Below are positions 1 through 64,000 of a stretch of DNA of 64,000 bases, one piece after another. Made by a program: the position numbers and the translations under genes. Source of the DNA: Sporosalibacterium faouarense (GTDB lineage: Bacteria > Bacillota > Clostridia > Tissierellales > VENL01); the NCBI RefSeq assembly GCF_016765695.1, contig NZ_JAETGO010000034.1, forward strand, positions 1 through 64,000. The letters run 5' to 3'. The notes below the pieces were generated by a model. That model had not been told where the DNA came from and searched no databases. It was given only the letters and a program-made list of their open reading frames with translations. Numbering within the stretch: position 1 is the first letter of the stretch; each line of letters begins with the position of its first letter.

Positions 1-3000
1 TATCCATAGGTGGTTTAGTTGGAAGTAACTACGGTGATATAGAAAATTGCTATGTGGAAGGTACTGTTGAAGGAGAAAGCTCCACAGGACTATTAGTAGG
101 ATTTAATGATGGGACAATAGAAAAATCGTATGCAAATGGTTCAGTAAAAGGAGATTCCGAATCCACAGGAGGCTTAGTGGGCTATAACTTCACAGGTACG
201 ATTAAAGAAACATATTCAGCTGGAAGTGTATACGGATCTAAGGATAACGTAGGAGGATTAGTAGGTCATAACTTTGCTGGTGATATCATAGATAGTTATT
301 CAACGGCAAGGGTAGAAGGAAGATATAATGTAGGTGGACTAGTTGGAGAGATGATTTCTGGCTCAATAACTAATTGCTATGCAATAGGCCAAGTATCCGA
401 TGGTAGAAATAATGTCGGTGGCTTGATTGGAGAAGCATTTGATATGGTAAGAATTGTAGATAGTTATTGGGATAGAATAGAGACAAATCAGGCATCATCA
501 AGCGGCGGAGAAGGAAAGCTTACAAAAGCATTATTAATGCAGGAATTTTATTCAAATTGGAGTTTTACAGATGTATGGACAATAGATGAGAATGAATCAT
601 ATCCATACTTTAAATGGCAGAATAAAAATATACCTGAAAAAAGTTTTGATTACTTTGTAGAAGGTAATGGTACAACTTCAAACCCATATATAATTACCAA
701 TTCAGAGGAATTAAACTTAGTTAGATACGAATTAGATGGACATTATAAACTTGGTAATGACATTAATTTAGCAAGTTATGGGCAATGGGAAACAATTGGA
801 ACAGATAAAACTGAGTTTAAGGGTAGTTTAGATGGAGATCGACATAAAATAATAAACTTAACTATAGATGCAGATAGTGATAATCAAGGATTGTTTGGAG
901 TTATTCATAAAACAGCTATAATCAAAAATATAGGTCTTGAAAATGTAAATGTATCAAATACAGACAATGAATACACAGGAGCATTGGCCGGAGAAAATCA
1001 CGGACTTATACAAAACACTTATGTTAAAGGTAGTGTTAAAGGTGAGAAATTTACTGGATTATTAGTAGGAGATAATGATGGGACAATAGAGACATCTTAT
1101 ACAGATGGCTCAATAGTTGGTGATTCTCATTATGTTGGCGGATTAGTAGGATATAACAGCGGTAATATAAATGAAACGTACTCAACTGGAAGTGTATATG
1201 GAGCAAAGAATAATGTAGGTGGATTAGTAGGAACTAACCGTGATGGAAGCATTGAAAACAGTTATTCGACAGCCAGTGTAGAAGGGAAACATGACGTAGG
1301 TGGATTAGTTGGAGAGGTTACTTCTGGAACAATAAATAATTGTTATTCAACAGGAGAAGTTACTGACATTGATAATAATGACGGACACGGTCATGATGGA
1401 CATTGGTTTGGTGAAAATAAGATCGGTGGATTAATTGGTAGTAAACACTTTATGGCAACAGTTAGAGATAGTTATTGGAATATAGATACATCAGGACAGA
1501 GAGATTCCGACGGTGGAATAGGCAAAACAACAACAGAAATGAAAAGCGAAGAAACATATAGGAATTGGAATTTCCAAGATGTCTGGAGTATTGATAGTAG
1601 AGGAAAGATAAACAATGGATACCCATGTATACAACAAATTATGCCTCCAACAATTACATTAAACGGAGAAACAGAGACTACATTGGAAGTTTTCTCAAGA
1701 TATATAGAAGAAGGGGCTGTAGTTACAGACATAGTAGAAGGAAATTTAACTAATAATTTAAAAATAATTGGATCAGTTGATACATCTATGCTTGGAGACT
1801 ACAAAATAACATATAAAGTTAGTGACAACATGGGAAATGAAGTAACAGAATATAGAACAATACATGTTGTAGACACAACTAAGCCAATAATCACTTTAAT
1901 AGGAGATGAAACTGTTCACCTTAATGTAGGTGATAACTATATAGAAGAGGGATCAATAGCTGAAGATAATTATGATGGAAACATTACAGATAATATTGAA
2001 ATATCTGGGGCAGTTGATACAAATATAGAAGGAACATATGAGATAAAATACAATGTTACTGATGATAATGGAAATATTGCCAATGAAGTTATAAGGACAA
2101 TAGTTGTGACATTGGGTATACCTGATAATTTAATGACTTCAGCTACTTCGGACAGTATAAATATATCATGGTTACCAGTGACTGGCGCAACAGGTTATGA
2201 TATAGAAGTTTATGGGTCAATAGTCGATGCTGGTGATAAAACAGAATATACCCATGAAGGACTTAATCCAAATACTCAGCTTACTTATAGAGTGAGAGCT
2301 AAAAGCTCAAGATCTGTCAGTAAGTGGAGTGGTATAGTTGCTCAAACTACTCTAACAGGTACACCTAAAAACATAGACGCAGAGGCTACAGATACAACTA
2401 TTGATTTATCATGGGATCCAGTATCAGGAGCAAAGGCATATGATATTGAGATAGATGGTGTAGTGTCAGAGATAATTGATAATAAATATCTTCACGATCA
2501 ATTATTGTCTAGCTCTGAACACAGTTATAGAATTCGATCTAAAAATGAGGAAGGAATAAGTGAGTGGAGTGAATTGTTCATAAAATCAACTTTACCATCC
2601 ATTCCATCTAATTTAAGCTCAGACATACAAATAAATGAAGTAACCTTAACTTGGGATGAAGTCCCTAGGGTAACAGGATATGAAGTAGAAATTAATGGCG
2701 AAGTTATAGAGAATGGAATGAGCAATACATATACAATCGACACAAATGAACCAAACAAAGAATATATCTTTAGAGTAAGGTCAAATAATGAAGGTTTAAA
2801 TAGTGGATGGAGTTCTCAAATTGTAGTAATTACTCCACCAGAAGAGCCAAAAAACTTAATAGCTACATCCTTAAGTACTCAAATTACTGTAAAGTGGGAT
2901 TCGGTGATTGGTGCAGAAGGATATGAGATAGAAATAGACGGAGAAGTATATGATGTTGGGTTAAAAACCACATATATGCATAGTAACTTAACACCAAATA

Positions 3001-4127
3001 CTGAATATTCTTATAGGATTAGATCTAAGAATAATGGCGGAATAAGTGAATGGAGTGAGAAGATAGTTGCAACGACATTGCTAAGTGTACCATCTAACCT
3101 TGGTGCTGTATCATCAAGTGATGGAATTTTTCTAACTTGGGATGATGTAGACGGAGCAGTTGGTTATGACGTGCTTGTAGATGGAGAAACAATTGATAAT
3201 GGGAATAGCACTGTCTTTGAGCATAAAGATCTTGAGCCTAATACTTGGCATTATTATAGAGTTAGGGCAAAACAGGGAGAGTATGTAGGGGATTGGAGTG
3301 ATAGTATCACCCAAGCTACCTTAGTTGGTATACCTACTAATATTCATACAAGTTCAAGTAGCTCAAAAATTATAGTAAAATGGGATACGGTAAATGGAGC
3401 AGAAGGTTATGATTTATTAGTAGATGGAGAATTGGTAGAGGATGTAGATTCTAGTAAATATAGACATGATGAACTTGATCCAGGTACAACTCATTCATAT
3501 AAAATAAGGGCTAAAAATTCAAATGGAATTAGTGATTGGAGTATATTAGTAAAACAAATAACTTCACCAGATATCCCTGATGATTTAGAAGCAGAAGCTA
3601 CAACTTCGGAAATTAGGATAGTTTGGGATGAAGTAGATGGAGCTTCAAGCTATGATATAGAGGTAGATGGAAAAGTAATCGAGGAATTAGATACTACTGA
3701 GTATATCCACAAGGATTTAGAACCTAATACTTGGCATTTATATAGAGTTAGGGCTAGAAATAATGGAGGCTATAGTGAATGGAGCGAAGAGCTACAGTAC
3801 AATACTAAGCCTGAAATTTCAGTAAATGTCGGTAAGGATACAACCTTTAATTTTGTAGTAGTAGCTCCAAAGAAAGATGGTGTAACCACAAGATATATAG
3901 AGGTTAATTATAATCCTGATGAATTAGAAGTAATTGATTTATGTGCTGTAACTCCAGAGGTTAATCTAGAGTCAGGAGATATAACTGGAACAAATATTTC
4001 AGTTACTAGTTTTGAGCCAGGTAGAATCACCTATAAGGTTACGGATGCAGATAAAACAATAGTAAATAGTATAAAATTCAAAGCCAAGGTAAGTAAGCAC
4101 TCTAAAGTAACTTATGAGGTGAAATAG
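1..4127 (+). CDS. Secreted GLUG / Ig-like / FN3 multidomain surface protein, 5' end outside window
   Basis: The frame is open from the first complete codon at nt 3, so the gene starts upstream of the window; the GTG at nt 54 lies inside a GLUG repeat and is not the start. Order seen: GLUG repeats (GGLVG-x-N pattern) to about nt 450, an 'NWSFTDVWTID' closing segment, a second complete GLUG module (about nt 650-1640), two DUF5011-like Ig domains (about nt 1640-2110), seven FN3 domains of about 80 residues (about nt 2115-3810; recurring 'YDIEVDG' and 'YRVRAK' strands), and a C-terminal beta-rich module resembling a cohesin fold ('YNPDELEVIDL'). No LPXTG motif, SLH domain or C-terminal membrane helix is present, so wall attachment is unexplained. 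GLUG and FN3 domains occur in extracellular adhesins and carbohydrate-binding proteins. It heads a block of five co-oriented exported-protein genes. The domain calls are firm; the biological role is inferred. Confidence 0.85.
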   Translation, partial: SIGGLVGSNYGDIENCYVEGTVEGESSTGLLVGFNDGTIEKSYANGSVKGDSESTGGLVGYNFTGTIKETYSAGSVYGSKDNVGGLVGHNFAGDIIDSYSTARVEGRYNVGGLVGEMISGSITNCYAIGQVSDGRNNVGGLIGEAFDMVRIVDSYWDRIETNQASSSGGEGKLTKALLMQEFYSNWSFTDVWTIDENESYPYFKWQNKNIPEKSFDYFVEGNGTTSNPYIITNSEELNLVRYELDGHYKLGNDINLASYGQWETIGTDKTEFKGSLDGDRHKIINLTIDADSDNQGLFGVIHKTAIIKNIGLENVNVSNTDNEYTGALAGENHGLIQNTYVKGSVKGEKFTGLLVGDNDGTIETSYTDGSIVGDSHYVGGLVGYNSGNINETYSTGSVYGAKNNVGGLVGTNRDGSIENSYSTASVEGKHDVGGLVGEVTSGTINNCYSTGEVTDIDNNDGHGHDGHWFGENKIGGLIGSKHFMATVRDSYWNIDTSGQRDSDGGIGKTTTEMKSEETYRNWNFQDVWSIDSRGKINNGYPCIQQIMPPTITLNGETETTLEVFSRYIEEGAVVTDIVEGNLTNNLKIIGSVDTSMLGDYKITYKVSDNMGNEVTEYRTIHVVDTTKPIITLIGDETVHLNVGDNYIEEGSIAEDNYDGNITDNIEISGAVDTNIEGTYEIKYNVTDDNGNIANEVIRTIVVTLGIPDNLMTSATSDSINISWLPVTGATGYDIEVYGSIVDAGDKTEYTHEGLNPNTQLTYRVRAKSSRSVSKWSGIVAQTTLTGTPKNIDAEATDTTIDLSWDPVSGAKAYDIEIDGVVSEIIDNKYLHDQLLSSSEHSYRIRSKNEEGISEWSELFIKSTLPSIPSNLSSDIQINEVTLTWDEVPRVTGYEVEINGEVIENGMSNTYTIDTNEPNKEYIFRVRSNNEGLNSGWSSQIVVITPPEEPKNLIATSLSTQITVKWDSVIGAEGYEIEIDGEVYDVGLKTTYMHSNLTPNTEYSYRIRSKNNGGISEWSEKIVATTLLSVPSNLGAVSSSDGIFLTWDDVDGAVGYDVLVDGETIDNGNSTVFEHKDLEPNTWHYYRVRAKQGEYVGDWSDSITQATLVGIPTNIHTSSSSSKIIVKWDTVNGAEGYDLLVDGELVEDVDSSKYRHDELDPGTTHSYKIRAKNSNGISDWSILVKQITSPDIPDDLEAEATTSEIRIVWDEVDGASSYDIEVDGKVIEELDTTEYIHKDLEPNTWHLYRVRARNNGGYSEWSEELQYNTKPEISVNVGKDTTFNFVVVAPKKDGVTTRYIEVNYNPDELEVIDLCAVTPEVNLESGDITGTNISVTSFEPGRITYKVTDADKTIVNSIKFKAKVSKHSKVTYEVK

Positions 4128-4156
4128 ATGGAACATAGAGAAGAGGAGTTGTGGAA

Positions 4157-7100
4157 ATGAATCGGTCAAAAACAATTTTCATTTTAATAATAGCTATGGT
4201 TATTACATCTTTACCTATGAATGTCCACGCCGGAAGTGAATTAGACATTGTTTTCATAATTGATGAGTCTGGAAGTATGGGAAGCGATATTGCAGATGTA
4301 AGAAATCAGATAAAAAACTTTACAAGTAATTTACAAAATGAAGGAGTAAATTATAGGCTAGGGCTTATATCATATGAGGAAGATACAAGAGTATTTTCAA
4401 TGACTAGCAACGTTGAGAGCTTTAAGGATAACTTGGACAGTATAGATGTCCATGGGGGAGTAGAAAATGGGCTTGATGCTATTAATGATGCTATTGATAG
4501 ATATACCTATAGAACACATGCGATTAAATACTTTGTATTAATAGGAGACGAAGAGATTTATAGTGATCGTGGGTATAGAGATGACCAGACAATTCAAAGA
4601 CTTCAAAACAATGACATAATATTAACTTCTGTTTCAATTTCAAATAATCGTAGTCAGTTCAGAGAGTTTTCTGATGGAACAGATGGATTAACTTTAAATT
4701 TAAATAGTGGTTTTGGTAGAAATCTGACATCAATATTTGAACAAATACAAAACATTCCCAAATTAGAAGTTATTTCTCCTAGTGAAAATCAAATGTTGAG
4801 TGATTTTGATAGTTCATTTATTCCTAGGGTTATTGGTTCTGATGCAGATAGTGATGCATTAACATTTGAATATTATATTGATTCGGAAAGTACACCTAAA
4901 GATAGAAAATATATAACTAATACTGAAACAGAGCATACTGTTAACTTTGATGCAATAGATATTGGGCAACTTTCAGAAGGAAGCCATAGATTCAGATTTA
5001 AAGTATCTGATGGTAGTGATGAGGTAGAGCAAGAGGTCAATGTTACTATTGATAATCAGGCACCTTTATTAGGAAATGTTAACTTTGATTATTCAGATAC
5101 TGATATTAATATAAGTGGGTCTGCAACAGATAATATATCTGGATTGGCACATAATCCATATAGATATAGTATTAACGACAGTAGTAGTACTTGGACCTCT
5201 CAAACCAATTATGCATCAGATTTATTGAATCCAAACACTGAGTACCAAGTTAAATTTGAAGCTAGAGATGATGTGGGACATATTGCAAGTAAGATTGAAT
5301 CCATATGCACAAAATCTCAAATTCCAAATCTTATTGTTGAAAGTTCTAATGAAAACTCATTGGAAATTAGTTCTCAGGACGGAAATCCTTCAACGACAGA
5401 TTATCAAATTAAAGTAGGTGGGAATTATCTGGATTCAGATGGCAATACTGTTTCTAGTCCTACATGGATTAAGTTGAATAATAAGAGAATCACATTAATG
5501 GATTTGACGGTTAATACAAGCTATAATATACAAGCTAGAACTAGAAATCAAGAGAATATTAGTACTGAATTTTCTAATGAAATAACAGGAACAACCTTGG
5601 CAAAGCCACCCACTAATATTTCTTTAATACCTCAAAGGAATTCAATAGAAATATCATGGGAGGAAGTAGTTGGAGCGACGGAATATGAATTAATGGCTGA
5701 TGGGGAGATAATAAATAATGGAACAAGGACAAGCTATATACATAATAGCTTGTCTCCAGACTCTCAGCATAGCTACATGGTTAGAGCAAATAACTCAGGT
5801 GGTGCAGGGAATTGGAGTGAAGCATTCAATGAGGTGACATTACCTAATCCACCGTCTACACCTACTAATCTTGAGATTACACTATCACAGGAATCTATCT
5901 CAATAAATTGGGATGAAGTAATAGGAGCCACAGAGTATTTAATTGAAGTTGATGGAGCAGTAATTGAAAATGGGAAAAATATTACTTTTACACACGATAA
6001 TTTGCAACCTGAAACTGAGCATAGTTATAGAGTGAAAGCAATAAACCGTGGTGGTGAAAGTAACTGGACTGAATTGAGGACAGAAACTACATTACCATAT
6101 CCTCCAGAGATACCTACTAATGTGATGTTAGAAAAAACTAAAGATACAGTAACATTAACTTGGGACGAGATGGATAGAGCTACGAGCTATCAATTACAAG
6201 TAGATGGATTGATAATTGATAATGAAAATAAAACAACATTTGTACATGAAGGATTAGAGCCTTTATCTGGACATACCTATAAAATAAGAGCTGTTAATAA
6301 GGGCGGTAAAAGTTCGTGGACGGAGTCAATTGATGCGACAACAAACCCAGAGAAGCCAGATACTCCAGAAAATGTAATGGCTACATCTGAAGAAAACTCT
6401 ATAACAATAACTTGGTATAAGATTCTTAATTCAGAAAGTTACGATATAGAAGTAGATGGAAATGTGATAGAAGATATTACGGATACAGTATATATACATG
6501 ATGGTCTAGATCCTAATACAGAGCATGTTTATAGGGTAAGAGCCAAAAATATAACTGGTAAAAGTAATTGGAGTAAGCCATTAACAATGTTTACCTTGCC
6601 TGAAATAGATGAATCAAATGGAAACGTAGCATTAACAAATATAATAGCTATTGTCACTAATAATAAAATATCTCTTTCATGGGATGCTGTAGCAATGGGA
6701 GCTAAATATCAAATAGAAGTTGATGGTGAACTAAAAGATATAGGAGAAGATACGATATTTAATCATACAGGGTTAGAAGAAAATTCCTTCCATACCTACA
6801 AAATCAGATTTAAGGATGAAAATGGGACCAGTCAATGGTGTGGAGTTTTAGCATTAGCAACCTTACCGAATCCACCAGATGCTCCGAAAAATGTAGAAGT
6901 AACTACATTTGATAATATGATAGAGCTTAGATGGAATAAGATAGATGGTGCAACTGGATATGATGTAGAGATAGATGGTGAGACCATAGATAATGGAATA
7001 AATACTAGCTATACGCATGGTGAACTTGAGCCAGGTACATCTCATATATATAGAGTAAGGGCAAAAAACATTACAGGCATAACAGCTTGGAGTGATGCAA

Positions 7101-7456
7101 TAACAGAAAGTACCAGCAATCCAACATATAAGGTAAATTGTACTAAAGAAGAAGAATTCAATCTATCCCTTTTAGCCTCAAATGTACAGGACTTTACAGA
7201 TTTAAGATTTGTTGTTACTTATGATTCAAATGAAGTTGAGGTACTAGACTTATATAACTTTACACCAAATGAAGACTTAATTACAGAAGGGAAAATAGAA
7301 GGTACTAACATTTATGTGAAACATACACTGGGAAGAATAGAATTTTCAGTTGATAGAAATATAGTGCCAGGAACATCATGGTCTGGAGAAATATCAGACA
7401 TATTATTTAAATCTAAAATTGATGGAGAGAGTTATATAGATTATGTAGTCGAGTAA
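4157..7456 (+). CDS. Secreted von Willebrand factor A / FN3 protein
   Basis: I chose ATG 4157 over GTG 4151 because GAGGAG at 4143-4148 lies 8 nt before the ATG but only 2 nt before the GTG. Residues 1-25 are a signal peptide ending VHA. A VWA domain follows directly, with the MIDAS metal motif DESGS at residues 36-40, to about residue 200. Next come two beta-sandwich domains rich in Asp/Ser, about six canonical FN3 domains ('SWEEV', 'YRVRAKN' strands), and a C-terminal module of about 105 residues that matches the end of the preceding protein in plan ('YDSNEVEVLDL' against 'YNPDELEVIDL'). There is no sortase motif. VWA domains bind protein ligands through a divalent metal, so an adhesion or assembly role on the cell surface is plausible. 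The gap to the upstream gene is 29 nt and to the downstream gene 20 nt, suggesting one operon. Confidence 0.85.
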   Translation: MNRSKTIFILIIAMVITSLPMNVHAGSELDIVFIIDESGSMGSDIADVRNQIKNFTSNLQNEGVNYRLGLISYEEDTRVFSMTSNVESFKDNLDSIDVHGGVENGLDAINDAIDRYTYRTHAIKYFVLIGDEEIYSDRGYRDDQTIQRLQNNDIILTSVSISNNRSQFREFSDGTDGLTLNLNSGFGRNLTSIFEQIQNIPKLEVISPSENQMLSDFDSSFIPRVIGSDADSDALTFEYYIDSESTPKDRKYITNTETEHTVNFDAIDIGQLSEGSHRFRFKVSDGSDEVEQEVNVTIDNQAPLLGNVNFDYSDTDINISGSATDNISGLAHNPYRYSINDSSSTWTSQTNYASDLLNPNTEYQVKFEARDDVGHIASKIESICTKSQIPNLIVESSNENSLEISSQDGNPSTTDYQIKVGGNYLDSDGNTVSSPTWIKLNNKRITLMDLTVNTSYNIQARTRNQENISTEFSNEITGTTLAKPPTNISLIPQRNSIEISWEEVVGATEYELMADGEIINNGTRTSYIHNSLSPDSQHSYMVRANNSGGAGNWSEAFNEVTLPNPPSTPTNLEITLSQESISINWDEVIGATEYLIEVDGAVIENGKNITFTHDNLQPETEHSYRVKAINRGGESNWTELRTETTLPYPPEIPTNVMLEKTKDTVTLTWDEMDRATSYQLQVDGLIIDNENKTTFVHEGLEPLSGHTYKIRAVNKGGKSSWTESIDATTNPEKPDTPENVMATSEENSITITWYKILNSESYDIEVDGNVIEDITDTVYIHDGLDPNTEHVYRVRAKNITGKSNWSKPLTMFTLPEIDESNGNVALTNIIAIVTNNKISLSWDAVAMGAKYQIEVDGELKDIGEDTIFNHTGLEENSFHTYKIRFKDENGTSQWCGVLALATLPNPPDAPKNVEVTTFDNMIELRWNKIDGATGYDVEIDGETIDNGINTSYTHGELEPGTSHIYRVRAKNITGITAWSDAITESTSNPTYKVNCTKEEEFNLSLLASNVQDFTDLRFVVTYDSNEVEVLDLYNFTPNEDLITEGKIEGTNIYVKHTLGRIEFSVDRNIVPGTSWSGEISDILFKSKIDGESYIDYVVE

Positions 7457-7476
7457 TATAAGAAGGAGAGATAGGA

Positions 7477-8385
7477 TTGAGGACTTTAATTGGCAATACT
7501 AAAAGGTTTATAATTTCTTTGCTAGTGATAACCCTCTTAATTCCTCTTGTAATTACAGGATTAAGCGCTGGAGGATTTAATGGAGATGATTTAAGGATTG
7601 CTACAGAAATATCAAACCTCACAGGAGTAGATATTAATAGAGTACTTGAACTGAAAAGCATAAGAGGGTCCTGGAATCAAGTATTAGATATGTTGAGAAG
7701 TGAAAAAAGCAGACAAAAGTCAAAGGATAAAAGAAGCAATGGTATCTTACAATCAAGTGTGAGTGACAAATTTGTGAAAAAATTGATTGATGAAGGTAAT
7801 ACAGAAGCTGATGTAATGGATGCTAAAATGCTAGTAGAAAAAGTTATTTACCAATTAAATGAGATTACAAATAGTGTGGCAGAAACGGTTTCAGTAAGTA
7901 ATGCAGTGATAGGAGAAGATGGTGAAAATAATGATATAGCTCAGTACGTCAATTTAAAGAATAAGATAGATATGGAAACAGCTATTTCTGTAATATTAAA
8001 GCTTCAAGATAAGTACGATACAATCGAAACTGCGTTAAATGAATATTTGTACTCATTACAGCTCGACATAAATTTAGAAGATTATATCAATAATCAAGAA
8101 AAATACGAAGAAGAAAAAGAAAAGAAAAGAATGGAGATAAACTTAACTCAAATAATAACACTTTCAGAGATAGAAAGTGAGGTATTAGCAAAAATACAAA
8201 GGGAAAATGAAGAACAGTTAAGTTTGGGGAAAAGTAGCCTTGAAGCTGAAGGAGAGCCATTAGAAAATAATTTATATAATGAAAATTTAGATGTACCAAA
8301 TGTTAGTGTAGAGGATGTAAAGCCTTTGAATCCTACAGAAGAGCTAATGAATGAGATAAGGGTTATTAACCCAAATGAAAACTAG
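7477..8385 (+). CDS. Exported helical-repeat protein of unknown function (RHS operon)
   Basis: The TTG start is supported by AGAAGGAGAG at 7461-7470. The protein has 302 residues, with a hydrophobic export signal over about residues 10-31. No named family is recognised. After the signal, a helical unit reads 'DLRIATEISNLTGVDINRV' and runs into 'GSWNQVLDML'; a second partial unit starts 'FVKKLIDEGNTEADVMDA'. The same plan, xxLIxEGxxxxDxxxA followed by GxxWxxI, occurs three times in the next protein. The C-terminal third is charged and Asn/Glu-rich with possible coiled coil. It lies between the VWA/FN3 gene and the RHS gene with gaps of about 20 nt, so a role in export, folding or display of those giant proteins is possible but is inference. 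Confidence 0.75.
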   Translation: MRTLIGNTKRFIISLLVITLLIPLVITGLSAGGFNGDDLRIATEISNLTGVDINRVLELKSIRGSWNQVLDMLRSEKSRQKSKDKRSNGILQSSVSDKFVKKLIDEGNTEADVMDAKMLVEKVIYQLNEITNSVAETVSVSNAVIGEDGENNDIAQYVNLKNKIDMETAISVILKLQDKYDTIETALNEYLYSLQLDINLEDYINNQEKYEEEKEKKRMEINLTQIITLSEIESEVLAKIQRENEEQLSLGKSSLEAEGEPLENNLYNENLDVPNVSVEDVKPLNPTEELMNEIRVINPNEN

Positions 8386-8402
8386 ATAAGGAGATGACTA
8401 AA

Positions 8403-9245
8403 ATGAACAGAAAGAAAGTATCCAGATTTTTATTGGTTATGTTAATGGTATGCGCAACACTGCAAATTGGAGCAATATCTTATTCCAGCGCTGCTAAACA
8501 ATTAAATGGAAGCATTAATGAAACTTCTGAAAATCAAAAAATTGAGGATATAGAAATTTCTCAAGAAATACTAAATTTTATAAAAGATGCAGACCCAGGT
8601 GATTACGGTACGAATGTAACCAATTACAAAAAAGCATTAATAGAATTAGGAATCCAACCAAGATTTAAATCTGAAATTGAAAGACTAATCAAAGAAGGCC
8701 ATAGCTTACCAGATTTATTAATTGCCTATGAGTTCTTATATAATAATTTTGGAAAAATGGAAGAACTTGAAATATTAAGTAACAAAAAACAGTCAGGTAA
8801 ATCGTGGTCAAAAATCTTTGCTACATATCAATCAGAAAATGGAGAGTTCATTCCAAATTCCTTTGACCCTCAATACTTACAGGACTTAATGAGAGAAGAA
8901 TATATTACTCCTGATGACATTATGATAGCAGATAGAATTGCATATAAACTAGGGCTTGAGCATAAGGATATAATTTCCTATAGATTTGATGGGATAGAGT
9001 GGAAAAAGATAAACGAAGATTTAGGAATTTTAAATAGCCAAAGTGAATTACCTAGGGTAAAAGTAACAGAGGAACAGTTAGACAAGCTTACTAATCAGTA
9101 TAATTTATCTGAAGAAGAAATTATAGAAGCATTAGTAATCGCTGAAAGAATAGATAAAGATTCAAAGGAAATAATTGAAAAAATAAAATCAGGTTACAGT
9201 GAAGTTGAAATTCTCGCTGAATGCTATCAAGAAAAGTATTATTAG
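8403..9245 (+). CDS. Exported protein with three helical GxxWxxI-type repeats (RHS operon)
   Basis: ATG 8403 is preferred to ATG 8394: AAGGAG at 8388-8393 touches the first ATG but sits 9 nt before the second. The 280-residue product has a signal peptide to about residue 31 ending near SSAA. Three related units begin near residues 90, 157 and 225, with starts 'EIERLIKEGHSLPDLLIA', 'YLQDLMREEYITPDDIMIA' and 'QLDKLTNQYNLSEEEIIEA'. The first two end in a Trp motif ('GKSWSKI', 'GIEWKKI'); the third has Tyr ('GYSEVEI'). The preceding protein shares the unit, so the two are diverged relatives. The RHS gene starts 46 nt later. No known family name can be given. Partnership with the RHS protein is inferred from operon position only. 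Confidence 0.75.
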   Translation: MNRKKVSRFLLVMLMVCATLQIGAISYSSAAKQLNGSINETSENQKIEDIEISQEILNFIKDADPGDYGTNVTNYKKALIELGIQPRFKSEIERLIKEGHSLPDLLIAYEFLYNNFGKMEELEILSNKKQSGKSWSKIFATYQSENGEFIPNSFDPQYLQDLMREEYITPDDIMIADRIAYKLGLEHKDIISYRFDGIEWKKINEDLGILNSQSELPRVKVTEEQLDKLTNQYNLSEEEIIEALVIAERIDKDSKEIIEKIKSGYSEVEILAECYQEKYY

Positions 9246-9291
9246 AATTTTGAAATAATAAAAGAACCTTAAATAAAGGAGGCATTTAGCG

Positions 9292-12200
9292 GTGAAGGGA
9301 ATATACAAATTACTACTTATTTTAAGCATATTCACAATTTTTCTTCCTATTCAAGGAGTTAACGCAGATACTCTTGAGGAATATATGAATAATGTTGTAG
9401 GGCCGAAGAAACAGTACGATACAGAATTATCACCAGTTTACTTAAAAAGCAACCTATCGAAGGAAAATATAAGTCCAAATAGTGGAGAGCTGACATTAAC
9501 ACAAACAGATTATTCATTACCTGGACGAAATGGTTTAGATTTGGAAATAAAGAGAATATATAAGAGTGGAACATCAAATGTTCAAGAGATGAAGGTTAAA
9601 TATGTAAATGGTGCATGGGTAGATTATGTGGAATCCAATGAAAAAACATCTTCATTTTATGAAGATAGATATAATCTAGGTGTAGGAACAAGATTTTCTT
9701 TTCCTAGTATAGAAGTTAGAGAGAGCAAAGATGGTAATAAGAATATGTTTTTACATACAGACACTGGAGCAGTATATACTCTACAAGATGTATTGATGGA
9801 TGATGAACTTACCTATATTTTGCAAGGACAGACTGTAAATGATGTATATGTTAGAGAATCATCTGAGTTTAATAATGGTCAAAGTGAAGGAACTTCAAAA
9901 TATGTAATGATGGGCAAAGATGGCAAAAAGACATATTTTGATTCCGAAGGAAAAATATTAGGAATAGTAGATAGATATGATAATACCATTACATTTCAAT
10001 ATTCAACTTTATCTTATGAAATTGATGGCACAGAAATATCTAAAAAATTAATATCCAAAATTATAGATACAGTTGGTAGAGAAGTAACCATAGAATATAA
10101 AGAGGATTATAATTTCACAGTTAGTGCAAAACAAAATCAACAATATAGTAAGGATGAAAGCTATAAAGCATCACAGGACCCAAATAGTACTGATTCTGGA
10201 GATCTTAATAATAAATTTCAGGTAATAATAAATTTACCTGGAGATAAAAAAATAGTCTATGATAAATCGGCAGTCTTAGTAAGTGATTCTAAAAAAGTAA
10301 TAAGGACAAGGCTTCAAAGAGTATATGATATAGATGGTAAGCCTAAATATCATTTTTGGTATGAACAACCTAAATTAGGTTTTACTTTTATGAATGGTGA
10401 CGATTATTCAGTTTATAATGGATATGAAAATCTAGTACAAATAGATTACTGTAAAACTAATAAAGTTACCAGATATACCTATGATACATTTGCTAAAAGA
10501 CTTAATGAAGGAAGTATGGAGTATCGAAAGATATTTCAAAGAAAAGACTTTGCTAAGAAGGACTTCGATAGTACACAAAATAAGTTTTTAGACAAATTTG
10601 TATTAGAAGAGAAGGACAAAACTGACTATGAATATATAAATGAATCCGATGGATATGGTGAAGAAGATTATGAACGATATAATAATGATTATTTAGAGAA
10701 TAGCTATAGATATTACACTAAAATCACAGATATGAAGGGTAACGAGACTAATTATACATATGATGGACTTCATCAGCTTAAAGAAACATTAATAAATGGA
10801 GATGACTATAAAGAAGTAATCACTACAGAACATGATGAGATGAAGTTAATTAAGAAGAAGGAAAGTCTTATATTTAATATACAAGATGGGGAAGACGTAG
10901 GTACTCCTATTAAGAAAACACAAAACTATAGATATGATGAATATGGTAATCTAACTAATTATACGGGTCCAGAAGCAGAAAGAGATGAGGATGGAAACCC
11001 TATAAATGACGAGCATATGGTCACTTATTCCTATGCATATGATAAGTATCATGTGTTAACATCAAAGACTTGGAAACAGGATAAAGACACTACATCTCAG
11101 ATATTATATGATGTTGATGATAATGGAAATGTAATAAAGGAAACAAAACAAAATACCCAGGGATATAATCAATCAATAGTTATAGAATATAACTATGATG
11201 AATATGGTAATATGATAAAATCAATAAAACACTCTAGTGATAGAAACTATATTACTAATTATGATTATGGAATAGATGCAGATGGCGTAGACCATAAGGG
11301 TGCATACTTAACTAAGAAGTATACAGTATTAGATAATGGAGAGATATCAGAAAAGTACGCTTATGATAGAAACACTGGAAATATAACAGCAGAAATTAAT
11401 CCAGATGGAAAGAGAACAGAATATCAGTATGATACATTAGGAAGACTTTTAGAAACAAAACGACCTGATTTAACGACTAAAGAGTACAAATACAATGAGT
11501 TTAAATATAAAAATAGGGAAATAGAGTATACAGATTCCAATGAGGATCGTTATAAAAAGGAATACGATATATTTGGAAACTTAGTAAAATCAAGTGTATA
11601 CGATAAAGAAAATGAGGAATGGACAGTTCTTAAAAGGATAGAGTATGATAATGATGGTAACAAGACAAAGGAAGTAGATTCTAATGGGAATAGCGTTAGA
11701 TATGAGTATGATAGCGCAAATAGGCTTATTAAAAAAGCCTTTTATAAAAATGACCAAATATTAACAGGAGATAAGGATTTTAGTTACATAATAGGTTATG
11801 ATGACGATACTGCTTTATTAGTTGAAGCAACAGATGAAGAAGGATATAAAACAAAAAATTATTTCGATATATTAGACAACTTATTTAGAGTAGAGGCTAC
11901 ACCTGATAATAAAAACTATTTTGTTACATCATATACCTATGATTATGTTGGTAATAAAACAAGCACAACAGACCCTAAACTAAACAAAATACAATATGAG
12001 TTTGATAAATTAGGGAGAATGGTAAAGAAGGTTGATCCAGAGCTTAATGAAACTACATATGTCTATAATAGCTTAAACAAGGTAGTCATAGCAGAAGAGC
12101 CTGGGGGTAGAATCACAAAGTATAAATATGATGAATTGGGCAGGAAGATAGAGGCATGGATATTCCCAAAAACCTCAGAAGGTTATCTTTCAAATGACTA

Positions 12201-15200
12201 TATACCAAATAATTATACTTATACAAAGTATAAATACAATAATGTGGGGAAATTGTCTAATGTCATAAAAGGGAATGTAGTAGATAATGTAGATAAAATA
12301 GAAACAGATATATCCTATGAATACAATGATATGGACAGACTCACAGATGAATATCATAAAATAGATGATAATAGACAAAGTCATACTCATTATGAATATG
12401 ACAATAAAGGAAACAATGTAAAAACAATAAGATATGTAAATCAAGAAGAAACAAAATATAAAGAATATAATTATGAGTATTATTTCAACAATAAGGTTAA
12501 ACAGGAAGCTGGTGCATATATAGAAGTTACAGATGATGGCAATATAAAGCATGGAGAATATGTCAGAAAGTATGAGAGGGATAATGAAGGAAACCTAATT
12601 AAGAAAATAGATATAGGAAATGAAGGAAAGGACATTGTAACTGATTTTGAATATGACAATCAAAATAATGTAACTAAAACTGTTGGACCTTACTATATAG
12701 ACAAATCCTCAGGAGAAGTATTAAGTGAGGCAGTCAATACTATAAACTATAAATATGATTCCAAAGGTAATCTATTATCTAAAAAGTCAATGGTAAATGG
12801 AGAAGAAATGGGAGAGATTTATACCTATGATGGATTAAATAATGTATTGACTAAATCCAATATCCTTGGTGAAACAACAAGATTTGTTTACGATGCAAAT
12901 AGTAATCTAGTAAAGCAGGTAGATCCAAGATATATTGATATGGACATTGAAGCTGCTCCAGGAATAGAATACGAATATGATTCTTTAAATAGAAAGATAA
13001 AAACTATAGCCTTTGATGGTGAAAATAAGAAAGTCGTTAAATACATTGAATTTGATGGAAGAGGTAATTTGATTAAAGAAGTTGATGGAGAAGGATATAA
13101 TACTGAAGAACCATCAAAATCAATAGGCAATGAATACGAATATGATGTATTTAATAATTTAACAATATATAAATCTGCTCAAACAGTAGCAGATAATATG
13201 AAATATGGTACAAATAACTTCACTAATAAATATAAGTACAATGGACTGGGGAAGGCAATTTATGAAGAAGATTCCAAGGGAAATAAAACAGAGACAGAGT
13301 ATTATTTAAATGGAATGACTAAGAAGGTCACTTTTGCTGATGGAACTAGTGAAGAGTATAATTATGATTTAACAGGAAATTCAGAAATCACTAAAACAGA
13401 TAAAATGCAGCACCTAACCAAAGTATATAACAATGTTTTCAGCAAACCATATAAGAAAGTATATGTCGATGAAACATATGAAGTATTTAAATATGATGAT
13501 TTTGGAAACTTAAAAGAAAATTATGACCAAATAAAAAGTCCTAAGCTAGAAAATCCTAATGAATATGAGTATAATGCATTAGGGAAGTTAGTATCTAAAA
13601 AACAATATATAGCTGAGGATGATGATTACAAATATTATAAAATAACCAAGAATACCTATGACGAAGCCGGTCGGTTATTAAGTAAAGAAACATTTGAATA
13701 TAAAGAATCTAAAGGTTCAAATGAAACATCAACTACCTCTGCAGAAGATAAAGTTGAATACCAGTATGATAGAGCTGGTAGACTAATAAAAACTTATGGT
13801 CCTATGGGACGAGAAATCACAAATGAATATGATGATACAGGCAACTTAATTACTAAAAAGAGTAAGATAGATGAAAATAATTATAAAATTACAAGATATG
13901 AATACGATACTAGGTCTCAGCTAATAAAACAATCTCTATTAGTAGACACCTCTGATATAAAGAATGAGTATTTATCAAATGCGGAGTTTGATGATGAATA
14001 CTTCTCTAAAATAAAATCAAGTATAACTTATAGCTATTATAATAATGGACAAGTTAAGACTAAAGAAGATTCCCTAGGAAATATCATAAGCTATAAGTAT
14101 GACTATGATAACAGAGTTGTTGAGCAGCAGAGACAAGATGAAGAAAATCCCATTAGGTATGAGTATGATTCAGTAGGAAACTTAATAAAACAAACTAATC
14201 AAAAATCAGTATCTGTATACTATGAATACGATGTAATGAACAGACAGACCCGTAAAATAGTACCAGCAGCTGATGGAAGCTTAGCCATTACTAAGTATAT
14301 ATATGATGACATGGGTAATCTTATAAAACAAGTTACACCAAATAATTATGATGAAGATATGGATACTTCTGAATTAGAAGAATTAATGGAAGGAATATCA
14401 TATATATATGACTCTATGAATCGTAGGATAGCTACATTATCACCAGAAGGTGAAGTGATAGAATACATCAAATACGATGCTCTAGGTAGAGTGACTAAAA
14501 GAGTTGATGGACTAAGATATACTGGAGATATGGAAACCTCAGAAGGTATAACATATAAGTATGATAGCTTAGGAAGGGTAGTAGAAGAAAAACTAGCTAC
14601 TCAATCCCCAAGCAGTTATAAGTATGATATGCTGGGAAATCTTGTAAAGAAGACAGACCAAAGAGGGAACTCTATATTATTTGAATACAACCCAGATGGA
14701 ACTTTAAATAAAGTAACTTACCCAGACTCAGGGTATATAACATATGAATATGACTTATTAGGAAGAAAGACTAGTCAAACAGATCAAAGGGGTTATACAA
14801 CATTCTTTAGCTACAATGCCTTTGATAAGCAAAGAAAACTGACAGATCCTTGTAAAATAGATGAAGTAGTAGACAATATTAATGATTTAGAAGCAATAGA
14901 GAGTAAATATGATTTAAATAATGTGTTATATAAATACGACTTAAATGGAAATGTGGTTTCAGTTAAAGATAAAAGAGATACTACAACATTAATGTCATAT
15001 GATTATTTAAACAGAGTAGTAGAAAAGAAAATACCTATTGAGAGAGATACAAGTGGAAATATAATATATAGGATAGAAACCTATGAATATGATGAGGTAG
15101 GAAACCTGTTTAAAGAAACAGTATCAGACTCAAAAAATAGGACAGAAGCAAGGGAAATAACCCATACCTACTATGACAATAATCTAGAAAAGACAGTAAC

Positions 15201-18200
15201 AAATAATAATGGAAGCTACATCAAATCATACTATGATAAAAATGGAAATGTTATTAAGACAGAAACCCTTAGGGAAACTGGTATATATGACATTCAGAAA
15301 TTTGAATATGATAATCAAGATAGACTTTTAAAAGAAATATCTTTAATCAATGAAGATGACGTATACAATTATCAGGACTTTGACAACTTAGACAATCTAA
15401 GAGATGAAGAATATCCAGATAAAATAAAAATCATAACAGGATATGAATACGATATATTAGGTAATAAGATAAAACAAATAAATTCAAGGGCATATCAATA
15501 CGGAAAAGCAGATGAAGTAAATAGAGAAAAATATACAGTGACATTTACATATGACATCTTAAACAGAGTTGAAAAGACAATAAGTATGTATAAAGGTCAA
15601 GAGGTATATACTCAGAATTATTACGATGAAGCAGGAAATAAAATCAAGGTAAGAAATGCAAAGGGATCAGAAACCAATTATACCTATGATGAAATGAATA
15701 GAGTTAAAACTGTAACTAATGCCAAAGACCAAACTATAACTTATACTTATGACTTGGCAGGAAATAAGACAGCAGAAACTAATGACAAGCAAAATTCCGT
15801 GTATTACATTTACGATAAATTAAACAGAGTAATCATTACAAAAAACGATGATGAAGAAGTAATATCTAAAAGAATATTTGATGCAAATGGAAATGTAATA
15901 AAAGAAATGGATAGAAAAGGCTATCTATCAGCAAATATAGATGAAGAAAGATATGGAATACAATATACTTATAATCTAGCAAATCAGGTAGTGAAAATAG
16001 TAGATCCAGAAATAACAGAATACAATCAAGAAAATGGTACTAACAAATTTACTGCAAAATATGGGTATAATGTATTTGGAGAAAAAATCAAAGAAATAGA
16101 TGCCTTAGGTAATGCAATTAAATATGAATATGACAATGTTGGTAATCTAATAACTGTATTAAATCAGTTAGAAGAATCAACAAGTTATACTTATGACAAG
16201 CTAGGCAATAAACTAACAATGAAAAATCCTAAGGATAAAATAACCTACTATAAATATGGCGCATTTGGAACATTAATTGAAGTAGAAGACCAAGATGATA
16301 ACACAATAAAATACAAATATGACATAGCTGGCAATCAAGTATATACAGAGGATAAAAGTAAAAATCATTTAATACAAACATTTGATAATAGAAATTTACT
16401 AACTAAGAAGGAAATACTTGAAACAGAAGATAAGGTAGAATATGACTACGATGAATTAGGAAACAGAATAGAGATGATAGATGAAAGTGGAGTAACCACC
16501 TATCAATATAATGAAATAAATCAAATAGAGAGAATATATAAGGATAACTCTCAAGCACCTATATTAATCTACTCATATGATACAATAGGGAATATAAAGA
16601 CAGTAACAGATAAAAAAGGAAATAAGACAGAATATGAGTATGATAAGCTAAACAGGCTAAAAACTGTAACCTTTGATTCTAACAAAACAACATATCACTA
16701 TGATGAAAATGGGAACAGAGATTGGATAGACTATCCAGGGGGAATAAGAGAATCATATGAATATAATAAAAACAACAAATTAATAACAGTAACAAATACA
16801 GCACCAAATGGAAATATAATATCAGAATATAAATACACATATGACTTAGCGGGAAGACAGATAAGTAAAACAGATAACTATGGAACAACAACATATGAAT
16901 ATGATGAAGCAGGAAGAATAGAAAAAGTAGTAGCCCCAGGGAAAACAACAGTCTATGGATACGATAAGGCGGGAAACAGAGAAACATTAAATGAAGCCTA
17001 TACATCAGAACAATATAGTGCCTATAAAAATACAATAGGAGAATCAGTAAAATATTCAATAAAGAAAAGCTATTACACATATTCAGATTCAAATCAATTA
17101 CTAAAGCTAGTAGAAAAGATGTATGACAAAGAAAGTAAACAGGTCCTTCAAAAGACAATAGACTATATATACGATAATAGAGGAAATGAGCTAAGACAGA
17201 AAACAAGCTATATAAGACCTCAAAATAAGGACATGCATCAAAAGACTATAGGAAATATATTTGACTTTGGATTTAAAAGAAAGATAAACCCCTTGATATA
17301 TAAAGTAAGCAACACATACAATGGGTTTAATCAGCTAGTTAGAAGTGAAAACATCAAAGAAGAAGAACAGACAATAGTAAACTACACATATGATGGAGAC
17401 GGACTAAGAACAAAGAAAATAGTCAAATCCTCAGAGGAAGACTTTGAACCTAAAACAACATACTTCCTCTACGATAGACAATATGTTATATTAGAAACAG
17501 ATGAAGATAATGAAACAATAAGAAGATATGTAAAAGGAATAAACTATGTTGCAATCTTAGATAGTAGTGACGAAGAAAGCAATGAAACAAATATTTACTA
17601 CTACCTATATAATGGGCATGGTGATGTAGTACAAACAGTAGACGAAAATGGAAAAACTAAAAATCAATATGACTTCGATATCTTTGGAAATGCAATATTG
17701 ACGTCAGAAGAACACGATAATCCAATAAGATATTCAGGAGAATACTTTGATGAAGAAACAGGATTGTACTACCTAAGGGCTAGATACTATAATCCATATA
17801 CAGGTAGATTTATAACAGAAGATAGCTATACAGGGGAAGATAATAACCCACTGAGCTTAAATCTGTATACTTACTGCTATAATGATCCGATACAGTTTGT
17901 TGACCCGACAGGGCATTATGTAGTTTGTCCTGATGAAAGTAGTGACTCAGGTTCATATTATAATGATTCTGATGATGATCAATCCAAACCTGCATTGACA
18001 AGAGGTGCAAGTGGAGATGATGTAGCAGAACTACAAGAGAAACTTATAGATGAAGGATACGATTTAGGATCCTGGGGAGCAGATGGATCATATGGTCCAG
18101 CAACAGAACGAGCAGTAAAACAATATCAAGAAGACCATAATCTCACAGTAGATGGAATGACAGGAAATGAGACTTGGGGTAGTCTACTTGATGAAGATGA

Positions 18201-19299
18201 TAATAGTTCTAGTAACTCAAATACAAATAGCTCAAGTGACCCATATGAAAGATATTTAGATAATAAGTATGAAGAAATTAATGAAGGATTAGATGATACT
18301 GAGACTGTCTATAACGATGATGATGACGAACAGGAATCAAATAGTTCAACTAATAATAGTAGCAACAATTCAAGTGATCCATATGAAAGATATAAGAATA
18401 AGAAGAATGAAGAAATTAGTAAAGGGTTAGATGAAACAGAGACTGTAAATAACAATAATAGCAATGGACAAGAATCAAATAATACAACTAATAATAGTAG
18501 CAACAATTCAAGTGATCCATATGAAAGATATGTGAATAGGAAGAATGAAGAAATTAGTGAAGGGTTAGACAAAACAGAGACTGTTAATAGCAATGATAGT
18601 AGTAATGGATCAAGTGATGGTAATTTAGATATTACTGAGGGGACGAGTGATAGCACACATTATCTTACTTCATTTGATTCCATTAGTAAAGAAATACAGG
18701 ATAGTGCGAAAAAGTATGTAGACGAAATAATAGAAGATGAAATTATCTATCAATCTGCAACGTTTCCAGTTAGACATACTTTACACGAGGTTTCCAAAGG
18801 ATACCTATTTCAGAGAGAATATTTAAATGAGCTCGAAAGGGAAAATGCGATAAATTCTATACCATCTGTGGGTGATTTAGCAAAAACTACTTATGATGGA
18901 TATCAGTTTGCAGCAAAACAAGATCCTCGATTGGCAGCACTAGCTTTTGTAGGGTACATGTCAATAAGTCTTGCCAGTGGATCAAACTATGATAGTATAG
19001 GTAATTTAGATTTAAGTTCTCTTACAGATGAGAAAGTTATTGAAGCTAAAATGCAATCAGATGCAATAAATAATACACCTTATAAATATCTAATCACTAC
19101 CTCTTCTGGAAGAGAGAAATTTATAGAAGAGATAGATAATTTAATTGATGAGGTATCCAAGGTTGAGAGTTATAGTAAAGAGTATAAGCAGGCAATTATA
19201 TCCTATGCTAACTTACTAAAGCAAATCAATGCAGATTATAAGGAGTCAAAGAAAACCGTTGATTATATAAAAGATAATCCAGTATATTTTATTCCATAG
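9292..19299 (+). CDS. Giant secreted RHS/YD-repeat protein, possible polymorphic toxin
   Basis: The GTG start follows AAAGGAGG (9275-9282) by 9 nt. The product has 3335 residues. Order: signal peptide 1-25; N-terminal beta-rich region to about 400; very long YD-repeat array (about 400-2760; units such as 'YEYDSLNR' and 'YDELGN'); RHS core ('YLRARYYNPYTGRFITED', ending DPTGH near 2875); peptidoglycan-binding PG_binding_1-type domain, about 2900-2965 ('RGASGDDVAELQEKL', 'YGPATERAVKQYQ'); three 46-residue Ser/Asn-rich repeats; and a C-terminal domain of about 210 residues that I do not recognise. RHS/YD proteins such as WapA form a hollow beta-shell and deliver variable C-terminal toxins to neighbouring cells; here the toxin assignment is inference. 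Placement of a wall-binding domain after the core is unusual. Two small exported or membrane proteins follow and are immunity candidates. Confidence 0.92.
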   Translation: MKGIYKLLLILSIFTIFLPIQGVNADTLEEYMNNVVGPKKQYDTELSPVYLKSNLSKENISPNSGELTLTQTDYSLPGRNGLDLEIKRIYKSGTSNVQEMKVKYVNGAWVDYVESNEKTSSFYEDRYNLGVGTRFSFPSIEVRESKDGNKNMFLHTDTGAVYTLQDVLMDDELTYILQGQTVNDVYVRESSEFNNGQSEGTSKYVMMGKDGKKTYFDSEGKILGIVDRYDNTITFQYSTLSYEIDGTEISKKLISKIIDTVGREVTIEYKEDYNFTVSAKQNQQYSKDESYKASQDPNSTDSGDLNNKFQVIINLPGDKKIVYDKSAVLVSDSKKVIRTRLQRVYDIDGKPKYHFWYEQPKLGFTFMNGDDYSVYNGYENLVQIDYCKTNKVTRYTYDTFAKRLNEGSMEYRKIFQRKDFAKKDFDSTQNKFLDKFVLEEKDKTDYEYINESDGYGEEDYERYNNDYLENSYRYYTKITDMKGNETNYTYDGLHQLKETLINGDDYKEVITTEHDEMKLIKKKESLIFNIQDGEDVGTPIKKTQNYRYDEYGNLTNYTGPEAERDEDGNPINDEHMVTYSYAYDKYHVLTSKTWKQDKDTTSQILYDVDDNGNVIKETKQNTQGYNQSIVIEYNYDEYGNMIKSIKHSSDRNYITNYDYGIDADGVDHKGAYLTKKYTVLDNGEISEKYAYDRNTGNITAEINPDGKRTEYQYDTLGRLLETKRPDLTTKEYKYNEFKYKNREIEYTDSNEDRYKKEYDIFGNLVKSSVYDKENEEWTVLKRIEYDNDGNKTKEVDSNGNSVRYEYDSANRLIKKAFYKNDQILTGDKDFSYIIGYDDDTALLVEATDEEGYKTKNYFDILDNLFRVEATPDNKNYFVTSYTYDYVGNKTSTTDPKLNKIQYEFDKLGRMVKKVDPELNETTYVYNSLNKVVIAEEPGGRITKYKYDELGRKIEAWIFPKTSEGYLSNDYIPNNYTYTKYKYNNVGKLSNVIKGNVVDNVDKIETDISYEYNDMDRLTDEYHKIDDNRQSHTHYEYDNKGNNVKTIRYVNQEETKYKEYNYEYYFNNKVKQEAGAYIEVTDDGNIKHGEYVRKYERDNEGNLIKKIDIGNEGKDIVTDFEYDNQNNVTKTVGPYYIDKSSGEVLSEAVNTINYKYDSKGNLLSKKSMVNGEEMGEIYTYDGLNNVLTKSNILGETTRFVYDANSNLVKQVDPRYIDMDIEAAPGIEYEYDSLNRKIKTIAFDGENKKVVKYIEFDGRGNLIKEVDGEGYNTEEPSKSIGNEYEYDVFNNLTIYKSAQTVADNMKYGTNNFTNKYKYNGLGKAIYEEDSKGNKTETEYYLNGMTKKVTFADGTSEEYNYDLTGNSEITKTDKMQHLTKVYNNVFSKPYKKVYVDETYEVFKYDDFGNLKENYDQIKSPKLENPNEYEYNALGKLVSKKQYIAEDDDYKYYKITKNTYDEAGRLLSKETFEYKESKGSNETSTTSAEDKVEYQYDRAGRLIKTYGPMGREITNEYDDTGNLITKKSKIDENNYKITRYEYDTRSQLIKQSLLVDTSDIKNEYLSNAEFDDEYFSKIKSSITYSYYNNGQVKTKEDSLGNIISYKYDYDNRVVEQQRQDEENPIRYEYDSVGNLIKQTNQKSVSVYYEYDVMNRQTRKIVPAADGSLAITKYIYDDMGNLIKQVTPNNYDEDMDTSELEELMEGISYIYDSMNRRIATLSPEGEVIEYIKYDALGRVTKRVDGLRYTGDMETSEGITYKYDSLGRVVEEKLATQSPSSYKYDMLGNLVKKTDQRGNSILFEYNPDGTLNKVTYPDSGYITYEYDLLGRKTSQTDQRGYTTFFSYNAFDKQRKLTDPCKIDEVVDNINDLEAIESKYDLNNVLYKYDLNGNVVSVKDKRDTTTLMSYDYLNRVVEKKIPIERDTSGNIIYRIETYEYDEVGNLFKETVSDSKNRTEAREITHTYYDNNLEKTVTNNNGSYIKSYYDKNGNVIKTETLRETGIYDIQKFEYDNQDRLLKEISLINEDDVYNYQDFDNLDNLRDEEYPDKIKIITGYEYDILGNKIKQINSRAYQYGKADEVNREKYTVTFTYDILNRVEKTISMYKGQEVYTQNYYDEAGNKIKVRNAKGSETNYTYDEMNRVKTVTNAKDQTITYTYDLAGNKTAETNDKQNSVYYIYDKLNRVIITKNDDEEVISKRIFDANGNVIKEMDRKGYLSANIDEERYGIQYTYNLANQVVKIVDPEITEYNQENGTNKFTAKYGYNVFGEKIKEIDALGNAIKYEYDNVGNLITVLNQLEESTSYTYDKLGNKLTMKNPKDKITYYKYGAFGTLIEVEDQDDNTIKYKYDIAGNQVYTEDKSKNHLIQTFDNRNLLTKKEILETEDKVEYDYDELGNRIEMIDESGVTTYQYNEINQIERIYKDNSQAPILIYSYDTIGNIKTVTDKKGNKTEYEYDKLNRLKTVTFDSNKTTYHYDENGNRDWIDYPGGIRESYEYNKNNKLITVTNTAPNGNIISEYKYTYDLAGRQISKTDNYGTTTYEYDEAGRIEKVVAPGKTTVYGYDKAGNRETLNEAYTSEQYSAYKNTIGESVKYSIKKSYYTYSDSNQLLKLVEKMYDKESKQVLQKTIDYIYDNRGNELRQKTSYIRPQNKDMHQKTIGNIFDFGFKRKINPLIYKVSNTYNGFNQLVRSENIKEEEQTIVNYTYDGDGLRTKKIVKSSEEDFEPKTTYFLYDRQYVILETDEDNETIRRYVKGINYVAILDSSDEESNETNIYYYLYNGHGDVVQTVDENGKTKNQYDFDIFGNAILTSEEHDNPIRYSGEYFDEETGLYYLRARYYNPYTGRFITEDSYTGEDNNPLSLNLYTYCYNDPIQFVDPTGHYVVCPDESSDSGSYYNDSDDDQSKPALTRGASGDDVAELQEKLIDEGYDLGSWGADGSYGPATERAVKQYQEDHNLTVDGMTGNETWGSLLDEDDNSSSNSNTNSSSDPYERYLDNKYEEINEGLDDTETVYNDDDDEQESNSSTNNSSNNSSDPYERYKNKKNEEISKGLDETETVNNNNSNGQESNNTTNNSSNNSSDPYERYVNRKNEEISEGLDKTETVNSNDSSNGSSDGNLDITEGTSDSTHYLTSFDSISKEIQDSAKKYVDEIIEDEIIYQSATFPVRHTLHEVSKGYLFQREYLNELERENAINSIPSVGDLAKTTYDGYQFAAKQDPRLAALAFVGYMSISLASGSNYDSIGNLDLSSLTDEKVIEAKMQSDAINNTPYKYLITTSSGREKFIEEIDNLIDEVSKVESYSKEYKQAIISYANLLKQINADYKESKKTVDYIKDNPVYFIP
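18235..18648 (+). repeat. Three tandem 138-bp units coding 46-residue Ser/Asn-rich repeats
   Basis: Each unit opens with codons for SDPYERY (nt 18235, 18373 and 18511, an exact 138-bp period), continues with K-x-EEIxxGLDxTETV and ends in a Ser/Asn run. The first two units keep a QESN segment near the end; the third diverges there. The array lies between the peptidoglycan-binding domain and the C-terminal domain of the RHS protein and looks like an expandable flexible spacer. Confidence 0.9.
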
Positions 19300-19416
19300 A
19301 ATAAAATTCTAGATAGCTTATTTGTAATTCTATAGATTTGCACTGAGCTATCTAATTATTCCCTTGACTAACTGCTAAGATTATTATGAAAAAACTAGTA
19401 ATGGAGGTTTTAAATA

Positions 19417-19821
19417 TTGAAGAAAAACATTATATTATTGATAATAATTATAACAAATGTATTAGCGTCTACTGGATGTCAGAATAAAGAATTTGATGCT
19501 TTTTCTGAGAAGTTTGAAGATATATACTTTAATACAGTTAAGTCTATTGATAGTTCCAATACTTTGAAAAGCCTAGAAGGTTTACAGTCTGAAGAGAAAA
19601 AACAGGAGATTGAGAAATTGGGTTTGCTATTAGAAAATATTAGAGAGAAAGTATCTAAAGAGAATAAAAATCAGTATGATAGATATGTGAAATGGTACAA
19701 TGGACTTTTATTATTGAGAAATTCATATGATAGCTGGGAAAGTTTTGATGTTCATGAAAAAGCAGAAATAGGTACTGAATTTGTATTAATAAGTCTTAGA
19801 AAACGTAATAAAAATGAATAA
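19417..19821 (+). CDS. Small putative lipoprotein, candidate immunity protein of the RHS C-terminus
   Basis: The TTG start is placed 9 nt after ATGGAGG (19401-19407). The 134-residue product has a hydrophobic leader ending in 'LASTGC', a weak but plausible lipobox, so it is probably membrane-anchored on the outer face. The rest is charged and helical, with no recognised domain. A truncated paralogue lies 1.1 kb downstream (nt 20497), sharing the pattern 'F..F..IY..T..S..S.N...S'. Immunity proteins typically sit directly after an RHS toxin gene and are duplicated with discarded toxin tips; that pattern, not homology, supports the suggestion. It is followed 13 nt later by a membrane-protein gene. 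Confidence 0.7.
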   Translation: MKKNIILLIIIITNVLASTGCQNKEFDAFSEKFEDIYFNTVKSIDSSNTLKSLEGLQSEEKKQEIEKLGLLLENIREKVSKENKNQYDRYVKWYNGLLLLRNSYDSWESFDVHEKAEIGTEFVLISLRKRNKNE

Positions 19822-19834
19822 TGGAGGACTTCAT

Positions 19835-20272
19835 ATGAATAAAATAAACACGAAAGACTACATAGTTCTAATTGCAGTATGGGTTATTAATATAGCTATT
19901 AAGTTATATTTAGATGTAGCTTATTGGTATTACATCGATTACTTTGAGCTTTTAACTTTCTTCATTTCAATTGCTTTGTACACTTTTATATTAATTTATT
20001 ATTTAGAATATAAGTATAAGAAACTGATACTAATGTATGCAATTTTATTCAGCATATGGACAATCTATTGGCCTATATCAGGATATCATCTTTTTAACCA
20101 TTTAATGGCTTATAGTGGGATCAGTGCTATAGTGACTGCTGTATTAAACTATCTTTATATAAGAAACAAAAATAATGTAGTTAACTTACTTTCAAAGAAC
20201 CTTCTTATAGCTTCTTTTATAGGAATAGGGTATGTTGCAATATTTGTGATAATATTATATATATTTGTATAG
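19835..20272 (+). CDS. Small integral membrane protein, possible immunity or accessory protein
   Basis: ATG 19835 is preferred to ATG 19814 because GGAGG at 19823-19827 lies 7 nt before it and because the earlier start would overlap the upstream gene. The product has 145 residues with about four hydrophobic helices ('IVLIAVWVINIAI', 'LLTFFISIALYTFILIYYL', 'LILMYAILFSIWTIYW', 'IGYVAIFVIILYIFV'). No family is recognised. Its tight coupling (13 nt) to the small lipoprotein behind the RHS gene makes joint function likely. A membrane immunity protein would fit a membrane-active toxin tip, but this is inference. Confidence 0.65.
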   Translation: MNKINTKDYIVLIAVWVINIAIKLYLDVAYWYYIDYFELLTFFISIALYTFILIYYLEYKYKKLILMYAILFSIWTIYWPISGYHLFNHLMAYSGISAIVTAVLNYLYIRNKNNVVNLLSKNLLIASFIGIGYVAIFVIILYIFV

Positions 20273-20364
20273 AGTGCACTTGTATAATAGGCTATTAAGG
20301 AAAAAGATGTTTACAGGTAGCCATAATGTAGGAAATAACTGAGTAATTGGAAATCTAGTATTGA

Positions 20365-20469
20365 TTATGTATTATAATAGTGAAATACATTGAACTAATT
20401 GTAAATAAGTATTATGATATATGGAAAAAGGAATTAGATAAATTATTCAATCCTCCTTTAAGATTTTAG
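20365..20469 (+). pseudogene. Tail fragment of a lost protein, possibly a displaced RHS C-terminus
   Basis: Between a TGA at 20362 and a TAG at 20467, one frame encodes a plausible protein tail with 'IVNKYYDIWKKELDKLF' near its end. It has no start with a ribosome binding site. It ends 27 nt before a truncated copy of the lipoprotein that follows the intact RHS gene, so the order tail-then-lipoprotein repeats the order of the intact locus. Short and unproven. Confidence 0.35.
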
Positions 20470-20496
20470 TTATATAATAAAGGAAGGTATGATAGA

Positions 20497-20718
20497 ATGA
20501 ATTCAAAAAAATTAAAAATATTATTATATGTTTTTATGATTATAATTTTATTAACTTCATGTAGTTCAGGTTATGAAAAAGATGTTAAAGAATTTAGAAA
20601 AATATATAATAATACGCTGACTTCGCTAAATTCTGATAATGCATATAATTCAATAAAGAATGATGACTTAACATCTAATATTGAAAAACTCAAAGAAATT
20701 ATGATTTTATTATATTGA
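20497..20718 (+). pseudogene. Truncated paralogue of the lipoprotein at 19417
   Basis: ATG 20497 follows AAAGGAAGG. The 73-residue product has a clear lipobox (LLTSC) and then a segment matching the 19417 lipoprotein in spacing and sequence ('FRKIYNNTLTSLNSDNAYNS' against 'FEDIYFNTVKSIDSSNTLKS'). It stops after about 70 residues, whereas the relative continues for about 60 more. No continuation is seen in other frames. It is most likely a decayed immunity-type gene, though a short functional lipoprotein cannot be excluded. Confidence 0.6.
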
Positions 20719-20889
20719 CTTGTATAAATAAATTGAATATCTACCATTTAAAGAAATATTCACAATATTAAATGCTAGATTTGTTTTATTCATGAACATA
20801 TAGTAGAATGACTGAATACTAATTGGGAAATAACAACTATATATAACTCAGTTAATTAAGGGGCTGTCTCAAAATAGAAAGTAATTTCT

Positions 20890-20909
20890 AGGGCGAGAAG
20901 CCCTTTTTT
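20890..20909 (+). terminator. Rho-independent terminator inside the IS left end
   Basis: AGGGC (20890-20894), five-base loop, GCCCT (20900-20904) and a run of T. It would stop transcripts arriving from the upstream lipoprotein remnant before they enter the transposase fragment. Confidence 0.6.
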
Positions 20910-20969
20910 CTTGCAAAAAAATGTAAAAAGCAACCCCCGAAGGGATTGCTTTTGGTGTATAATTTATTT

Positions 20970-21278
20970 ATGCGAATAAACAAACATACACCTCAAAATT
21001 ATATCAATATTAATAAAGATTATCAACTAGTTTTACCTATAAATTCTGAAGTTTTGATTCCACAGGATGATTCCGTGAGATTGCTTAGCCAAGTATTGGA
21101 GGGGTTAAAGTATGATAAATTAATGCAAGCATACTTACACCTAGGAAGAAAACCTGTGGTTTCACCGAAGAATTTATTCAAAGTTTTAGTCTATTCTTAC
21201 ATGAATAATATTTATTCAAGTAGAGAAATAGAGAAAACCTGTAAAATGAAAAAAAGGTGTCTCAACAATGATTTTTAA
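20970..21278 (+). pseudogene. IS1182-family transposase, N-terminal fragment
   Basis: From ATG 20970 the frame encodes about 102 residues typical of the IS1182 transposase start (DUF772): 'YQLVLPINSEVLIPQDDSVR', 'GRKPVVSPKNLFKVLVYSYM' and 'NNIYSSREIEKTCK'. After the last motif the sequence jumps into the right terminal repeat and ends in a stop formed by it. The DDE catalytic core is absent, so this is a non-functional remnant. Confidence 0.75.
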
Positions 21279-21332
21279 AAATCATTGTGAGATAGACTCT
21301 TAAAATTTATTTGAAATATCTAGTATAACTAA

Positions 21333-21425
21333 ACTAATACGACTTCAAGTTCTAGCTCAAGTGGTAGCAGTAATAGAACATCTTCAATTAATAAAAGCAG
21401 CTCAACAAATAGAAATAATGTGTGA
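21333..21425 (+). pseudogene. Ser/Asn-rich linker fragment resembling the RHS spacer
   Basis: One frame between stops at 21330 and 21423 encodes a run dominated by Ser, Thr and Asn ('TSSSSSSGSSNRTSS'). This composition matches the spacer of the RHS protein about 2.8 kb upstream and little else nearby. It has no start or ribosome binding site. Most likely a stranded piece of an earlier RHS C-terminal cassette. Confidence 0.4.
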
Positions 21426-21452
21426 AATTATGTATTAAATATTATGTATTAA

Positions 21453-21643
21453 ATATATACAATAGTATTAGAAGAAGCGATGTGGTTTTCAGATTATATG
21501 TTAGGTAGTGAGAGTCATATGGAGGAGGTTCTGATGAGTTAGGTCATTATTATAAATTCTTTAATATGAAATGGGACAAGGATATTAATTTAACAAACTA
21601 TTATGAGAATATATCAGATTTAACAAAGAGAGATAAAATATAA
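21453..21643 (+). pseudogene. Frameshifted protein tail, possibly an older RHS C-terminus
   Basis: One frame (from about 21453) reads 'VLEEAMWFSDYMLGSES'; after a one-base shift near 21513 a second frame continues 'YGGGSDELGHYYKFFNMKW' and ends at TAA 21641. Together they look like the end of one protein broken by an indel. It follows the Ser/Asn-rich fragment, as a toxin tip follows the spacer in the intact gene. The identity of the domain is unknown. Confidence 0.4.
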
Positions 21644-21700
21644 TTGAGAATATACTTTCTTAATTTGGCAATGAAATAGATTTCATATCAAAGTAAAAAA

Positions 21701-21741
21701 GTATCCGAGGTAGTGCAATCAGATTGCACTACCTCGGATAC
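21701..21741 (-). terminator. Perfect 20-bp stem-loop, terminator oriented to the minus strand
   Basis: GTATCCGAGGTAGTGCAATC (21701-21720) is repeated exactly inverted at 21722-21741, with only one base between. A run of six A precedes the left arm, so on the minus strand the stem is followed by six T, the form of an intrinsic terminator. No minus-strand gene ends here. The hairpin sits 42 nt before the membrane protein gene at 21784 and could also be a mobile-element relic. Confidence 0.6.
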
Positions 21742-21783
21742 TGAATTGCTAATTAGTGGAAAGTCTTAGGGGGGAAGATATTA

Positions 21784-22593
21784 ATGAGAAAGGTTTTAGA
21801 GCGATCAAAAATTGCGACTAAAAAAATATTTGAGAATTATATAATATTATTAATGTTGTTATTTTATCATTTTATAGTTATAAAATTAGAATGGGATAAA
21901 TACTCTTTGGAAAAAGTATTAAGAATTTTGATAAATGAAAACAATAGATATTTTACAATACAATTAGTAATTACTATTTTGGAGAATTTAGTTGTATCAA
22001 CTATAATATTTTCAGGAATTTTTGGAGTTCTAAGTAAAGTATATTCTAACAGAGAAAAATCAAATATACATAAATTTATAGAAGGAATCAAAAAATATTG
22101 GCTTAAAGTCTTATTTGCTATTTTGGTAACCACTATAATTTCACAGGTTTTAAACCTAATATTGATTACAAGCATCATTAATTTCATTAAATATAATATA
22201 GTTAATGTAGCCATAATAGTTTTATCATGGTTATATAAAAATCTAATATTTACAGTTGGAACATTAATAATAATACGTACAAGTATTAAACGTAAGAATT
22301 TTTTTAATGAATTAATTAAGTTTATTAAGACAAATAAATTTAAAGAAATTACTGTATTTATTATATTTATAAGTTTATTTATAATCCCTATATATTTCCT
22401 ATTGAGTAATTATAGAAATGAATTACTTTTATCAGAATTGAGAGAAAAGGGAGTTATAGATTATATAAATTTGTTTTCATATAGCAATAGCACTAAGTGG
22501 ATTGATCAAATAGTAGCAATTGGCAAATCATTTATTGAGTCATTGCTATTCTTATACATAGCTTTAGTTTATCAAGAAAGGATTGATAAATAA
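21784..22593 (+). CDS. Polytopic membrane protein of unknown function
   Basis: The ATG follows AGGGGGGAAG. The 269-residue product has about six hydrophobic segments: near residues 20-32, 58-82, 105-130, 135-170, 195-212 and 245-262. It is rich in Ile, Asn and Lys, with few charged loops, and has no motif I can assign. It lies just after the debris of RHS cassettes and before a lipoprotein gene. It could be a leftover membrane immunity protein or an unrelated permease-like protein; the sequence does not decide. Confidence 0.65.
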   Translation: MRKVLERSKIATKKIFENYIILLMLLFYHFIVIKLEWDKYSLEKVLRILINENNRYFTIQLVITILENLVVSTIIFSGIFGVLSKVYSNREKSNIHKFIEGIKKYWLKVLFAILVTTIISQVLNLILITSIINFIKYNIVNVAIIVLSWLYKNLIFTVGTLIIIRTSIKRKNFFNELIKFIKTNKFKEITVFIIFISLFIIPIYFLLSNYRNELLLSELREKGVIDYINLFSYSNSTKWIDQIVAIGKSFIESLLFLYIALVYQERIDK

Positions 22594-22646
22594 TATAGAT
22601 ATAAAATATAATAATATAGTATTCAAATTAGGAGAGGAGAGCAAAA

Positions 22647-23411
22647 ATGACGAAAAAAATAGTTTTTCTTATATTGACAATGATATTAGCGATGAACATT
22701 AGTGCCTGTGACAGTAACACTTCCAATACTGATGGAAATGAGGTAGAAAACTATTCTATAACAGAATCGAATTCTTTAAGTAATGAAGGTGAGGTAAGCT
22801 ATAGTATTAATTATCCACAGATAACAGGATTATCTGATACCGAGAAACAAGATAAAGTGAATAATATTATTAAAGAAGAAGCTCTTAAAGTATTGAAATA
22901 CTATGAGAATCCTTTTGCTCCTGTAGAAGTTGATATTGACTATAACATTACTTTACAAGAACCAAGTGTTTTGAGCATTCAGTATTCAGGACTTGGAATT
23001 GTGAGTGGGGTTGCTCATCCTAACAAGCTTTTTTATACAACCAATATTGATATTGAGAGAGGAACTAGAATAAGATTAAAAGATATTATAAATATTAACT
23101 CTGACTTTATTCAAAAGTTTATAGGTGGAGATTTTACAGCTGTGAATGATGAACAAGGGCAAAATATTGATTTAAGTACTTTATCTGTAGAGGATTTACA
23201 AAGAGAATTTACTGAAGCTGATTCCCTAGATAATATTGGAACGGAAAATCAATCGGATGTTTATAGTTATTTAACGGAAGATTCCTTAGGTATATCTATT
23301 AGCGTTCCATACGCTGTAGGTGGTCATGCCGAATATGAAATAAATTATCAAGACTTGAATGAGTTCATAAAAAGTGATAGTGAAATTTGGAAGGATTTAT
23401 TAAAGAATTAA
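22647..23411 (+). CDS. DUF3298-like lipoprotein
   Basis: The ATG is preceded by TTAGGAGAGGAG. The 254-residue product has a signal peptide ending in the lipobox NISAC, an acidic Ser/Asn-rich stretch, and then a domain recalling DUF3298/DUF4163 (RsiV-type extracellular part): 'SINYPQITGLSDTEKQDKVN', 'YNITLQEPSVLSIQYSG', 'GVAHPNKLFYTTNIDIERG' and 'DSLGISISVPYAVGGHAEYE'. Proteins of this type occur as stand-alone lipoproteins and as anti-sigma sensor domains; here no sigma-factor gene is adjacent. It would sit on the outer face of the membrane. Domain assignment is from pattern memory and moderately sure; the role is unknown. Confidence 0.7.
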   Translation: MTKKIVFLILTMILAMNISACDSNTSNTDGNEVENYSITESNSLSNEGEVSYSINYPQITGLSDTEKQDKVNNIIKEEALKVLKYYENPFAPVEVDIDYNITLQEPSVLSIQYSGLGIVSGVAHPNKLFYTTNIDIERGTRIRLKDIININSDFIQKFIGGDFTAVNDEQGQNIDLSTLSVEDLQREFTEADSLDNIGTENQSDVYSYLTEDSLGISISVPYAVGGHAEYEINYQDLNEFIKSDSEIWKDLLKN

Positions 23412-23522
23412 TTAAAGTTCCTATATTCTCCTAAAATTATCATAAAATCCAGAGCTAAAGAATAGTATTTATTAAGGTATACGGTTGTATTAATCGCACA
23501 AAAATGGAGAAGGGGGTATTTT

Positions 23523-23978
23523 GTGAAAAAGGATTATTCTATGAAAAGGCTTTGGATTTTGGGCTTAGTTGTTATAATAGTATTAGGAATCATCTTTATT
23601 CCTAAACTAATTTTTAATGAAGGTGATAATACCGTGAAATTTAATGTTTTAGAAGAAAAACAAATTCCACAAAAAATTAAGGAAATACTACCACAGTATA
23701 GGGTTGAAGAGAGAGCACTGGCATGTAGGATTGAAGATAGTGTTTATGTTATAGTTACAAGAGGTGAAAAAAGGACAGGGGGTTACTCTGTAGCTATAGA
23801 CAGAATAGAAAAAGAAAAGAGTGATGATTATTTCAATCTAATAGTATATGCCAAATATACTGATCCTAGCCCAGATCAGATAGTACCTCAGGTCATTACA
23901 TATCCTTATACAATAGTAAAAACAGACCTTAAAGAACTACCTCAAAATATTAGACTTGAAGTAGAGTATGATGAATAA
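23523..23978 (+). CDS. Membrane-anchored PrcB_C-domain protein
   Basis: GTG start after AAGGGGG. The 151-residue product has one N-terminal membrane anchor (residues 9-30) and an extracellular domain matching the PrcB C-terminal pattern: 'RGEKRTGGYSVAIDRIE' followed by 'AKYTDPSPDQIVPQVITYP' and a closing beta strand. PrcB was described as a partner of the Treponema protease dentilisin; in Firmicutes such proteins are mostly stand-alone and uncharacterised. It has its own terminator right after the stop. The distance of 111 nt to the lipoprotein upstream leaves co-transcription open. Confidence 0.75.
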   Translation: MKKDYSMKRLWILGLVVIIVLGIIFIPKLIFNEGDNTVKFNVLEEKQIPQKIKEILPQYRVEERALACRIEDSVYVIVTRGEKRTGGYSVAIDRIEKEKSDDYFNLIVYAKYTDPSPDQIVPQVITYPYTIVKTDLKELPQNIRLEVEYDE

Positions 23979-23985
23979 GTGATAG

Positions 23986-24011
23986 GAGCAGAGCAATCTG
24001 CTCTTTTTTTT
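23986..24011 (+). terminator. Rho-independent terminator after the PrcB-like gene
   Basis: GAGCAGA, loop GCAA, TCTGCTC, then eight T. It separates the accessory region from the acid-sugar operon. Confidence 0.9.
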
Positions 24012-24226
24012 GTATAAAAATATTTGAGGGATATGTTTGGTTTCATTCAAATTAAACAAAAGTGAACAAATAAAAACATTTGAGATGGATAAATACTTTA
24101 GAACAAGGAACCTTATTAATGGGAAAATAAATCAAAAAACAAAAAATAATAAGGTGTTGGCTGAAAAATAGAAGAAAATTTACAGATACACTACTTAATG
24201 CTTTTCATTTGGAAATAAAAAAAGAC

Positions 24227-24255
24227 TTGCGAAAACATTTTCATAAGTGTATAAT
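24227..24255 (+). promoter_or_regulatory. Sigma-A promoter of the acid-sugar operon
   Basis: TTGCGA (24227-24232), 17-nt spacer, TATAAT (24250-24255), 74 nt before the repressor start. It lies in the 318-nt gap between the upstream terminator and the DeoR gene; the rest of that gap is AT-rich with no ORF or other structure that I see. Confidence 0.75.
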
Positions 24256-24295
24256 AAACATAAACAAACATAAAAACACAAATACAAACACAAGA
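24256..24295 (+). promoter_or_regulatory. Four helically phased decamers, candidate DeoR-type operator
   Basis: Directly after the -10 box, AAACATAAAC, AAACATAAAA, ACACAAATAC and AAACACAAGA follow one another in exact 10-bp steps, so they face the same side of the helix over the transcription start. DeoR-family repressors often bind such direct repeats. Control by the adjacent regulator is inferred. Confidence 0.55.
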
Positions 24296-24329
24296 ATATG
24301 TTAAAATTGAACATAAAGGAGATGTAAAT

Positions 24330-25085
24330 ATGCTCCAAGCAGAGAGAAGAAATTATATTATTAATCTTATGAGGAAAAACGGGAAGGTTATTGTTGAAGA
24401 TTTAGCCAGTGAGCTAGGGGTATCAACAATGACAATTAGAAGAGATTTAAAATATCTTGAGGATAATAATTTATTAACGAGAACCCATGGTGGTGCAGTT
24501 AGTAATGTCAATCAAGAAATACCTTACAGTGAAAAAGCAGACTCGGCAAATGAAGAAAAAGAAAAAATTGCAGAATATGCAGCAACTTTAGTTGAGGAAG
24601 GCTCCACAATTATATTGGATGCTGGAACTACAACTATGGAAATTGCTAAGAAAATAAAGGATAAAAAAAATATTACTGTAATAACTACTGACATAATGAT
24701 AGGTGCTTTTTTATCTAAAGCCAAAGGGATAAAAGTATTTTGTACTGGTGGAGTCATCCAGAGTGAAACGGGAGCTTGCATAGGTACTAAGGCAGAAGAA
24801 TTTTTAGAAGATATATATGCTGATATAACTTTTCTAGGAACTAGTGCAATTGATTTAAAAAAAGGAGTAACCACTCCTAACTTAGAGAAATCAAGATTAA
24901 AAAGAACAATGATGAGCTCCTCCGATGAAGTTATATTAGTTTTAGATAGCTCTAAATTTGGAAAGAAAAGCTTTTCAAAGGTTTGTGGTCTTGATGAAAT
25001 AGACCTAATAATAACAGATGAAAACTTACATGAAGATACTGTGAGTGAGATTAAAGATAAAGAGATACCAATTGAATTGGTTTAA
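24330..25085 (+). CDS. DeoR-family transcriptional repressor of the acid-sugar operon
   Basis: The ATG follows AAAGGAG. The 251-residue length is typical of the family. An N-terminal winged helix-turn-helix (residues 6-57; 'RNYIINLMRKNGKV', 'LGVSTMTIRRDLKYLE') is followed by the DeoR sugar-phosphate sensor fold ('ILDAGTTTMEIAKKI', 'VITTDI', 'GTSAIDLKKGVTTPNL', 'DSSKFGKKSF'). Such proteins repress nearby sugar genes and let go when a phosphorylated intermediate binds. The gene is first in the operon, 20 nt before the kinase, under a promoter carrying phased repeats, so autoregulation is likely. The inducer is probably a phosphorylated four-carbon acid (inference). Confidence 0.92.
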   Translation: MLQAERRNYIINLMRKNGKVIVEDLASELGVSTMTIRRDLKYLEDNNLLTRTHGGAVSNVNQEIPYSEKADSANEEKEKIAEYAATLVEEGSTIILDAGTTTMEIAKKIKDKKNITVITTDIMIGAFLSKAKGIKVFCTGGVIQSETGACIGTKAEEFLEDIYADITFLGTSAIDLKKGVTTPNLEKSRLKRTMMSSSDEVILVLDSSKFGKKSFSKVCGLDEIDLIITDENLHEDTVSEIKDKEIPIELV

Positions 25086-25105
25086 ATGGAAAGAGGTGCA
25101 AAGTA

Positions 25106-26425
25106 ATGCCAGAGGTTGTAATTATTGCAGATGATTTAACGGGAGCTAATGCTACAAGTGTTTTATTAGCAAGACAAGGATATAAATCTGCAACATTTTT
25201 AGATTTAGAGTCATATTCAGAAGATAAGCATAATGATTATAACATTATATCCATAAGTACTGATAGCAGGGGAATCAAGGAAAATAGAGCATATGATAGG
25301 GTTGCAAATGTAGTAGAACTTTTTAAGGATAAAGAAATACAGTTTTTCTCAAAAAGAGTAGATAGTACACTAAGGGGGAATATTGGGTCAGAGATTGATG
25401 CTGTACTGGATAATCTCAATGGGAACGAACTTGCAATAGTTGTATCTGCATTCCCATCATCAGGCAGGGTCACTATTGGAGGATATTTGATGGTACACTC
25501 AGTACCATTAGAAAAAACAGATGTTGCTAAGGACCCTAAGACACCAGTGTTTACATCTTATGTGCCAGATATTATTAAGGAACAAAGTAAGTATGAAGTT
25601 GGACATATATCTTTAAGTAATGTTCTTCAAGGTGTGGACAAGATTAGAGACTCTATAATTGAAGAGAAAAATAAGGGAAATAGAGTAATAGTTATAGATG
25701 CTACAACTGATGATGATATTAATAGGATAGCAAGGGCAGCAAAAGATGCAAAATTACCTATAGTTGCTGTGGATCCAGGTCCATTCACATCAGAGTATTC
25801 AAAGCTTAATATAGAAAAGCCTATGAAGGAGCCGGGAAGAAAGGTTATGATGGCTATTGGAAGCGTTACTAATCTAACTCGAAATCAATTAGAGGAATTA
25901 AAGCTTGAATATTCACCCTTATTAGTAAATATAGATGCTGAAAAATTAATATATGATAATACGTCAAATGAAGAAATTAATAGGGTAACAGAAAAATTAA
26001 AAAGAGAAATGAAAGACTATGAAATAGTTGGTGTTATAACTACTAATAATGAGAATGAAGTATTAAATTTGAAAGAACATGCCATAAAACTTAATGTGAC
26101 AGAAGATGATATCGCTCAGAAAATTACTATGGGAATATCTAGTATAGTTAAGAAAATCATGGATGAGACTAATTCTATTATTGGTGGATTATATACAAGT
26201 GGTGGAGATGTAACCGTAGCAGTATGTCAAGACTTAAATGCCGTTGGAATCAAAGTAAAGGATGAGGTTCTTCCACTAGCAGCTTACGGCAGGATCATAG
26301 ATGGAGAATATGATAACACTCCTATTATAACTAAGGGTGGATTGGTAGGAGATTCTATGGCAATGATAGACTGTATAGAATACTTATTAACTAAAATATC
26401 GAATGAGCTTCATGAGAGCTTGTAA
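25106..26425 (+). CDS. dtnK: Four-carbon acid sugar kinase (DUF1537 family, D-threonate/erythronate kinase)
   Basis: The 439-residue protein has the family's N-terminal motif 'IIADDLTGANATS' (residues 6-18) and 'KRVDSTLRGN' (about 85-94), followed by a C-terminal nucleotide-binding half ('GGLYTSGGDVTVAVCQDL', 'ITKGGLVGDSMAM'). DUF1537 kinases phosphorylate four-carbon acid sugars at O4; paired with a PdxA2-type dehydrogenase, as here, they handle D-threonate (DtnK) or D-erythronate (DenK), giving dihydroxyacetone phosphate after oxidation and decarboxylation. The gene lies 20 nt after the repressor and 18 nt before pdxA2. Which epimer is used cannot be read from the sequence, so the symbol is provisional. 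Confidence 0.88.
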   Translation: MPEVVIIADDLTGANATSVLLARQGYKSATFLDLESYSEDKHNDYNIISISTDSRGIKENRAYDRVANVVELFKDKEIQFFSKRVDSTLRGNIGSEIDAVLDNLNGNELAIVVSAFPSSGRVTIGGYLMVHSVPLEKTDVAKDPKTPVFTSYVPDIIKEQSKYEVGHISLSNVLQGVDKIRDSIIEEKNKGNRVIVIDATTDDDINRIARAAKDAKLPIVAVDPGPFTSEYSKLNIEKPMKEPGRKVMMAIGSVTNLTRNQLEELKLEYSPLLVNIDAEKLIYDNTSNEEINRVTEKLKREMKDYEIVGVITTNNENEVLNLKEHAIKLNVTEDDIAQKITMGISSIVKKIMDETNSIIGGLYTSGGDVTVAVCQDLNAVGIKVKDEVLPLAAYGRIIDGEYDNTPIITKGGLVGDSMAMIDCIEYLLTKISNELHESL

Positions 26426-26443
26426 ATAGAAAGGAGAGTCACA

Positions 26444-27442
26444 ATGAATAAACCATATATAGGGATACCTATGGGGGATCCAGCTGGAATTGGTCCAGAA
26501 ATAGTAGTAAAGGCTTTAGCAGATAATGAGGTTATTGATATATGTAATCCAGTAGTAATTGGTGATAAGTCAACGCTAGAGCAAGCAATGAAGTTTTGTG
26601 ATATTCAATTAGATATAAATATTATAAGTAATCCTAAAGAGGGAAGCTATGAAGCAGGTTTGCTAAATTTAATAGATCTAGATAATGTAAATATTGATGG
26701 TCTGAAAATGGGTGAAATTCAAGGCATGGCGGGTAAAGCGGCCTTTGAATATATAAAAGAATCCGTTGATTTGGCTATGAAAGGTGAGGTGGCTGCCATT
26801 GCCACTACACCTATTAACAAGGAAGCATTGAAGGCTGGTGGCATAAATTATATTGGTCATACAGAAATGCTTGAAGATTTGACAAATAGTGAAGACCCAT
26901 TAACTATGTTTCAAGTTTTTAATCTAAAGGTATTCTTTCTTTCAAGGCATCTATCACTAAGAGATGCATGTGATATGGTGACAAAAGAAAGATTACTTGA
27001 TTATATAGAAAGGTGTGTAGAGGCTTTAGGTAGACTAGGATTTAAAAATCCTAAACTAGCTGTTGCAGGGTTAAACCCTCATAGTGGTGAGCATGGATTG
27101 TTTGGAGATGAAGAAGTTAAAGAAATGGAACCGGCAATTAAAGAATCTATAGAAAAGGGTTTTGACATTGTAGGTCCTGTGCCAGCTGATTCAGTATTCC
27201 ATTTTGGTCTTAAAGGAAGCTATGATGCTGTATTGTCCCTATATCATGATCAAGGACATATAGCAACAAAGATGGTCGACTTTGAGAGAACAATATCTAT
27301 AACTAATGGTCTACCGTTCCTTAGAACATCAGTAGATCATGGGACAGCCTTTGATATCGCTGGGACAGGTAAGGCAAGCAAAGTGAGTATGGTTGAATCA
27401 ATTAAGCTTGCAGCAGAATATGCACCTAAGTTTAACCAATAA
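26444..27442 (+). CDS. pdxA2: PdxA2-type 4-phospho-D-threonate/erythronate dehydrogenase
   Basis: 332 residues, the usual PdxA length; start after AAAGGAGAG. Motifs: '[15 protein letters not shown]' at the N-terminus; 'TTPINKEAL' and 'GHTEML' for substrate and metal; '[16 protein letters not shown]'; 'GPVPADSVF'; '[11 protein letters not shown]'; and the C-terminal '[14 protein letters not shown]'. The metal-binding His residues are all present. In pyridoxal synthesis PdxA oxidises 4-phosphohydroxy-threonine, but PdxA2 paralogues beside DUF1537 kinases oxidise 4-phospho-threonate or -erythronate with NAD, and the product loses CO2 to yield dihydroxyacetone phosphate. Context decides for the catabolic role; no other vitamin B6 gene is near. 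An intercistronic hairpin follows before the permease. Confidence 0.9.
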
Positions 27443-27456
27443 TCTTGTTAAATAAG

Positions 27457-27480
27457 CCCTGGGGATAAAATTCCTCAGGG
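27457..27480 (+). other. Intercistronic hairpin between pdxA2 and the permease
   Basis: CCCTGGGGA pairs with TCCTCAGGG across a six-base loop, nine pairs with one G-T. No T run follows, so it is more likely a transcript-stabilising or attenuating element than a full terminator. Confidence 0.55.
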
Positions 27481-27514
27481 GATATTTATAAAAAAAATAA
27501 AGGGGGAATCATTC

Positions 27515-28891
27515 ATGGATATAGCCGTATCTGGAGGTCAGATGATATTAGGCTTAGTAATAGGGATTGCATTATTAATTTTACTAATCATGAAGACCAA
27601 AATACATGCATTTCCTGCATTAATTATTGCAGCAGCAACAACTGGATTGATTGGAGGTATGCCAGCTGATAGTGTAGTTGGATCAATATCCAGTGGATTC
27701 GGTGGAACATTAGGAAGTATAGGTATAATTATAGGATTTGGAGTTATGATGGGGGAAATATTTGAAATATCTGGAGCCGCAGAAACCATGGCTAGGACAT
27801 TCATTAAAACTCTAGGAAAGAAGCGTGAAGAATTAGCTCTAGCTTTAACAGGATTTGTTGTATCAATCCCGATCTTTTGTGATTCAGGCTTCGTAGTTTT
27901 ATCTCCCCTAGTAAAGGCAATATCAAAGAAAACTAAAAAATCAGTAGTATCTTTAGGTATAGCCTTAGCATTAGGTTTGGTTATTACCCACTCCTTGGTA
28001 CCGCCCACTCCAGGACCAGTAGGAGTAGCAGGTATATTTAATGTAAGTGTAGGTAGCTTTTTATTATGGGGTATAATAATGGCAATACCTATGACATTAG
28101 CAGGGATGGCCTATGGTAAATGGATAGGAAAAAGAATCTATCAAATTCCTACTGAAGATGGTGAAGGGTGGATTCGTACAGAATATCAAGAACCTGTCTT
28201 CAACTTTAGAAGTGAAAATGATAGGATAGATTTGCCTTCTCCATTAAGGGCATTTGCTCCTATATTAGTGCCAGTGGTATTGATATTATTAAATACTATA
28301 ATCAGTACAGTAGGATATGAAGGAGCTATAGTAAATGTAATAACATTCTTAGGAACACCAATAATAGCTGTTGGAATTGGTCTTTTAGTTGCAATATTTG
28401 GACTTACAAATAAGTATTCAAGACAAGATACACTAGAGAAGATGGAACAAGGTATTAAATCAGCCGGAATAATTATATTAGTTACTGGTGGTGGTGGTGC
28501 ATTAGGAATGGTATTAAGAGATAGTGGAGCAGGAAACTACATTGCAGAATTAATTGCAAAGACTAGTATGCCAGCAATACTATTACCATTTATCATCGCT
28601 TCTTTAGTAAGACTTATACAAGGTAGTGGTACAGTTGCAATGATAACTGCCGCATCAATAACAGCACCTATAATTGCTACATTAAATGTTGATCCTGTAT
28701 TTGCAGCAATTGGAGCTTCAATGGGTTCACTAATATTCTCATACTTTAATGATAGTTATTTCTGGGTAGTTAATAGGATGCTAGGAATAAAAGATGCTAA
28801 GGATCAAATTAGAGTTTGGTCAGTAACTACTACCATTGCATGGGGTGTAGGACTTGTTGAGCTATTAATAGTTAATGCAATATTTGGATAA
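27515..28891 (+). CDS. GntP-family acid-sugar:H+ symporter
   Basis: 458 residues with about 12 membrane helices and family motifs: 'LIIAAATTGLIGGMP' near the N-terminus, 'PIFCDSGFVVLSPL', 'HSLVPPTPGPVGVAG', 'VTGGGGALGMVLRDSG' and 'GSLIFSYFNDSYFWVVNR'. GntP members import gluconate and related hydroxy acids with protons. Here it would bring in the substrate of the kinase and dehydrogenase upstream (inference from the operon). The ATG is preceded by AAAGGGGG. A strong terminator follows and ends the operon. The exact substrate is open. Confidence 0.9.
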   Translation: MDIAVSGGQMILGLVIGIALLILLIMKTKIHAFPALIIAAATTGLIGGMPADSVVGSISSGFGGTLGSIGIIIGFGVMMGEIFEISGAAETMARTFIKTLGKKREELALALTGFVVSIPIFCDSGFVVLSPLVKAISKKTKKSVVSLGIALALGLVITHSLVPPTPGPVGVAGIFNVSVGSFLLWGIIMAIPMTLAGMAYGKWIGKRIYQIPTEDGEGWIRTEYQEPVFNFRSENDRIDLPSPLRAFAPILVPVVLILLNTIISTVGYEGAIVNVITFLGTPIIAVGIGLLVAIFGLTNKYSRQDTLEKMEQGIKSAGIIILVTGGGGALGMVLRDSGAGNYIAELIAKTSMPAILLPFIIASLVRLIQGSGTVAMITAASITAPIIATLNVDPVFAAIGASMGSLIFSYFNDSYFWVVNRMLGIKDAKDQIRVWSVTTTIAWGVGLVELLIVNAIFG

Positions 28892-28907
28892 AGAAAACCT
28901 TTTCTGG

Positions 28908-28944
28908 AAATAAGCTTCTTTTGTAGAAGCTTATTTCTTTTTTT
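28908..28944 (+). terminator. Rho-independent terminator of the acid-sugar operon
   Basis: AAATAAGCTTC, seven-base loop, GAAGCTTATTT, then C and seven T. The following 240 nt to the LysM gene hold no ORF or clear promoter. Confidence 0.9.
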
Positions 28945-29183
28945 GATTCAAAATAATCTAATCTCATTGATAAGTATATTACTATAATAGAATAATTAGG
29001 TTATAAATAATTCATATGGATATCACTCCAATTATTACATAAAGGAAAACCAGAAGTAGTAGCGAATCTATAACAATATTATGATATTATGTTAACTAAG
29101 GCGTTACATTCTCTTAACAAACTGGTGGAAATAATATAACAACTAAAACAAGATTATACTTATAATACATGAGGAGTGATAGG

Positions 29184-30473
29184 ATGAAGAAGATAACCAA
29201 GAGAATTTTGACAGGAGTTGTAGCATTGTCTATGTTAGGTGTTCCGAGTATATCCTTTGCAGGGACATATAACGTTCAATCAGGAGATACCTACTGGAAG
29301 ATAAGTCAGAAGTATAATATAGAGTTAAAACTGCTTTTAGAAGCTAATGGTGTAAATGGTGACACAATTCTTAATATAGGTGATAAATTAACAATACCAG
29401 AAAACTTACAAACCTATACTGTTCAAAAAGGCGATACTCTATGGAAGATAAGTGAGAAGCTACAAGTTTCTTTAATAGATTTAATGTCAGTTAATAATAT
29501 GGATTCCGATGATTATATTTATACTGGCCAAATCATAAAAGTTCCTACTGAATCAGAGGTGATTAAAGAAGAAATTTCAACAAATGATAGTTTAAATTAC
29601 TATACAGTTGTGGCGGGAGATACTCCTTGGATAATAAGCAATAAGTTAGGTGTTAGTTTGGACAAGCTTTTATCTGTAAATAATCTAGATGATAGTTCAT
29701 TTATATATATAGGACAAAGATTAGTAATTCCAAATAGTTCATCAAATACAGAGGCAACTGAAAATGCAAATGATTCAAATGAAATAGTAATTCCAGAGCA
29801 ACCTAGCGTAGAAATAACATATATTAGTCATAGTGTAGAAGAAGGAGAGAACTTTTGGACTATAAGTAATGACTATGGATTACAAATAAATGAATTATTA
29901 AAAGCAAATAATGCTAGTTCAAACACAGTTTTAAATATTGGAGATATAGTGAAAATACCCGTATATGATGTTGGAGTAATGAACACATTGGGAGAACAAT
30001 ATGGAGAATACTTAGATTGGTGGAATGCAGCTCAATATGTAGTCCCTATAGGAGCTAAATTTAAAGTAGTAGATTTCTATACAGGAAAGTCATTTATGGC
30101 TGAAAGAACCACTGGTGCTAATCATGCAGATTCAGAAACATTAACAGTTGAGGATACCGCAGCCATGAAGGAAATATGGGGAGGAAGCTTTAGTTGGAAA
30201 AGTAGACCTATAATAATTGAATATAATGGAAGACGAATAGCTGCAAGCGCCTCTTCTATGCCTCATGCAGGAAATGATAGTGCTCCTGGAGGAGAATATA
30301 CTAGCTGGAGAAGTGACGATTATGGCGCTGGACTGAACTTTGATTATATTAAGGGTAATGGTATGGATGGACATTTTGATATTCATTTTTTAAATAGTAC
30401 AAGACATAAGGATGGGCGAGTAGATGACAGTCATCAAATAAATGTCAAAATTTCGGCTGGTATTATAAAATGA
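29184..30473 (+). CDS. Exported protein with four LysM domains and a C-terminal catalytic-like domain
   Basis: ATG 29184 is chosen over 29169: GAGGAG (29171-29176) lies 7 nt before it. Signal peptide of about 26 residues ending SFA. Four LysM domains follow (each opening 'Y.V..GDT.W.IS', the last 'HSVEEGENFWTIS'), covering about residues 27-265; LysM binds peptidoglycan glycan chains. The C-terminal part of about 165 residues has 'AERTTGANHADSETLTVEDT', 'GRRIAASASSMPHAGND' and 'GHFDIHFLNSTRHKDGRVDD', rich in conserved-looking His and Asp. I know this domain only as recurring in clostridial cell-wall and spore-type proteins and cannot name an activity. The gene stands alone with its own terminator. 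Confidence 0.82.
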   Translation: MKKITKRILTGVVALSMLGVPSISFAGTYNVQSGDTYWKISQKYNIELKLLLEANGVNGDTILNIGDKLTIPENLQTYTVQKGDTLWKISEKLQVSLIDLMSVNNMDSDDYIYTGQIIKVPTESEVIKEEISTNDSLNYYTVVAGDTPWIISNKLGVSLDKLLSVNNLDDSSFIYIGQRLVIPNSSSNTEATENANDSNEIVIPEQPSVEITYISHSVEEGENFWTISNDYGLQINELLKANNASSNTVLNIGDIVKIPVYDVGVMNTLGEQYGEYLDWWNAAQYVVPIGAKFKVVDFYTGKSFMAERTTGANHADSETLTVEDTAAMKEIWGGSFSWKSRPIIIEYNGRRIAASASSMPHAGNDSAPGGEYTSWRSDDYGAGLNFDYIKGNGMDGHFDIHFLNSTRHKDGRVDDSHQINVKISAGIIK

Positions 30474-30533
30474 TAAAACCATATATTGCAATATAATTTA
30501 GATTGAATAAAAAATTTCTTTTTATTACTTTTG

Positions 30534-30574
30534 ACTGCTTACTCAATGGGTAAAAATAGGAGTAAGCAGTTTTA
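30534..30574 (+). terminator. Rho-independent terminator after the LysM gene
   Basis: ACTGCTTACTC (30534-30544) pairs perfectly with GAGTAAGCAGT (30560-30570), followed by TTTATTT. Confidence 0.8.
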
Positions 30575-30670
30575 TTTATCATATAGTAGGAAATTTTTTT
30601 GTTTTATAGAATATATAAAGTAATAAGGGTTTTTTATTTTGACAGATATGAATTTTCGGAGGTGAATGTT

Positions 30671-33058
30671 TTGATAAAGAGTTGCGTTGTACCAGTAGAA
30701 CAATTAAAAAGTAACATTGATGAAGGACAGCTAAAATTGAAGAAAATTGAGAGAATAGATTCTCATAAGGATATAATTGGACAAGAAAGAGCCATGAAGG
30801 CCTTAGAATTTGGAGTATCTATAAAAAGAAAAGGCTATAATATTTTTGTAACTGGATTGACTGGAACAGGTAGAAATACGTATTCTTATGAAATTGCCAA
30901 AGAATACGCTAAGAATAGAAATAAACCAAATGATTGGTGTTATGTATTTAATTTTAAGAAACCAGAAAATCCAAAAGCTATAAAACTATTACCTGGAGAA
31001 GGAAGTATTTTAAAGAAAAAGGTTGAGAATATAATTGAGAAACTCAAAGTAGATATACCTAAAGCAGTTTCTTCAAGGGAGTATGATGATAGAAAAAATG
31101 TTATATACCATCAATATAAAAAGAAAAGTGAAGATGTAATTAATGAATTAAACGATTTAGCAGAAGGTTATGGATTTATATTTAAGCAAACAGATAAAGG
31201 GTTAGTTAGCATTCCCCTAATTGATGGTAAACCAGTAAAGGAAAGTGAATTAGATAATTTGTCAGAAGAGGAAATAGACGAACTAAGAGAAAATTCAAGT
31301 GAATTAAGTATGGAAGCTATGACTCTGATTAAAAAGTTAAGAGGGTTAGAAGAACAGCTAAGTAATAGGATCAAACAGCTTAAAGAAAAAATAGCTTTCG
31401 ATGTTATAGATTTTTATATAAATCCATTAATAGATGAATTTGAAGAAAATAAGGATGTTGAACAATTTCTTACAGAGCTAGAAGATGATGTTATAAAAAA
31501 CATTGAAGAGTTTTTGCATGAAGAGGAAGATGAAGATACATTACAAAAACTACTAGCAAAAAAGAAAGCAAGTGATGATTTCTTTATTAGATATGAAGTA
31601 AATCTATTTATAGATAATAGTGACAAATCTGGATCTCCTGTAGTACGAGAGTCTAATCCTAACTATTACAATCTTTTGGGGAAAATAGAATATTTAAATG
31701 AAAGAGGCATCTTAAAAACTGATCATACAAGAATTAAGCCAGGAACAATTCATGAAGCTAATGGTGGATTCTTAATAGTTCAGGCAAAGGATATATTACA
31801 AAGCCAATATTCTTGGGACGGTTTAAAGAGAGCTCTAACAACAGGTGAGACTAAGATTGAAAATATAAATAAAGGAAGTGTAGTAGCAGAAACTATAAAG
31901 CCAGAAGCAATTCCGATTGACTTAAAGGTACTTATAATTGGAGATTATTACACTTATCAACTTCTATATGTATATGATGAGGAGTTTAAGAAGTTGTTTA
32001 AAATTAGAGCAGATTTTGATATTGAAATGGATAAGAATGAGGAAAATATAAGTAAAATAGTTTCTTTCATAACCCATAAATGTAAAGAAGAAGGATTAAA
32101 GGAATTTGATAAAACAGCAATAGCAAGAATCTTGGAGTATAGTAGTAGATTAGCATCTGACCAAAGAAAATTAACTTCTAAATTTAATGAAATTGTAGAA
32201 ATAATATATGAAGCTGATGCTTGGGCAGAAACTGAAGACAAGAAAATTGTAACCTTTGAAAGCGTAGAAAGAGCAATCAGGGAAAAGAACTATAGAAATA
32301 ATAAGTACGAAGAGAAGCTACAGGAAATGTTTAGCGATGGAACTATCTTAATAGATACTAGTGGAAGCAAGGTAGGAGAGATTAATGGCCTAGCAGTTAT
32401 GGATTCCGGACAGTATTCCTTTGGTAGACCTAATAAGATAACAACGTCCACTTTTGTGGGAAAAGACGGAATAATAAATATAGAAAGAGAAGTAGAACAA
32501 AGTGGAAGTATACACGACAAAGGTGTTTTAATTCTCTGTGGGTATTTGGGTGAAAGATATGCTAAAAATAAGCCACTATCTTTAACAGCAAGTATTACTT
32601 TTGAACAGTCCTACGATGGAATTGATGGAGATAGTGCGTCAAGTACAGAGCTATATTCTCTACTTTCAAGCTTAAGTGAAGTGCCTATAAATCAAGCAAT
32701 AGCAGTTACTGGATCAGTAAATCAAAAAGGTATGATACAGCCAATTGGTGGAGCAAATGAAAAGATTGAAGGATACTTTAGGGTTTGTAAGGAGAAGGGT
32801 TTAACTGGAGATCAAGGGGTAATTATTCCTCATCAAAATGTTGTAAACCTTATGCTTGACGATGAAATAATTGAAGCTGTAAAGGAAGGTAAGTTCACTA
32901 TTTATGCAGTGAAAACAATAGATGAAGGTATTGAAATATTGACAGGAGTACCTTCTGGCAAGAAAGATGAAAAGGGTAATTATCCAGTTGGATCAATAAA
33001 CTATCTTGTTCAGAATAAACTAGATAGATACGCTAATATTAATAAAGATTTTGAATAA
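30671..33058 (+). CDS. LonB/LonC-type AAA+ serine protease
   Basis: TTG 30671 is set 8 nt after GGAGG (30658-30662); an upstream TTG at 30599 has no site. The product has 795 residues. N-terminal AAA domain with Walker A-like 'TGLTGTGRNT' (Arg in place of the usual Lys) and 'EANGGFLIVQAKDIL' at the Walker B place, which lacks the acidic pair; a charged helical insertion with predicted coiled coil lies between. The C-terminal Lon protease domain carries the catalytic Ser in 'DGDSASSTELYSLLSSL' and the Lys in 'GGANEKIEGYF'. Arg in Walker A is common in this AAA_32-type branch, so reduced or absent ATP hydrolysis is possible. Likely cytosolic protein quality control; monocistronic. Confidence 0.88.
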   Translation: MIKSCVVPVEQLKSNIDEGQLKLKKIERIDSHKDIIGQERAMKALEFGVSIKRKGYNIFVTGLTGTGRNTYSYEIAKEYAKNRNKPNDWCYVFNFKKPENPKAIKLLPGEGSILKKKVENIIEKLKVDIPKAVSSREYDDRKNVIYHQYKKKSEDVINELNDLAEGYGFIFKQTDKGLVSIPLIDGKPVKESELDNLSEEEIDELRENSSELSMEAMTLIKKLRGLEEQLSNRIKQLKEKIAFDVIDFYINPLIDEFEENKDVEQFLTELEDDVIKNIEEFLHEEEDEDTLQKLLAKKKASDDFFIRYEVNLFIDNSDKSGSPVVRESNPNYYNLLGKIEYLNERGILKTDHTRIKPGTIHEANGGFLIVQAKDILQSQYSWDGLKRALTTGETKIENINKGSVVAETIKPEAIPIDLKVLIIGDYYTYQLLYVYDEEFKKLFKIRADFDIEMDKNEENISKIVSFITHKCKEEGLKEFDKTAIARILEYSSRLASDQRKLTSKFNEIVEIIYEADAWAETEDKKIVTFESVERAIREKNYRNNKYEEKLQEMFSDGTILIDTSGSKVGEINGLAVMDSGQYSFGRPNKITTSTFVGKDGIINIEREVEQSGSIHDKGVLILCGYLGERYAKNKPLSLTASITFEQSYDGIDGDSASSTELYSLLSSLSEVPINQAIAVTGSVNQKGMIQPIGGANEKIEGYFRVCKEKGLTGDQGVIIPHQNVVNLMLDDEIIEAVKEGKFTIYAVKTIDEGIEILTGVPSGKKDEKGNYPVGSINYLVQNKLDRYANINKDFE

Positions 33059-33084
33059 AAGAGAATAAAGAATAGGTATATAGT

Positions 33085-33119
33085 AAAGGGAATCCAAGGT
33101 AGAGAAAAGGATTCCTTTT
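33085..33119 (+). terminator. Terminator after the Lon-type protease gene
   Basis: GGAATCC (33089-33095) and GGATTCC (33109-33115) pair and can extend through AAAG and CTTT, with TTTT following. Confidence 0.7.
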
Positions 33120-33317
33120 ATCTTAAATTTATAATAAATTGAACAGCTAGTATAGTGAAAAGTAATCTAAGTAGCTTTCTTATAGCATGAAATCCATAGT
33201 TTCTTAGATTTAGCATCATTTAAATTTAGTCTTTAATATGCTATTATAGATTATATAGTAAATTTATTTTCTGATGCATTATTAATTTTACAATGAGAGT
33301 AAATTATAAAAGGAAGG

Positions 33318-33845
33318 GTGAACAATATTAAAAGAACCTTTTTAAAAATTTTTATAATTGTATTGATTATATATATAGTTATTGTTAGCAGGATACCACG
33401 GAGAGGAACTTTTGATGAACTAGTTCTAAATGGAATTAAGTCAGATGAGTCTAGTATTCAATCGGAACAATCAAAAGATTCAACAATGCTAAGAATTTCA
33501 AAAACTAATACAATAAATACTAAACTAGAGGATAAGTATGATTATAATGTTAATAGAATTAATGAGTTTGTATCTTCATTTAGCAATCTTTATCTTATAG
33601 AACGTTCAAATAATTCAGAATTAGATATAATTGATCCAGACTACATGATATCCTTTTATTCTAATAATGGTGGTTTTGATATATGGATTTATCCGCCTAG
33701 ATATTTACAGATTAATACTAGACGATCTAATGAAAAGGAAAAGCCAGAAGGATTAGTAAAATATGAAGTCAAAAAAGGTACTATTGATATTGAGTATATA
33801 GAAAATTATTTTGAAGCATTAAAAGAAAGAAGAGAGTTAAATTAA
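33318..33845 (+). CDS. Single-pass membrane or exported protein of unknown function
   Basis: The start is unusual. AGGAAGG (33311-33317) is immediately followed by GTG 33318, too close for normal use; ATT 33327, in frame and 9 nt after the site, is the better-spaced but rare start codon. The product has about 172-175 residues: one membrane helix near residues 8-25, a Ser/Thr-rich charged stretch, then a small alpha/beta domain with 'DPDYMISFYSNNGGFDIWIY' and 'KKGTIDIEYIENYFEALK'. No family is recognised. A decayed copy of its C-terminal part follows. Function unknown. Confidence 0.6.
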   Translation: MNNIKRTFLKIFIIVLIIYIVIVSRIPRRGTFDELVLNGIKSDESSIQSEQSKDSTMLRISKTNTINTKLEDKYDYNVNRINEFVSSFSNLYLIERSNNSELDIIDPDYMISFYSNNGGFDIWIYPPRYLQINTRRSNEKEKPEGLVKYEVKKGTIDIEYIENYFEALKERRELN

Positions 33846-33846
33846 A

Positions 33847-33982
33847 AATGACGAATATATTGATATTTATTATAGTACATATAAGGATAAAAAATCCTTT
33901 GATATAGAAAAAAAAATATAAAATTATGAATGGAAAGATAGATATAGATTATATAAATAAATTATATGGTTTAGATTCATAA
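33847..33982 (+). pseudogene. Decayed partial copy of the preceding gene's 3' end
   Basis: One frame gives 'DEYIDIYYSTYKDKKSFDI', comparable to 'DPDYMISFYSNNGGFDI' upstream; a second frame from 33926 gives 'MNGKIDIDYINKLYG', comparable to 'KKGTIDIEYIENYF'. The order is kept while the frame changes and stops intervene, so this is a frameshifted tandem duplicate. Confidence 0.5.
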
Positions 33983-34007
33983 AAAAGCCCCAGCAAAGCT
34001 GGGGCTT
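33983..34007 (-). terminator. Terminator of the 5-formyl-THF cyclo-ligase gene
   Basis: AAGCCCCAGC, loop AAA, GCTGGGGCTT; read on the minus strand the stem is followed by a T run from the A tract at 33981-33986. It may also stop plus-strand transcripts, although no T run follows on that side. Confidence 0.85.
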
Positions 34008-34048
34008 CAAGAGAATACGTTAATATGCTATTATTTAATATTATATTT

Positions 34049-34618
34049 CTAACACTCTATAATCTCATTTTCAGTAATTATATAATCTACAGGAATATCA
34101 TGGTCATCTTCATAAGCGTAATCTACCATTTGAACATTAAAGGCTAAGGCTACTTTGGGAACAGACTTATCAAGTTTACTTAGGAATCTATCGTAGTATC
34201 CACCACCATAACCAATCCTATATCCTCTTCTGTCAAAGGCAACACCAGGGACAAGAACTAAGTCAATTACATCATGCTTAACCTCTCTAATAAACTCTTG
34301 TTTTGGCTCTAAAATTCCATATGAACCAGGAGAAAGTTCTTTATCATAATCCATTAGCTTAGATAATAAAAGTTCTCTAGTTTCAACTATGGAGATTGGA
34401 AGAATAATATCCTTATCTACCTTAAGAGATTCTTTTATAATACCTTCAGTTTTAACTTCATTTCTAAAATCTATGTATACCATTATTGATTGTGGATTCT
34501 GATAAAATTTTGATGATAATAAAAGCTTCTTGATTTTTTCGCTTTTTAGTTCTAATTCATCCTTCGAAAGACCTTTTCTTTTATCTAAAATATCTTTCCT
34601 TAAACTGTTTTTATCCAT
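34049..34618 (-). CDS. 5-formyltetrahydrofolate cyclo-ligase
   Basis: 189 residues, the typical length. The N-terminal 'KNSLRKDILDKRKGLSKDE' binds ATP. The C-terminal signature 'GVAFDRRGYRIGYGGGYYDR' holds the glycine-rich and Asp residues of the family. The enzyme converts 5-formyl-THF to 5,10-methenyl-THF with ATP, recycling an inhibitory folate form. An RBS-like GGAG lies before ATG on the minus strand. It stands alone between plus-strand genes, with a terminator at its 3' end; no other folate genes are near. Identification is firm. Confidence 0.93.
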   Translation of the reverse strand: MDKNSLRKDILDKRKGLSKDELELKSEKIKKLLLSSKFYQNPQSIMVYIDFRNEVKTEGIIKESLKVDKDIILPISIVETRELLLSKLMDYDKELSPGSYGILEPKQEFIREVKHDVIDLVLVPGVAFDRRGYRIGYGGGYYDRFLSKLDKSVPKVALAFNVQMVDYAYEDDHDIPVDYIITENEIIEC

Positions 34619-34792
34619 TTACAAGCTCCTTTGCAATAAATTTTAAAACTAGTATCAAGATATCCTATTATTGTAAACTAATGCTTAACTTTATTCTATT
34701 ACTTTATTTTTAACAATACAACTATTTGTATTTCTAAGTTTTTATATTAGCTAGAATGTAAGATGAGAAGTATATATTTATATTAATTAATT

Positions 34793-34894
34793 TGCAAGAT
34801 TAAACCTTTTCAAGCTGGGACACAAACCTATGAAATTACATAGAATTTTAGTATGGAATTTCCTCTAAAGTTGAAGATAAGGTTTAATCTTGCA
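34793..34894. repeat. 102-bp element with perfect 16-bp terminal inverted repeats
   Basis: TGCAAGATTAAACCTT (34793-34808) is repeated exactly inverted at 34879-34894. Inside, TTCAA/TTGAA and a small CTATG/CATAG hairpin (34829-34844) make a folded structure. It lies in the 472-nt gap between the cyclo-ligase and TSUP genes, which holds no ORF. The end motif TAATCTTGCA recurs at 35047-35056 and 50049-50058, suggesting a MITE-like family or a structured RNA. Confidence 0.6.
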
Positions 34895-35051
34895 TTATGC
34901 TTGATATACAGTTTTTTATTGACTGAGGAAATTGCATATTTACAAATAAAGTGTAGTTTTGTAATATTTCATCCGATTGGACTTATCCAGTTACTTTTTC
35001 CTTAAATTAAATAGCGAAATGGCTGAATATCGGAGTCATGAGAATATAATC

Positions 35052-35075
35052 TTGCATAAAATTTTAATACACAAT
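35052..35075 (+). repeat. Dispersed 24-nt intergenic repeat, copy 1
   Basis: TTGCATAAA followed by ATTTTAATACACAAT. Two near-identical copies lie at 39019 and 48065, all in gaps between genes and in the same orientation. Spacing excludes a standard -35/-10 promoter. Confidence 0.6.
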
Positions 35076-35090
35076 TTCTTAATACATTGA

Positions 35091-35837
35091 TTAAAATACT
35101 AGAAAAATAGTTCTTATACTTAACAAAATTATTGTAATACCTACAATTCTCATCAGAACCTTTTCTGGCAGTTTCTTACATAATATAGCTGACAATGGAG
35201 CGGCTATTATTCCTCCAATTATTAATCCTACAATTACTTGCCAATGGGTAAGCTTGATAAAAAGTATAAATGTTAACACCTCAGAAATTGTAACAAAGAA
35301 CTCTGATAAATTAACTGATCCAATTGTATATCTAGTATCATGTCCATTACCTATTAAAGTAGAAGTAACTATTGGCCCCCAACCACCTCCACCTATAGCA
35401 TCAAAAAAACCTCCACAAAGCCCTATGATTGAGATTTTATTATTGCTATAAGAAGATTCTTTATTCTTTATCCTTTTCCTTGCTTTATATAGGATTCTGA
35501 TTCCCATAATCAGCAAATATATAGCTACTATAGGTTTGATTACTCCAGTAGGTATAGAAGTAAGAATATAAGCTCCTAAGACACCACCTATTATTCCTGG
35601 TAAAACAAGTTTTTTTAATAATTTTTTATCAACATTTCCTAGTTTAAGATGGGAAATTCCCGACGTAAGGGTTGTGAATACTTCAGCTAAATGCACACTA
35701 GCACTGGCAACAGCAGGAGGTGTTCCCATGCTTAAAAGCATAGTAGTTGAACTCACGCCATATGCCATACCAAGGGCACCATCAATTATCTGAGCTACAA
35801 ACCCAATTAAGATAAACAACAGCATATTCTGGTACAT
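35091..35837 (-). CDS. TSUP (TauE/SafE) family membrane permease
   Basis: 248 residues with about seven to eight hydrophobic helices. Family pattern in two halves: 'GFVAQIIDGALGMAYGVSST' with 'ASASVHLAEVFTTLTSGISH' in the first, and 'GLCGGFFDAIGGGGWGP' with 'GSVNLSEFFVTISE' in the second. TSUP proteins export or import sulfite, sulfoacetate or other small organic acids and sulfur compounds; no sulfur or taurine gene is adjacent, so the substrate is unknown. GGAGG precedes the ATG on the minus strand. Probably monocistronic. Repeat-rich DNA lies downstream. Confidence 0.9.
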   Translation of the reverse strand: MYQNMLLFILIGFVAQIIDGALGMAYGVSSTTMLLSMGTPPAVASASVHLAEVFTTLTSGISHLKLGNVDKKLLKKLVLPGIIGGVLGAYILTSIPTGVIKPIVAIYLLIMGIRILYKARKRIKNKESSYSNNKISIIGLCGGFFDAIGGGGWGPIVTSTLIGNGHDTRYTIGSVNLSEFFVTISEVLTFILFIKLTHWQVIVGLIIGGIIAAPLSAILCKKLPEKVLMRIVGITIILLSIRTIFLVF

Positions 35838-36040
35838 TAAATTTTACCTCCTCAGTATTTGTCCTGTTATATTTCTAATATAGACTATGCTAGACTATTC
35901 AAATTTGATATTGGATAATTCTTAAGAAAATAACAAAAAAATAGATAGAATTCTACAAAAAAAACCAAATTAGTTTACATAATCTAATATTAAGTTTATA
36001 TTACAAAACAAAAAAACCAGTAAAATAGCAAAAACTGCAT

Positions 36041-36070
36041 TTGAAGTCAGTAGGGCAAATTTGATACAAT
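36041..36070 (+). promoter_or_regulatory. Probable sigma-A promoter of ftsEX
   Basis: TTGAAG (36041-36046), 18-nt spacer, TACAAT (36065-36070), 127 nt before ftsE. It lies in the 360-nt divergent gap after the TSUP gene; the remaining part is AT-rich without an ORF. Confidence 0.5.
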
Positions 36071-36197
36071 TATTTATAGTGGAATTCTGTAGAATAGTAC
36101 TAAGTTACTAGTGAAAAAAAAGGTTTTTTGAAAGGAATTATGTTAATAGTGTCGAAATAATAAAATGACATCTAGTTTTGTAGTAAGGAGGGGTATT

Positions 36198-36884
36198 TTG
36201 ATAGAGTTTGTAAATGTAACTAAAGTTTATGATAATGAAGTAAGAGCACTGTCTAATATAAATATTTCTATAGATAAAGGAGAATTTGTTTTTTTAGTTG
36301 GACCTAGTGGAGCAGGAAAGTCTACATTGATAAAGCTGTTATTGAAGGAAACAGAACCAAGTGCAGGTAGATTGTTTTTTAATAATAAAGATATTACTAA
36401 AGTCAGGAATAGAGGAGTTCCGACTATTAGAAGAAAGATTGGAATGGTCTTTCAGGACTTTAGACTCCTACCGAAGAAGACTGTATATGAAAACGTAGCC
36501 TTTGCAATGAGGATTATAGGAGCTCCCAATAAGGAAATTAGAAGACAAGTACCTATTATATTAAGTATGGTGGGTTTAAGTAAAAAAGCAAATAGCTATC
36601 CAAATCAACTATCGGGAGGAGAACAGCAAAGAGTATCCATTGCTAGAGCTTTAGTTAATAATCCGTCGTTGATTATTGCCGATGAGCCTACTGGTAATCT
36701 GGATCCTGATACAGCTTGGGAAATAATGAAGCTACTCAAAGAAATCAATAATAGAGGAACAACCATATTAATGGCCACACATGCCAGTGAAATAGTAAAT
36801 TCGATGAAGAGAAGAGTTATTGCAGTAAAAAATGGACAAGTTATCAGAGATGAACAGAGAGGTGTGTACGGCGATGAATTTTAG
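36198..36884 (+). CDS. ftsE: Cell-division ABC ATPase FtsE
   Basis: TTG 36198 is the start: AAGGAGGGG lies just upstream and it gives 228 residues beginning MIEFVNVTKVYD, as in FtsE proteins; a further in-frame ATG at 36165 has no site. Walker A 'GPSGAGKSTLIK', Q-loop 'MVFQDFRLLPKKTVYENVAF', ABC signature 'LSGGEQQRVSIARALV', Walker B 'LIIADEPTGNLD' and the switch His in 'MATHASEI' are all present. FtsE powers FtsX to switch on a peptidoglycan hydrolase at the septum or side wall. It overlaps ftsX by 11 nt, implying translational coupling. The next gene but one encodes a coiled-coil M23 hydrolase, the likely target. Confidence 0.97.
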   Translation: MIEFVNVTKVYDNEVRALSNINISIDKGEFVFLVGPSGAGKSTLIKLLLKETEPSAGRLFFNNKDITKVRNRGVPTIRRKIGMVFQDFRLLPKKTVYENVAFAMRIIGAPNKEIRRQVPIILSMVGLSKKANSYPNQLSGGEQQRVSIARALVNNPSLIIADEPTGNLDPDTAWEIMKLLKEINNRGTTILMATHASEIVNSMKRRVIAVKNGQVIRDEQRGVYGDEF

Positions 36885-37773
36885 AAATCTAAGCTACATG
36901 ATAAAACAGGGTTTTGTAAGTATGTGGAAAAACAGAATGATGAGTTTTGCCTCTGTAGGTTCAGTTACAGCAGCACTTTTAATTTTAGGGGTAATTTTAT
37001 TATTAATTTTGAACATAAACAATATAGCTACAGTCACTCAGAATCAATTTGATGAAGTTGTAGTTTATCTTGAAGAAGATGTTGATCAAAGTGATACAGA
37101 AAGAATTGGAGATGCAATAAACGAATTCGATGGTATATTATCAGTTATATATCAATCTAAGGAACAAGCTTTAGAGATTATGAAACAAAATTTAGGTGAG
37201 AATGGTTACCTTCTGGAAGGATTAGAAGAAGAAAATCCTTTACCTAATTCATATGTTATTCAACTTAAGGATTTAAAGTATGCTGACGATGTTGTAATGA
37301 GATTAGAGGGTCTAACAGGTGTTGAGGATATTAGATACCTTAAAGATGTTTTAGATCAGCTTATGACTATAGCCAATACTGTAAGATTAGGTGGATTTAT
37401 CATAATTGGATTCCTTATTCTTATCTCAATATTTATAATATCTAATACTATTAAACTAACTGTGGCTGCTAGAAAACGTGAGATTAATATAATGAAATAC
37501 GTTGGGGCTACTAATGGATTTATAAGAGGACCATTTGTAGTAGAAGGTATGTTGCTTGGTTTAATAGGAGCTGTTATTTCGATAGCAGTAGTATACTTTG
37601 GTTATAAGTATTTATTTACAGTTTTAAATGAAGAGCTGTATGTTTTATTTACAGTGTATTTGGTTCCATACTACAAAATATTCCAAGATATAACTATCAT
37701 ATTTGTATCAATAGGAGTTGGAATTGGAGTAATAGGTAGTGTGTTATCAATAAGAAAGTTCTTGAAGGTATAG
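36874..37773 (+). CDS. ftsX: Cell-division membrane protein FtsX
   Basis: ATG 36874 gives 299 residues starting MNFRNLSYMIKQG, the usual FtsX opening. Four membrane helices: about residues 24-47, 170-192, 222-243 and 268-292. A large extracellular loop lies between the first two ('DEVVVYLEEDVDQSDTERI'). The cytoplasmic FtsE-contacting segment 'ARKREINIMKYVGATNGFI' follows helix 2. FtsX passes the ATP cycle of FtsE to hydrolases outside the cell. The start lies inside the end of ftsE, and the M23 peptidase gene follows 25 nt later. Confidence 0.97.
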   Translation: MNFRNLSYMIKQGFVSMWKNRMMSFASVGSVTAALLILGVILLLILNINNIATVTQNQFDEVVVYLEEDVDQSDTERIGDAINEFDGILSVIYQSKEQALEIMKQNLGENGYLLEGLEEENPLPNSYVIQLKDLKYADDVVMRLEGLTGVEDIRYLKDVLDQLMTIANTVRLGGFIIIGFLILISIFIISNTIKLTVAARKREINIMKYVGATNGFIRGPFVVEGMLLGLIGAVISIAVVYFGYKYLFTVLNEELYVLFTVYLVPYYKIFQDITIIFVSIGVGIGVIGSVLSIRKFLKV

Positions 37774-37798
37774 TTTAAAAGAAAGGGGGAGAGGATTT

Positions 37799-38935
37799 GT
37801 GAACAAAAGGAGTATCTGTTTTGCTCTCGTATTTTTTCTACTATTTAGTCTTTTAGCCATTTCAGCCTATGCAGATGGAGAAATTGACAAGGCAAAAGAT
37901 AGACTTGAGGATATTAATTCTCAGATTGAAAGAAATAAACAGGAGCAAAAAGCATTGCAGAAAAAGATGAATAGCGTCTCAAGTGATATTGAAAAGTTAG
38001 ATGTTGAAATGGAGCTGGCTAATTCAGAGCTAAAAGAAGTTGAAAATACATTAGTACAGCTTGATCAAGAAATCGTGATTACTAAGGGAGAACTTAAGGA
38101 AGCTGAAAACAATATTGATGAAAAGCAGGGTACCTTCAATTCTAGATTGAGGACTATGTATAAGAATAGTTCTATAGGATATCTTGAAATACTGTTTTCT
38201 GCGAAGGATTTTAAGGATTTGCTAACCAGAATCGATATGATTCAAAAAATAATTGATCACGATGTTAGCTTGATAAAGTACTTAAAAGAACAAAGGGAAT
38301 TAATTGAAAGTAAGAAGGTTGAATTGGAAAACAAGTTTACAGAACAAGAGAGTGTTAAAAGAAGGATTGCAGTAAAAAAACAAGAAATAGAAGTTGCAAC
38401 TAGATCCAAAGAAAAGCTTATGAGTCAATTAAGACAGAATAAAAAGTCTTATGAGAAGCAAGAAGATGATATGTTAGCTCAGGCTAAAAAGGTAGAACAA
38501 GAAATCAAAAGGCTACAAACCATCGCTAAATATGAAGGTGGAGAAATGATGTGGCCAGTACCAGGACACTATCGTATTAGTTCTCCCTTTGGGTATAGGA
38601 TACACCCTATTTTTCATGTTAGAAAGATGCATACAGGTATAGATATACCTGCCCCTACAGGAACTAGTATCTTGGCAGCTAATAGTGGGAAGGTAATATT
38701 TGCTGGATATTCTGGCGGATATGGTAATATAATTATTATTGACCATGGTGGTGGAATTTCAACACTATATGCCCATAACTCAAGGCTGGTAGCAAAGGCT
38801 GGGCAATGGGTTAAAAAAGGTGATGTGATTTCTAAAGCGGGTACAACTGGAAATTCAACAGGACCCCATCTTCACTTTGAGGTTAGGAAAAATGGTGAAT
38901 ATACAAATCCATTGGATTGGGTAACAAATAATTAG
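37799..38935 (+). CDS. Coiled-coil M23 (LytM) peptidoglycan hydrolase, FtsEX-linked
   Basis: The GTG start follows GGGGGAGAGG. 378 residues: signal peptide about 1-25 ending AYA; long coiled coil about 30-240 (heptads rich in Lys/Glu/Leu); M23 domain about 250-378 with zinc ligands in 'HTGIDIP' and 'GPHLHFEV' and the motif 'YGNIIIIDHGGGISTLYAH'. The same layout is found in EnvC and PcsB, whose coiled coil meets FtsX. All zinc-binding residues are present, so it is probably an active endopeptidase rather than a degenerate activator. It is co-transcribed with ftsEX (25-nt gap) and followed by a terminator. Confidence 0.93.
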   Translation: MNKRSICFALVFFLLFSLLAISAYADGEIDKAKDRLEDINSQIERNKQEQKALQKKMNSVSSDIEKLDVEMELANSELKEVENTLVQLDQEIVITKGELKEAENNIDEKQGTFNSRLRTMYKNSSIGYLEILFSAKDFKDLLTRIDMIQKIIDHDVSLIKYLKEQRELIESKKVELENKFTEQESVKRRIAVKKQEIEVATRSKEKLMSQLRQNKKSYEKQEDDMLAQAKKVEQEIKRLQTIAKYEGGEMMWPVPGHYRISSPFGYRIHPIFHVRKMHTGIDIPAPTGTSILAANSGKVIFAGYSGGYGNIIIIDHGGGISTLYAHNSRLVAKAGQWVKKGDVISKAGTTGNSTGPHLHFEVRKNGEYTNPLDWVTNN

Positions 38936-38942
38936 AAAATTT

Positions 38943-38966
38943 AAAAGGAGGGAAACCTCCTTTTTT
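38943..38966 (+). terminator. Terminator after the ftsEX-M23 operon
   Basis: AAAAGGAGG, loop GAAA, CCTCCTTTT, more T. Confidence 0.9.
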
Positions 38967-39018
38967 ACTTTATATAAATATATATATATGATAATTTTAT
39001 GATTGATTTTTATATGTT

Positions 39019-39042
39019 TTGCATAAACTTTTAATATACAAT
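39019..39042 (+). repeat. Dispersed 24-nt intergenic repeat, copy 2
   Basis: TTGCATAAA followed by CTTTTAATATACAAT; agrees with the copies at 35052 and 48065 at most positions. Lies between the M23 terminator and the ctp promoter. Confidence 0.6.
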
Positions 39043-39119
39043 TATGTAATTTTTTTATTTTACTATAAAATATAAAGTTTTTATAAAGGGGATATAAGAG
39101 ACAAAAAGTTTTTGGAATT

Positions 39120-39148
39120 TTGAAAAAAGCATGTCTCGGTGGTATAAT
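39120..39148 (+). promoter_or_regulatory. Sigma-A promoter of the Ctp protease gene
   Basis: TTGAAA (39120-39125), 17-nt spacer, TATAAT (39143-39148), 60 nt before the start codon. Confidence 0.75.
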
Positions 39149-39207
39149 GTTTACATATGTATAATAAAAATTTAATATTGGTATATAACTAATAGGGGTG
39201 ACTAAAT

Positions 39208-40449
39208 ATGAGACAAAGACAAAATAACAAGGTGATTTTATTAGTTTTAGGAGTAATTGCAGCGTTGCTAATTACCAATGTTGCAACATTTTTTATTACT
39301 TATGAAATACAATTAAAGCAAGGTGATAAGGTTATAGTAAATCTTGATGAATATGAAGAGTTAGTTGATAGCTATAATAAATATTCTAAAGTTGAATATT
39401 TACAAGGTTTTTTACATGAGAACTACTTAAAAGATGTAACGGACGAAGAATTGATGAATGGAGTTTATAGAGGTATTTTTGAATCATTGGATGACCCATA
39501 TTCAGTATATATGACTAAAGAAGAGTTTAATGATTTTATGGAGCAAACTGAAGGAAGTTATGGAGGAATAGGAGTTATTGTTACGCCTGGAGATGATAAT
39601 TACATAACCGTAGTTTCCCCAATCGAAGATACTCCTGGTGAAAGAGCAGGTATAAAACCAGATGATAAAATTGTTAAGGTAAATGACAAGGAATTCACAG
39701 CAGATCAAATGTCTGATGCAGTAAAGATTATGAAAGGTGAACCAGGAACAGATGTTAAGGTAACAATTCTAAGAAAAGATAAAAATAATAATAATAAGTT
39801 TATAGATGTAAATATCACTAGAGAAGAAATTAAGTTAGTTACAGTTAAGTCTCAAATGTTAGAAGATAAAATTGGATATATAAGAATTACGTCCTTTGAC
39901 AGAGAAACCTATGATGATTTTAAAAAGAATTTAACTAGTTTACAAAAGGATGGTATGAATGGTTTAATTATTGATTTAAGAAATAACCCAGGAGGACTTC
40001 TTGATCAATGTGCTAAAATAGCAGACGAATTAATGGGTAAAAGTGTAATAGTTTACACTGAAACTAAAAATAAAGAAAGAGAATATTTAAATTCTGATAA
40101 GGGCAAGATAGATGTTCCTCTTGTAATACTTGTAAATGGTGGCAGTGCCAGTGCTTCAGAGATACTTTCAGGGGCAGTTAAGGATACTGACTCCGGAGTT
40201 TTAATAGGAACTAAAACTTTTGGAAAAGGAATTGTACAAAGAATAAATCCTATGTCCGATGGTTCAGGATTTAAGTTCACTGTTTCAGAATATTTTACTC
40301 CAAGTGGAGTAAATATTCATGGCGTAGGAATTGAACCAAATATTGAGGTTGAATTACCTGAAGATATTGAAGAGTTTGGAGTTAATAATATAGATAATGA
40401 TACACAATTACAAAAAGGTATAGAAGTTATAAAGGAGAGAATGAAATAG
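39208..40449 (+). CDS. C-terminal processing peptidase (S41 family, CtpA/CtpB type)
   Basis: 413 residues. N-terminal membrane anchor (residues 10-30), helical linker, PDZ domain about 95-175 ('GSYGGIGVIVTPGDDNYITV', 'GERAGIKPDDKIVKVN'), and S41 protease core with 'IDLRNNPGGLLDQ', the catalytic Ser within 'GGSASASEIL' (residues 313-317) and Lys in 'GTKTFGKGIVQ'. The enzyme sits outside the membrane and trims C-terminal tails of exported proteins; in Bacillus CtpB acts in sporulation signalling. In Bacillus the homologue also lies between ftsX and minJ, matching this context. It has its own promoter and terminator. Confidence 0.95.
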   Translation: MRQRQNNKVILLVLGVIAALLITNVATFFITYEIQLKQGDKVIVNLDEYEELVDSYNKYSKVEYLQGFLHENYLKDVTDEELMNGVYRGIFESLDDPYSVYMTKEEFNDFMEQTEGSYGGIGVIVTPGDDNYITVVSPIEDTPGERAGIKPDDKIVKVNDKEFTADQMSDAVKIMKGEPGTDVKVTILRKDKNNNNKFIDVNITREEIKLVTVKSQMLEDKIGYIRITSFDRETYDDFKKNLTSLQKDGMNGLIIDLRNNPGGLLDQCAKIADELMGKSVIVYTETKNKEREYLNSDKGKIDVPLVILVNGGSASASEILSGAVKDTDSGVLIGTKTFGKGIVQRINPMSDGSGFKFTVSEYFTPSGVNIHGVGIEPNIEVELPEDIEEFGVNNIDNDTQLQKGIEVIKERMK

Positions 40450-40482
40450 AATAGAAATATTACTGAAGAAGACATATACAAC

Positions 40483-40513
40483 AAAGCATCCACTTCATAA
40501 AGTGGGTGCTTTT
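40483..40513 (+). terminator. Terminator after the ctp gene
   Basis: AAAGCATCCACTT, loop CATA, AAGTGGGTGCTTTT; one mismatch, with T tail. Confidence 0.85.
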
Positions 40514-40585
40514 ATTTAATATTATGTATAGATTATTAGATATAGGGAATTATTACCAAATAAAGCTTTGTTTAGGGGGATGAAT

Positions 40586-41827
40586 GTGATTAATATAATA
40601 GATACTATCTTATCAGGTTTCATAACTATAGCAACTATAATTAGAAATCCAATATATTGGATAGTTATATTATTGGTTTTAATTCAATATAGAAGGATAT
40701 ACAAGATGGAAAAGCAAATACTTGGAATTAATAAGGAATCAATCTTGATAACTATACTAAAATCTTCAATATTAGGAATAATTGGGGGAGTTGTAGGAAG
40801 TATTTTAATAATGCTTCTGGGTATATCAATAGAAGCAAATGATTTCAAATATTTGTTTATAGTAGCTATAATTTTAATGTTAATACATCCAAGGTTTATT
40901 TGTTTTTCATATTCTGGTGGAATAATTTCTATATCTAGCCTTGTATTAGGTTATCCCAAAATAAATGTATCGAGTGTTATAGCTATAGTAGCTATATTAC
41001 ATTTAATAGAAAGCTTACTTATTTTTATAGATGGAGATAGTACTAAAATTCCAATGTTTATTGAAAGAGACAACAGGATTGTAGGGGGATTTAATATGAT
41101 GAGATTCTGGCCTATTCCCTTTATAGTTCTAATTATGACTTCACAGTCCAGCGTAAATATAGGGCTTAGACCCTCTGATTGGTGGCCTATTTTTAACTCA
41201 TCAGGTTCAAAAGTTATTTATGAGAGTATGGTATATCTTATGGCAGGAGTAATTGCTGCTTTAGGTTATGGAGATATGGCAATTACAGATTTACCTAAAA
41301 ATAAGATTAGAAATTCATCAAGAAATCTATTTATATATAGTTGTATATTATTAACTTTAGCCACAATATCCACATATTCATATATTTTTAAAATAATAGC
41401 TGCTTTATTTGCTCCCATTGTTCACGAATTTATAATACAAATGGGAAGAAAAAGAGAAAAAAATGGAAGCCCAATATTTGTACCTTCTAGTAAAGGAATT
41501 AGAGTACTAGATACTTTGCCCAAAGGATTTGGTAATAAAATTGGCTTGCAGACAGGAGATGTTATTCTATCAATCAATGGATTCGCGGTAAGAAATAAAG
41601 AAGAGTTAAGTAAGATCCTGTACTATAGCCCCAAATATGTCTTGATAGATTACCTTAATACTTCTGGTAAAATTATAACTAAAGAGTATAGAGACTATAA
41701 AAAAGGAATTAGAAGTCTTGGAATACTAGCAGTACCTGATAATACAAATATCTCTTTTGTAGCAAGAGAGGCAAAAAGTCCATTATTAATTCTGTTTGAC
41801 AGAATAAGGCGAATTAGAAAAAAGTAA
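40586..41827 (+). CDS. MinJ-like polytopic membrane protein with C-terminal PDZ domain
   Basis: GTG 40586 is favoured: AGGGGG at 40574-40579 lies 6 nt upstream, whereas ATG 40580 abuts the site. About 413 residues. Some eight hydrophobic segments cover residues 1-290 ('TILKSSILGIIGGVVGSI', 'FMLIMLLGI'-like stretches, 'IFIYSCILLTLATIST' region), then a PDZ-like domain ('GIRVLDTLPKGFGNKIGLQ', 'GDVILSINGFAVRNKEELSK'). Bacillus MinJ, which bridges DivIVA and MinCD at division sites, has this layout and the same gene order after ftsX and ctpB. No minCD or divIVA is in this window, so the division role is by synteny and architecture. Confidence 0.8.
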   Translation: MINIIDTILSGFITIATIIRNPIYWIVILLVLIQYRRIYKMEKQILGINKESILITILKSSILGIIGGVVGSILIMLLGISIEANDFKYLFIVAIILMLIHPRFICFSYSGGIISISSLVLGYPKINVSSVIAIVAILHLIESLLIFIDGDSTKIPMFIERDNRIVGGFNMMRFWPIPFIVLIMTSQSSVNIGLRPSDWWPIFNSSGSKVIYESMVYLMAGVIAALGYGDMAITDLPKNKIRNSSRNLFIYSCILLTLATISTYSYIFKIIAALFAPIVHEFIIQMGRKREKNGSPIFVPSSKGIRVLDTLPKGFGNKIGLQTGDVILSINGFAVRNKEELSKILYYSPKYVLIDYLNTSGKIITKEYRDYKKGIRSLGILAVPDNTNISFVAREAKSPLLILFDRIRRIRKK

Positions 41828-41881
41828 TCTAATTCTATAGATACCTTTCTTTTCATAAATTAGTTACAGGGAGGTGTCTCA

Positions 41882-42886
41882 ATGCTTAACAGAATGAATA
41901 GGTTACTAAAGTTAGTAATTCTAATAATAATTATTGTACTATTAGTTTCTTTATTATTAAATTTAACTCCTAATAAATTAAACAAGTATTTTTTAGGAGG
42001 AGATATTTTTAGTAGGAATATAGTTGTAGGGAAGGAGGACCAAGAGGTATTAAGTTTACATGACTTTAGAATTGACAGAGAGAGGTTTCAGAGACCATCT
42101 AAAGAACCAGCTCTAGATTTAAAATATAGGTATAATGACTTGTTAAAGGGATATCCAGAAAAATATTCTACAGCTATAGATGTAATACACAGTTACTACT
42201 CAATGCTAAAAGAAGCTTCCAATACGATAGGGTTTCAAGGCGGGTGTGGAACAATAGGCATGGGAAGAGAACCTTATACACATGCCTATGAACTATTAAG
42301 CAATGAAACAAAAAAAGATATATCTTATGAAAAATTTTTAGATTCTTTTGAGGGTGTGGGACATATAACCTTATTAAAATTATATCCAGCATATGAATCA
42401 CCAAGTACTCCTAGTAATATAAAACATTATATAGTTGAAATAGAAGTTATTACTGGACCTCCAAGAGAAGAAGGTGAAGAATATAACAGCGAACCTACAT
42501 ACTTTGCCTATTACTATGGAATAATTACAGCTGTATATGAAGGTAGTAATGGTTGGAAAATAAAATCAGTTGATTATATTCCAGAAGACTTTTTATGTGC
42601 TCCATATCATTTATGGGACTGGGATGGTAAGATGTTTGTAGAAATTGTTTATAGAGATTGGTACAATCTAATTAGCAAAATAGATAATGTTGAAAAAAAT
42701 GAGTCAATAGTATCGGTGTATGCAAGTGGAAATGGGAAAGAGTATAAATTTGATTTCATAAGACTAACAAATGGAGAAGATATATTAGTTCATGAATTTG
42801 TTAAGGAATATGGAAAATGGACAGAAGTAAATATATTAAGACCAGAGCATCAAGGATATAAATTATCGGTTTCAAATTTTAATTAA
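41882..42886 (+). CDS. Membrane-anchored extracellular protein of unknown function next to minJ-like gene
   Basis: The ATG follows CAGGGAGG. 334 residues with one N-terminal anchor (about residues 10-29) and a large outside part. Notable segments: 'GFQGGCGTIGMGREPYTHAY', 'FEGVGHITLLKLYPAYESPS', 'YFAYYYGIITAVYEGSNGWK' and 'CAPYHLWDWDGKMFVEIVY'. The pattern of small beta strands and Trp/Tyr suggests a folded sensor or binding domain (NTF2-like at best). I do not recognise a family. It lies 54 nt after the MinJ-like gene and before the terminator, so the two are probably co-transcribed. Confidence 0.7.
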   Translation: MLNRMNRLLKLVILIIIIVLLVSLLLNLTPNKLNKYFLGGDIFSRNIVVGKEDQEVLSLHDFRIDRERFQRPSKEPALDLKYRYNDLLKGYPEKYSTAIDVIHSYYSMLKEASNTIGFQGGCGTIGMGREPYTHAYELLSNETKKDISYEKFLDSFEGVGHITLLKLYPAYESPSTPSNIKHYIVEIEVITGPPREEGEEYNSEPTYFAYYYGIITAVYEGSNGWKIKSVDYIPEDFLCAPYHLWDWDGKMFVEIVYRDWYNLISKIDNVEKNESIVSVYASGNGKEYKFDFIRLTNGEDILVHEFVKEYGKWTEVNILRPEHQGYKLSVSNFN

Positions 42887-42940
42887 TTTGATAAAGTAAT
42901 GTATTTTATAAAAGCTAAATATTTAAATTTATTTTCAAAT

Positions 42941-42976
42941 AAAAACTCAAGTAATTTATAAAAACTTGAGTTTTTT
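42941..42976 (+). terminator. Terminator before uvrBA
   Basis: AAACTCAAGT (42943-42952) pairs with ACTTGAGTTT (42964-42973), T run following. The A tract in front may let it work in both directions. Confidence 0.85.
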
Positions 42977-42994
42977 ATTTTATTTATTTATCCA

Positions 42995-43023
42995 TTGACT
43001 TTATATGGAATTATTTATATAAT
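42995..43023 (+). promoter_or_regulatory. Strong sigma-A promoter of uvrBA
   Basis: TTGACT (42995-43000), exact 17-nt spacer, TATAAT (43018-43023). It lies in the 319-nt gap before uvrB and implies a leader of about 175 nt, in which I see no ORF or clear riboswitch. Confidence 0.85.
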
Positions 43024-43028
43024 GGATA

Positions 43029-43042
43029 CGAACAAACGTTCC
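43029..43042 (+). promoter_or_regulatory. LexA (SOS) box
   Basis: CGAACAAACGTTCC fits the Firmicute consensus CGAACRNRYGTTYC at every position and lies over the transcription start, 5 nt after the -10 box. LexA bound here would block initiation until DNA damage. Confidence 0.92.
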
Positions 43043-43205
43043 TGAAGTTTCAAATAAGTAAAAGTTGGTATAAATAGCATTATTGTAATTTTCACACAAT
43101 ATTTACTTAATCATTATTATGGATTATTTTGTTATAATGATTAGATGGTAAGGTATATAGATAATAGTACGTAAAAGTAAGTACTCTAAAATACGAGGTG
43201 ATATT

Positions 43206-45179
43206 TTGGGTAAATTTGAGATAAAGTCGGAGTATAAGCCTACTGGTGATCAGCCAAAGGCAATTAAAAAATTAGTAAGTGACATAGAAAAAGGAACGAA
43301 GCATCAAACACTATTAGGAGTAACTGGGTCAGGTAAGACCTTTACTATTGCTAATGTAATTCAAGAGGTGCAGAAGCCAACTATTGTAATAGCTCATAAT
43401 AAAACTCTAGCAGCTCAGCTTGCCAGTGAGTTTAAAGAGTTTTTTCCTAATAATGCAGTAGAATATTTTGTAAGTTATTATGATTATTATCAACCTGAGG
43501 CATATGTTCCTTCAACAGATACTTATATAGAAAAGGACTCATCAATTAATGATGAAATAGATAAGCTTAGACACTCGGCTACAGCAGCATTATTTGAAAG
43601 AAGAGATGTTATTATCGTAGCCAGTGTTTCATGTATATATGGATTAGGAGATCCTATTGATTATGAAAATCTAGTTGTATCATTAAGACCTGGAATGATA
43701 AAAGATAGAGATGAAGTTATTAAGAAATTAATTGACATTCAATATGAAAGAAATGATATTAATTTCGTCAGAGGAACATTTAGGGTTAGAGGAGATGTAG
43801 TTGAGATATTTCCAGCTTCATCCAGTGAAAATGCAATTAGAGTTGAGTTCTTTGGTGATGAAGTTGATCGTATAACAGAAGTAAATTCCCTAACGGGCGA
43901 AATAATTGGTTTAAGAAATCATATAGCTATATTTCCAGCTTCTCACTTTGCTACATCAGAAGAAAAGATAGAAAAGGCTATTGTAAGAATAGAGAAGGAG
44001 CTTGAGGAAAGACTTAAGGTATTAAGATCTGAAGACAAGCTTTTGGAAGCCCAGAGATTACAGCAAAGAACTATGTATGATATTGAAATGCTAAGGGAAA
44101 TGGGATTTTGTCAAGGCATTGAAAATTATTCAAGACATATAAGTGGAAGGCCTGAAGGTAGTAAACCATATACATTACTTGACTATTTTCCTGATGATTA
44201 TTTAATGATAGTTGATGAATCCCATGTAACATTGCCACAGGTTAGGGGTATGTATGCAGGAGACAGGTCAAGAAAGACAACCTTAGTTGATCATGGATTT
44301 AGATTACCATCAGCACTGGATAATAGACCTTTAAAATTTGAAGAATTTGAAAAACATATAAATCAAATTGTATATGTAAGTGCTACTCCTAGCTCTTATG
44401 AGCTTGAACATTCTGAAAATGTGGTTGAGCAGATAATTAGACCAACAGGACTGTTGGATCCTAAGGTTGAGGTTCGACCAATTAAAAATCAAATTGATGA
44501 TTTAGTTAAAGAAATTAACATGAGAGCTGAGAAAAATGAGAGAGTTCTAATAACTACATTAACAAAAAAGATGTCCGAGGATTTAACTAATTATTTTAAG
44601 GAAATAGGGATAAGGGTAACTTACTTACATTCGGATATTAAAACTATAGAAAGAATGGAAATTATAAGGGACCTTAGATTGGGGAAATTTGATGTTTTAG
44701 TAGGTATTAACCTTTTAAGAGAAGGACTGGATTTACCAGAGGTTTCTTTAGTTGCTATACTAGATGCAGATAAAGAAGGCTTCTTAAGATCTGAAACCTC
44801 AATGATTCAGACTATTGGTAGGGCAGCGAGGAACTCAGAGGGGAAGGTTATACTTTACGCTGATAGAATGACTAGGTCAATGGATAAGGCCATTAATGAA
44901 ACAAATAGAAGACGACATATACAAATGGAATATAATAAAGAACATAATATAACTCCAACAACTATTAAGAAAAATATAAGAGACGTAATTGAGGCTACTA
45001 AAGTTGCAGAGGAGTTTGAAGAATATAATATTGGAAATAAGGAAGAGCTTACCCATGAAGATATTATGGAATTACTACAGCAACTTGAAGTTGATATGAT
45101 GGAAGCAGCTGAAAATCTTCAATTTGAGAGAGCGGCAGAATTAAGAGATAAAATTGATGAGCTTAAAAACAATTTATAG
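43206..45179 (+). CDS. uvrB: Excinuclease ABC subunit B
   Basis: TTG start after GAGGTGAT; 657 residues, standard length. Walker A '[13 protein letters not shown]' (about 39-51), the DNA-gripping beta-hairpin '[15 protein letters not shown]', '[11 protein letters not shown]' in the helicase core, '[20 protein letters not shown]' and 'QTIGRAARN' of motifs V/VI, and a C-terminal UVR domain ('[15 protein letters not shown]') that binds UvrC. UvrB verifies lesions after handover from UvrA in nucleotide excision repair. LexA-controlled promoter; uvrA follows after 23 nt. Confidence 0.98.
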
Positions 45180-45202
45180 CTAGAGAAACGAGGGGATAAA
45201 GT

Positions 45203-48028
45203 ATGGAAAGAAATAAAATCATTATTAAAGGTGCAAAGGAACACAATTTAAAGAATATTGATTTAGAGTTACCTAGAAATAAAATGATTGTATTAACTGG
45301 ACTAAGTGGTTCAGGGAAATCTTCCCTTGCATTTGATACTATCTATGCAGAGGGGCAAAGAAGATATGTTGAAAGCTTATCAGCCTATGCCAGACAGTTC
45401 TTAGGACAGATGGAAAAGCCTGATGTTGAGTATATAGAAGGATTATCACCAGCAATATCCATTGATCAGAAAACAACAAGTAATAACCCAAGGTCTACAG
45501 TTGGAACCGTTACTGAAATATATGATTATCTTAGATTGCTTTATGCAAGGATAGGGATACCGCACTGTCCAAAGTGTGGAAAAGAAATTACTTCCCAGAC
45601 AGTAGACCAAATGGTTGATCATATATGTTCCTTGGAAGAAAGAAGTAAGATTCAACTTCTATCTCCTATTGTGAGGGGGAGAAAAGGGACCCATAAAAAG
45701 ATTCTAGAAAATATTAGAAAAGAAGGATTCGTAAGGGTAAGGGTAGATGGTGAAATTTATGATATAAATGATGATATAAATCTAGACAAAAATAAAAAAC
45801 ATACTATTGAAGTAGTAGTTGATAGGATAGTTGTTAAAGAAGGAATTCAACAGAGGCTTACTGACTCTTTAGAAACTGCGTTGGAATTATCAGATGGTAT
45901 GATAACAGTTGATGTAATAGGTAAGGAAGAATTAATTTTTAGTCAAAATTTTGCTTGTATTGACTGTGGTATAGGAATTGAAGAAATATCTACCAGGTCA
46001 TTTTCCTTTAATAGTCCATTTGGTATGTGTCCTACATGTAATGGACTTGGTAATCATAAAAAGGTAGATCCAGAGTTAGTTATTCCAAACAAGAGCTTAT
46101 CCATAAATCAAGGAGCCATTGCACCATTTGGAAATACTTCAGAGGATAGCTATTATTTTAGAATGTTTAAGTCTATAGTTGATCATCATAAATTCGATTT
46201 AAATACACCTATAAGTGAAGCTCCTAAGAAATTATTAGACGAGCTATTATATGGTACTGGAAAGAGAAAGGTTAATTTTGAATTTGAAAGTAGGTATAGT
46301 GGTACTAGATCATATAGTGCACCCTTTGAAGGAGTAATTAATAATCTTGAACGTAGATATAATGAAACCAATTCAGATTATATGAGAAATAAAATTGAGA
46401 GCTTTATGAGTGTTATTCCATGTCCTGATTGTAAAGGATTTAGACTAAAGCCTGAGAGTTTGGCGGTAACTGTTGGTGGATTAAACATAATTGAGGTTAC
46501 GGAATTATCAATAAGAAAGTCCCTTGAGTTCTTTAATGATCTTCAACTAACAGAAAGAGAAATGTTTATTGGTAGACAAATTCTTAAAGAAGTTAGAGAA
46601 AGACTAGCATTCCTTGTGGATGTAGGGTTAGATTATCTAACAATGTCTAGAAGTGCAGGAACACTATCTGGTGGAGAATCTCAGCGTATCAGATTAGCTA
46701 CTCAGATAGGGTCTAGCTTAGTTGGTGTACTATATGTATTAGATGAGCCAAGTATTGGTCTTCACCAAAGAGATAATGAAAGGCTATTAAAGACATTAAG
46801 AAATCTAACGGATTTAGGAAATACATTAGTTATTGTTGAGCATGATGAAGATACTATGGTAGAAGCAGATTATATTGTTGATATTGGACCTGGAGCTGGA
46901 GTACATGGTGGTGAAATTATAGCCCAAGGAGATATTAATGATATTAAGAAAAGCAAGGATTCCATTACAGGGCAATATTTAAGTGGAAGAAAGGAAATAG
47001 AGGTACCTAAAGATAGAGCTAAACCAAATGGAAAATGGGTTAAGCTTAAAGGAGCTCAAGAGAACAACTTGAAGAATATAGATGTTGATTTCCCACTAGG
47101 AGTATTTACTTGTGTTACTGGAGTTTCTGGTTCTGGAAAGAGTACCTTAGTAAATGAAATACTTTATAAGAGATTAAGTCAAGAGCTCCATAGAGGGAAG
47201 AAGAAGCCTGGAAAGCATAAGGATGTAAAGGGATTAGAACATATAGATAAGGTAATAGATATTGACCAGTCACCTATTGGAAGGACCCCTAGGTCAAATC
47301 CTGCAACATATACAGGAGTTTTTGATTATATTAGAGATGTCTTTGCAATGACTCAAGAAGCTAAAATGAGAGGCTATAAAAAGGGAAGATTTAGCTTTAA
47401 TGTTAAAGGTGGAAGATGTGAGGCTTGTAGAGGTGACGGTATTATAAAAATAGAAATGCATTTCTTGCCTGATGTTTATGTACCTTGTGAAGTATGTAAA
47501 GGCAAAAGATACAATAGAGAAACTTTACAGGTAAAATATAAAGGAAAGACTATCTCAGATGTACTAGATATGACTGTTGAAGAAGCAGTGGAGTTCTTTG
47601 AAAATATTCCTAAGATTAAAAGAAAACTAAAGACTATGTACGATGTAGGATTGGGTTATATCAAACTGGGGCAACCATCCACTCAACTTTCTGGTGGTGA
47701 AGCCCAAAGGATAAAGCTTGCCACAGAATTAAGTAAAAGAAGTACTGGAAAGACCTTGTATTTGCTTGATGAACCTACCACAGGACTACATTTCGCTGAT
47801 ATCCATAAGCTAATAAAGGTTCTTAAGAAGTTAGTAGATGGCGGTAATACAGTGATTGTAATAGAGCATAATCTTGATGTGATTAAAACAGCAGATCATA
47901 TTATTGATTTAGGGCCTGAAGGAGGAGATAATGGAGGAACGATAGTTGCTCAAGGGCCTCCAGAAGAAATATGTGAGGTTCCAGGCTCTTATACAGGCAA
48001 GTTTTTAGGGAAACTATTAAAGAATTAA
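45203..48028 (+). CDS. uvrA: Excinuclease ABC subunit A
   Basis: 941 residues. Two ABC ATPase modules: Walker A '[14 protein letters not shown]' and '[14 protein letters not shown]'; signatures '[14 protein letters not shown]' and '[14 protein letters not shown]'; Walker B '[14 protein letters not shown]' and '[14 protein letters not shown]'. Zinc-binding cysteine pairs are present, including '[16 protein letters not shown]' with '[10 protein letters not shown]', plus CPKC and CPTC pairs in the first half. UvrA scans DNA as a dimer and loads UvrB. It shares the SOS promoter with uvrB and ends before a 24-nt repeat and a terminator. Confidence 0.98.
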
Positions 48029-48064
48029 CTAAGTAAATTGTATATTTACAAATCAGGTGTAATT

Positions 48065-48088
48065 TTGCATAAAACTTTAATATTCAAT
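48065..48088 (+). repeat. Dispersed 24-nt intergenic repeat, copy 3
   Basis: TTGCATAAA followed by ACTTTAATATTCAAT, between the uvrA stop and its terminator. Upstream, 'TATATTTACAAAT' (near 48038) also recurs as 'CATATTTACAAAT' near 34933, so the shared block may be longer than 24 nt. Confidence 0.6.
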
Positions 48089-48107
48089 CTTCTTAACTAA
48101 TAAAAAT

Positions 48108-48138
48108 AATAGGGGATGCCATTAAGGCATCCCCTATT
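48108..48138. terminator. Bidirectional terminator between uvrA and the minus-strand genes
   Basis: AATAGGGGATGCC, loop ATTAA, GGCATCCCCTATT. T-rich flanks on both strands. Confidence 0.85.
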
Positions 48139-48147
48139 TTGTATTGA

Positions 48148-48175
48148 GTTTAAAGCTTAATATTAAGCTTTAAAC
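48148..48175. repeat. 28-bp perfect palindrome
   Basis: The arm GTTTAAAGCTTAAT (48148-48161) is followed with no gap by its exact complement. It covers the stop of the possible micro-ORF on the minus strand and lies 10 nt from the terminator. Confidence 0.8.
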
Positions 48176-48192
48176 CACCCCTTAATTTTCAA
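48163..48192 (-). CDS. Possible 9-residue peptide ORF
   Basis: On the minus strand AAAGGAG (48208-48202) stands 9 nt before TTG 48192, which opens MKIKGWFKA and a stop. A palindrome lies upstream (48216) and a terminator downstream (48108), so a small transcription unit is complete. A longer reading from ATG 48201 adds MVD but abuts the site. Too short for statistical support; could be a leader peptide. Confidence 0.3.
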   Translation of the reverse strand: MKIKGWFKA

Positions 48193-48215
48193 ATCCACCA
48201 TCTCCTTTCTCGATG

Positions 48216-48237
48216 TATTAATCAGTACTGATTAATA
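48216..48237. promoter_or_regulatory. 22-bp perfect palindrome, candidate operator
   Basis: TATTAATCAGT and its exact complement, without spacer. Symmetry and size suit a dimeric regulator (TetR-like). It lies upstream of the micro-ORF and downstream of the membrane protein gene on the minus strand. No matching regulator gene is recognisable here. Confidence 0.5.
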
Positions 48238-48286
48238 TCATTATCTCATTGAAGACTAGAAATGGATAGGTATAAAATAAGTTAAT

Positions 48287-48784
48287 TTATTCTTTACTGA
48301 CTTTACCGTGGATTTCTTCATAGCTTTTTTCAAATTCATGCCCACTAATATCATCTATAACCCATGAAAACACATTTTTACCGTCTGCACTTTTATTTCG
48401 CTTAATGACATAGAAAGTATATTTTTTATTATCATCTAATTCAGCTACAAAGTTAGTAGAAATATCATTTTTATTTTCTAAATAGATGTTACTAATTTTA
48501 TTAGGGTTGAAATCCTTAAATAGAGTATACTTTAGACTCTTTCTAAACTTGTCAGTCAAAAGGTAGTATGATTTGCTTAACTTTTCCTCTCCTTTGAACT
48601 TTTTAGCTACTTTTAATAGTTTTTTCACACAGGTTTTACTGCTAGTTAAGTAAATATAGGTGACCGCCAGAAGGATGAGTCCACCTATCCATAAGTAAGG
48701 TAAATTAAAATAAATACCAGAAACAATGCCACCTAGTAATACAATAACGATTATACTTAAAATCCCATAGTTCTGCTTAGCCAT
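48287..48784 (-). CDS. Small membrane protein with two helices and soluble C-terminal domain
   Basis: AAGGAG precedes the ATG on the minus strand. 165 residues: two membrane helices (about 8-27 and 29-46), a basic stretch with 'KTCVKKLLKVAKKFKG', then a soluble alpha/beta domain ('KYTFYVIKRNKSADGKNVF', 'SWVIDDISGHEFEKSYEEI'). No family recognised. It follows the CD3324-type gene on the same strand across a 133-nt gap that holds an inverted repeat. Function unknown. Confidence 0.7.
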   Translation of the reverse strand: MAKQNYGILSIIVIVLLGGIVSGIYFNLPYLWIGGLILLAVTYIYLTSSKTCVKKLLKVAKKFKGEEKLSKSYYLLTDKFRKSLKYTLFKDFNPNKISNIYLENKNDISTNFVAELDDNKKYTFYVIKRNKSADGKNVFSWVIDDISGHEFEKSYEEIHGKVSKE

Positions 48785-48822
48785 AATAATTCTCCTTTCT
48801 TATTTTTATTTCTATAAACAAA

Positions 48823-48879
48823 ATAGTATAATACCTTGGCAGCTAATCTACTTAATTTGCTGGTCATGGATTATACTAT
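48823..48879. repeat. Imperfect 57-bp inverted repeat between two minus-strand genes
   Basis: ATAGTATAAT (48823-48832) pairs exactly with ATTATACTAT (48870-48879); inner CAGC/GCTG bases extend the stem with mismatches. The arms include TATAAT- and TATACT-like boxes, so it may combine a promoter of the downstream gene with an operator. Confidence 0.45.
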
Positions 48880-48917
48880 TATATATGCTTTACTTAACTC
48901 TCTTATGTAGTATTACT

Positions 48918-49181
48918 TTACTTCTTATTATAAACTATCTTTTTAATCGTTTCTTCACTTAAATAAAACTTATCTGCTAACTCACTAATGGAGTAACCTT
49001 GACTATGTAAATTTAATATCTTTGAATTTCTAATATCTATTGATTTTCTTGCACCACTAAGACATCCCCAACCTGTCTTCTTTCCATTTTTAGGTATATA
49101 TACGAGTCCACCATCAATGTACTTTTGAACCTGCTCTAACAGGTGGGATGGTAGTATTTCTGCAGCATTCTTGTAACTCAA
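48918..49181 (-). CDS. CD3324-family helix-turn-helix protein
   Basis: TTG 49181 follows GGGGG by about 9 nt on the minus strand. 87 residues matching the CD3324 plan: 'YKNAAEILPSHLLEQVQKYI', 'GLVYIPKNGKKTGWGCLSGA', then a helix-turn-helix ('LHSQGYSISELADKFYLSEE', 'TIKKIVYNKK') like that of Mor-type activators. These small proteins are frequent in Clostridia and presumed DNA-binding; targets are unknown. The inverted repeat downstream (48823) and the palindrome at 48216 are possible sites, but that is a guess. Confidence 0.8.
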   Translation of the reverse strand: MSYKNAAEILPSHLLEQVQKYIDGGLVYIPKNGKKTGWGCLSGARKSIDIRNSKILNLHSQGYSISELADKFYLSEETIKKIVYNKK

Positions 49182-49245
49182 ATAAAAATACCCCCTGTTT
49201 TATATTCTGATTTCTTCTACTTCTAAACCTTAATTTTGAAATCAT
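49114..49245 (-). CDS. Possible short basic ORF overlapping the CD3324-family gene
   Basis: AAAGGTGG (49259-49252) stands 6 nt before ATG 49245, opening MISKLRFRSRRNQNIKQG, 43 codons in all, overlapping the start of the next gene in another frame. Its initiation region resembles that of the micro-ORF at 48192 (both GAAAGG... then ATTT.AAAATTAAGG). It could be a leader for translational coupling or chance. Confidence 0.25.
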   Translation of the reverse strand: MISKLRFRSRRNQNIKQGVFLFELQECCRNTTIPPVRAGSKVH

Positions 49246-49450
49246 GCGATCCCACCTTTCTTTATGATTTTTAAATGATAAAATTGCATAATACATTTAA
49301 ATATATTTCTTCATTTTAAATATTGTAAAATACAATTTCTTTCAGCTAACATAATTCTACTATAAATAAACAAAAAATTCAAATAACTTGTGGACAAACT
49401 GTATATTTTTGTTAATACTGTTAATAATCTATGATAGCGGAGGTGTTATT

Positions 49451-49999
49451 ATGAAAAATAAAAATAAGATTTTAATATTTGCAATAATTTTTTTACTAAT
49501 GTTATCAGGTGCAAGCTTTGCCCAGGAAATTACTAAAAATATTGAAGTACTCTTTACAAATGTTATAATTGAGGTAAATGGGAATAAATTAGAGGTTGAA
49601 GATAAACCCTTTGTTTATAAAAATAGAATATATGCACCAGTGAGAGATATAGTTGAAGGGATAAATGGAGAAGTAAATTGGAATGAAGAAGAAAATAAAG
49701 TTAAAATTAGTAACTATAAAGATTTTCCCGAATGTGATTATTTAGAAGGAGAACAATTTATCTATGGATTAATCACTAATATTAATTATGATAAGGAAAC
49801 TATTGAAATAGAACAGCATTTAGACGATAATAGCCCTACTATCAATCCAGTGCTTGAGATTGAAAGAGATGTAGTAATAATACTTCAAAGAAATGATAAA
49901 AAAATGAATTTAGAAGTTGAAGATTTGAAAATTGGAGAAGATGTAGGCCTAGTTATAAATAATGAAAATAGAGTAAGGGGTATTATACTTTCTAAATAG
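49451..49999 (+). CDS. Exported protein with copper-amine-oxidase-N type stalk domain
   Basis: ATG 49451 follows GGAGG (49439-49443); the upstream ATG has no site. 182 residues: signal peptide to about residue 24 ending SFA; stalk domain 'VNGNKLEVEDKPFVYKNRIY' continuing 'APVRDIVEGINGEVNWNEEE'; then about 85 residues of beta strands ('LITNINYDKETIEIEQHL', 'LKIGEDVGLVINNENRVRG') that resemble a small beta barrel. In Firmicutes such stalk domains occur on exported proteins and are not amine oxidases. Divergently placed from the CD3324 gene; ends at a bidirectional terminator. Confidence 0.78.
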   Translation: MKNKNKILIFAIIFLLMLSGASFAQEITKNIEVLFTNVIIEVNGNKLEVEDKPFVYKNRIYAPVRDIVEGINGEVNWNEEENKVKISNYKDFPECDYLEGEQFIYGLITNINYDKETIEIEQHLDDNSPTINPVLEIERDVVIILQRNDKKMNLEVEDLKIGEDVGLVINNENRVRGIILSK

Positions 50000-50096
50000 A
50001 AAAGAAACTTGACACTAAGGGAAATTAATTATGATGAAATCGGATATCTAATCTTGCAATAAATATTTGAACTGTAAATATACTGCTTCTTTAAAT

Positions 50097-50141
50097 AAAA
50101 AAGCTATGAAACACCTGTAGTGGTATTTCATAGCTTTTTTT
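50097..50141. terminator. Bidirectional terminator between convergent genes
   Basis: AAAAAAGCTATGAAA (50097-50111) and TTTCATAGCTTTTTT (50126-50140), stem extended by CAC/GTG. A and T runs on both sides serve both strands. Confidence 0.88.
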
Positions 50142-50196
50142 ATGATATCAAAACTATAGTAAGTTAGATTATTCGTAGTAATATCATTAAGAATAA

Positions 50197-50889
50197 TTAT
50201 AAATGCTTTCTTACCTTAATTTGTTGTTGAGCAAGAATTCCTTTTAATTGACGTAATTGTTCATTATCAACTTTTAAGACAATTTTACCTCTTTCCGTGA
50301 TAAGAAATAATTCTACTCTATCAGGAAAAATATAATAGGATTCAATATCATTATAGCTATAGTAGCCATAGTCATTTCTAATTTGTGTTCCAAGGCCTTC
50401 CATAGGAATATTGATACGAGTATCAAACCCAGATACTAAAATCCCACTTCTTAAAAAATTAATTTTAATTCTCTTAATAGAAAATCTCAAAATCAATTCA
50501 ACTAATAAAACAATTATTAAAAAAAGAAAAATTGGAACAATATTTATAAATCCTGAAGAAGATCCTCTAATAATGGGTAGAAAACATATTAAACCAATAA
50601 ATATGTAGTACCAAAGTCTATCTGTTATTGTAATTTTATCTGCTCTAATAGTTAAGAATATTGAATTTTCTTTTAATATTTTACCATATACTACAATTCG
50701 TAAAACAGATAGTAAAAGAACGAAAAAGAAAAAAGTTAATGTTGAATAGAGTGGATAAATTACATAAGTAGTCATAGTATAATCAAATCTAGCAAACAAT
50801 GGTGTAACAATTGTAGACATTAAAGAGAGAAAAATAAATGTGGTAAAAAAGCTACCTAGAAGTATGAGTAATCTTTTTGTATATGACAT
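50197..50889 (-). CDS. Four-helix membrane protein with C-terminal PH-like domain, unknown function
   Basis: GGAGG precedes the ATG on the minus strand. 230 residues: hydrophobic segments about 8-28, 43-65, 92-108 and 113-135, then a cytoplasmic domain of short beta strands ('GILVSGFDTRINIPMEGLG', 'YYSYNDIESYYIFPDRVELF', 'TERGKIVLKVDNEQLRQLKG') that resembles bacterial PH/YcxB-type folds. No named family is certain. Monocistronic, convergent with the stalk-domain gene and divergent from uvrC. Confidence 0.7.
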   Translation of the reverse strand: MSYTKRLLILLGSFFTTFIFLSLMSTIVTPLFARFDYTMTTYVIYPLYSTLTFFFFVLLLSVLRIVVYGKILKENSIFLTIRADKITITDRLWYYIFIGLICFLPIIRGSSSGFINIVPIFLFLIIVLLVELILRFSIKRIKINFLRSGILVSGFDTRINIPMEGLGTQIRNDYGYYSYNDIESYYIFPDRVELFLITERGKIVLKVDNEQLRQLKGILAQQQIKVRKHL

Positions 50890-51058
50890 AATACACCTCC
50901 ATAGTGATTAGTATAAAGTTTCCTTGTTTATTATATACAAATTTCAAAAAACCATCAATTGTGATATTATTAAGTATTATATAATAAAATTGGAAATTGA
51001 TGAAGTTACTTTTTCAATAAATAGAATATAACCTAGAATGATTAGAAGGGTGATATAT

Positions 51059-52924
51059 ATGTTCAATATCAAAGAAGAACTGAAAAAATTACCAGATAAA
51101 CCTGGTGTTTATATAATGAAGGATGATAGAGGGCAAGTAATATATGTAGGGAAGGCAATATCTCTTAAGAAGAGAGTGAGGCAGTATTTTCAATCATCAA
51201 AGAACAAAGGGGCCAAAGTAGTGGCAATGGTTGAAAATATAAATGAATTTGAATATATAATTACGGATACAGAGGTAGAAGCTTTAATTCTAGAGGCAAA
51301 TCTTATAAAAAAGCATAAGCCTAAATATAATGTTTTACTTAGGGATGATAAGCAATATCCATATATCAAGGTTACGACAAACGAAAAATATCCTAGGGTA
51401 TTAAAAGTGAGAAAAGTAAGAAAGGATAAGGCTAAATATTTTGGTCCATATATAAGTAATTTTGCAGTAAATAATACTTTAGATATAATTGGGAATTTAT
51501 ATCCTATTAGAAATTGTAACCTTAACTTGGATAAGGATATTGGAAAACATAGGCCATGCTTAAATTATTATATAAATAAGTGCTTGGCTCCTTGTCAAGG
51601 GAATGTAGATGAAGAAGTCTATATGGAAATGATTAATGAGATAATGATGTTCTTGAGTGGTAAAGAAGATAAGCTTATAGATATTATACAAAATAAGATG
51701 AAGGAAGCTTCCAAGAACTTAGATTTTGAAAATGCAGCCAAATACAGAGATCAAATCAATTCATTAAAACATGTACTAGAAAAGCAAAAAGTAATTTCAA
51801 CAACTATGATTGATCAAGATATAATTGGAATGGCTAGAGGAGTTGATGAAGTCTGCATCCAAATATTCTTTGTTAGAAGTGGAAAGATTATGGGGAGAGA
51901 ACACTTTATGCTAACAGGAACAGATGATAAGAGTATTGGAGAAGTGCTTAGTTCCTTTACAAAGCAATTTTACTTGGGATCAGCCTACGTACCTAAGGAA
52001 ATATTAGTTGAAGATGACTTTGAAGATAGAGAAGCAATATCTAGATGGCTAAGTGAAAAAAGAGGATCTAAGGTTTTTGTAAAGATACCTCAAAGAGGAG
52101 AAAAGAATAAGTTAGTTGATATGGTTAAGAAAAATGCTAGACAAACCTTAGAACAATATAGTGAAAATATAAAACGTAAAATGAATAATAGCATTGAAGC
52201 AGTTAGAGAATTGGCAAAGTATTTAGACTTAGATGAAATTCCTCAAAGAATAGAAGCTTTTGATATTTCCAATATTCAAGGTGTAGAATCTGTAGCATCA
52301 ATGGTAGTTTTTGAAAAAGGATTGCCAAAGAAAAGTGACTATAGAAGATTTAAAATAAAATCAATAACAGGATCTAATGACTATGGAAGTATGGAAGAGG
52401 TTGTTTATAGAAGATTTAATAGAGGAATAGAGGAAAAGAAACTTATTAAGGAAAGTAAAATAGGTATTGAAAGTTTCTCAGTATTTCCAGATTTAGTTAT
52501 GATTGATGGTGGTAAGGGTCAAGTAAACATTGCTAAGAAGGTCCTTGACCAATTAAATTTAGATGTACCAGTTTGCGGGCTAGTGAAGGATGACTTTCAT
52601 AGAACTAGGGGAATAATATATGAGAATCAAGAGATAGCATTACCTAATAATAGCTCTAGTTTTAAGTTAGTTACAAGAATACAGGATGAAGCCCATAGAT
52701 TTGCTATTAATTATCATAGAAGTCTTAGAGATAAAAAGATGTTTAAATCTATACTTGATGATATAAAAGGTATTGGTAATACGAGAAAAAAAGCTTTATT
52801 AAAAAGTCTTGGATCAATAGATAATATTAAAAAGGCTACTGTAGAGGAGTTATCCTCGATAGAAGGTATGAATAAACGTGCTGCCCAGTCAGTATATGAT
52901 TTTTTTAGAGGAAAGAAGGGATAA
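51059..52924 (+). CDS. uvrC: Excinuclease ABC subunit C
   Basis: ATG 51059 is preferred to 51038, as GAAGGGTGAT lies just before it; 621 residues. GIY-YIG nuclease domain ('KPGVYIMKDDRGQVIYVGKA'), UVR domain ('NLDFENAAKYRDQINSLK') that binds UvrB, RNase H-like nuclease ('AFDISNIQGVESVASMVVFE', 'VMIDGGKGQVNIA'), and a C-terminal helix-hairpin-helix pair ('IKGIGNTRKKALLKSLGSID', 'IEGMNKRAAQSVYDFF'). UvrC makes both cuts in excision repair. Unlike uvrBA no LexA box is seen upstream. It is followed after 3 nt by hprK, so they are probably co-transcribed. Confidence 0.97.
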   Translation: MFNIKEELKKLPDKPGVYIMKDDRGQVIYVGKAISLKKRVRQYFQSSKNKGAKVVAMVENINEFEYIITDTEVEALILEANLIKKHKPKYNVLLRDDKQYPYIKVTTNEKYPRVLKVRKVRKDKAKYFGPYISNFAVNNTLDIIGNLYPIRNCNLNLDKDIGKHRPCLNYYINKCLAPCQGNVDEEVYMEMINEIMMFLSGKEDKLIDIIQNKMKEASKNLDFENAAKYRDQINSLKHVLEKQKVISTTMIDQDIIGMARGVDEVCIQIFFVRSGKIMGREHFMLTGTDDKSIGEVLSSFTKQFYLGSAYVPKEILVEDDFEDREAISRWLSEKRGSKVFVKIPQRGEKNKLVDMVKKNARQTLEQYSENIKRKMNNSIEAVRELAKYLDLDEIPQRIEAFDISNIQGVESVASMVVFEKGLPKKSDYRRFKIKSITGSNDYGSMEEVVYRRFNRGIEEKKLIKESKIGIESFSVFPDLVMIDGGKGQVNIAKKVLDQLNLDVPVCGLVKDDFHRTRGIIYENQEIALPNNSSSFKLVTRIQDEAHRFAINYHRSLRDKKMFKSILDDIKGIGNTRKKALLKSLGSIDNIKKATVEELSSIEGMNKRAAQSVYDFFRGKKG

Positions 52925-52927
52925 AAT

Positions 52928-53845
52928 TTGAATGGAATAACAATTGATCAATTTGCAGAAGAACTAGATTTAGAGATAATTTATAGGCCTGATAATCCAG
53001 AGACAAAGATTACTACCAGTGATTTAAACAGACCTGGTATACAGTTAACGGGATATTTTGAATATTTTCCACATAAGAGGCTTCAAATAATTGGAAAGGT
53101 AGAGTGGAATTATTTAGCTACTTTAGGTGACAAAGAAAAAGAGAGAAGAATTGAGGAGATCTTTAAATATCCTATACCTGGTGTTGTAATAACAAGAGAA
53201 CTCGAAGTGTACCCTGAAATTATACAAATGGCAAAAAAATATAATAGAACAATATTAAGAACAGATATTGCAACGACTAAATTTATTAATAAGATAATTA
53301 ATTATCTTGATGATGTATTTGCTCCAAAAACAACAATGCACGGAGTTCTTGTGGAAGTATTTGGTATGGGTGTATTAATATTAGGTAAAAGTGGCGTTGG
53401 TAAAAGTGAGACTGCATTAGAGCTAGTTAAAAGAGGACACAGATTAGTAGCTGATGATGCAGTAGAGATAAAAAGAATCGAAGACGGAATCCTTAAGGGC
53501 ACATCACCAGAGTTAATTAGGCACTTCCTAGAAATACGAGGTATAGGAATTATTGATATTAAAAGGTTATATGGTGTTGGAGCAGTAAAAACATGGGAAG
53601 CTATAGACCTTGTAATAGAGCTTGAGTTCTGGGATGAAAAGAAAGAGTATGATAGACTTGGTATGGATGAACAATATGCTCAAATACTTAAGGTAGATAT
53701 TCCAAAGTATGTGATTCCAGTTAAGCCTGGCAGAAATTTAGCAATGATAATTGAAGTAGCTGCTAGAAATAATAGAGAAAAGCAAATGGGATATAATGCA
53801 GCACAAGAATTAAGTAATAAGGTCTTAATGGAAATGGAAAAATAA
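52928..53845 (+). CDS. hprK: HPr kinase/phosphorylase
   Basis: TTG start within reach of GAAGGGAT at the uvrC end. 305 residues. The N-terminal domain is followed by Walker A 'LGKSGVGKSETALELVKRG' (about 152-170) and the family signature 'EIRGIGIIDIKRLYGVGAVK'; the C-terminal region regulating oligomers is complete. The enzyme phosphorylates HPr on Ser46 when fructose bisphosphate is high and reverses this with phosphate, setting carbon catabolite repression. Its presence implies CcpA-type control, which may reach the acid-sugar operon. It is followed after 21 nt by a PHP gene. Confidence 0.97.
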   Translation: MNGITIDQFAEELDLEIIYRPDNPETKITTSDLNRPGIQLTGYFEYFPHKRLQIIGKVEWNYLATLGDKEKERRIEEIFKYPIPGVVITRELEVYPEIIQMAKKYNRTILRTDIATTKFINKIINYLDDVFAPKTTMHGVLVEVFGMGVLILGKSGVGKSETALELVKRGHRLVADDAVEIKRIEDGILKGTSPELIRHFLEIRGIGIIDIKRLYGVGAVKTWEAIDLVIELEFWDEKKEYDRLGMDEQYAQILKVDIPKYVIPVKPGRNLAMIIEVAARNNREKQMGYNAAQELSNKVLMEMEK

Positions 53846-53866
53846 GGTTAGTTAGGAGGTAATAAT

Positions 53867-54622
53867 TTGAGAAGTTTAATTGATACACATTGCCATACTA
53901 TTTCAAGTGGACATGCATATAGTACTGTTCAAGAGTATGCAAGAGAGGCAAACAATAAAGGATTACAAATGATAGCTATAACTGACCATGGTCCAGAGAT
54001 GCCTGGAGGTCCCCACATATTTCATATAGCTAATCAACGAGTAATACCTGAAAAAATATATGGTGTAGAGATATTAAAAGGTGTAGAAGCAAACATAATG
54101 AATTGCGAAGGTGAATTAGATATACCAGAGAGAATTTTAAAGAGATTGGACTTAGTTATTGCTTCATTGCATGATGTTTGTATTACACCAGGGAGTATTG
54201 AGGAAAATACAAAAGCAATATGTAAAGCCATGGAGAATGATTATATTGATATAATAGGGCATTCTGGTAATCCAATGTATCCAATAGATAAAGAACAAAT
54301 AGTACTTAAAGCAAAGGAGACAAACACTATTATTGAAATTAACAATAGTTCTCTAAAGCATAAAGGGAGCAGAGCTGGGAGCATGGATAACTGCTATGAA
54401 ATTGCAAAGCTATGTAAAGATCATGGAGTTAAAATCGTGCTAGGAAGTGATGCTCATATTTCTTTTGATGTAGGTAAGCTGGATGTAGCAACTGATATGC
54501 TTTCAAAAATTGGTATGCCAGAAAATCTCATAATGAACTTGGATACTAAGAGATTAAAAGAATACTTAACTAAAAAGGGAAAGACGAGGTTTATGGAAAG
54601 TACAAATGTTCCAACTGTATAA
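53867..54622 (+). CDS. PHP-domain phosphatase (YcdX type)
   Basis: TTG start after TTAGGAGGT. 251 residues. Metal ligands of the PHP fold: 'DTHCHTISSGHAYST' near the N-terminus, 'TDHGPEMPGGPH', 'GVEANIMN', 'IASLHD', 'GHSGNP' and 'LGSDAHIS'. YcdX-type members are zinc-dependent phosphoesterases with undefined physiological substrate. Part of the uvrC-hprK transcription unit and ended by a terminator. A second PHP gene lies 6.3 kb downstream (60906). Confidence 0.9.
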   Translation: MRSLIDTHCHTISSGHAYSTVQEYAREANNKGLQMIAITDHGPEMPGGPHIFHIANQRVIPEKIYGVEILKGVEANIMNCEGELDIPERILKRLDLVIASLHDVCITPGSIEENTKAICKAMENDYIDIIGHSGNPMYPIDKEQIVLKAKETNTIIEINNSSLKHKGSRAGSMDNCYEIAKLCKDHGVKIVLGSDAHISFDVGKLDVATDMLSKIGMPENLIMNLDTKRLKEYLTKKGKTRFMESTNVPTV

Positions 54623-54666
54623 AGATTAAATTCAACATAAATCGACATTTAAATATTTTTATAATC

Positions 54667-54693
54667 AGACCCTAATAAAACAGGGTCTTTCTT
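54667..54693 (+). terminator. Terminator after the uvrC-hprK-PHP unit
   Basis: AGACCCT, eight-base loop, AGGGTCT, TTCTT. Confidence 0.8.
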
Positions 54694-54737
54694 AATGAAA
54701 TAATAAATTTTTGTAACATTAATTACCCCCCTATTTA

Positions 54738-54766
54738 TTGACTTTCTAAGTATAGTTTACTATACT
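54738..54766 (+). promoter_or_regulatory. Sigma-A promoter of the PFOR gene
   Basis: TTGACT (54738-54743), exact 17-nt spacer, TATACT (54761-54766), 66 nt before the start codon. Confidence 0.82.
54749..54766. promoter_or_regulatory. Palindromic operator over the PFOR -10 box
   Basis: AGTATAGT-TT-ACTATACT: 8-bp perfect arms with a 2-bp centre, ending exactly with the -10 hexamer. A dimeric repressor here would block the polymerase. It does not match the Rex consensus TTGTTAA-N4-TTAACAA. Confidence 0.55.
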
Positions 54767-54832
54767 AAAGTTATGCTGTATGCTAAAATATTATCAAATA
54801 AATAATATATAATACCAAAAGGGGGTTAACCA

Positions 54833-57800
54833 ATGGCTAAAGTTATGAAAACCATGGATGGAAATACTGCTGCTGCCTATGTATCCTACGCATTCACAGA
54901 CGTAGCTGCAATATATCCAATTACACCTTCATCTGACATGGCACAACACGTAGATGAATGGGCGGCCCATGGACAAAAGAATATTTTCGGTCAAACTGTA
55001 GATGTGACTGAACTACAATCAGAAGGCGGGGCTTCAGGTGCAGTTCATGGTTCACTACAAGGTGGAGCTTTAACTACTACTTTTACAGCTTCACAAGGTT
55101 TATTACTTATGATTCCAAACATGTATAAAATGGCTGGTGAGTTATTACCAGGAGTTTTCCATGTAAGTGCACGTGCTGTTGCAACTCATGCACTATCAAT
55201 TTTTGGAGATCACTCAGATGTTATGGCAACTAGACAAACAGGATTTGCTATGATTTCATCTGGAAGTGTTCAAGAAGTTATGGATCTTGCTGGTGTTGCA
55301 CACTTAGGTGCTATCAAGTCAAGAGTACCATTCTTACATTTCTTTGATGGATTTAGAACATCTCATGAAATTCAAAAGGTTGAAGTAATTGAGTATGACG
55401 AATTTGCTAAATTAGTAGATTACGATGCAATCAATGAATTTAGAAACAGAGCTTTAAATCCAGAACATCCTGTGACAAGAGGTACTGCTCAGAATCCAGA
55501 TATATTCTTCCAAGCGAGAGAATCATCAAATAAATTCTACGATGCAGTTCCAGATATGGTTGCAGATTATATGAAAGAAATCAGCAAAATAACTGGTAGA
55601 GAGTACAAACCATTTAACTATTATGGTGCAGAAGACGCTGAACGTGTAATAATAGCTATGGGATCAGTTATTGAGACTGCTGAAGAAACGGTTGATTATT
55701 TATTATCAAAAGGAGAAAAGGTTGGATTAATTAAGGTTCGTTTATACAGACCATTTTCTGCTAAATATTTCTTCGATGTATTACCTAGTACAGTTGAAAA
55801 AATAGCAATACTAGATAGAACTAAAGAGCCAGGGGCACTTGGAGAACCATTGTATCAAGACGTTCGTACTTTATTCTATGAAGAAGAGAAGCAACCTATT
55901 ATTGTTGGAGGACGTTATGGTTTAGGATCTAAAGATACAACTCCTTCACAAATTAAATCAGTATTTGATAACTTAAAGCAAGACGAGCCTAAAAATGGCT
56001 TTACAATAGGAATAAATGATGATGTAACTCATACATCACTTGAAATAAAAGAAGAAATAAATACAGCTCCAGAGGGAACTATAAGATGTAAGTTCTGGGG
56101 ACTTGGTTCAGATGGTACGGTAGGAGCTAACAAGAATGCAATTAAGATTATTGGTGATAACACTGATATGTATGCTCAAGGATACTTCTCTTATGACAGT
56201 AAGAAATCAGGTGGAGTTACTGTATCTCACTTAAGATTTGGTAAGAAGCCAATCAAGTCTACTTACTTAATTGATGAGTCTGATTTCGTATCATGCTCTA
56301 TGCAGTCATATGTAGAGCAATATGAAATATTAAAAGGACTTAAGGATGGAGGAACATTCCTACTTAATACCCTTTGGTCACAAGATGAAATAGAAGAAAA
56401 ATTACCAGCGGAAATGAAGAAGTACATAGCTGATCATAATATTAATTTCTATACTATTAACGCTACTAAGATTGCGTCTGAAATAGGTCTAGGAAATAGA
56501 ACTAATATGGTTATGCAAGCTGCATTCTTCAAATTAGCTGAAGTTATAGATATTGATGATGCTATTAAATATCTAAAAGATGCTATAGTTAAATCCTATG
56601 GTAAGAAAGGTGAAAAGATAGTTAATATGAACTATGAAGCTGTTGAACGTGGTATCAAGGCATTAGAAAAAGTTGAAGTTCCTTCTGCTTGGAGTGGTGA
56701 AGAAGCTGCAACTCAAGTTGCTGCAACTACAGAAGAGCCAGGATTCATTAAAGATATATTAAGACCTATAAATAAACAAGATGGAGATTCACTTCCTGTA
56801 AGTACATTTGTAGGAGCAGAAGATGGTACATTTGAAAATGGTAGTGCCGCTTATGAAAAACGTGGTATTGCTGTTAACGTTCCAGAGTGGAAAATAGATA
56901 GCTGTATTCAATGTAATCAGTGTTCTTTCGTATGTCCACACGCTGCAATAAGACCATTCCTAGTGAATGAAGAAGAAAAAGAAAACGCACCAGAGACATT
57001 TGAAACTAAGAAAGCATTAGGTAAAGGCTTTGATGGGTTAGAATATAGAATTCAAGTAAGTGCATTAGATTGTACTGGATGTGGAAACTGTGCGGCTATT
57101 TGTCCATCTAAAGAAAAATCATTAATTATGAAGCCTTTAGAAACTCAAATTGATCCACAAATTGATAACTGGAATTATGCTATGACAGTGTCTGAGAAGA
57201 AAGATTTAATGTCATTAAATACAGTTAAAGGAAGTCAGTTTGCACAACCATTACTTGAGTTCTCAGGAGCTTGTGCTGGCTGTGGAGAGACTCCATATGC
57301 AAAAACAGTTACACAATTATTTGGAGATAGAATGATCGTTGCTAACGCTACAGGTTGTTCTTCAATCTGGGGTGGATCAGCACCTTCGACTCCATACTGC
57401 AAAAACTCTGAAGGTAAAGGTCCTGCTTGGGCTAACTCATTATTCGAAGATAATGCTGAATATGGATATGGTATGGCATTAGCAGTTAAGAAAATGAGAA
57501 GTACTCTTGAAAGTATAATGACTGAATTAGTAAAACTTGATGTACCTGAAGAAATTAAAAATGCTTGTAACGAATGGATAAGTGGTAAGAATGATGCAGG
57601 TGCTTCTAAGGCTGCAGCAATAAAACTACTTCCATTATTAGACAATAACAATGTAGAGGATGAAAGAGCTAAAGCAATCCTTAAAGAAATAGCTGAAAAG
57701 AAAGACTATCTAATCAAGAAGTCTGTATGGATTGTTGGTGGAGACGGATGGGCTTATGATATCGGTTACGGTGGATTAGACCATGTACTTGCATCAGGAG

Positions 57801-58369
57801 AAAATGTAAACGTACTAGTATTTGATACTGAAGTTTACTCCAACACTGGTGGACAGTCTTCAAAAGCTACTCCAACTGCAGCTGTTGCTAAGTTTGCTGC
57901 TTCTGGTAAGAAAGTTAGAAAGAAAGACTTAGGGTTAATGGCTTCAAATTATGGATATGTATATGTTGCTCAAGTATCTATGGGAGCTAATAAGAACCAG
58001 TTTATGAAGGCGTTAGTTGAAGCTGAAAGCTATGACGGACCTTCAATAATCATTGCTTATGCTCCTTGTATCAACCATGGTATTAAAGGTGGTATGGGTA
58101 AAGCTCAAGAACAGTCTAAAGCTGCTGTTGAGGCTGGTTACTGGCACTTATGGAGATATAATCCACTTCTAGAAGAGGAAGGAAAGAATCCATTTGTTCT
58201 AGATTCTAAAGAGCCAACGGCTTCATTCCAAGACTTCTTAAGAAGTGAAGTAAGATATACTTCATTAGAGAAGACATTCCCAGAAGTTGCTGCTGCGTTA
58301 TTCAAGAAAGCAGAAGGGGATGCACAAGCAAGATATAAGACTTATAAGCGTTTAGCTGACGCTGAATAA
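54833..58369 (+). CDS. nifJ: Pyruvate:ferredoxin (flavodoxin) oxidoreductase, single-chain
   Basis: 1178 residues, the full homodimeric form with all domains fused. N-terminal pyrimidine-binding domain ('AAAYVSYAFTDVAAIYPITP'), gamma domain ('WGLGSDGTVGANKNAIKIIG'), two 4Fe-4S sites ('CIQCNQCSFVCPHA' and 'CTGCGNCAAICPSKE'), a further Cys pair 'CAGCGETPYAK' near the proximal cluster, and TPP binding 'GGDGWAYDIGYGGLDHVLAS' with 'DTEVYSNTGGQSSKATP'. It oxidises pyruvate to acetyl-CoA and CO2 and reduces ferredoxin, the central step of anaerobic energy metabolism. GC content and codon choice look richer than in neighbours, as expected for a highly expressed gene. Own promoter and terminator. Confidence 0.98.
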   Translation: MAKVMKTMDGNTAAAYVSYAFTDVAAIYPITPSSDMAQHVDEWAAHGQKNIFGQTVDVTELQSEGGASGAVHGSLQGGALTTTFTASQGLLLMIPNMYKMAGELLPGVFHVSARAVATHALSIFGDHSDVMATRQTGFAMISSGSVQEVMDLAGVAHLGAIKSRVPFLHFFDGFRTSHEIQKVEVIEYDEFAKLVDYDAINEFRNRALNPEHPVTRGTAQNPDIFFQARESSNKFYDAVPDMVADYMKEISKITGREYKPFNYYGAEDAERVIIAMGSVIETAEETVDYLLSKGEKVGLIKVRLYRPFSAKYFFDVLPSTVEKIAILDRTKEPGALGEPLYQDVRTLFYEEEKQPIIVGGRYGLGSKDTTPSQIKSVFDNLKQDEPKNGFTIGINDDVTHTSLEIKEEINTAPEGTIRCKFWGLGSDGTVGANKNAIKIIGDNTDMYAQGYFSYDSKKSGGVTVSHLRFGKKPIKSTYLIDESDFVSCSMQSYVEQYEILKGLKDGGTFLLNTLWSQDEIEEKLPAEMKKYIADHNINFYTINATKIASEIGLGNRTNMVMQAAFFKLAEVIDIDDAIKYLKDAIVKSYGKKGEKIVNMNYEAVERGIKALEKVEVPSAWSGEEAATQVAATTEEPGFIKDILRPINKQDGDSLPVSTFVGAEDGTFENGSAAYEKRGIAVNVPEWKIDSCIQCNQCSFVCPHAAIRPFLVNEEEKENAPETFETKKALGKGFDGLEYRIQVSALDCTGCGNCAAICPSKEKSLIMKPLETQIDPQIDNWNYAMTVSEKKDLMSLNTVKGSQFAQPLLEFSGACAGCGETPYAKTVTQLFGDRMIVANATGCSSIWGGSAPSTPYCKNSEGKGPAWANSLFEDNAEYGYGMALAVKKMRSTLESIMTELVKLDVPEEIKNACNEWISGKNDAGASKAAAIKLLPLLDNNNVEDERAKAILKEIAEKKDYLIKKSVWIVGGDGWAYDIGYGGLDHVLASGENVNVLVFDTEVYSNTGGQSSKATPTAAVAKFAASGKKVRKKDLGLMASNYGYVYVAQVSMGANKNQFMKALVEAESYDGPSIIIAYAPCINHGIKGGMGKAQEQSKAAVEAGYWHLWRYNPLLEEEGKNPFVLDSKEPTASFQDFLRSEVRYTSLEKTFPEVAAALFKKAEGDAQARYKTYKRLADAE

Positions 58370-58380
58370 TATATGATTTA

Positions 58381-58411
58381 AAACACGGTCAAGTTATTGA
58401 CCGTGTTTTTT
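58381..58411 (+). terminator. Terminator after the PFOR gene
   Basis: AAACACGGTCAA, loop GTTA, TTGACCGTGTTT, further T. Confidence 0.92.
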
Positions 58412-58474
58412 CATACTCAAATTAAACATAAAGATATTTCTTATAGAATAATTATATCTATGGGGGGTGTCTTA

Positions 58475-59818
58475 ATGCTTAGGAAAACAGGTTTTCTAAT
58501 AAAGAGCATATTATCAATGATTCTGATAATGTTTATCATTGCATGGCCAGTTTATAATATCTTTATACATAAGGCTGATGTGGAAGACATGAATGATAAA
58601 TCTAAGGAGCAATGGAGAGGAGTAATAACTATATGGGATTATCCAAGACTAAATGTGGAGACTGGCAGCAGATATGGATGGATAACAGAAAAAATAAAGA
58701 GATTCGAAAAAGAGAATCCAGGAGTATATATAAAATTAGAGCCAATTGATTGGAGTACTGGGCCGATAAAACTAGAAGTAGGATTAAAGACAGGGAGGTT
58801 GCCAGATATAGCTCCTATAGGTAATGATTTTGTGTTTATGGAAGAAGAGGTACTGGAACCTTTAAACCCATACTTTAGTAAAGAAGAATTATCGAAATTC
58901 AAATATCAAGCTTTAAAAGCAGTATCCCATGATGATAAAATTTGGGGAATTCCCACCATGATGTCCACCTATGCCATGTTCATAAACTTAGAGTTATTTA
59001 GACAGAATGGAGTTGAACCGCCTACTGATGGAAATTGGACCTATGAAGAGTTTGTTGAGAAGATGAAGAAGTTAACATATGATTCAGATAATGACGAGGT
59101 AATAGATCATTACGGTATAACTTCATTTATTCAACCTAATTATTATAATGTTTGGGGAATAATATTAAGTGATGGAGGAGAGTTGATAGATGAGAATGGA
59201 AACTATAGTTTTTATGGAGAAAAGGCAATAAGTGGAGTAGAAAAACTAGTATCCCTCAATCAAGAATATAAAGTAACACCTGAAAATTTTGGTACTATAG
59301 ATGAAAACAAAGCTTGGGAGATGTTTTATAAGGATGAAACTGTTGCAGTTTATCCAACAGGAACATGGGCTGTTAGAGTTTTAGAGAATCAATATAGAAA
59401 AGGGGAAGGATTCGAATTTGCAGTTGTTAATTATCCAATAGGAGATAAAAAAGTACCTACATCATTAAATAGTAATGTAGCTTCCTATGGCATATTTAAA
59501 CAAGAGGATGAAGGTAAACGTCAAATGTGTGTTAAATTACTTAAGTTTTTAGTTCAAGATAAATATCAGAGGGAATTGGAAAGTTTAGGAATGTTTCCGA
59601 CTAAAAATAATATTAAAAATATGTACTCAGAAAATATAAATATGAAAAAGTTTGAAGATGCATTGGCATATACTCAAGTAGTTCCAAGACATAGAAAATG
59701 GAAGGATATAGATAGAATATTACAAAGCCAGATTAGAATGGCAGTAATTGGACAAAAATCTAGTCAAGAGGCTATAGAAGAAGCAAGAAATCAAATTGAA
59801 CAACTATTGAGGCAATGA
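58475..59818 (+). CDS. Extracellular solute-binding protein (family 1), membrane-anchored, orphan
   Basis: ATG 58475 follows GGGGGGTG; an in-frame ATG at 58397 would start inside the PFOR terminator. 447 residues. An N-terminal helix (about 8-32) lacks a lipobox Cys, so the protein appears anchored by an uncleaved helix instead of lipid. Sugar-binding fold motifs: 'VITIWDYPRLNVETGSRYGW', 'KIKRFEKENPGVYIKLEPID', 'GRLPDIAPIGNDF', 'WGIPTMMSTYAMFINLELF' and 'VAVYPTGTWAVRV'. Such proteins feed ABC importers of oligosaccharides, but no permease or ATPase gene adjoins, so it may serve a distant transporter or act as a sensor. Confidence 0.85.
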   Translation: MLRKTGFLIKSILSMILIMFIIAWPVYNIFIHKADVEDMNDKSKEQWRGVITIWDYPRLNVETGSRYGWITEKIKRFEKENPGVYIKLEPIDWSTGPIKLEVGLKTGRLPDIAPIGNDFVFMEEEVLEPLNPYFSKEELSKFKYQALKAVSHDDKIWGIPTMMSTYAMFINLELFRQNGVEPPTDGNWTYEEFVEKMKKLTYDSDNDEVIDHYGITSFIQPNYYNVWGIILSDGGELIDENGNYSFYGEKAISGVEKLVSLNQEYKVTPENFGTIDENKAWEMFYKDETVAVYPTGTWAVRVLENQYRKGEGFEFAVVNYPIGDKKVPTSLNSNVASYGIFKQEDEGKRQMCVKLLKFLVQDKYQRELESLGMFPTKNNIKNMYSENINMKKFEDALAYTQVVPRHRKWKDIDRILQSQIRMAVIGQKSSQEAIEEARNQIEQLLRQ

Positions 59819-59973
59819 AGGAGATAGTTAAGGTAAAATGTTGTTAATATTATAAAAAAAAGATATACTTAATTGTAGATACAAACAAAATTATAAAGTA
59901 AATATTGCAAATATATAATGAATTTTTATATGAAAATTCTTCAAATTATAAAAAAATTATGGAGTTGATAATA

Positions 59974-60888
59974 TTGAAAAAGGAAGAAATTTATAAGCTT
60001 ATAAAAGAGAAAATAAAAGTGGGTGAAATTAAATTAGATGAACCTATGAAAAATCATTCTTATTTTAAAATAGGAGGACCAGCTGATATTCTTGTTTTAC
60101 CAGGCACTATTGAAGAGATATCTGAAAGCATCAAAATATGTACAGACAACAATCTAAGATATCAAGTTATTGGAAATGGAACTAACCTATTGGTTAGAGA
60201 TAAGGGTATTAGAGGAGTAGTCATAAAAATAGATAAGAACTTTAGTGATATAGAAGTAAATAAAAATATAATTAAAGCACAAGCTGGGAGTTTAATTTCA
60301 AAGGTAGCTAAAGCTGCTTTAAAGAATTCTCTAACTGGATTTGAAGGATGTAGTGGTATACCTGGATCTTTAGGTGGAGCTGTGGCAATGAATGCAGGAG
60401 CATATGGAACTGAAATGAAGGACGTAATTAAATCAGTTAAATGTGTAGATAGAGACGGAAATATTTTAGAATACACCAATGAAGAAATGCATTTTGGGTA
60501 TAGACATAGTAGAGTTATAGAAGAGAATCTTATAGTTGTAGAAGCTGAAATTGAATTAAAAGTTGGCGACTATAACGAAATAAAAGCTAAGATGGATGAG
60601 CTTACAGATAAAAGAAATACTAAGCAACCTATTGATATGCCCAGTGCTGGAAGTACATTTAAAAGGCCTGAAGGTGATTATGCATCTAGGTTGATTGATG
60701 TATCAGGGCTGAGAGGTTTAAGATTTGGTGATGCTCAGGTATCAGAAAAGCATTGTGGATTTGTGGTAAATCTGGGTAATGCAACAGCTGAAGATGTGCT
60801 TCAACTGATAGGATTTATTCAGAAAACTGTTAAAGATAAGCATAATATTGAACTTGAGCCGGAAGTAAGAATAATAGGAGAAGAATAG
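59974..60888 (+). CDS. murB: UDP-N-acetylenolpyruvoylglucosamine reductase
   Basis: TTG 59974 is set 9 nt after GGAG (59961-59964), giving 304 residues and the usual MurB opening; an ATG at 59905 has no site. FAD-binding motifs 'KIGGPADILVLPGT', 'GNGTNLLVRDKG' and 'GCSGIPGSLGGAVAMNAGAY'. Catalytic Ser in 'PSAGSTFKRPEGDYASRLID' and Glu in 'EPEVRIIG'. Reduces the enolpyruvyl group to make UDP-MurNAc, the second step of peptidoglycan precursor synthesis. First gene of the murB-PHP-rapZ-yvcK string, with gaps of less than 20 nt. Confidence 0.97.
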   Translation: MKKEEIYKLIKEKIKVGEIKLDEPMKNHSYFKIGGPADILVLPGTIEEISESIKICTDNNLRYQVIGNGTNLLVRDKGIRGVVIKIDKNFSDIEVNKNIIKAQAGSLISKVAKAALKNSLTGFEGCSGIPGSLGGAVAMNAGAYGTEMKDVIKSVKCVDRDGNILEYTNEEMHFGYRHSRVIEENLIVVEAEIELKVGDYNEIKAKMDELTDKRNTKQPIDMPSAGSTFKRPEGDYASRLIDVSGLRGLRFGDAQVSEKHCGFVVNLGNATAEDVLQLIGFIQKTVKDKHNIELEPEVRIIGEE

Positions 60889-60905
60889 AAAGAGGAAGGG
60901 TTATT

Positions 60906-61637
60906 ATGAAAGTTTTTGCTGATTATCATACTCACACATTATATAGTCATGGAAAGGGTACTATAAGAGACAATGTAGAGAGTGCTATTAAAAAGGGATT
61001 GAGGGAAATTGCAATTGCTGACCATGGGGTAGGTCATTTAACATATGGTGTAAAGAAAAGAAATCTTTCAAAAATTAGAACTGAAATAGATGCTCTTAAT
61101 AAGGAATATAAAGAGATAAAGATACTTATGGGTATGGAGTGTAATATAATAAGCTATGATGGTGAGATAGATATTGATGATGAAATAATGGGGTATATAG
61201 ACATGTTACTAGTAGGATTTCATTTTGGAGCTAAGTTTAGAACCCTTAAAGATAGTTATAGGGCATATATACTTAACTATTGTAGTAGATTTTCAAAGAA
61301 TATAGATGAAAAAATTAGAAAACTTAACACAACGGCTACAATTAATGCAATCAATAGATATGATATAGATTTGATAACTCATCCTGGGGCAAAAGTTGAC
61401 ATTGATACTAAAGAGTTAGCAAAGGCAGCTGCTAAAAGAGGAACTGCACTTGAGATAAATTCCAGTCATGGTCAATTATCTTTAGAATACATAAAAATTG
61501 CTATGGAGGAAGATGTTAATTTTATCATTAGTAGTGATGCGCATACACCAGAAGATGTTGGAAATGTTGAAAAAGGTATTACTAGAGCCATTAAGGCCGG
61601 ACTAAAGGCAGAGAGGATACTTAATGCAGAAGATTAA
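60906..61637 (+). CDS. PHP-domain phosphoesterase, second copy
   Basis: ATG after AAAGAGGAAGG. 243 residues with the PHP metal ligands: '[14 protein letters not shown]', '[12 protein letters not shown]', '[16 protein letters not shown]', 'LLVGFH', '[10 protein letters not shown]' and '[12 protein letters not shown]'. It is clearly related to the PHP protein at 53867 but diverged, with a different middle part. Substrate unknown. Between murB and rapZ, 17 nt after the former; its end region reaches into the sequence just before the rapZ start. Confidence 0.9.
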
Positions 61638-61650
61638 AGGAGTGAAAAGA

Positions 61651-62502
61651 GTGGAGTTTGTAATAATCACAGGATTATCTGGAGCAGGAAAGAGTCAAGC
61701 AATAAAAGTACTAGAGGATATTGGGTATTATTGTATGGACAACCTACCTCCAGCTTTATTACCAGACTTTGCAGAATTGTGCTATGAGTCTAAGAGAAAT
61801 ATAGATAAGGTAGGTGTGGTGGTTGATATTAGAGGGGGTAAGTTCTTTAATGATTTATTTAAGAGTCTAGATGCACTAAAATCCCATGGGTTCAAGTATA
61901 GAATTTTATTTTTAGATGCTTCTGATCAAGTGTTAATTAAAAGATATAAAGAACTTAGAAGACCTCATCCATTAAGTCCAGAAGGAAGAATCACCGATGG
62001 AATTGCAATGGAGCGAGGAAGGCTTATTGAGGTTAGAAAAAAAGCAGACCACATTATAGATACTACAAATTTAACCCTATCCTTGTTAAAAGAAGAAATG
62101 AAGGAAATTTTCTTAGAAGGCAAAGACAGTGATAATCTTACCATATCTGTAATATCCTTTGGATTTAAAAAAGGAGTATTATTAGACGCAGACTTAGTAT
62201 TTGATGTTAGGTTTTTACCTAATCCTCATTATGTTAGTGAGTTAAGGGAACATACTGGCAATGATAAGAATGTACAAGATTATGTAATGAAATGGGAAGA
62301 AAGTAATATATTTATTGAGAAGCTTAAAGATATGATAGATTTTTTAATTCCATTCTATATAAAAGAAGGAAAGACTCAGCTGGTAATAGGAATAGGGTGT
62401 ACGGGGGGAAAGCACAGATCTGTAACTATTGCCAATGTTTTGTATGAGCACTTGAAAAAGAATGACAGGAGAGTAATTATAGATCATAGGGATTGTCAAT
62501 AA
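61651..62502 (+). CDS. rapZ: RapZ/YvcJ-family nucleotide-binding protein
   Basis: GTG 61651 lies 8 nt after AAAGGAG and gives 283 residues, the family length; the ATG at 61624 would overlap the PHP gene. Walker A '[20 protein letters not shown]' near the N-terminus, '[15 protein letters not shown]', '[16 protein letters not shown]', and the C-terminal nucleotide/RNA-binding part with '[18 protein letters not shown]'. In Escherichia coli RapZ controls glucosamine-6-phosphate synthase through small RNAs; in Firmicutes YvcJ binds and hydrolyses nucleotides and its role is less defined. Followed 19 nt later by yvcK. Confidence 0.95.
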
Positions 62503-62521
62503 TCTTTAAAGGAGTAAAATA

Positions 62522-63796
62522 ATGAGTATCTTAAAGTGGTTAAAACCTGGTCTGAAAATAAAGAGATGGGTATTATTGGGGATTATAGGAATATTAGTAT
62601 TAGGGGTTGGTTTATCATCAGTATTGAATAATTTATTTTCTGATATAAGAAGAATATTAGTTATAGATCCTATTTTAGTAGTTATAGGAATTTTATTGAT
62701 AATAATATCATTAAGACGGGGGATAACCTCCGTATTAATAGTTATGAGATATTATAAAAAAAATGTACAGCTTGATAGAGATTTAGTTAATGAATTATTA
62801 TATAAAGATAGGATATTAACTAAACGACCTAAAATAGTAGTAATTGGTGGTGGAACAGGTCTATCTGTTTTATTGAGAGGTCTAAAAGAGTATACTACTA
62901 ATATAACTGCCATAGTAACTGTAGCAGACGATGGTGGTGGTTCAGGAATACTAAGGGAAGACCTGGGAATGCTACCTCCTGGAGATATTAGAAGTTGTAT
63001 TTTAGCACTGGCTAATACAGAACCTACTATGGAAAAACTTCTTCAATATAGATTTAAAGAAGGAAAGCTTAAAGGACAGAGTTTTGGAAATCTATTTATT
63101 GCTGCAATGGATGGTATTTATGACAATTTTGAAATTGCTATAAAAGAAATGAGTAATGTTTTAGCAGTTACTGGACGGGTTTTACCAATGACTCTAGAGG
63201 ATGTTGAATTATATGCAAAACTTAAAAATGGGACTGTAATTAAAGGAGAATCAAATATTCCAGAGGAAAACATTAAGCTTGGTAGTGAAATAGATAAAGT
63301 ATTTATAAAACCAAGAAATAGCAGACCTCTAAATGAAGCATTAACGGCTATTAATGAGGCAGATTGTATTGTTTTAGGACCTGGAAGTCTTTATACTAGC
63401 GTGATTCCAAATCTTCTAGTTAGAGATATTACATATAAAATTTGGAGATCTAAGGCGATTAAGGTTTATATACCAAACGTTATGACCCAGCCTGGGGAGA
63501 CTGATGGGTATGATGTACTTCAACATGTAGAGGCCATATTAAGGCATAGTAAAAGAAATATTATAGATTACGTTATTACCAATATAGAGCCTATTCCTAA
63601 AAGTACATTAAATATATATGCTAAAGATGGAGCAAAGCCAATAATAATGACTGAAGAACAAGAAAAAGAATTAATGAAGAAGGATATTAAGGTTGTAAAA
63701 GATAAGCTGATAGATATAAAAAAGAATTATATTAGACATGATGCACCTAAGGTAAGTGAAATAATAATTGATTTAGTAAATAAAAAAAGATGGTGA
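62522..63796 (+). CDS. yvcK: Gluconeogenesis factor YvcK (GlmR), with N-terminal membrane segments
   Basis: ATG after AAAGGAG. 424 residues, about 100 longer than Bacillus YvcK: two added hydrophobic segments (about 17-37 and 43-64) precede the core, so this form is probably membrane-tethered. Core motifs: 'VVIGGGTGLSVLLRGLKEY', 'TVADDGGGSGILREDLGMLP', 'PGDIRSCILALANTEP', 'GNLFIAAMDGIYDNFEIA', 'LGPGSLYTSVIPNLLV' and 'NVMTQPGETDGYDV'. YvcK binds UDP-GlcNAc and adjusts carbon flow between metabolism and cell wall. Last complete gene; whiA, the usual neighbour, is not in the remaining 204 nt. Confidence 0.95.
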   Translation: MSILKWLKPGLKIKRWVLLGIIGILVLGVGLSSVLNNLFSDIRRILVIDPILVVIGILLIIISLRRGITSVLIVMRYYKKNVQLDRDLVNELLYKDRILTKRPKIVVIGGGTGLSVLLRGLKEYTTNITAIVTVADDGGGSGILREDLGMLPPGDIRSCILALANTEPTMEKLLQYRFKEGKLKGQSFGNLFIAAMDGIYDNFEIAIKEMSNVLAVTGRVLPMTLEDVELYAKLKNGTVIKGESNIPEENIKLGSEIDKVFIKPRNSRPLNEALTAINEADCIVLGPGSLYTSVIPNLLVRDITYKIWRSKAIKVYIPNVMTQPGETDGYDVLQHVEAILRHSKRNIIDYVITNIEPIPKSTLNIYAKDGAKPIIMTEEQEKELMKKDIKVVKDKLIDIKKNYIRHDAPKVSEIIIDLVNKKRW

Positions 63797-64000
63797 TACG
63801 AAAAGGGGCTTTAAAAGAAGTCTCTTTATATTGTTCTACTGATTTAGATAAATAGTTCACTATAGAATGTCTAGGGATTTATGATAGAAAATAGAATAAG
63901 GATATATTAATGTATGGAATACTAATCATGATGTTTTAGTTGTTACAAAAGTGTTAAAGAAAACTATTAAAAAATGAAGGGATTTATAAATTAAAATAGA

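Follow-up and report, generated by a model that had tools for sequence, protein, structure and literature searches.

The five genes that open the window (the whole stretch of 64,000 nucleotides analysed here, from Sporosalibacterium faouarense) are best read as an operon of Gram-positive bacteria that encodes a Sec-exported RHS polymorphic toxin and its dedicated helpers, a reading to which we assign a probability of roughly 0.6. Judged from its sequence, the RHS protein is a polymorphic toxin, predicted to be exported through Sec and accompanied by a conserved set of four helper genes, encoding two giant FN3 proteins and two small helical proteins, ORF3 and ORF4. The set may, as an earlier note on this DNA supposed, anchor, unfold or present the RHS shell. 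That proposal of a joint function gained from a gene order kept across genera and from the presence of ORF4 and the RHS class in identical genomes, but it had overlooked the variable toxin C-terminus.

Layout and conservation of the five-gene block

All five ORFs that had been described as lying on one strand are present on the forward strand (Table 1), and Pfam confirms their main domains. Gene 1 has GLUG and bacterial Ig-like domains and a stalk of seven FN3 repeats, gene 2 combines six FN3 repeats with a VWA domain, and gene 5 has RHS/YD repeats (PF05593, 5.8e-122). For ORF3 and ORF4, the Pfam search returned nothing convincing. The 5' end of the operon lies out of sight because the first base of the window is the end of the assembly contig. 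Gaps between the genes are short, as the earlier note had stated, but measure 23, 20, 8 and 46 nt rather than 17–46 nt; a start of ORF4 at 8403 instead would account for the value of 17. Every start is preceded by a Shine-Dalgarno-like purine-rich sequence, promoter and terminator scans stayed at or near chance level, and an Rfam search found nothing. Signal peptides, previously ascribed to all complete members, were sought across loci with a crude motif search, not SignalP, for a hydrophobic stretch and an AxA-like site after it; this pattern appeared in 11/12 RHS and 11/11 VWA/FN3 proteins, but in only 4/11 ORF3 and 8/12 ORF4 proteins. By the same crude test, the hydrophobic stretch of ORF3 is present across loci and it is the AxA-like site that is rare; ORF3, and perhaps ORF4 too, may act as an uncleaved membrane anchor.

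Table 1. Features of the five-gene block and of the genes directly downstream, in window coordinates.
Feature	Position	Strand	Details
GLUG/Ig-like/FN3 giant (gene 1)	3..4127	+	5' end cut by contig start
Cohesin-like C-terminal domain of GLUG/FN3 protein	3771..4124	+	aligns with the VWA/FN3 copy
VWA/FN3 protein (gene 2), 1101 aa	4151..7456	+	signal peptide; MIDAS-type DxSGS motif
Cohesin-like C-terminal domain of VWA/FN3 protein	7100..7453	+	
ORF3, 302 aa	7477..8385	+	predicted helical protein, exported or membrane-anchored
ORF3 C-terminal tail, VKPxNPxxxxxxEixxiNPN	8317..8382	+	kept in 11/11 ORF3 proteins
ORF4, 283 aa	8394..9245	+	predicted exported helical repeat protein; closest RHS partner
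RHS protein (gene 5), 3335 aa	9292..19299	+	
Conserved N-terminal region of the RHS class	9367..10671	+	follows the signal peptide
RHS-associated core domain TIGR03696	17677..17916	+	end of conserved shell; NCBIfam 4.6e-23, residues 2796-2875
Variable C-terminal region of RHS protein	17917..19296	+	identity drop
PG_binding_1 in variable tail	18010-18186	+	Pfam
Repeat linker in tail	18232-18598	+	2.7 copies of 138 nt
Putative toxin in tail	18628-19296	+	residues 3113-3335
Putative immunity lipoprotein, 134 aa	19417..19821	+	position, lipobox; 118 nt 3' of RHS gene
Membrane protein, 152 aa, possibly a further immunity gene	19814..20272	+	no Pfam match
Lipoprotein gene, second copy, truncated	20497..20718	+	phmmer E 2.3e-4 to first copy
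Transposase fragment (DUF772)	20946..21278	+	

Seven Paenibacillus-type genomes, G557 and one further member of the window's order, G021, show the complete order as well (GLUG/FN3, VWA/FN3, ORF3, ORF4, RHS), and most of the gaps there are short. The search for a conserved gene order that the earlier note had proposed was thus borne out across distant genera, and because the same order recurs in genomes so far apart, the layout is more than chance. In G021 the block consists of a GLUG/FN3 giant of 2066 aa, a VWA/FN3 protein of 1103 aa, an ORF3 of 292 aa, an ORF4 of 302 aa and an RHS protein of 3293 aa. Loci in Paenibacillus allorhizosphaerae, P. algorifonticola and Cohnella fermenti were found by a contig pattern scan with a three-row ORF4 alignment, an earlier contig scan with the window's ORF4 sequence alone having returned no relatives. 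The two Paenibacillus loci hold the complete five-gene order; in C. fermenti the last four genes are visible, and the contig starts inside the VWA/FN3 gene. Five further Paenibacillus-family genomes carry all five genes, with the VWA/FN3 gene duplicated in one of them. A third genome of the window's order, G015, has ORF4 and a shorter RHS gene only and can therefore dispense with the remaining three. Just 5' of this reduced pair (L014:12124-15650) lie a large Sir2-like protein and a recombinase, both recognised by eye, which are possibly an inserted element that displaced the missing genes.

Across loci, mean pairwise identity is 60% for the RHS N-terminal region, 46–52% for the C-terminal 700 residues of the FN3 proteins and 35% for both ORF4 and ORF3. 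Pairwise identities of the five proteins correlate (Spearman rho 0.55–0.86, with phylogeny and joint transfer left in), and joint horizontal transfer could be a partial cause of both this correlation and the conserved order.

Co-occurrence of ORF4 with RHS proteins

In the samples searched, ORF4 and the RHS N-terminal class went strictly together. A profile of the RHS N-terminal region gave full-length matches (E below 1e-200) in 6 of 105 Paenibacillus-family genomes, and the ORF4 profile independently picked the same six, adjoining the RHS gene every time. One of these genomes had fed the seed profiles and the other five were independent; the chance that two random sets of 5 from 104 coincide is ~1e-8. 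A single-sequence ORF4 search of 249 genomes of the window's order found confident relatives in two other genomes, G021 and G015. The RHS N-terminus and confident ORF4 matches fell, side by side, in the same three genomes of this order, all of which had contributed to the RHS profile, and no further genome among the ~248 has the RHS class without ORF4. The phylum sample (398 genomes) yielded four confident new ORF4 matches (G557, G344, G372 and G378), all directly 5' of RHS genes. Weak ORF4 matches in that sample (E 1e-4 to 1e-3) covered ~70–135 positions and were taken as chance. A plasmid search for the RHS N-terminus gave one weak match only. The earlier note had named, as a finding that would speak against joint function, small genes that are common without RHS genes; for ORF4, this pattern did not appear in the genomes searched.

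ORF3 and ORF4 are related to each other (profile comparison, probability 94). The predicted ORF4 model, built from four sequences and of low confidence (pLDDT 60), is all helical and suggests about three units of four helices; it had no significant match among solved structures. Designed alpha-toroids were set aside as ORF4 homologues, the profile matches to them being judged to reflect repeat composition rather than homology.

Proteins resembling ORF4 also occur outside this RHS class. In the Paenibacillus family, seven of the RHS matches are weaker and represent other RHS classes. Directly 5' of these seven genes stand proteins with a weak resemblance to ORF4 (six at E 3.6e-6 to 0.0037, the seventh at 0.27, from a small search set with filters off). 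Taken together with one similar Cohnella protein, these upstream proteins matched the ORF4 profile at an hhalign probability of 92.9, against ≤0.4 for 30 column-shuffled controls, and the proteins of G344, G372 and G378 matched it at 99.3 (shuffled controls ≤0.9). An exception is the Cohnella fermenti RHS locus L066, where the upstream ORF lies on the opposite strand. Since ORF4-like matches stand 5' of several RHS classes and ORF3 is kin to ORF4, exported helical repeat proteins placed 5' of an RHS gene seem to be a recurring pattern, one whose presence in Paenibacillaceae the earlier note had missed. In the variant loci of G344, G372 and G378 (L056, L057 and L058), a giant, an ORF4-like protein and an RHS protein of 1769–1784 aa follow one another; by eye, the giant is an RCC1-repeat-like protein in G344 and G378 and a different secreted giant in G372.

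These patterns bear on whether the five proteins cooperate physically at all. The block might instead be a co-inherited mobile or linked island, with an ordinary WapA-like toxin beside adhesin genes, and its patchy spread (6/105 Paenibacillaceae, 3/~248 genomes of the window's order) fits horizontal transfer; G015, which keeps ORF4 and RHS alone, also speaks for this view. We nevertheless consider such an island unlikely: order and tight spacing are kept across genera even though ORF4 proteins are merely 21–60% identical between them, and ORF4-like genes precede other RHS classes behind different giants (RCC1-like, other secreted or FN3).

Variable tails, candidate immunity genes and cohesin-like ends

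The N-terminal region of the RHS protein is 62–64% identical to that of five of six aligned relatives and 41% identical to that of G015. Compared with eight full-length relatives, identity amounts to ~45–75% over the first 600 residues and ~25–60% through the shell, is then 50–60% up to the core, and falls to ~10% after residue ~2880. Of the features of RHS polymorphic toxins, repeats and core as well as a constant shell followed by a variable C-terminus are present. Tails of relatives carry Ntox47 behind PT-HINT (G671), papain-fold toxin 1 (G720), Ntox30 with LysM (G662), Ntox50 (G661) and a VgrG3-like C-terminal domain (G644). The window's own tail gave no significant family match, and 398 genomes held no clear relative of it, marginal matches only. 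In relatives, small immunity-like ORFs begin from a few nt to ~120 nt after most RHS genes; these genes and the toxin domains in the variable tails together argue for a polymorphic toxin.

The earlier note had set the block apart from RHS genes that stand with immunity genes. This contrast did not hold, as candidate immunity genes lie 3' of the RHS gene (19417-20272). Our guess is that a lipoprotein as immunity protein would fit an envelope-acting toxin. The truncated lipoprotein copy beside the transposase fragment (20497-21278) suggests a decayed second module. Orphan RHS fragments lie 3' of the main RHS gene in G021, G557, G671, G662 and G661; the window has no RHS remnants 3' of its RHS gene. 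G021 carries two orphan cassettes (L013:12271-16226 and 18230-19969), of which one ends in an M23 peptidase and the other resembles an ADP-ribosyltransferase by eye. In the distant genomes G021 and G557 the RHS tails are of one kind, and so are the 96–97-aa zinc-ribbon membrane proteins that follow them (L013:11721-12014 in G021), a candidate for a new toxin-immunity pair. Further downstream in the window (24330-28891), a DeoR-type regulator, a DUF1537-type kinase, a PdxA-like dehydrogenase and a GntP-type transporter, all assigned by eye, together resemble an operon for the catabolism of a four-carbon sugar acid.

The two FN3 giants align with each other over their last ~118 residues. Pfam Cohesin matches 7 of 16 relatives of this end domain (best 2.2e-8) and, weakly, the window's VWA/FN3 copy (E 0.09). 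An AlphaFold2 model of the VWA/FN3 end domain is all-beta (mean pLDDT 83.5), and its top Foldseek matches are cohesin modules (probability up to 1.00, E 0.014 or worse, TM ~0.45–0.6); the end-domain profile found no match among PDB sequences. We take the end domain of both giants as cohesin-like. No dockerin was recognised by Pfam in the window's ORF3, ORF4 or RHS protein. Elsewhere in the same genome, contig C52 bears another RHS gene (L038:2-6633, minus strand), whose product is at least 1815 aa long and contains a cohesin domain in its interior. Directly before this gene lies that of a GLUG/FN3 protein whose end matches cohesin weakly, with no ORF3 or ORF4 between the two. In this arrangement, cohesin modules and RHS proteins are linked again. 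A dockerin suspected by eye in the second RHS protein received no support from Pfam.

Could the block build an adhesion or matrix structure instead, a lattice of RHS, FN3, VWA and GLUG proteins whose variable tails bind glycans or remodel the wall rather than act as toxins? The FN3, VWA, GLUG, Ig-like and cohesin-like domains are of kinds usual in adhesion and scaffolding, PG_binding_1, LysM and M23 occur in the tails of some loci, and the genome's second RHS protein with its internal cohesin domain would suit such a lattice. Yet the Ntox30, Ntox50 and papain-fold tails and the Ntox47 after HINT are classical polymorphic-toxin parts, and adjoining immunity-like genes and orphan RHS cassettes are unexpected in a structural lattice, which makes this explanation improbable.

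Proposed mechanism and relation to known systems

Under the reading as a toxin operon, the RHS chain would exit through Sec, and ORF4, tethered to the membrane on its extracytoplasmic side, would receive the conserved RHS N-terminus. ORF4 would then hold the RHS protein as its shell folds to enclose the toxin, or retain it at the cell surface; we give this role of receiver and holder even odds. ORF3 would be a related adaptor, with its conserved C-terminal tail as a docking peptide. The FN3 giants would form adhesive or scaffolding stalks whose VWA and GLUG modules touch the target and whose cohesin-like C-terminal domains dock them to the complex, a role whose chances we put marginally below even. 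Delivery would be contact-dependent, with the tail released onto a competitor or inside it, and the producer would be shielded by the lipoprotein and the membrane protein encoded downstream. ORF3 and ORF4 are probably extracytoplasmic or membrane-bound because of their N-terminal hydrophobic segments. Export of the RHS protein by type VII secretion, with ORF3 and ORF4 as helical targeting factors, recalls LXG toxins, in which small helical targeting factors stand beside a large polymorphic toxin, but is very improbable in view of the Sec-type signal peptides ending in AxA in 11/12 RHS proteins of the class, the hydrophobic segments of ORF3 and ORF4 and the lack of any LXG domain detected by Pfam.

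WapA of Streptococcus suis, with its SecF-like protein and sortase, is the nearest published analogue of dedicated helpers (PMC12704120). Both systems have a Sec signal peptide, a long YD/RHS shell, a variable C-terminal toxin and an immunity gene on the 3' side (both candidates in the window), and helper genes on the 5' side. S. suis WapA carries its own LysM wall-binding anchor, and its coupling is to a SecF-like protein and sortase B (PMC12704120), whereas the helper genes here encode a pair of FN3 giants and a pair of helical repeat proteins. Pfam found no wall-binding domain in the conserved RHS N-terminal region, PG_binding_1 occurring only in the variable tail, and for this reason the protein is not a WapA in the strict sense. 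Bacterial teneurin-like proteins (PMC13018210) likewise combine a large YD shell, Gram-positive Sec export, a variable toxic C-terminus and a downstream immunity gene (again both candidates in the window), and they are known in Paenibacillaceae. Their FN-plug, NHL propeller and adhesion domains are all in one chain (PMC13018210), whereas the adhesion domains here are on separate proteins. Sequence searches of the window's RHS protein with Pfam and NCBIfam matched neither an NHL propeller nor an FN-plug, and since the NHL domain was not found, we do not class it as a teneurin-like protein. Pfam and NCBIfam also matched no SpvB or TcdB domain, as sought for a Tc toxin BC component, in the RHS protein.

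With the RHS-stalk polymorphic toxin systems of Zhang et al. (2012, PMC3482391), the block and its relatives share the tripartite plan, toxin families such as Ntox47, the HINT release domain and immunity genes, which are candidates here. The terms fibronectin, vWA and cohesin are absent from that paper, so it does not seem to cover the helper set. Cellulosome cohesin scaffolds, as in Acetivibrio cellulolyticus (PMC3413522), resemble the FN3 giants in bearing cohesin-fold modules on secreted FN3-bearing proteins, and RHS domains have been reported in that species on proteins containing cohesin and dockerin (PMC3413522). Unlike in those scaffolds, the cohesin-like domain here is short and sits at the extreme C-terminus, and the other three proteins have no dockerin match. 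No description of the helper set was found in the full-text literature searched, the scope of which left subscription journals and preprints outside, and within that literature the four-gene set appears undescribed.

More broadly, ORF4-type proteins may be a widespread and so far overlooked class of partners dedicated to Sec-exported RHS toxins in Bacillota. They would fold the RHS shell, or hold it, on the outer side of the membrane and, along with ORF3 and the cohesin-tipped FN3 giants, form a multi-protein surface machine presenting interchangeable toxins. We advance this generalization tentatively, at odds somewhat short of even. The passage of RHS toxins larger than 300 kDa across the Gram-positive wall has been stated to be unresolved (PMC12704120). 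The four-gene partner set and the helical family before several RHS classes offer concrete candidates for this question of wall passage, and would let annotators recognise Sec-type RHS toxin loci by an ORF4-like gene upstream.

Follow-up and report, generated by a model that had tools for sequence, protein, structure and literature searches.

Two exported helical-repeat proteins encoded directly upstream of giant RHS genes are probable helpers of the RHS toxin

In the window analysed here (64,000 nucleotides of Sporosalibacterium faouarense, contig NZ_JAETGO010000034.1), two exported proteins, designated P1 and P2, are encoded directly before a giant secreted RHS/YD-repeat protein. Since relatives are found in the same place in many bacteria, P1 and P2 are probably dedicated helpers of RHS toxins, previously unnamed. 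That they serve the RHS protein as a dedicated partner is, in our assessment, very probable. The fuller explanation that we favour, and consider reasonably likely, is that they act outside the cytoplasm as dedicated partners (a cap, a chaperone or a tether) for the Sec-exported RHS protein encoded next. The way of RHS/WapA proteins of more than 300 kDa through the Gram-positive wall is described as not identified (PMC12704120), and the export, folding, closure and attachment of these giant proteins is the question on which P1 and P2 bear. A two-protein helper beside the toxin in Clostridia and Paenibacillaceae, conserved unlike the toxin tip, makes this question testable. The pair also provides a simple genomic marker for this RHS toxin class, and a repeat absent from the family libraries searched (Pfam, NCBIfam) gains a name.

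P1, P2 and the RHS gene form one same-strand block, with gaps of 17 bases between P1 and P2 and 46 bases between P2 and the RHS gene (Table 1). The RHS protein is composed, in order, of a signal peptide, a DUF6531-like start, YD repeats, an RHS core end near residue 2874, a peptidoglycan-binding domain and a variable tip, and it matches RHS_repeat, PG_binding_1 and DUF6531 in a Pfam scan. With its signal peptide, its YD/RHS repeats, a conserved core end and a C-terminal tip that varies, it has the features of a WapA/RHS polymorphic toxin.

Table 1. Features of the P1-P2-RHS block and of the genes preceding it (positions in the window)
Feature	Position	Strand	Basis
GLUG/Ig/fibronectin-III surface protein, upstream end of block	54..4127	+	family scan
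VWA and fibronectin-III surface protein, directly 5' of P1	4151..7456	+	family scan
Cohesin-like C-terminal domain of the VWA/fibronectin-III protein	7094..7453	+	PF00963 in 10 of 16 homologues, best 5.9e-8; window copy below PF00963 cut-off
P1, exported, 302 aa, TTG start; one short unit and a half unit, then helical C-terminal part	7477..8385	+	ORF list, 25-member family, AlphaFold2 model
Hydrophobic segment at the P1 N-terminus, lacking an [AVST]-x-A site; may be a membrane anchor	7504..7563	+	heuristic
P1 unit a, residues 34-78; best counterpart P2 unit B	7576..7710	+	profile score 48.2, shuffle maximum 16.2
P1 half unit b, residues 96-140	7762..7896	+	against P2 unit C, score 24.8, shuffle maximum 20.1
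P1 conserved C-terminal tail, ..DVKPxNPxxxxMxEIxxINP..	8284..8382	+	P283, N285, P286 and E293 invariant in 25 sequences
P2, exported, 280 aa from ATG 8403 (ORF start 8394/8403); three four-helix units	8403..9245	+	ORF list, 25-member family, AlphaFold2 model
P2 unit A, predicted helices 86-97, 102-114, 120-130, 135-146	8658..8840	+	profile scores, AlphaFold2 model
P2 unit B, predicted helices 156-164, 170-183, 187-195, 200-207	8868..9023	+	profile scores, AlphaFold2 model
P2 unit C, predicted helices 223-233, 237-249, 254-262, 267-279; without W	9060..9239	+	profile scores, AlphaFold2 model
Giant secreted RHS/YD-repeat protein, 3335 aa	9292..19299	+	ORF list, family scans
DUF6531-like segment of the RHS protein, residues 58-95, just behind the signal peptide	9463..9576	+	E 3.7e-4, below Pfam cut-off

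The repeat unit of P1 and P2

P1 and P2 have in common a repeat unit of about 55 residues, present as three units in P2 and as one short unit plus a half in P1. A loose form of its first motif, LI.EG....D...A..I, was found at residue 103 of P1 and residues 95, 162 and 229 of P2 (four matches compared to a shuffle mean of 0.14; 0 of 2000 shuffles reached four). The second motif, G(x)W..[IV], likewise in a loose form, was found at residue 64 of P1 and residues 132 and 197 of P2 (three matches compared to 0.06; 1 of 2000 shuffles reached three). The exact first pattern of the initial annotation gave only one match, in P1, and the tryptophan is absent from the third P2 unit (..SGYSEVEI..).

Unit profiles built from 25 homologues per protein (alignments A7 for P2 and A8 for P1) were compared with each other and with 60 column-shuffled controls. 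L037, a near copy of L036, was omitted from the alignments, as was the P2 piece of L034 from A7; the P2 N-termini of L031, L039 and L041 are shorter, and the P1 of L039 is clipped by the end of the locus. Scores exceeded all shuffles for P2 A–P2 B (33.9, shuffle maximum 20.0), P2 B–P2 C (30.4, 13.9) and P2 A–P1 a (25.5, 18.1), in addition to the two pairs scored in Table 1. The pairs P2 A–P1 b (15.8, 14.8) and P1 a–P1 b (15.4, 13.4) lay just above their shuffles, and P2 A–P2 C (11.7, 13.7) did not exceed them; judged by these scores, unit C is tied to unit A through B only. The whole P2 profile matched that of P1 with a probability of 96.2 and a P value of 2.3e-9 over about 105 columns (P2 160-263, P1 26-136). 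At the level of sequence comparison, descent of P1 and P2 from a common repeat is thereby shown.

The AlphaFold2 model of P2 (mean pLDDT 89.0, pTM 0.78) places its helices in residues 86-146, 156-207 and 223-279, three predicted four-helix blocks that coincide with the three units. The model of P1 was only moderate (pLDDT 75.1, pTM 0.50). Neither window protein had a match at the curated cut-offs of Pfam or NCBIfam, and among the 25 homologues of each, family matches were scattered over one or two members only (the NCBIfam run covered the P2 homologues). Searching PDB sequences with P2 returned designed helical barrels and toroids (9r2b, E 7e-6), and with P1 one designed protein (8vl3, E 0.018), matches that were taken as generic helix-hairpin similarity. 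Among the matches listed, Foldseek gave none for P2 below E 0.04, and VIA-align none above Z 5.3 for P2 or Z 5.6 for P1. The structure-search matches were weak throughout, and many were designed helical repeats or UBA-like domains. The UBA-like three-helix SOUBA domain of UBAP1 aligned weakly with 51 residues of P1 (4ae4, Z 5.6, rmsd 3.0), and the UBA-like family PF09288 weakly matched 2 of the 25 P1 proteins. However, the P2 units have four predicted helices and sit in exported bacterial proteins, and the UBA-like scores may reflect only a common arrangement; they serve as leads and do not establish membership. A literature search found no description of the repeat family or of its link to RHS genes.

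That P1 and P2 resemble each other only as generic amphipathic helices would agree with these weak structural matches and with the kinds of fold retrieved, but it is scarcely credible given the shuffle controls, the P values and the specific genomic partners described below; chance or generic similarity is refuted for the RHS-linked set. The initial annotation had read three units in P2 and one and a half in P1, derived from a common ancestor and representing an undescribed family. The unit count is borne out by the motif shuffles and profile scores, the common ancestry by the match between the two protein profiles, and within the scope of Pfam, NCBIfam and PDB sequences the family is indeed undescribed. 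The two checks it had proposed came out in the same sense: P2 is confidently predicted to fold into the repeat, not into unrelated folds, and the unit profile retrieved specific families from genomes, not random helices.

Association with RHS genes

The link to RHS genes had gone unnoticed in that annotation and is the informative part of the present analysis. It was seen with the repeat as the query. In an order-level search of 150 genomes, the two strong relatives (G018 and G041, the latter with a P2-like gene only) both lay directly upstream of an RHS start, and three further weak matches (E 0.003-0.009) were unrelated genes. A P2-profile search of 391 genomes of the class added only three strong matches, in G256, G431 and G207, with the same arrangement. 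A unit profile of 54 positions was then built from 38 units and no RHS sequence; on the window units it gave 6.5e-21 for P2 B, 5.1e-18 for P2 A and 6.5e-13 for P1 a, these units being among its own rows. It matched 15 of 341 class genomes. An RHS start directly follows the matched ORF, or the P2 of its pair, in 13 of them (the window genome, G256, G431, G207, G326 with two loci, G411, G176, G271, G376, G210, G254, G316 and G319). In G171 the match is a P1 gene at a contig end; that in G367, two short ORFs without an RHS gene, was taken as chance. An alignment of ten divergent P2-like proteins matched 256 columns of the P2 profile (P 1.2e-19), and these proteins are thus relatives of P2 along most of their length. 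No P1 was seen at the divergent P2-like loci.

The same association was obtained with the RHS protein as the query. A profile of the RHS start from six loci, with no repeat in it, was scanned against genome contigs and identified 26 loci, including loci in Paenibacillus, Cohnella, Ruminiclostridium, Alkaliphilus and Desulfosporosinus. P1 lies directly upstream in 25 of the 26, and a complete P2 is likewise present in 25; three loci (L022, L030, L042) were known beforehand from the P2 searches, and the rest give 22 of 23. The exception, L034, has a 107-aa piece of P2 and no P1, and is the second RHS locus of the assembly that contains L038. Within this assembly, L038 keeps both P1 and P2, as if the toxin copy at L034 had lost its helpers. 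The link to RHS persists where the rest of the operon differs, with other genes upstream in L003, L053 and L059.

The P1-P2-RHS arrangement is kept over great sequence distance. For the nine loci with all three proteins, the mean identity is 39% for P2, 33% for P1 and 66% for the N-terminal 450 residues of the RHS protein, and all align throughout. The identities of P2 and of the RHS N-terminus are modestly correlated (r 0.56, nine loci), which may only reflect descent. The RHS tips, compared at the 10 loci with a complete ORF and a recognised core end, showed any similarity in only 4 of 45 pairs. P1 and P2 share the conservation of the RHS start, not the variability of the toxin tip. This bears on the possibility that P1 and P2 are immunity proteins of the RHS toxin, which their position beside a polymorphic-toxin-like gene might suggest. 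Such a role is very improbable, since the two proteins are encoded upstream, are exported, accompany the RHS start and are conserved across unrelated tips; it is already contradicted by their lack of variation with the tip.

A census profile of the RHS start identified 55 places in 40 of 341 class genomes, and all 55 were inspected with their flanks. Of the 27 RHS genes with a short leader (at most 60 residues between the ORF start and the profile match), 26 are directly preceded by a P2-like ORF, with gaps of -46 to +100 bases, compared to 0 of 28 for RHS genes with longer leaders; the two groups were set after the leader data were seen. The window RHS protein has a leader of 32 residues. The one short-leader exception, L122, follows an RHS fragment. 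Seeds and places known from the repeat or P2 searches make up 14 of the 27, and the independent part is 12 of 13. The leaders of L090 and L110 reach the edge of the examined stretch, with no upstream sequence visible there. The presence of an upstream P2-like gene depends on the type of RHS leader.

Some of the long leaders contain subtilase or other domains. A subtilase-like part precedes the RHS region in L090 (by Pfam) and in L116-L120, L124 and L125 (by eye). When compared to the P2 superfamily profile, segments before DUF6531 in L090, L110 and L113 outscored their respective shuffles; a joint profile of L113 and L115 reached P 2.5e-4 (score 32.9, shuffle maximum 18.9); the order in L090 is subtilase, putative units, DUF6531. 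These fusion candidates are singly weak (P about 0.001-0.002) and were picked by eye among 28 leaders. L115 alone scored 18.8, within its shuffles, and most other long leaders were at or near theirs. L094, L099 and L101 scored higher, but through signal-peptide segments. Searches for more members with such fusions gave few, in 2 of 38, 2 of 70 and 1 of 14 genomes, each count including the genome of the query itself. The scores are suggestive of a few long leaders carrying repeat units in cis.

The unit also occurs away from RHS genes. In a phylum sample of 398 genomes, the unit profile matched 25; setting aside the window's own genome, an RHS start lies directly downstream in 6 of 24 (G910, G806, G795, G731, G703, G737), and in 18 of 24 no RHS start was found within the stretch examined at the inspected loci. 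Among the relatives without RHS genes, many are small and exported, and several have the motif in a GWGE[IV] form. Ten such proteins with units were noted (L138, L143, L144, L146, L147, L149, L151, L152, L153, L156). As a group, 16 RHS-less relatives matched P2 with P 2.9e-14. Eight phylum-sample proteins from both groups, including the RHS-less L138, L143, L144, L146 and L151, had no informative match in Pfam or NCBIfam. L143 just passes the Pfam cut-off for the Death domain (23.9 bits, cut-off 22.6); since L144, its sister, stays below it, this was interpreted as a similarity of helices.

The 18 genomes with no RHS start in the stretch examined weigh against confinement of the repeat to RHS loci. 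Since the RHS-less proteins are relatives of P2, the repeat as such cannot mean 'RHS binder'; it appears to be an ancient module found in exported proteins of Bacillota, and the branch linked to RHS genes is P1/P2. The suggestion that the repeat family is tied to this locus thus holds in part: the two-gene pair does go with RHS genes in Clostridia and Paenibacillaceae, but the unit itself extends to exported proteins elsewhere. One might then regard P1 and P2 as surface or wall proteins of general function that sit in the RHS operon without necessarily contacting the RHS protein, as the surface proteins encoded upstream and the exported relatives away from RHS genes would allow. We rate this as quite unlikely, given that the RHS link survives differing upstream genes (L003, L053 and L059 again) and follows the RHS leader type (26 of 27 compared to 0 of 28).

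Candidate roles and known systems

Export was assessed with a simple heuristic for a cleavage-like site after a hydrophobic stretch. Such a site was found in 14 of 15 and 18 of 22 RHS proteins (RHS signal peptides were counted at the 15 of 26 core loci with a matching start motif), in 8 of 25 P1, 15 of 25 P2 and 17 of 22 P2-like proteins. These counts suggest that P1 may stay in the membrane, and by the same heuristic the anchoring of P2 is ambiguous.

With P1 and P2 as partners of the RHS protein, we hypothesize that their repeat domain would bind, outside the membrane, to the N-terminal end of the RHS protein. At that site the domain would help the RHS chain of more than 300 kDa to fold into its closed shell, cap the open end of the shell, hold the RHS protein at the cell surface, or combine these roles. 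In other RHS families, this job falls to the protein's own fused N-terminal domain. P1, with its anchor-like N-terminus and conserved proline/asparagine tail, may connect the complex with the membrane or with the cohesin-like surface protein encoded upstream. Points against this explanation are that RHS proteins with long leaders do without P2, that P1 is absent from the divergent loci and from G041, and that the unit also occurs away from RHS genes. A bolder and doubtful version would make P2 a separate protein that caps the N-terminal end of secreted RHS shells in trans: a so far unrecognised Gram-positive RHS class would have split off its closing and anchoring domain, which was later duplicated to give P1 and which some relatives keep fused before DUF6531. 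In other exported proteins of Bacillota the repeat would provide a general scaffold for extracellular binding, and here it would also grip the cohesin-like protein.

The cohesin-like domain upstream of P1 resembles type-II cohesin scaffoldins in the PDB (best E 5e-4), and an alignable domain precedes the divergent P2-like genes of L076, L085 and L097. Clostridium alkalicellulosi scaffoldins are reported to join cohesin, dockerin, peptidase and RhsA modules (PMC6780208). By analogy, P1 and P2 could be surface-scaffold linkers whose helical repeats bind the upstream cohesin-like domain in dockerin fashion, hanging the RHS protein on the cell; no Pfam dockerin (PF00404) was found in the window genome or in G018, which would suit this role. 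We nevertheless consider it unlikely, as dockerins are present in 12 of the 14 genomes searched, and Pfam scans of the window P1 and P2 and of 25 homologues each gave no dockerin match.

A dedicated partner encoded beside an RHS gene would have parallels. EagR proteins, which carry an EagR/DUF1795-type domain, are cytoplasmic chaperones of the type VI secretion system (T6SS) whose clients have transmembrane prePAAR regions; there, the N-terminus of an Rhs toxin has a chaperone of its own, supplied by an adjacent gene. P1 and P2 are alike in being adjacent, dedicated candidate partners, but they are exported, and the EagR/DUF1795-type domain was absent from the Pfam matches of the 25 P2 and 25 P1 proteins. 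EagR proteins are described as chaperones of T6SS Rhs effectors in PMC7773334.

In Streptococcus suis, WapA is reported to depend on a cognate SecF-like protein and SrtB, both encoded upstream, and loss of the SecF-like gene or SrtB impairs killing (PMC12704120). Both loci encode a Gram-positive, Sec-exported Rhs/WapA toxin with accessory genes directly upstream. However, in S. suis the accessory genes encode a SecF-like membrane protein and a sortase, while the toxin brings a cell-wall domain of its own (PMC12704120). P1 and P2, in contrast, are helical-repeat proteins that have a single hydrophobic segment, and the leader of the RHS protein is bare. Lap1 and Lap2 (DUF3130, DUF3958), described as targeting factors of LXG toxins, are small helical partners that are encoded with a polymorphic toxin and bind its conserved N-terminal part (PMC9600955). 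They differ in belonging to type VII secretion with an LXG domain, compared to a Sec signal peptide and larger exported repeat proteins here; no LXG domain was found by Pfam in the window RHS protein, which places it outside the LXG-Lap systems. Several Rhs families are reported to close the N-terminal end of the shell with a domain of their own, namely the RhsA plug, the Tc beta-propeller and the teneurin FN-plug (PMC8765631). Closure at this end is the job proposed for P2, but those domains are cis fusions and not of the helical-repeat kind, and P2 would act in trans. P1 and P2 would be a further, unrelated solution beside plugs, WapA helpers and LXG partners.

Several minor observations concern the region downstream of the RHS genes. 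RHS-like ORF pieces lie 3' of the complete RHS gene in L022 (14760-15449), L023 (20418-20885), L030 (20806-21156) and L040 (20643-21425); judged by eye, they fit what displaced toxin tips would look like. In the window, family scans gave no informative match for the RHS tip or for the two small genes 3' of the RHS gene. These two ORFs (19417-20272), a possible lipoprotein and a possible membrane protein, are candidate immunity genes. They are followed at 20946-21278 by an apparently truncated ORF of 110 aa that may be transposase-like.
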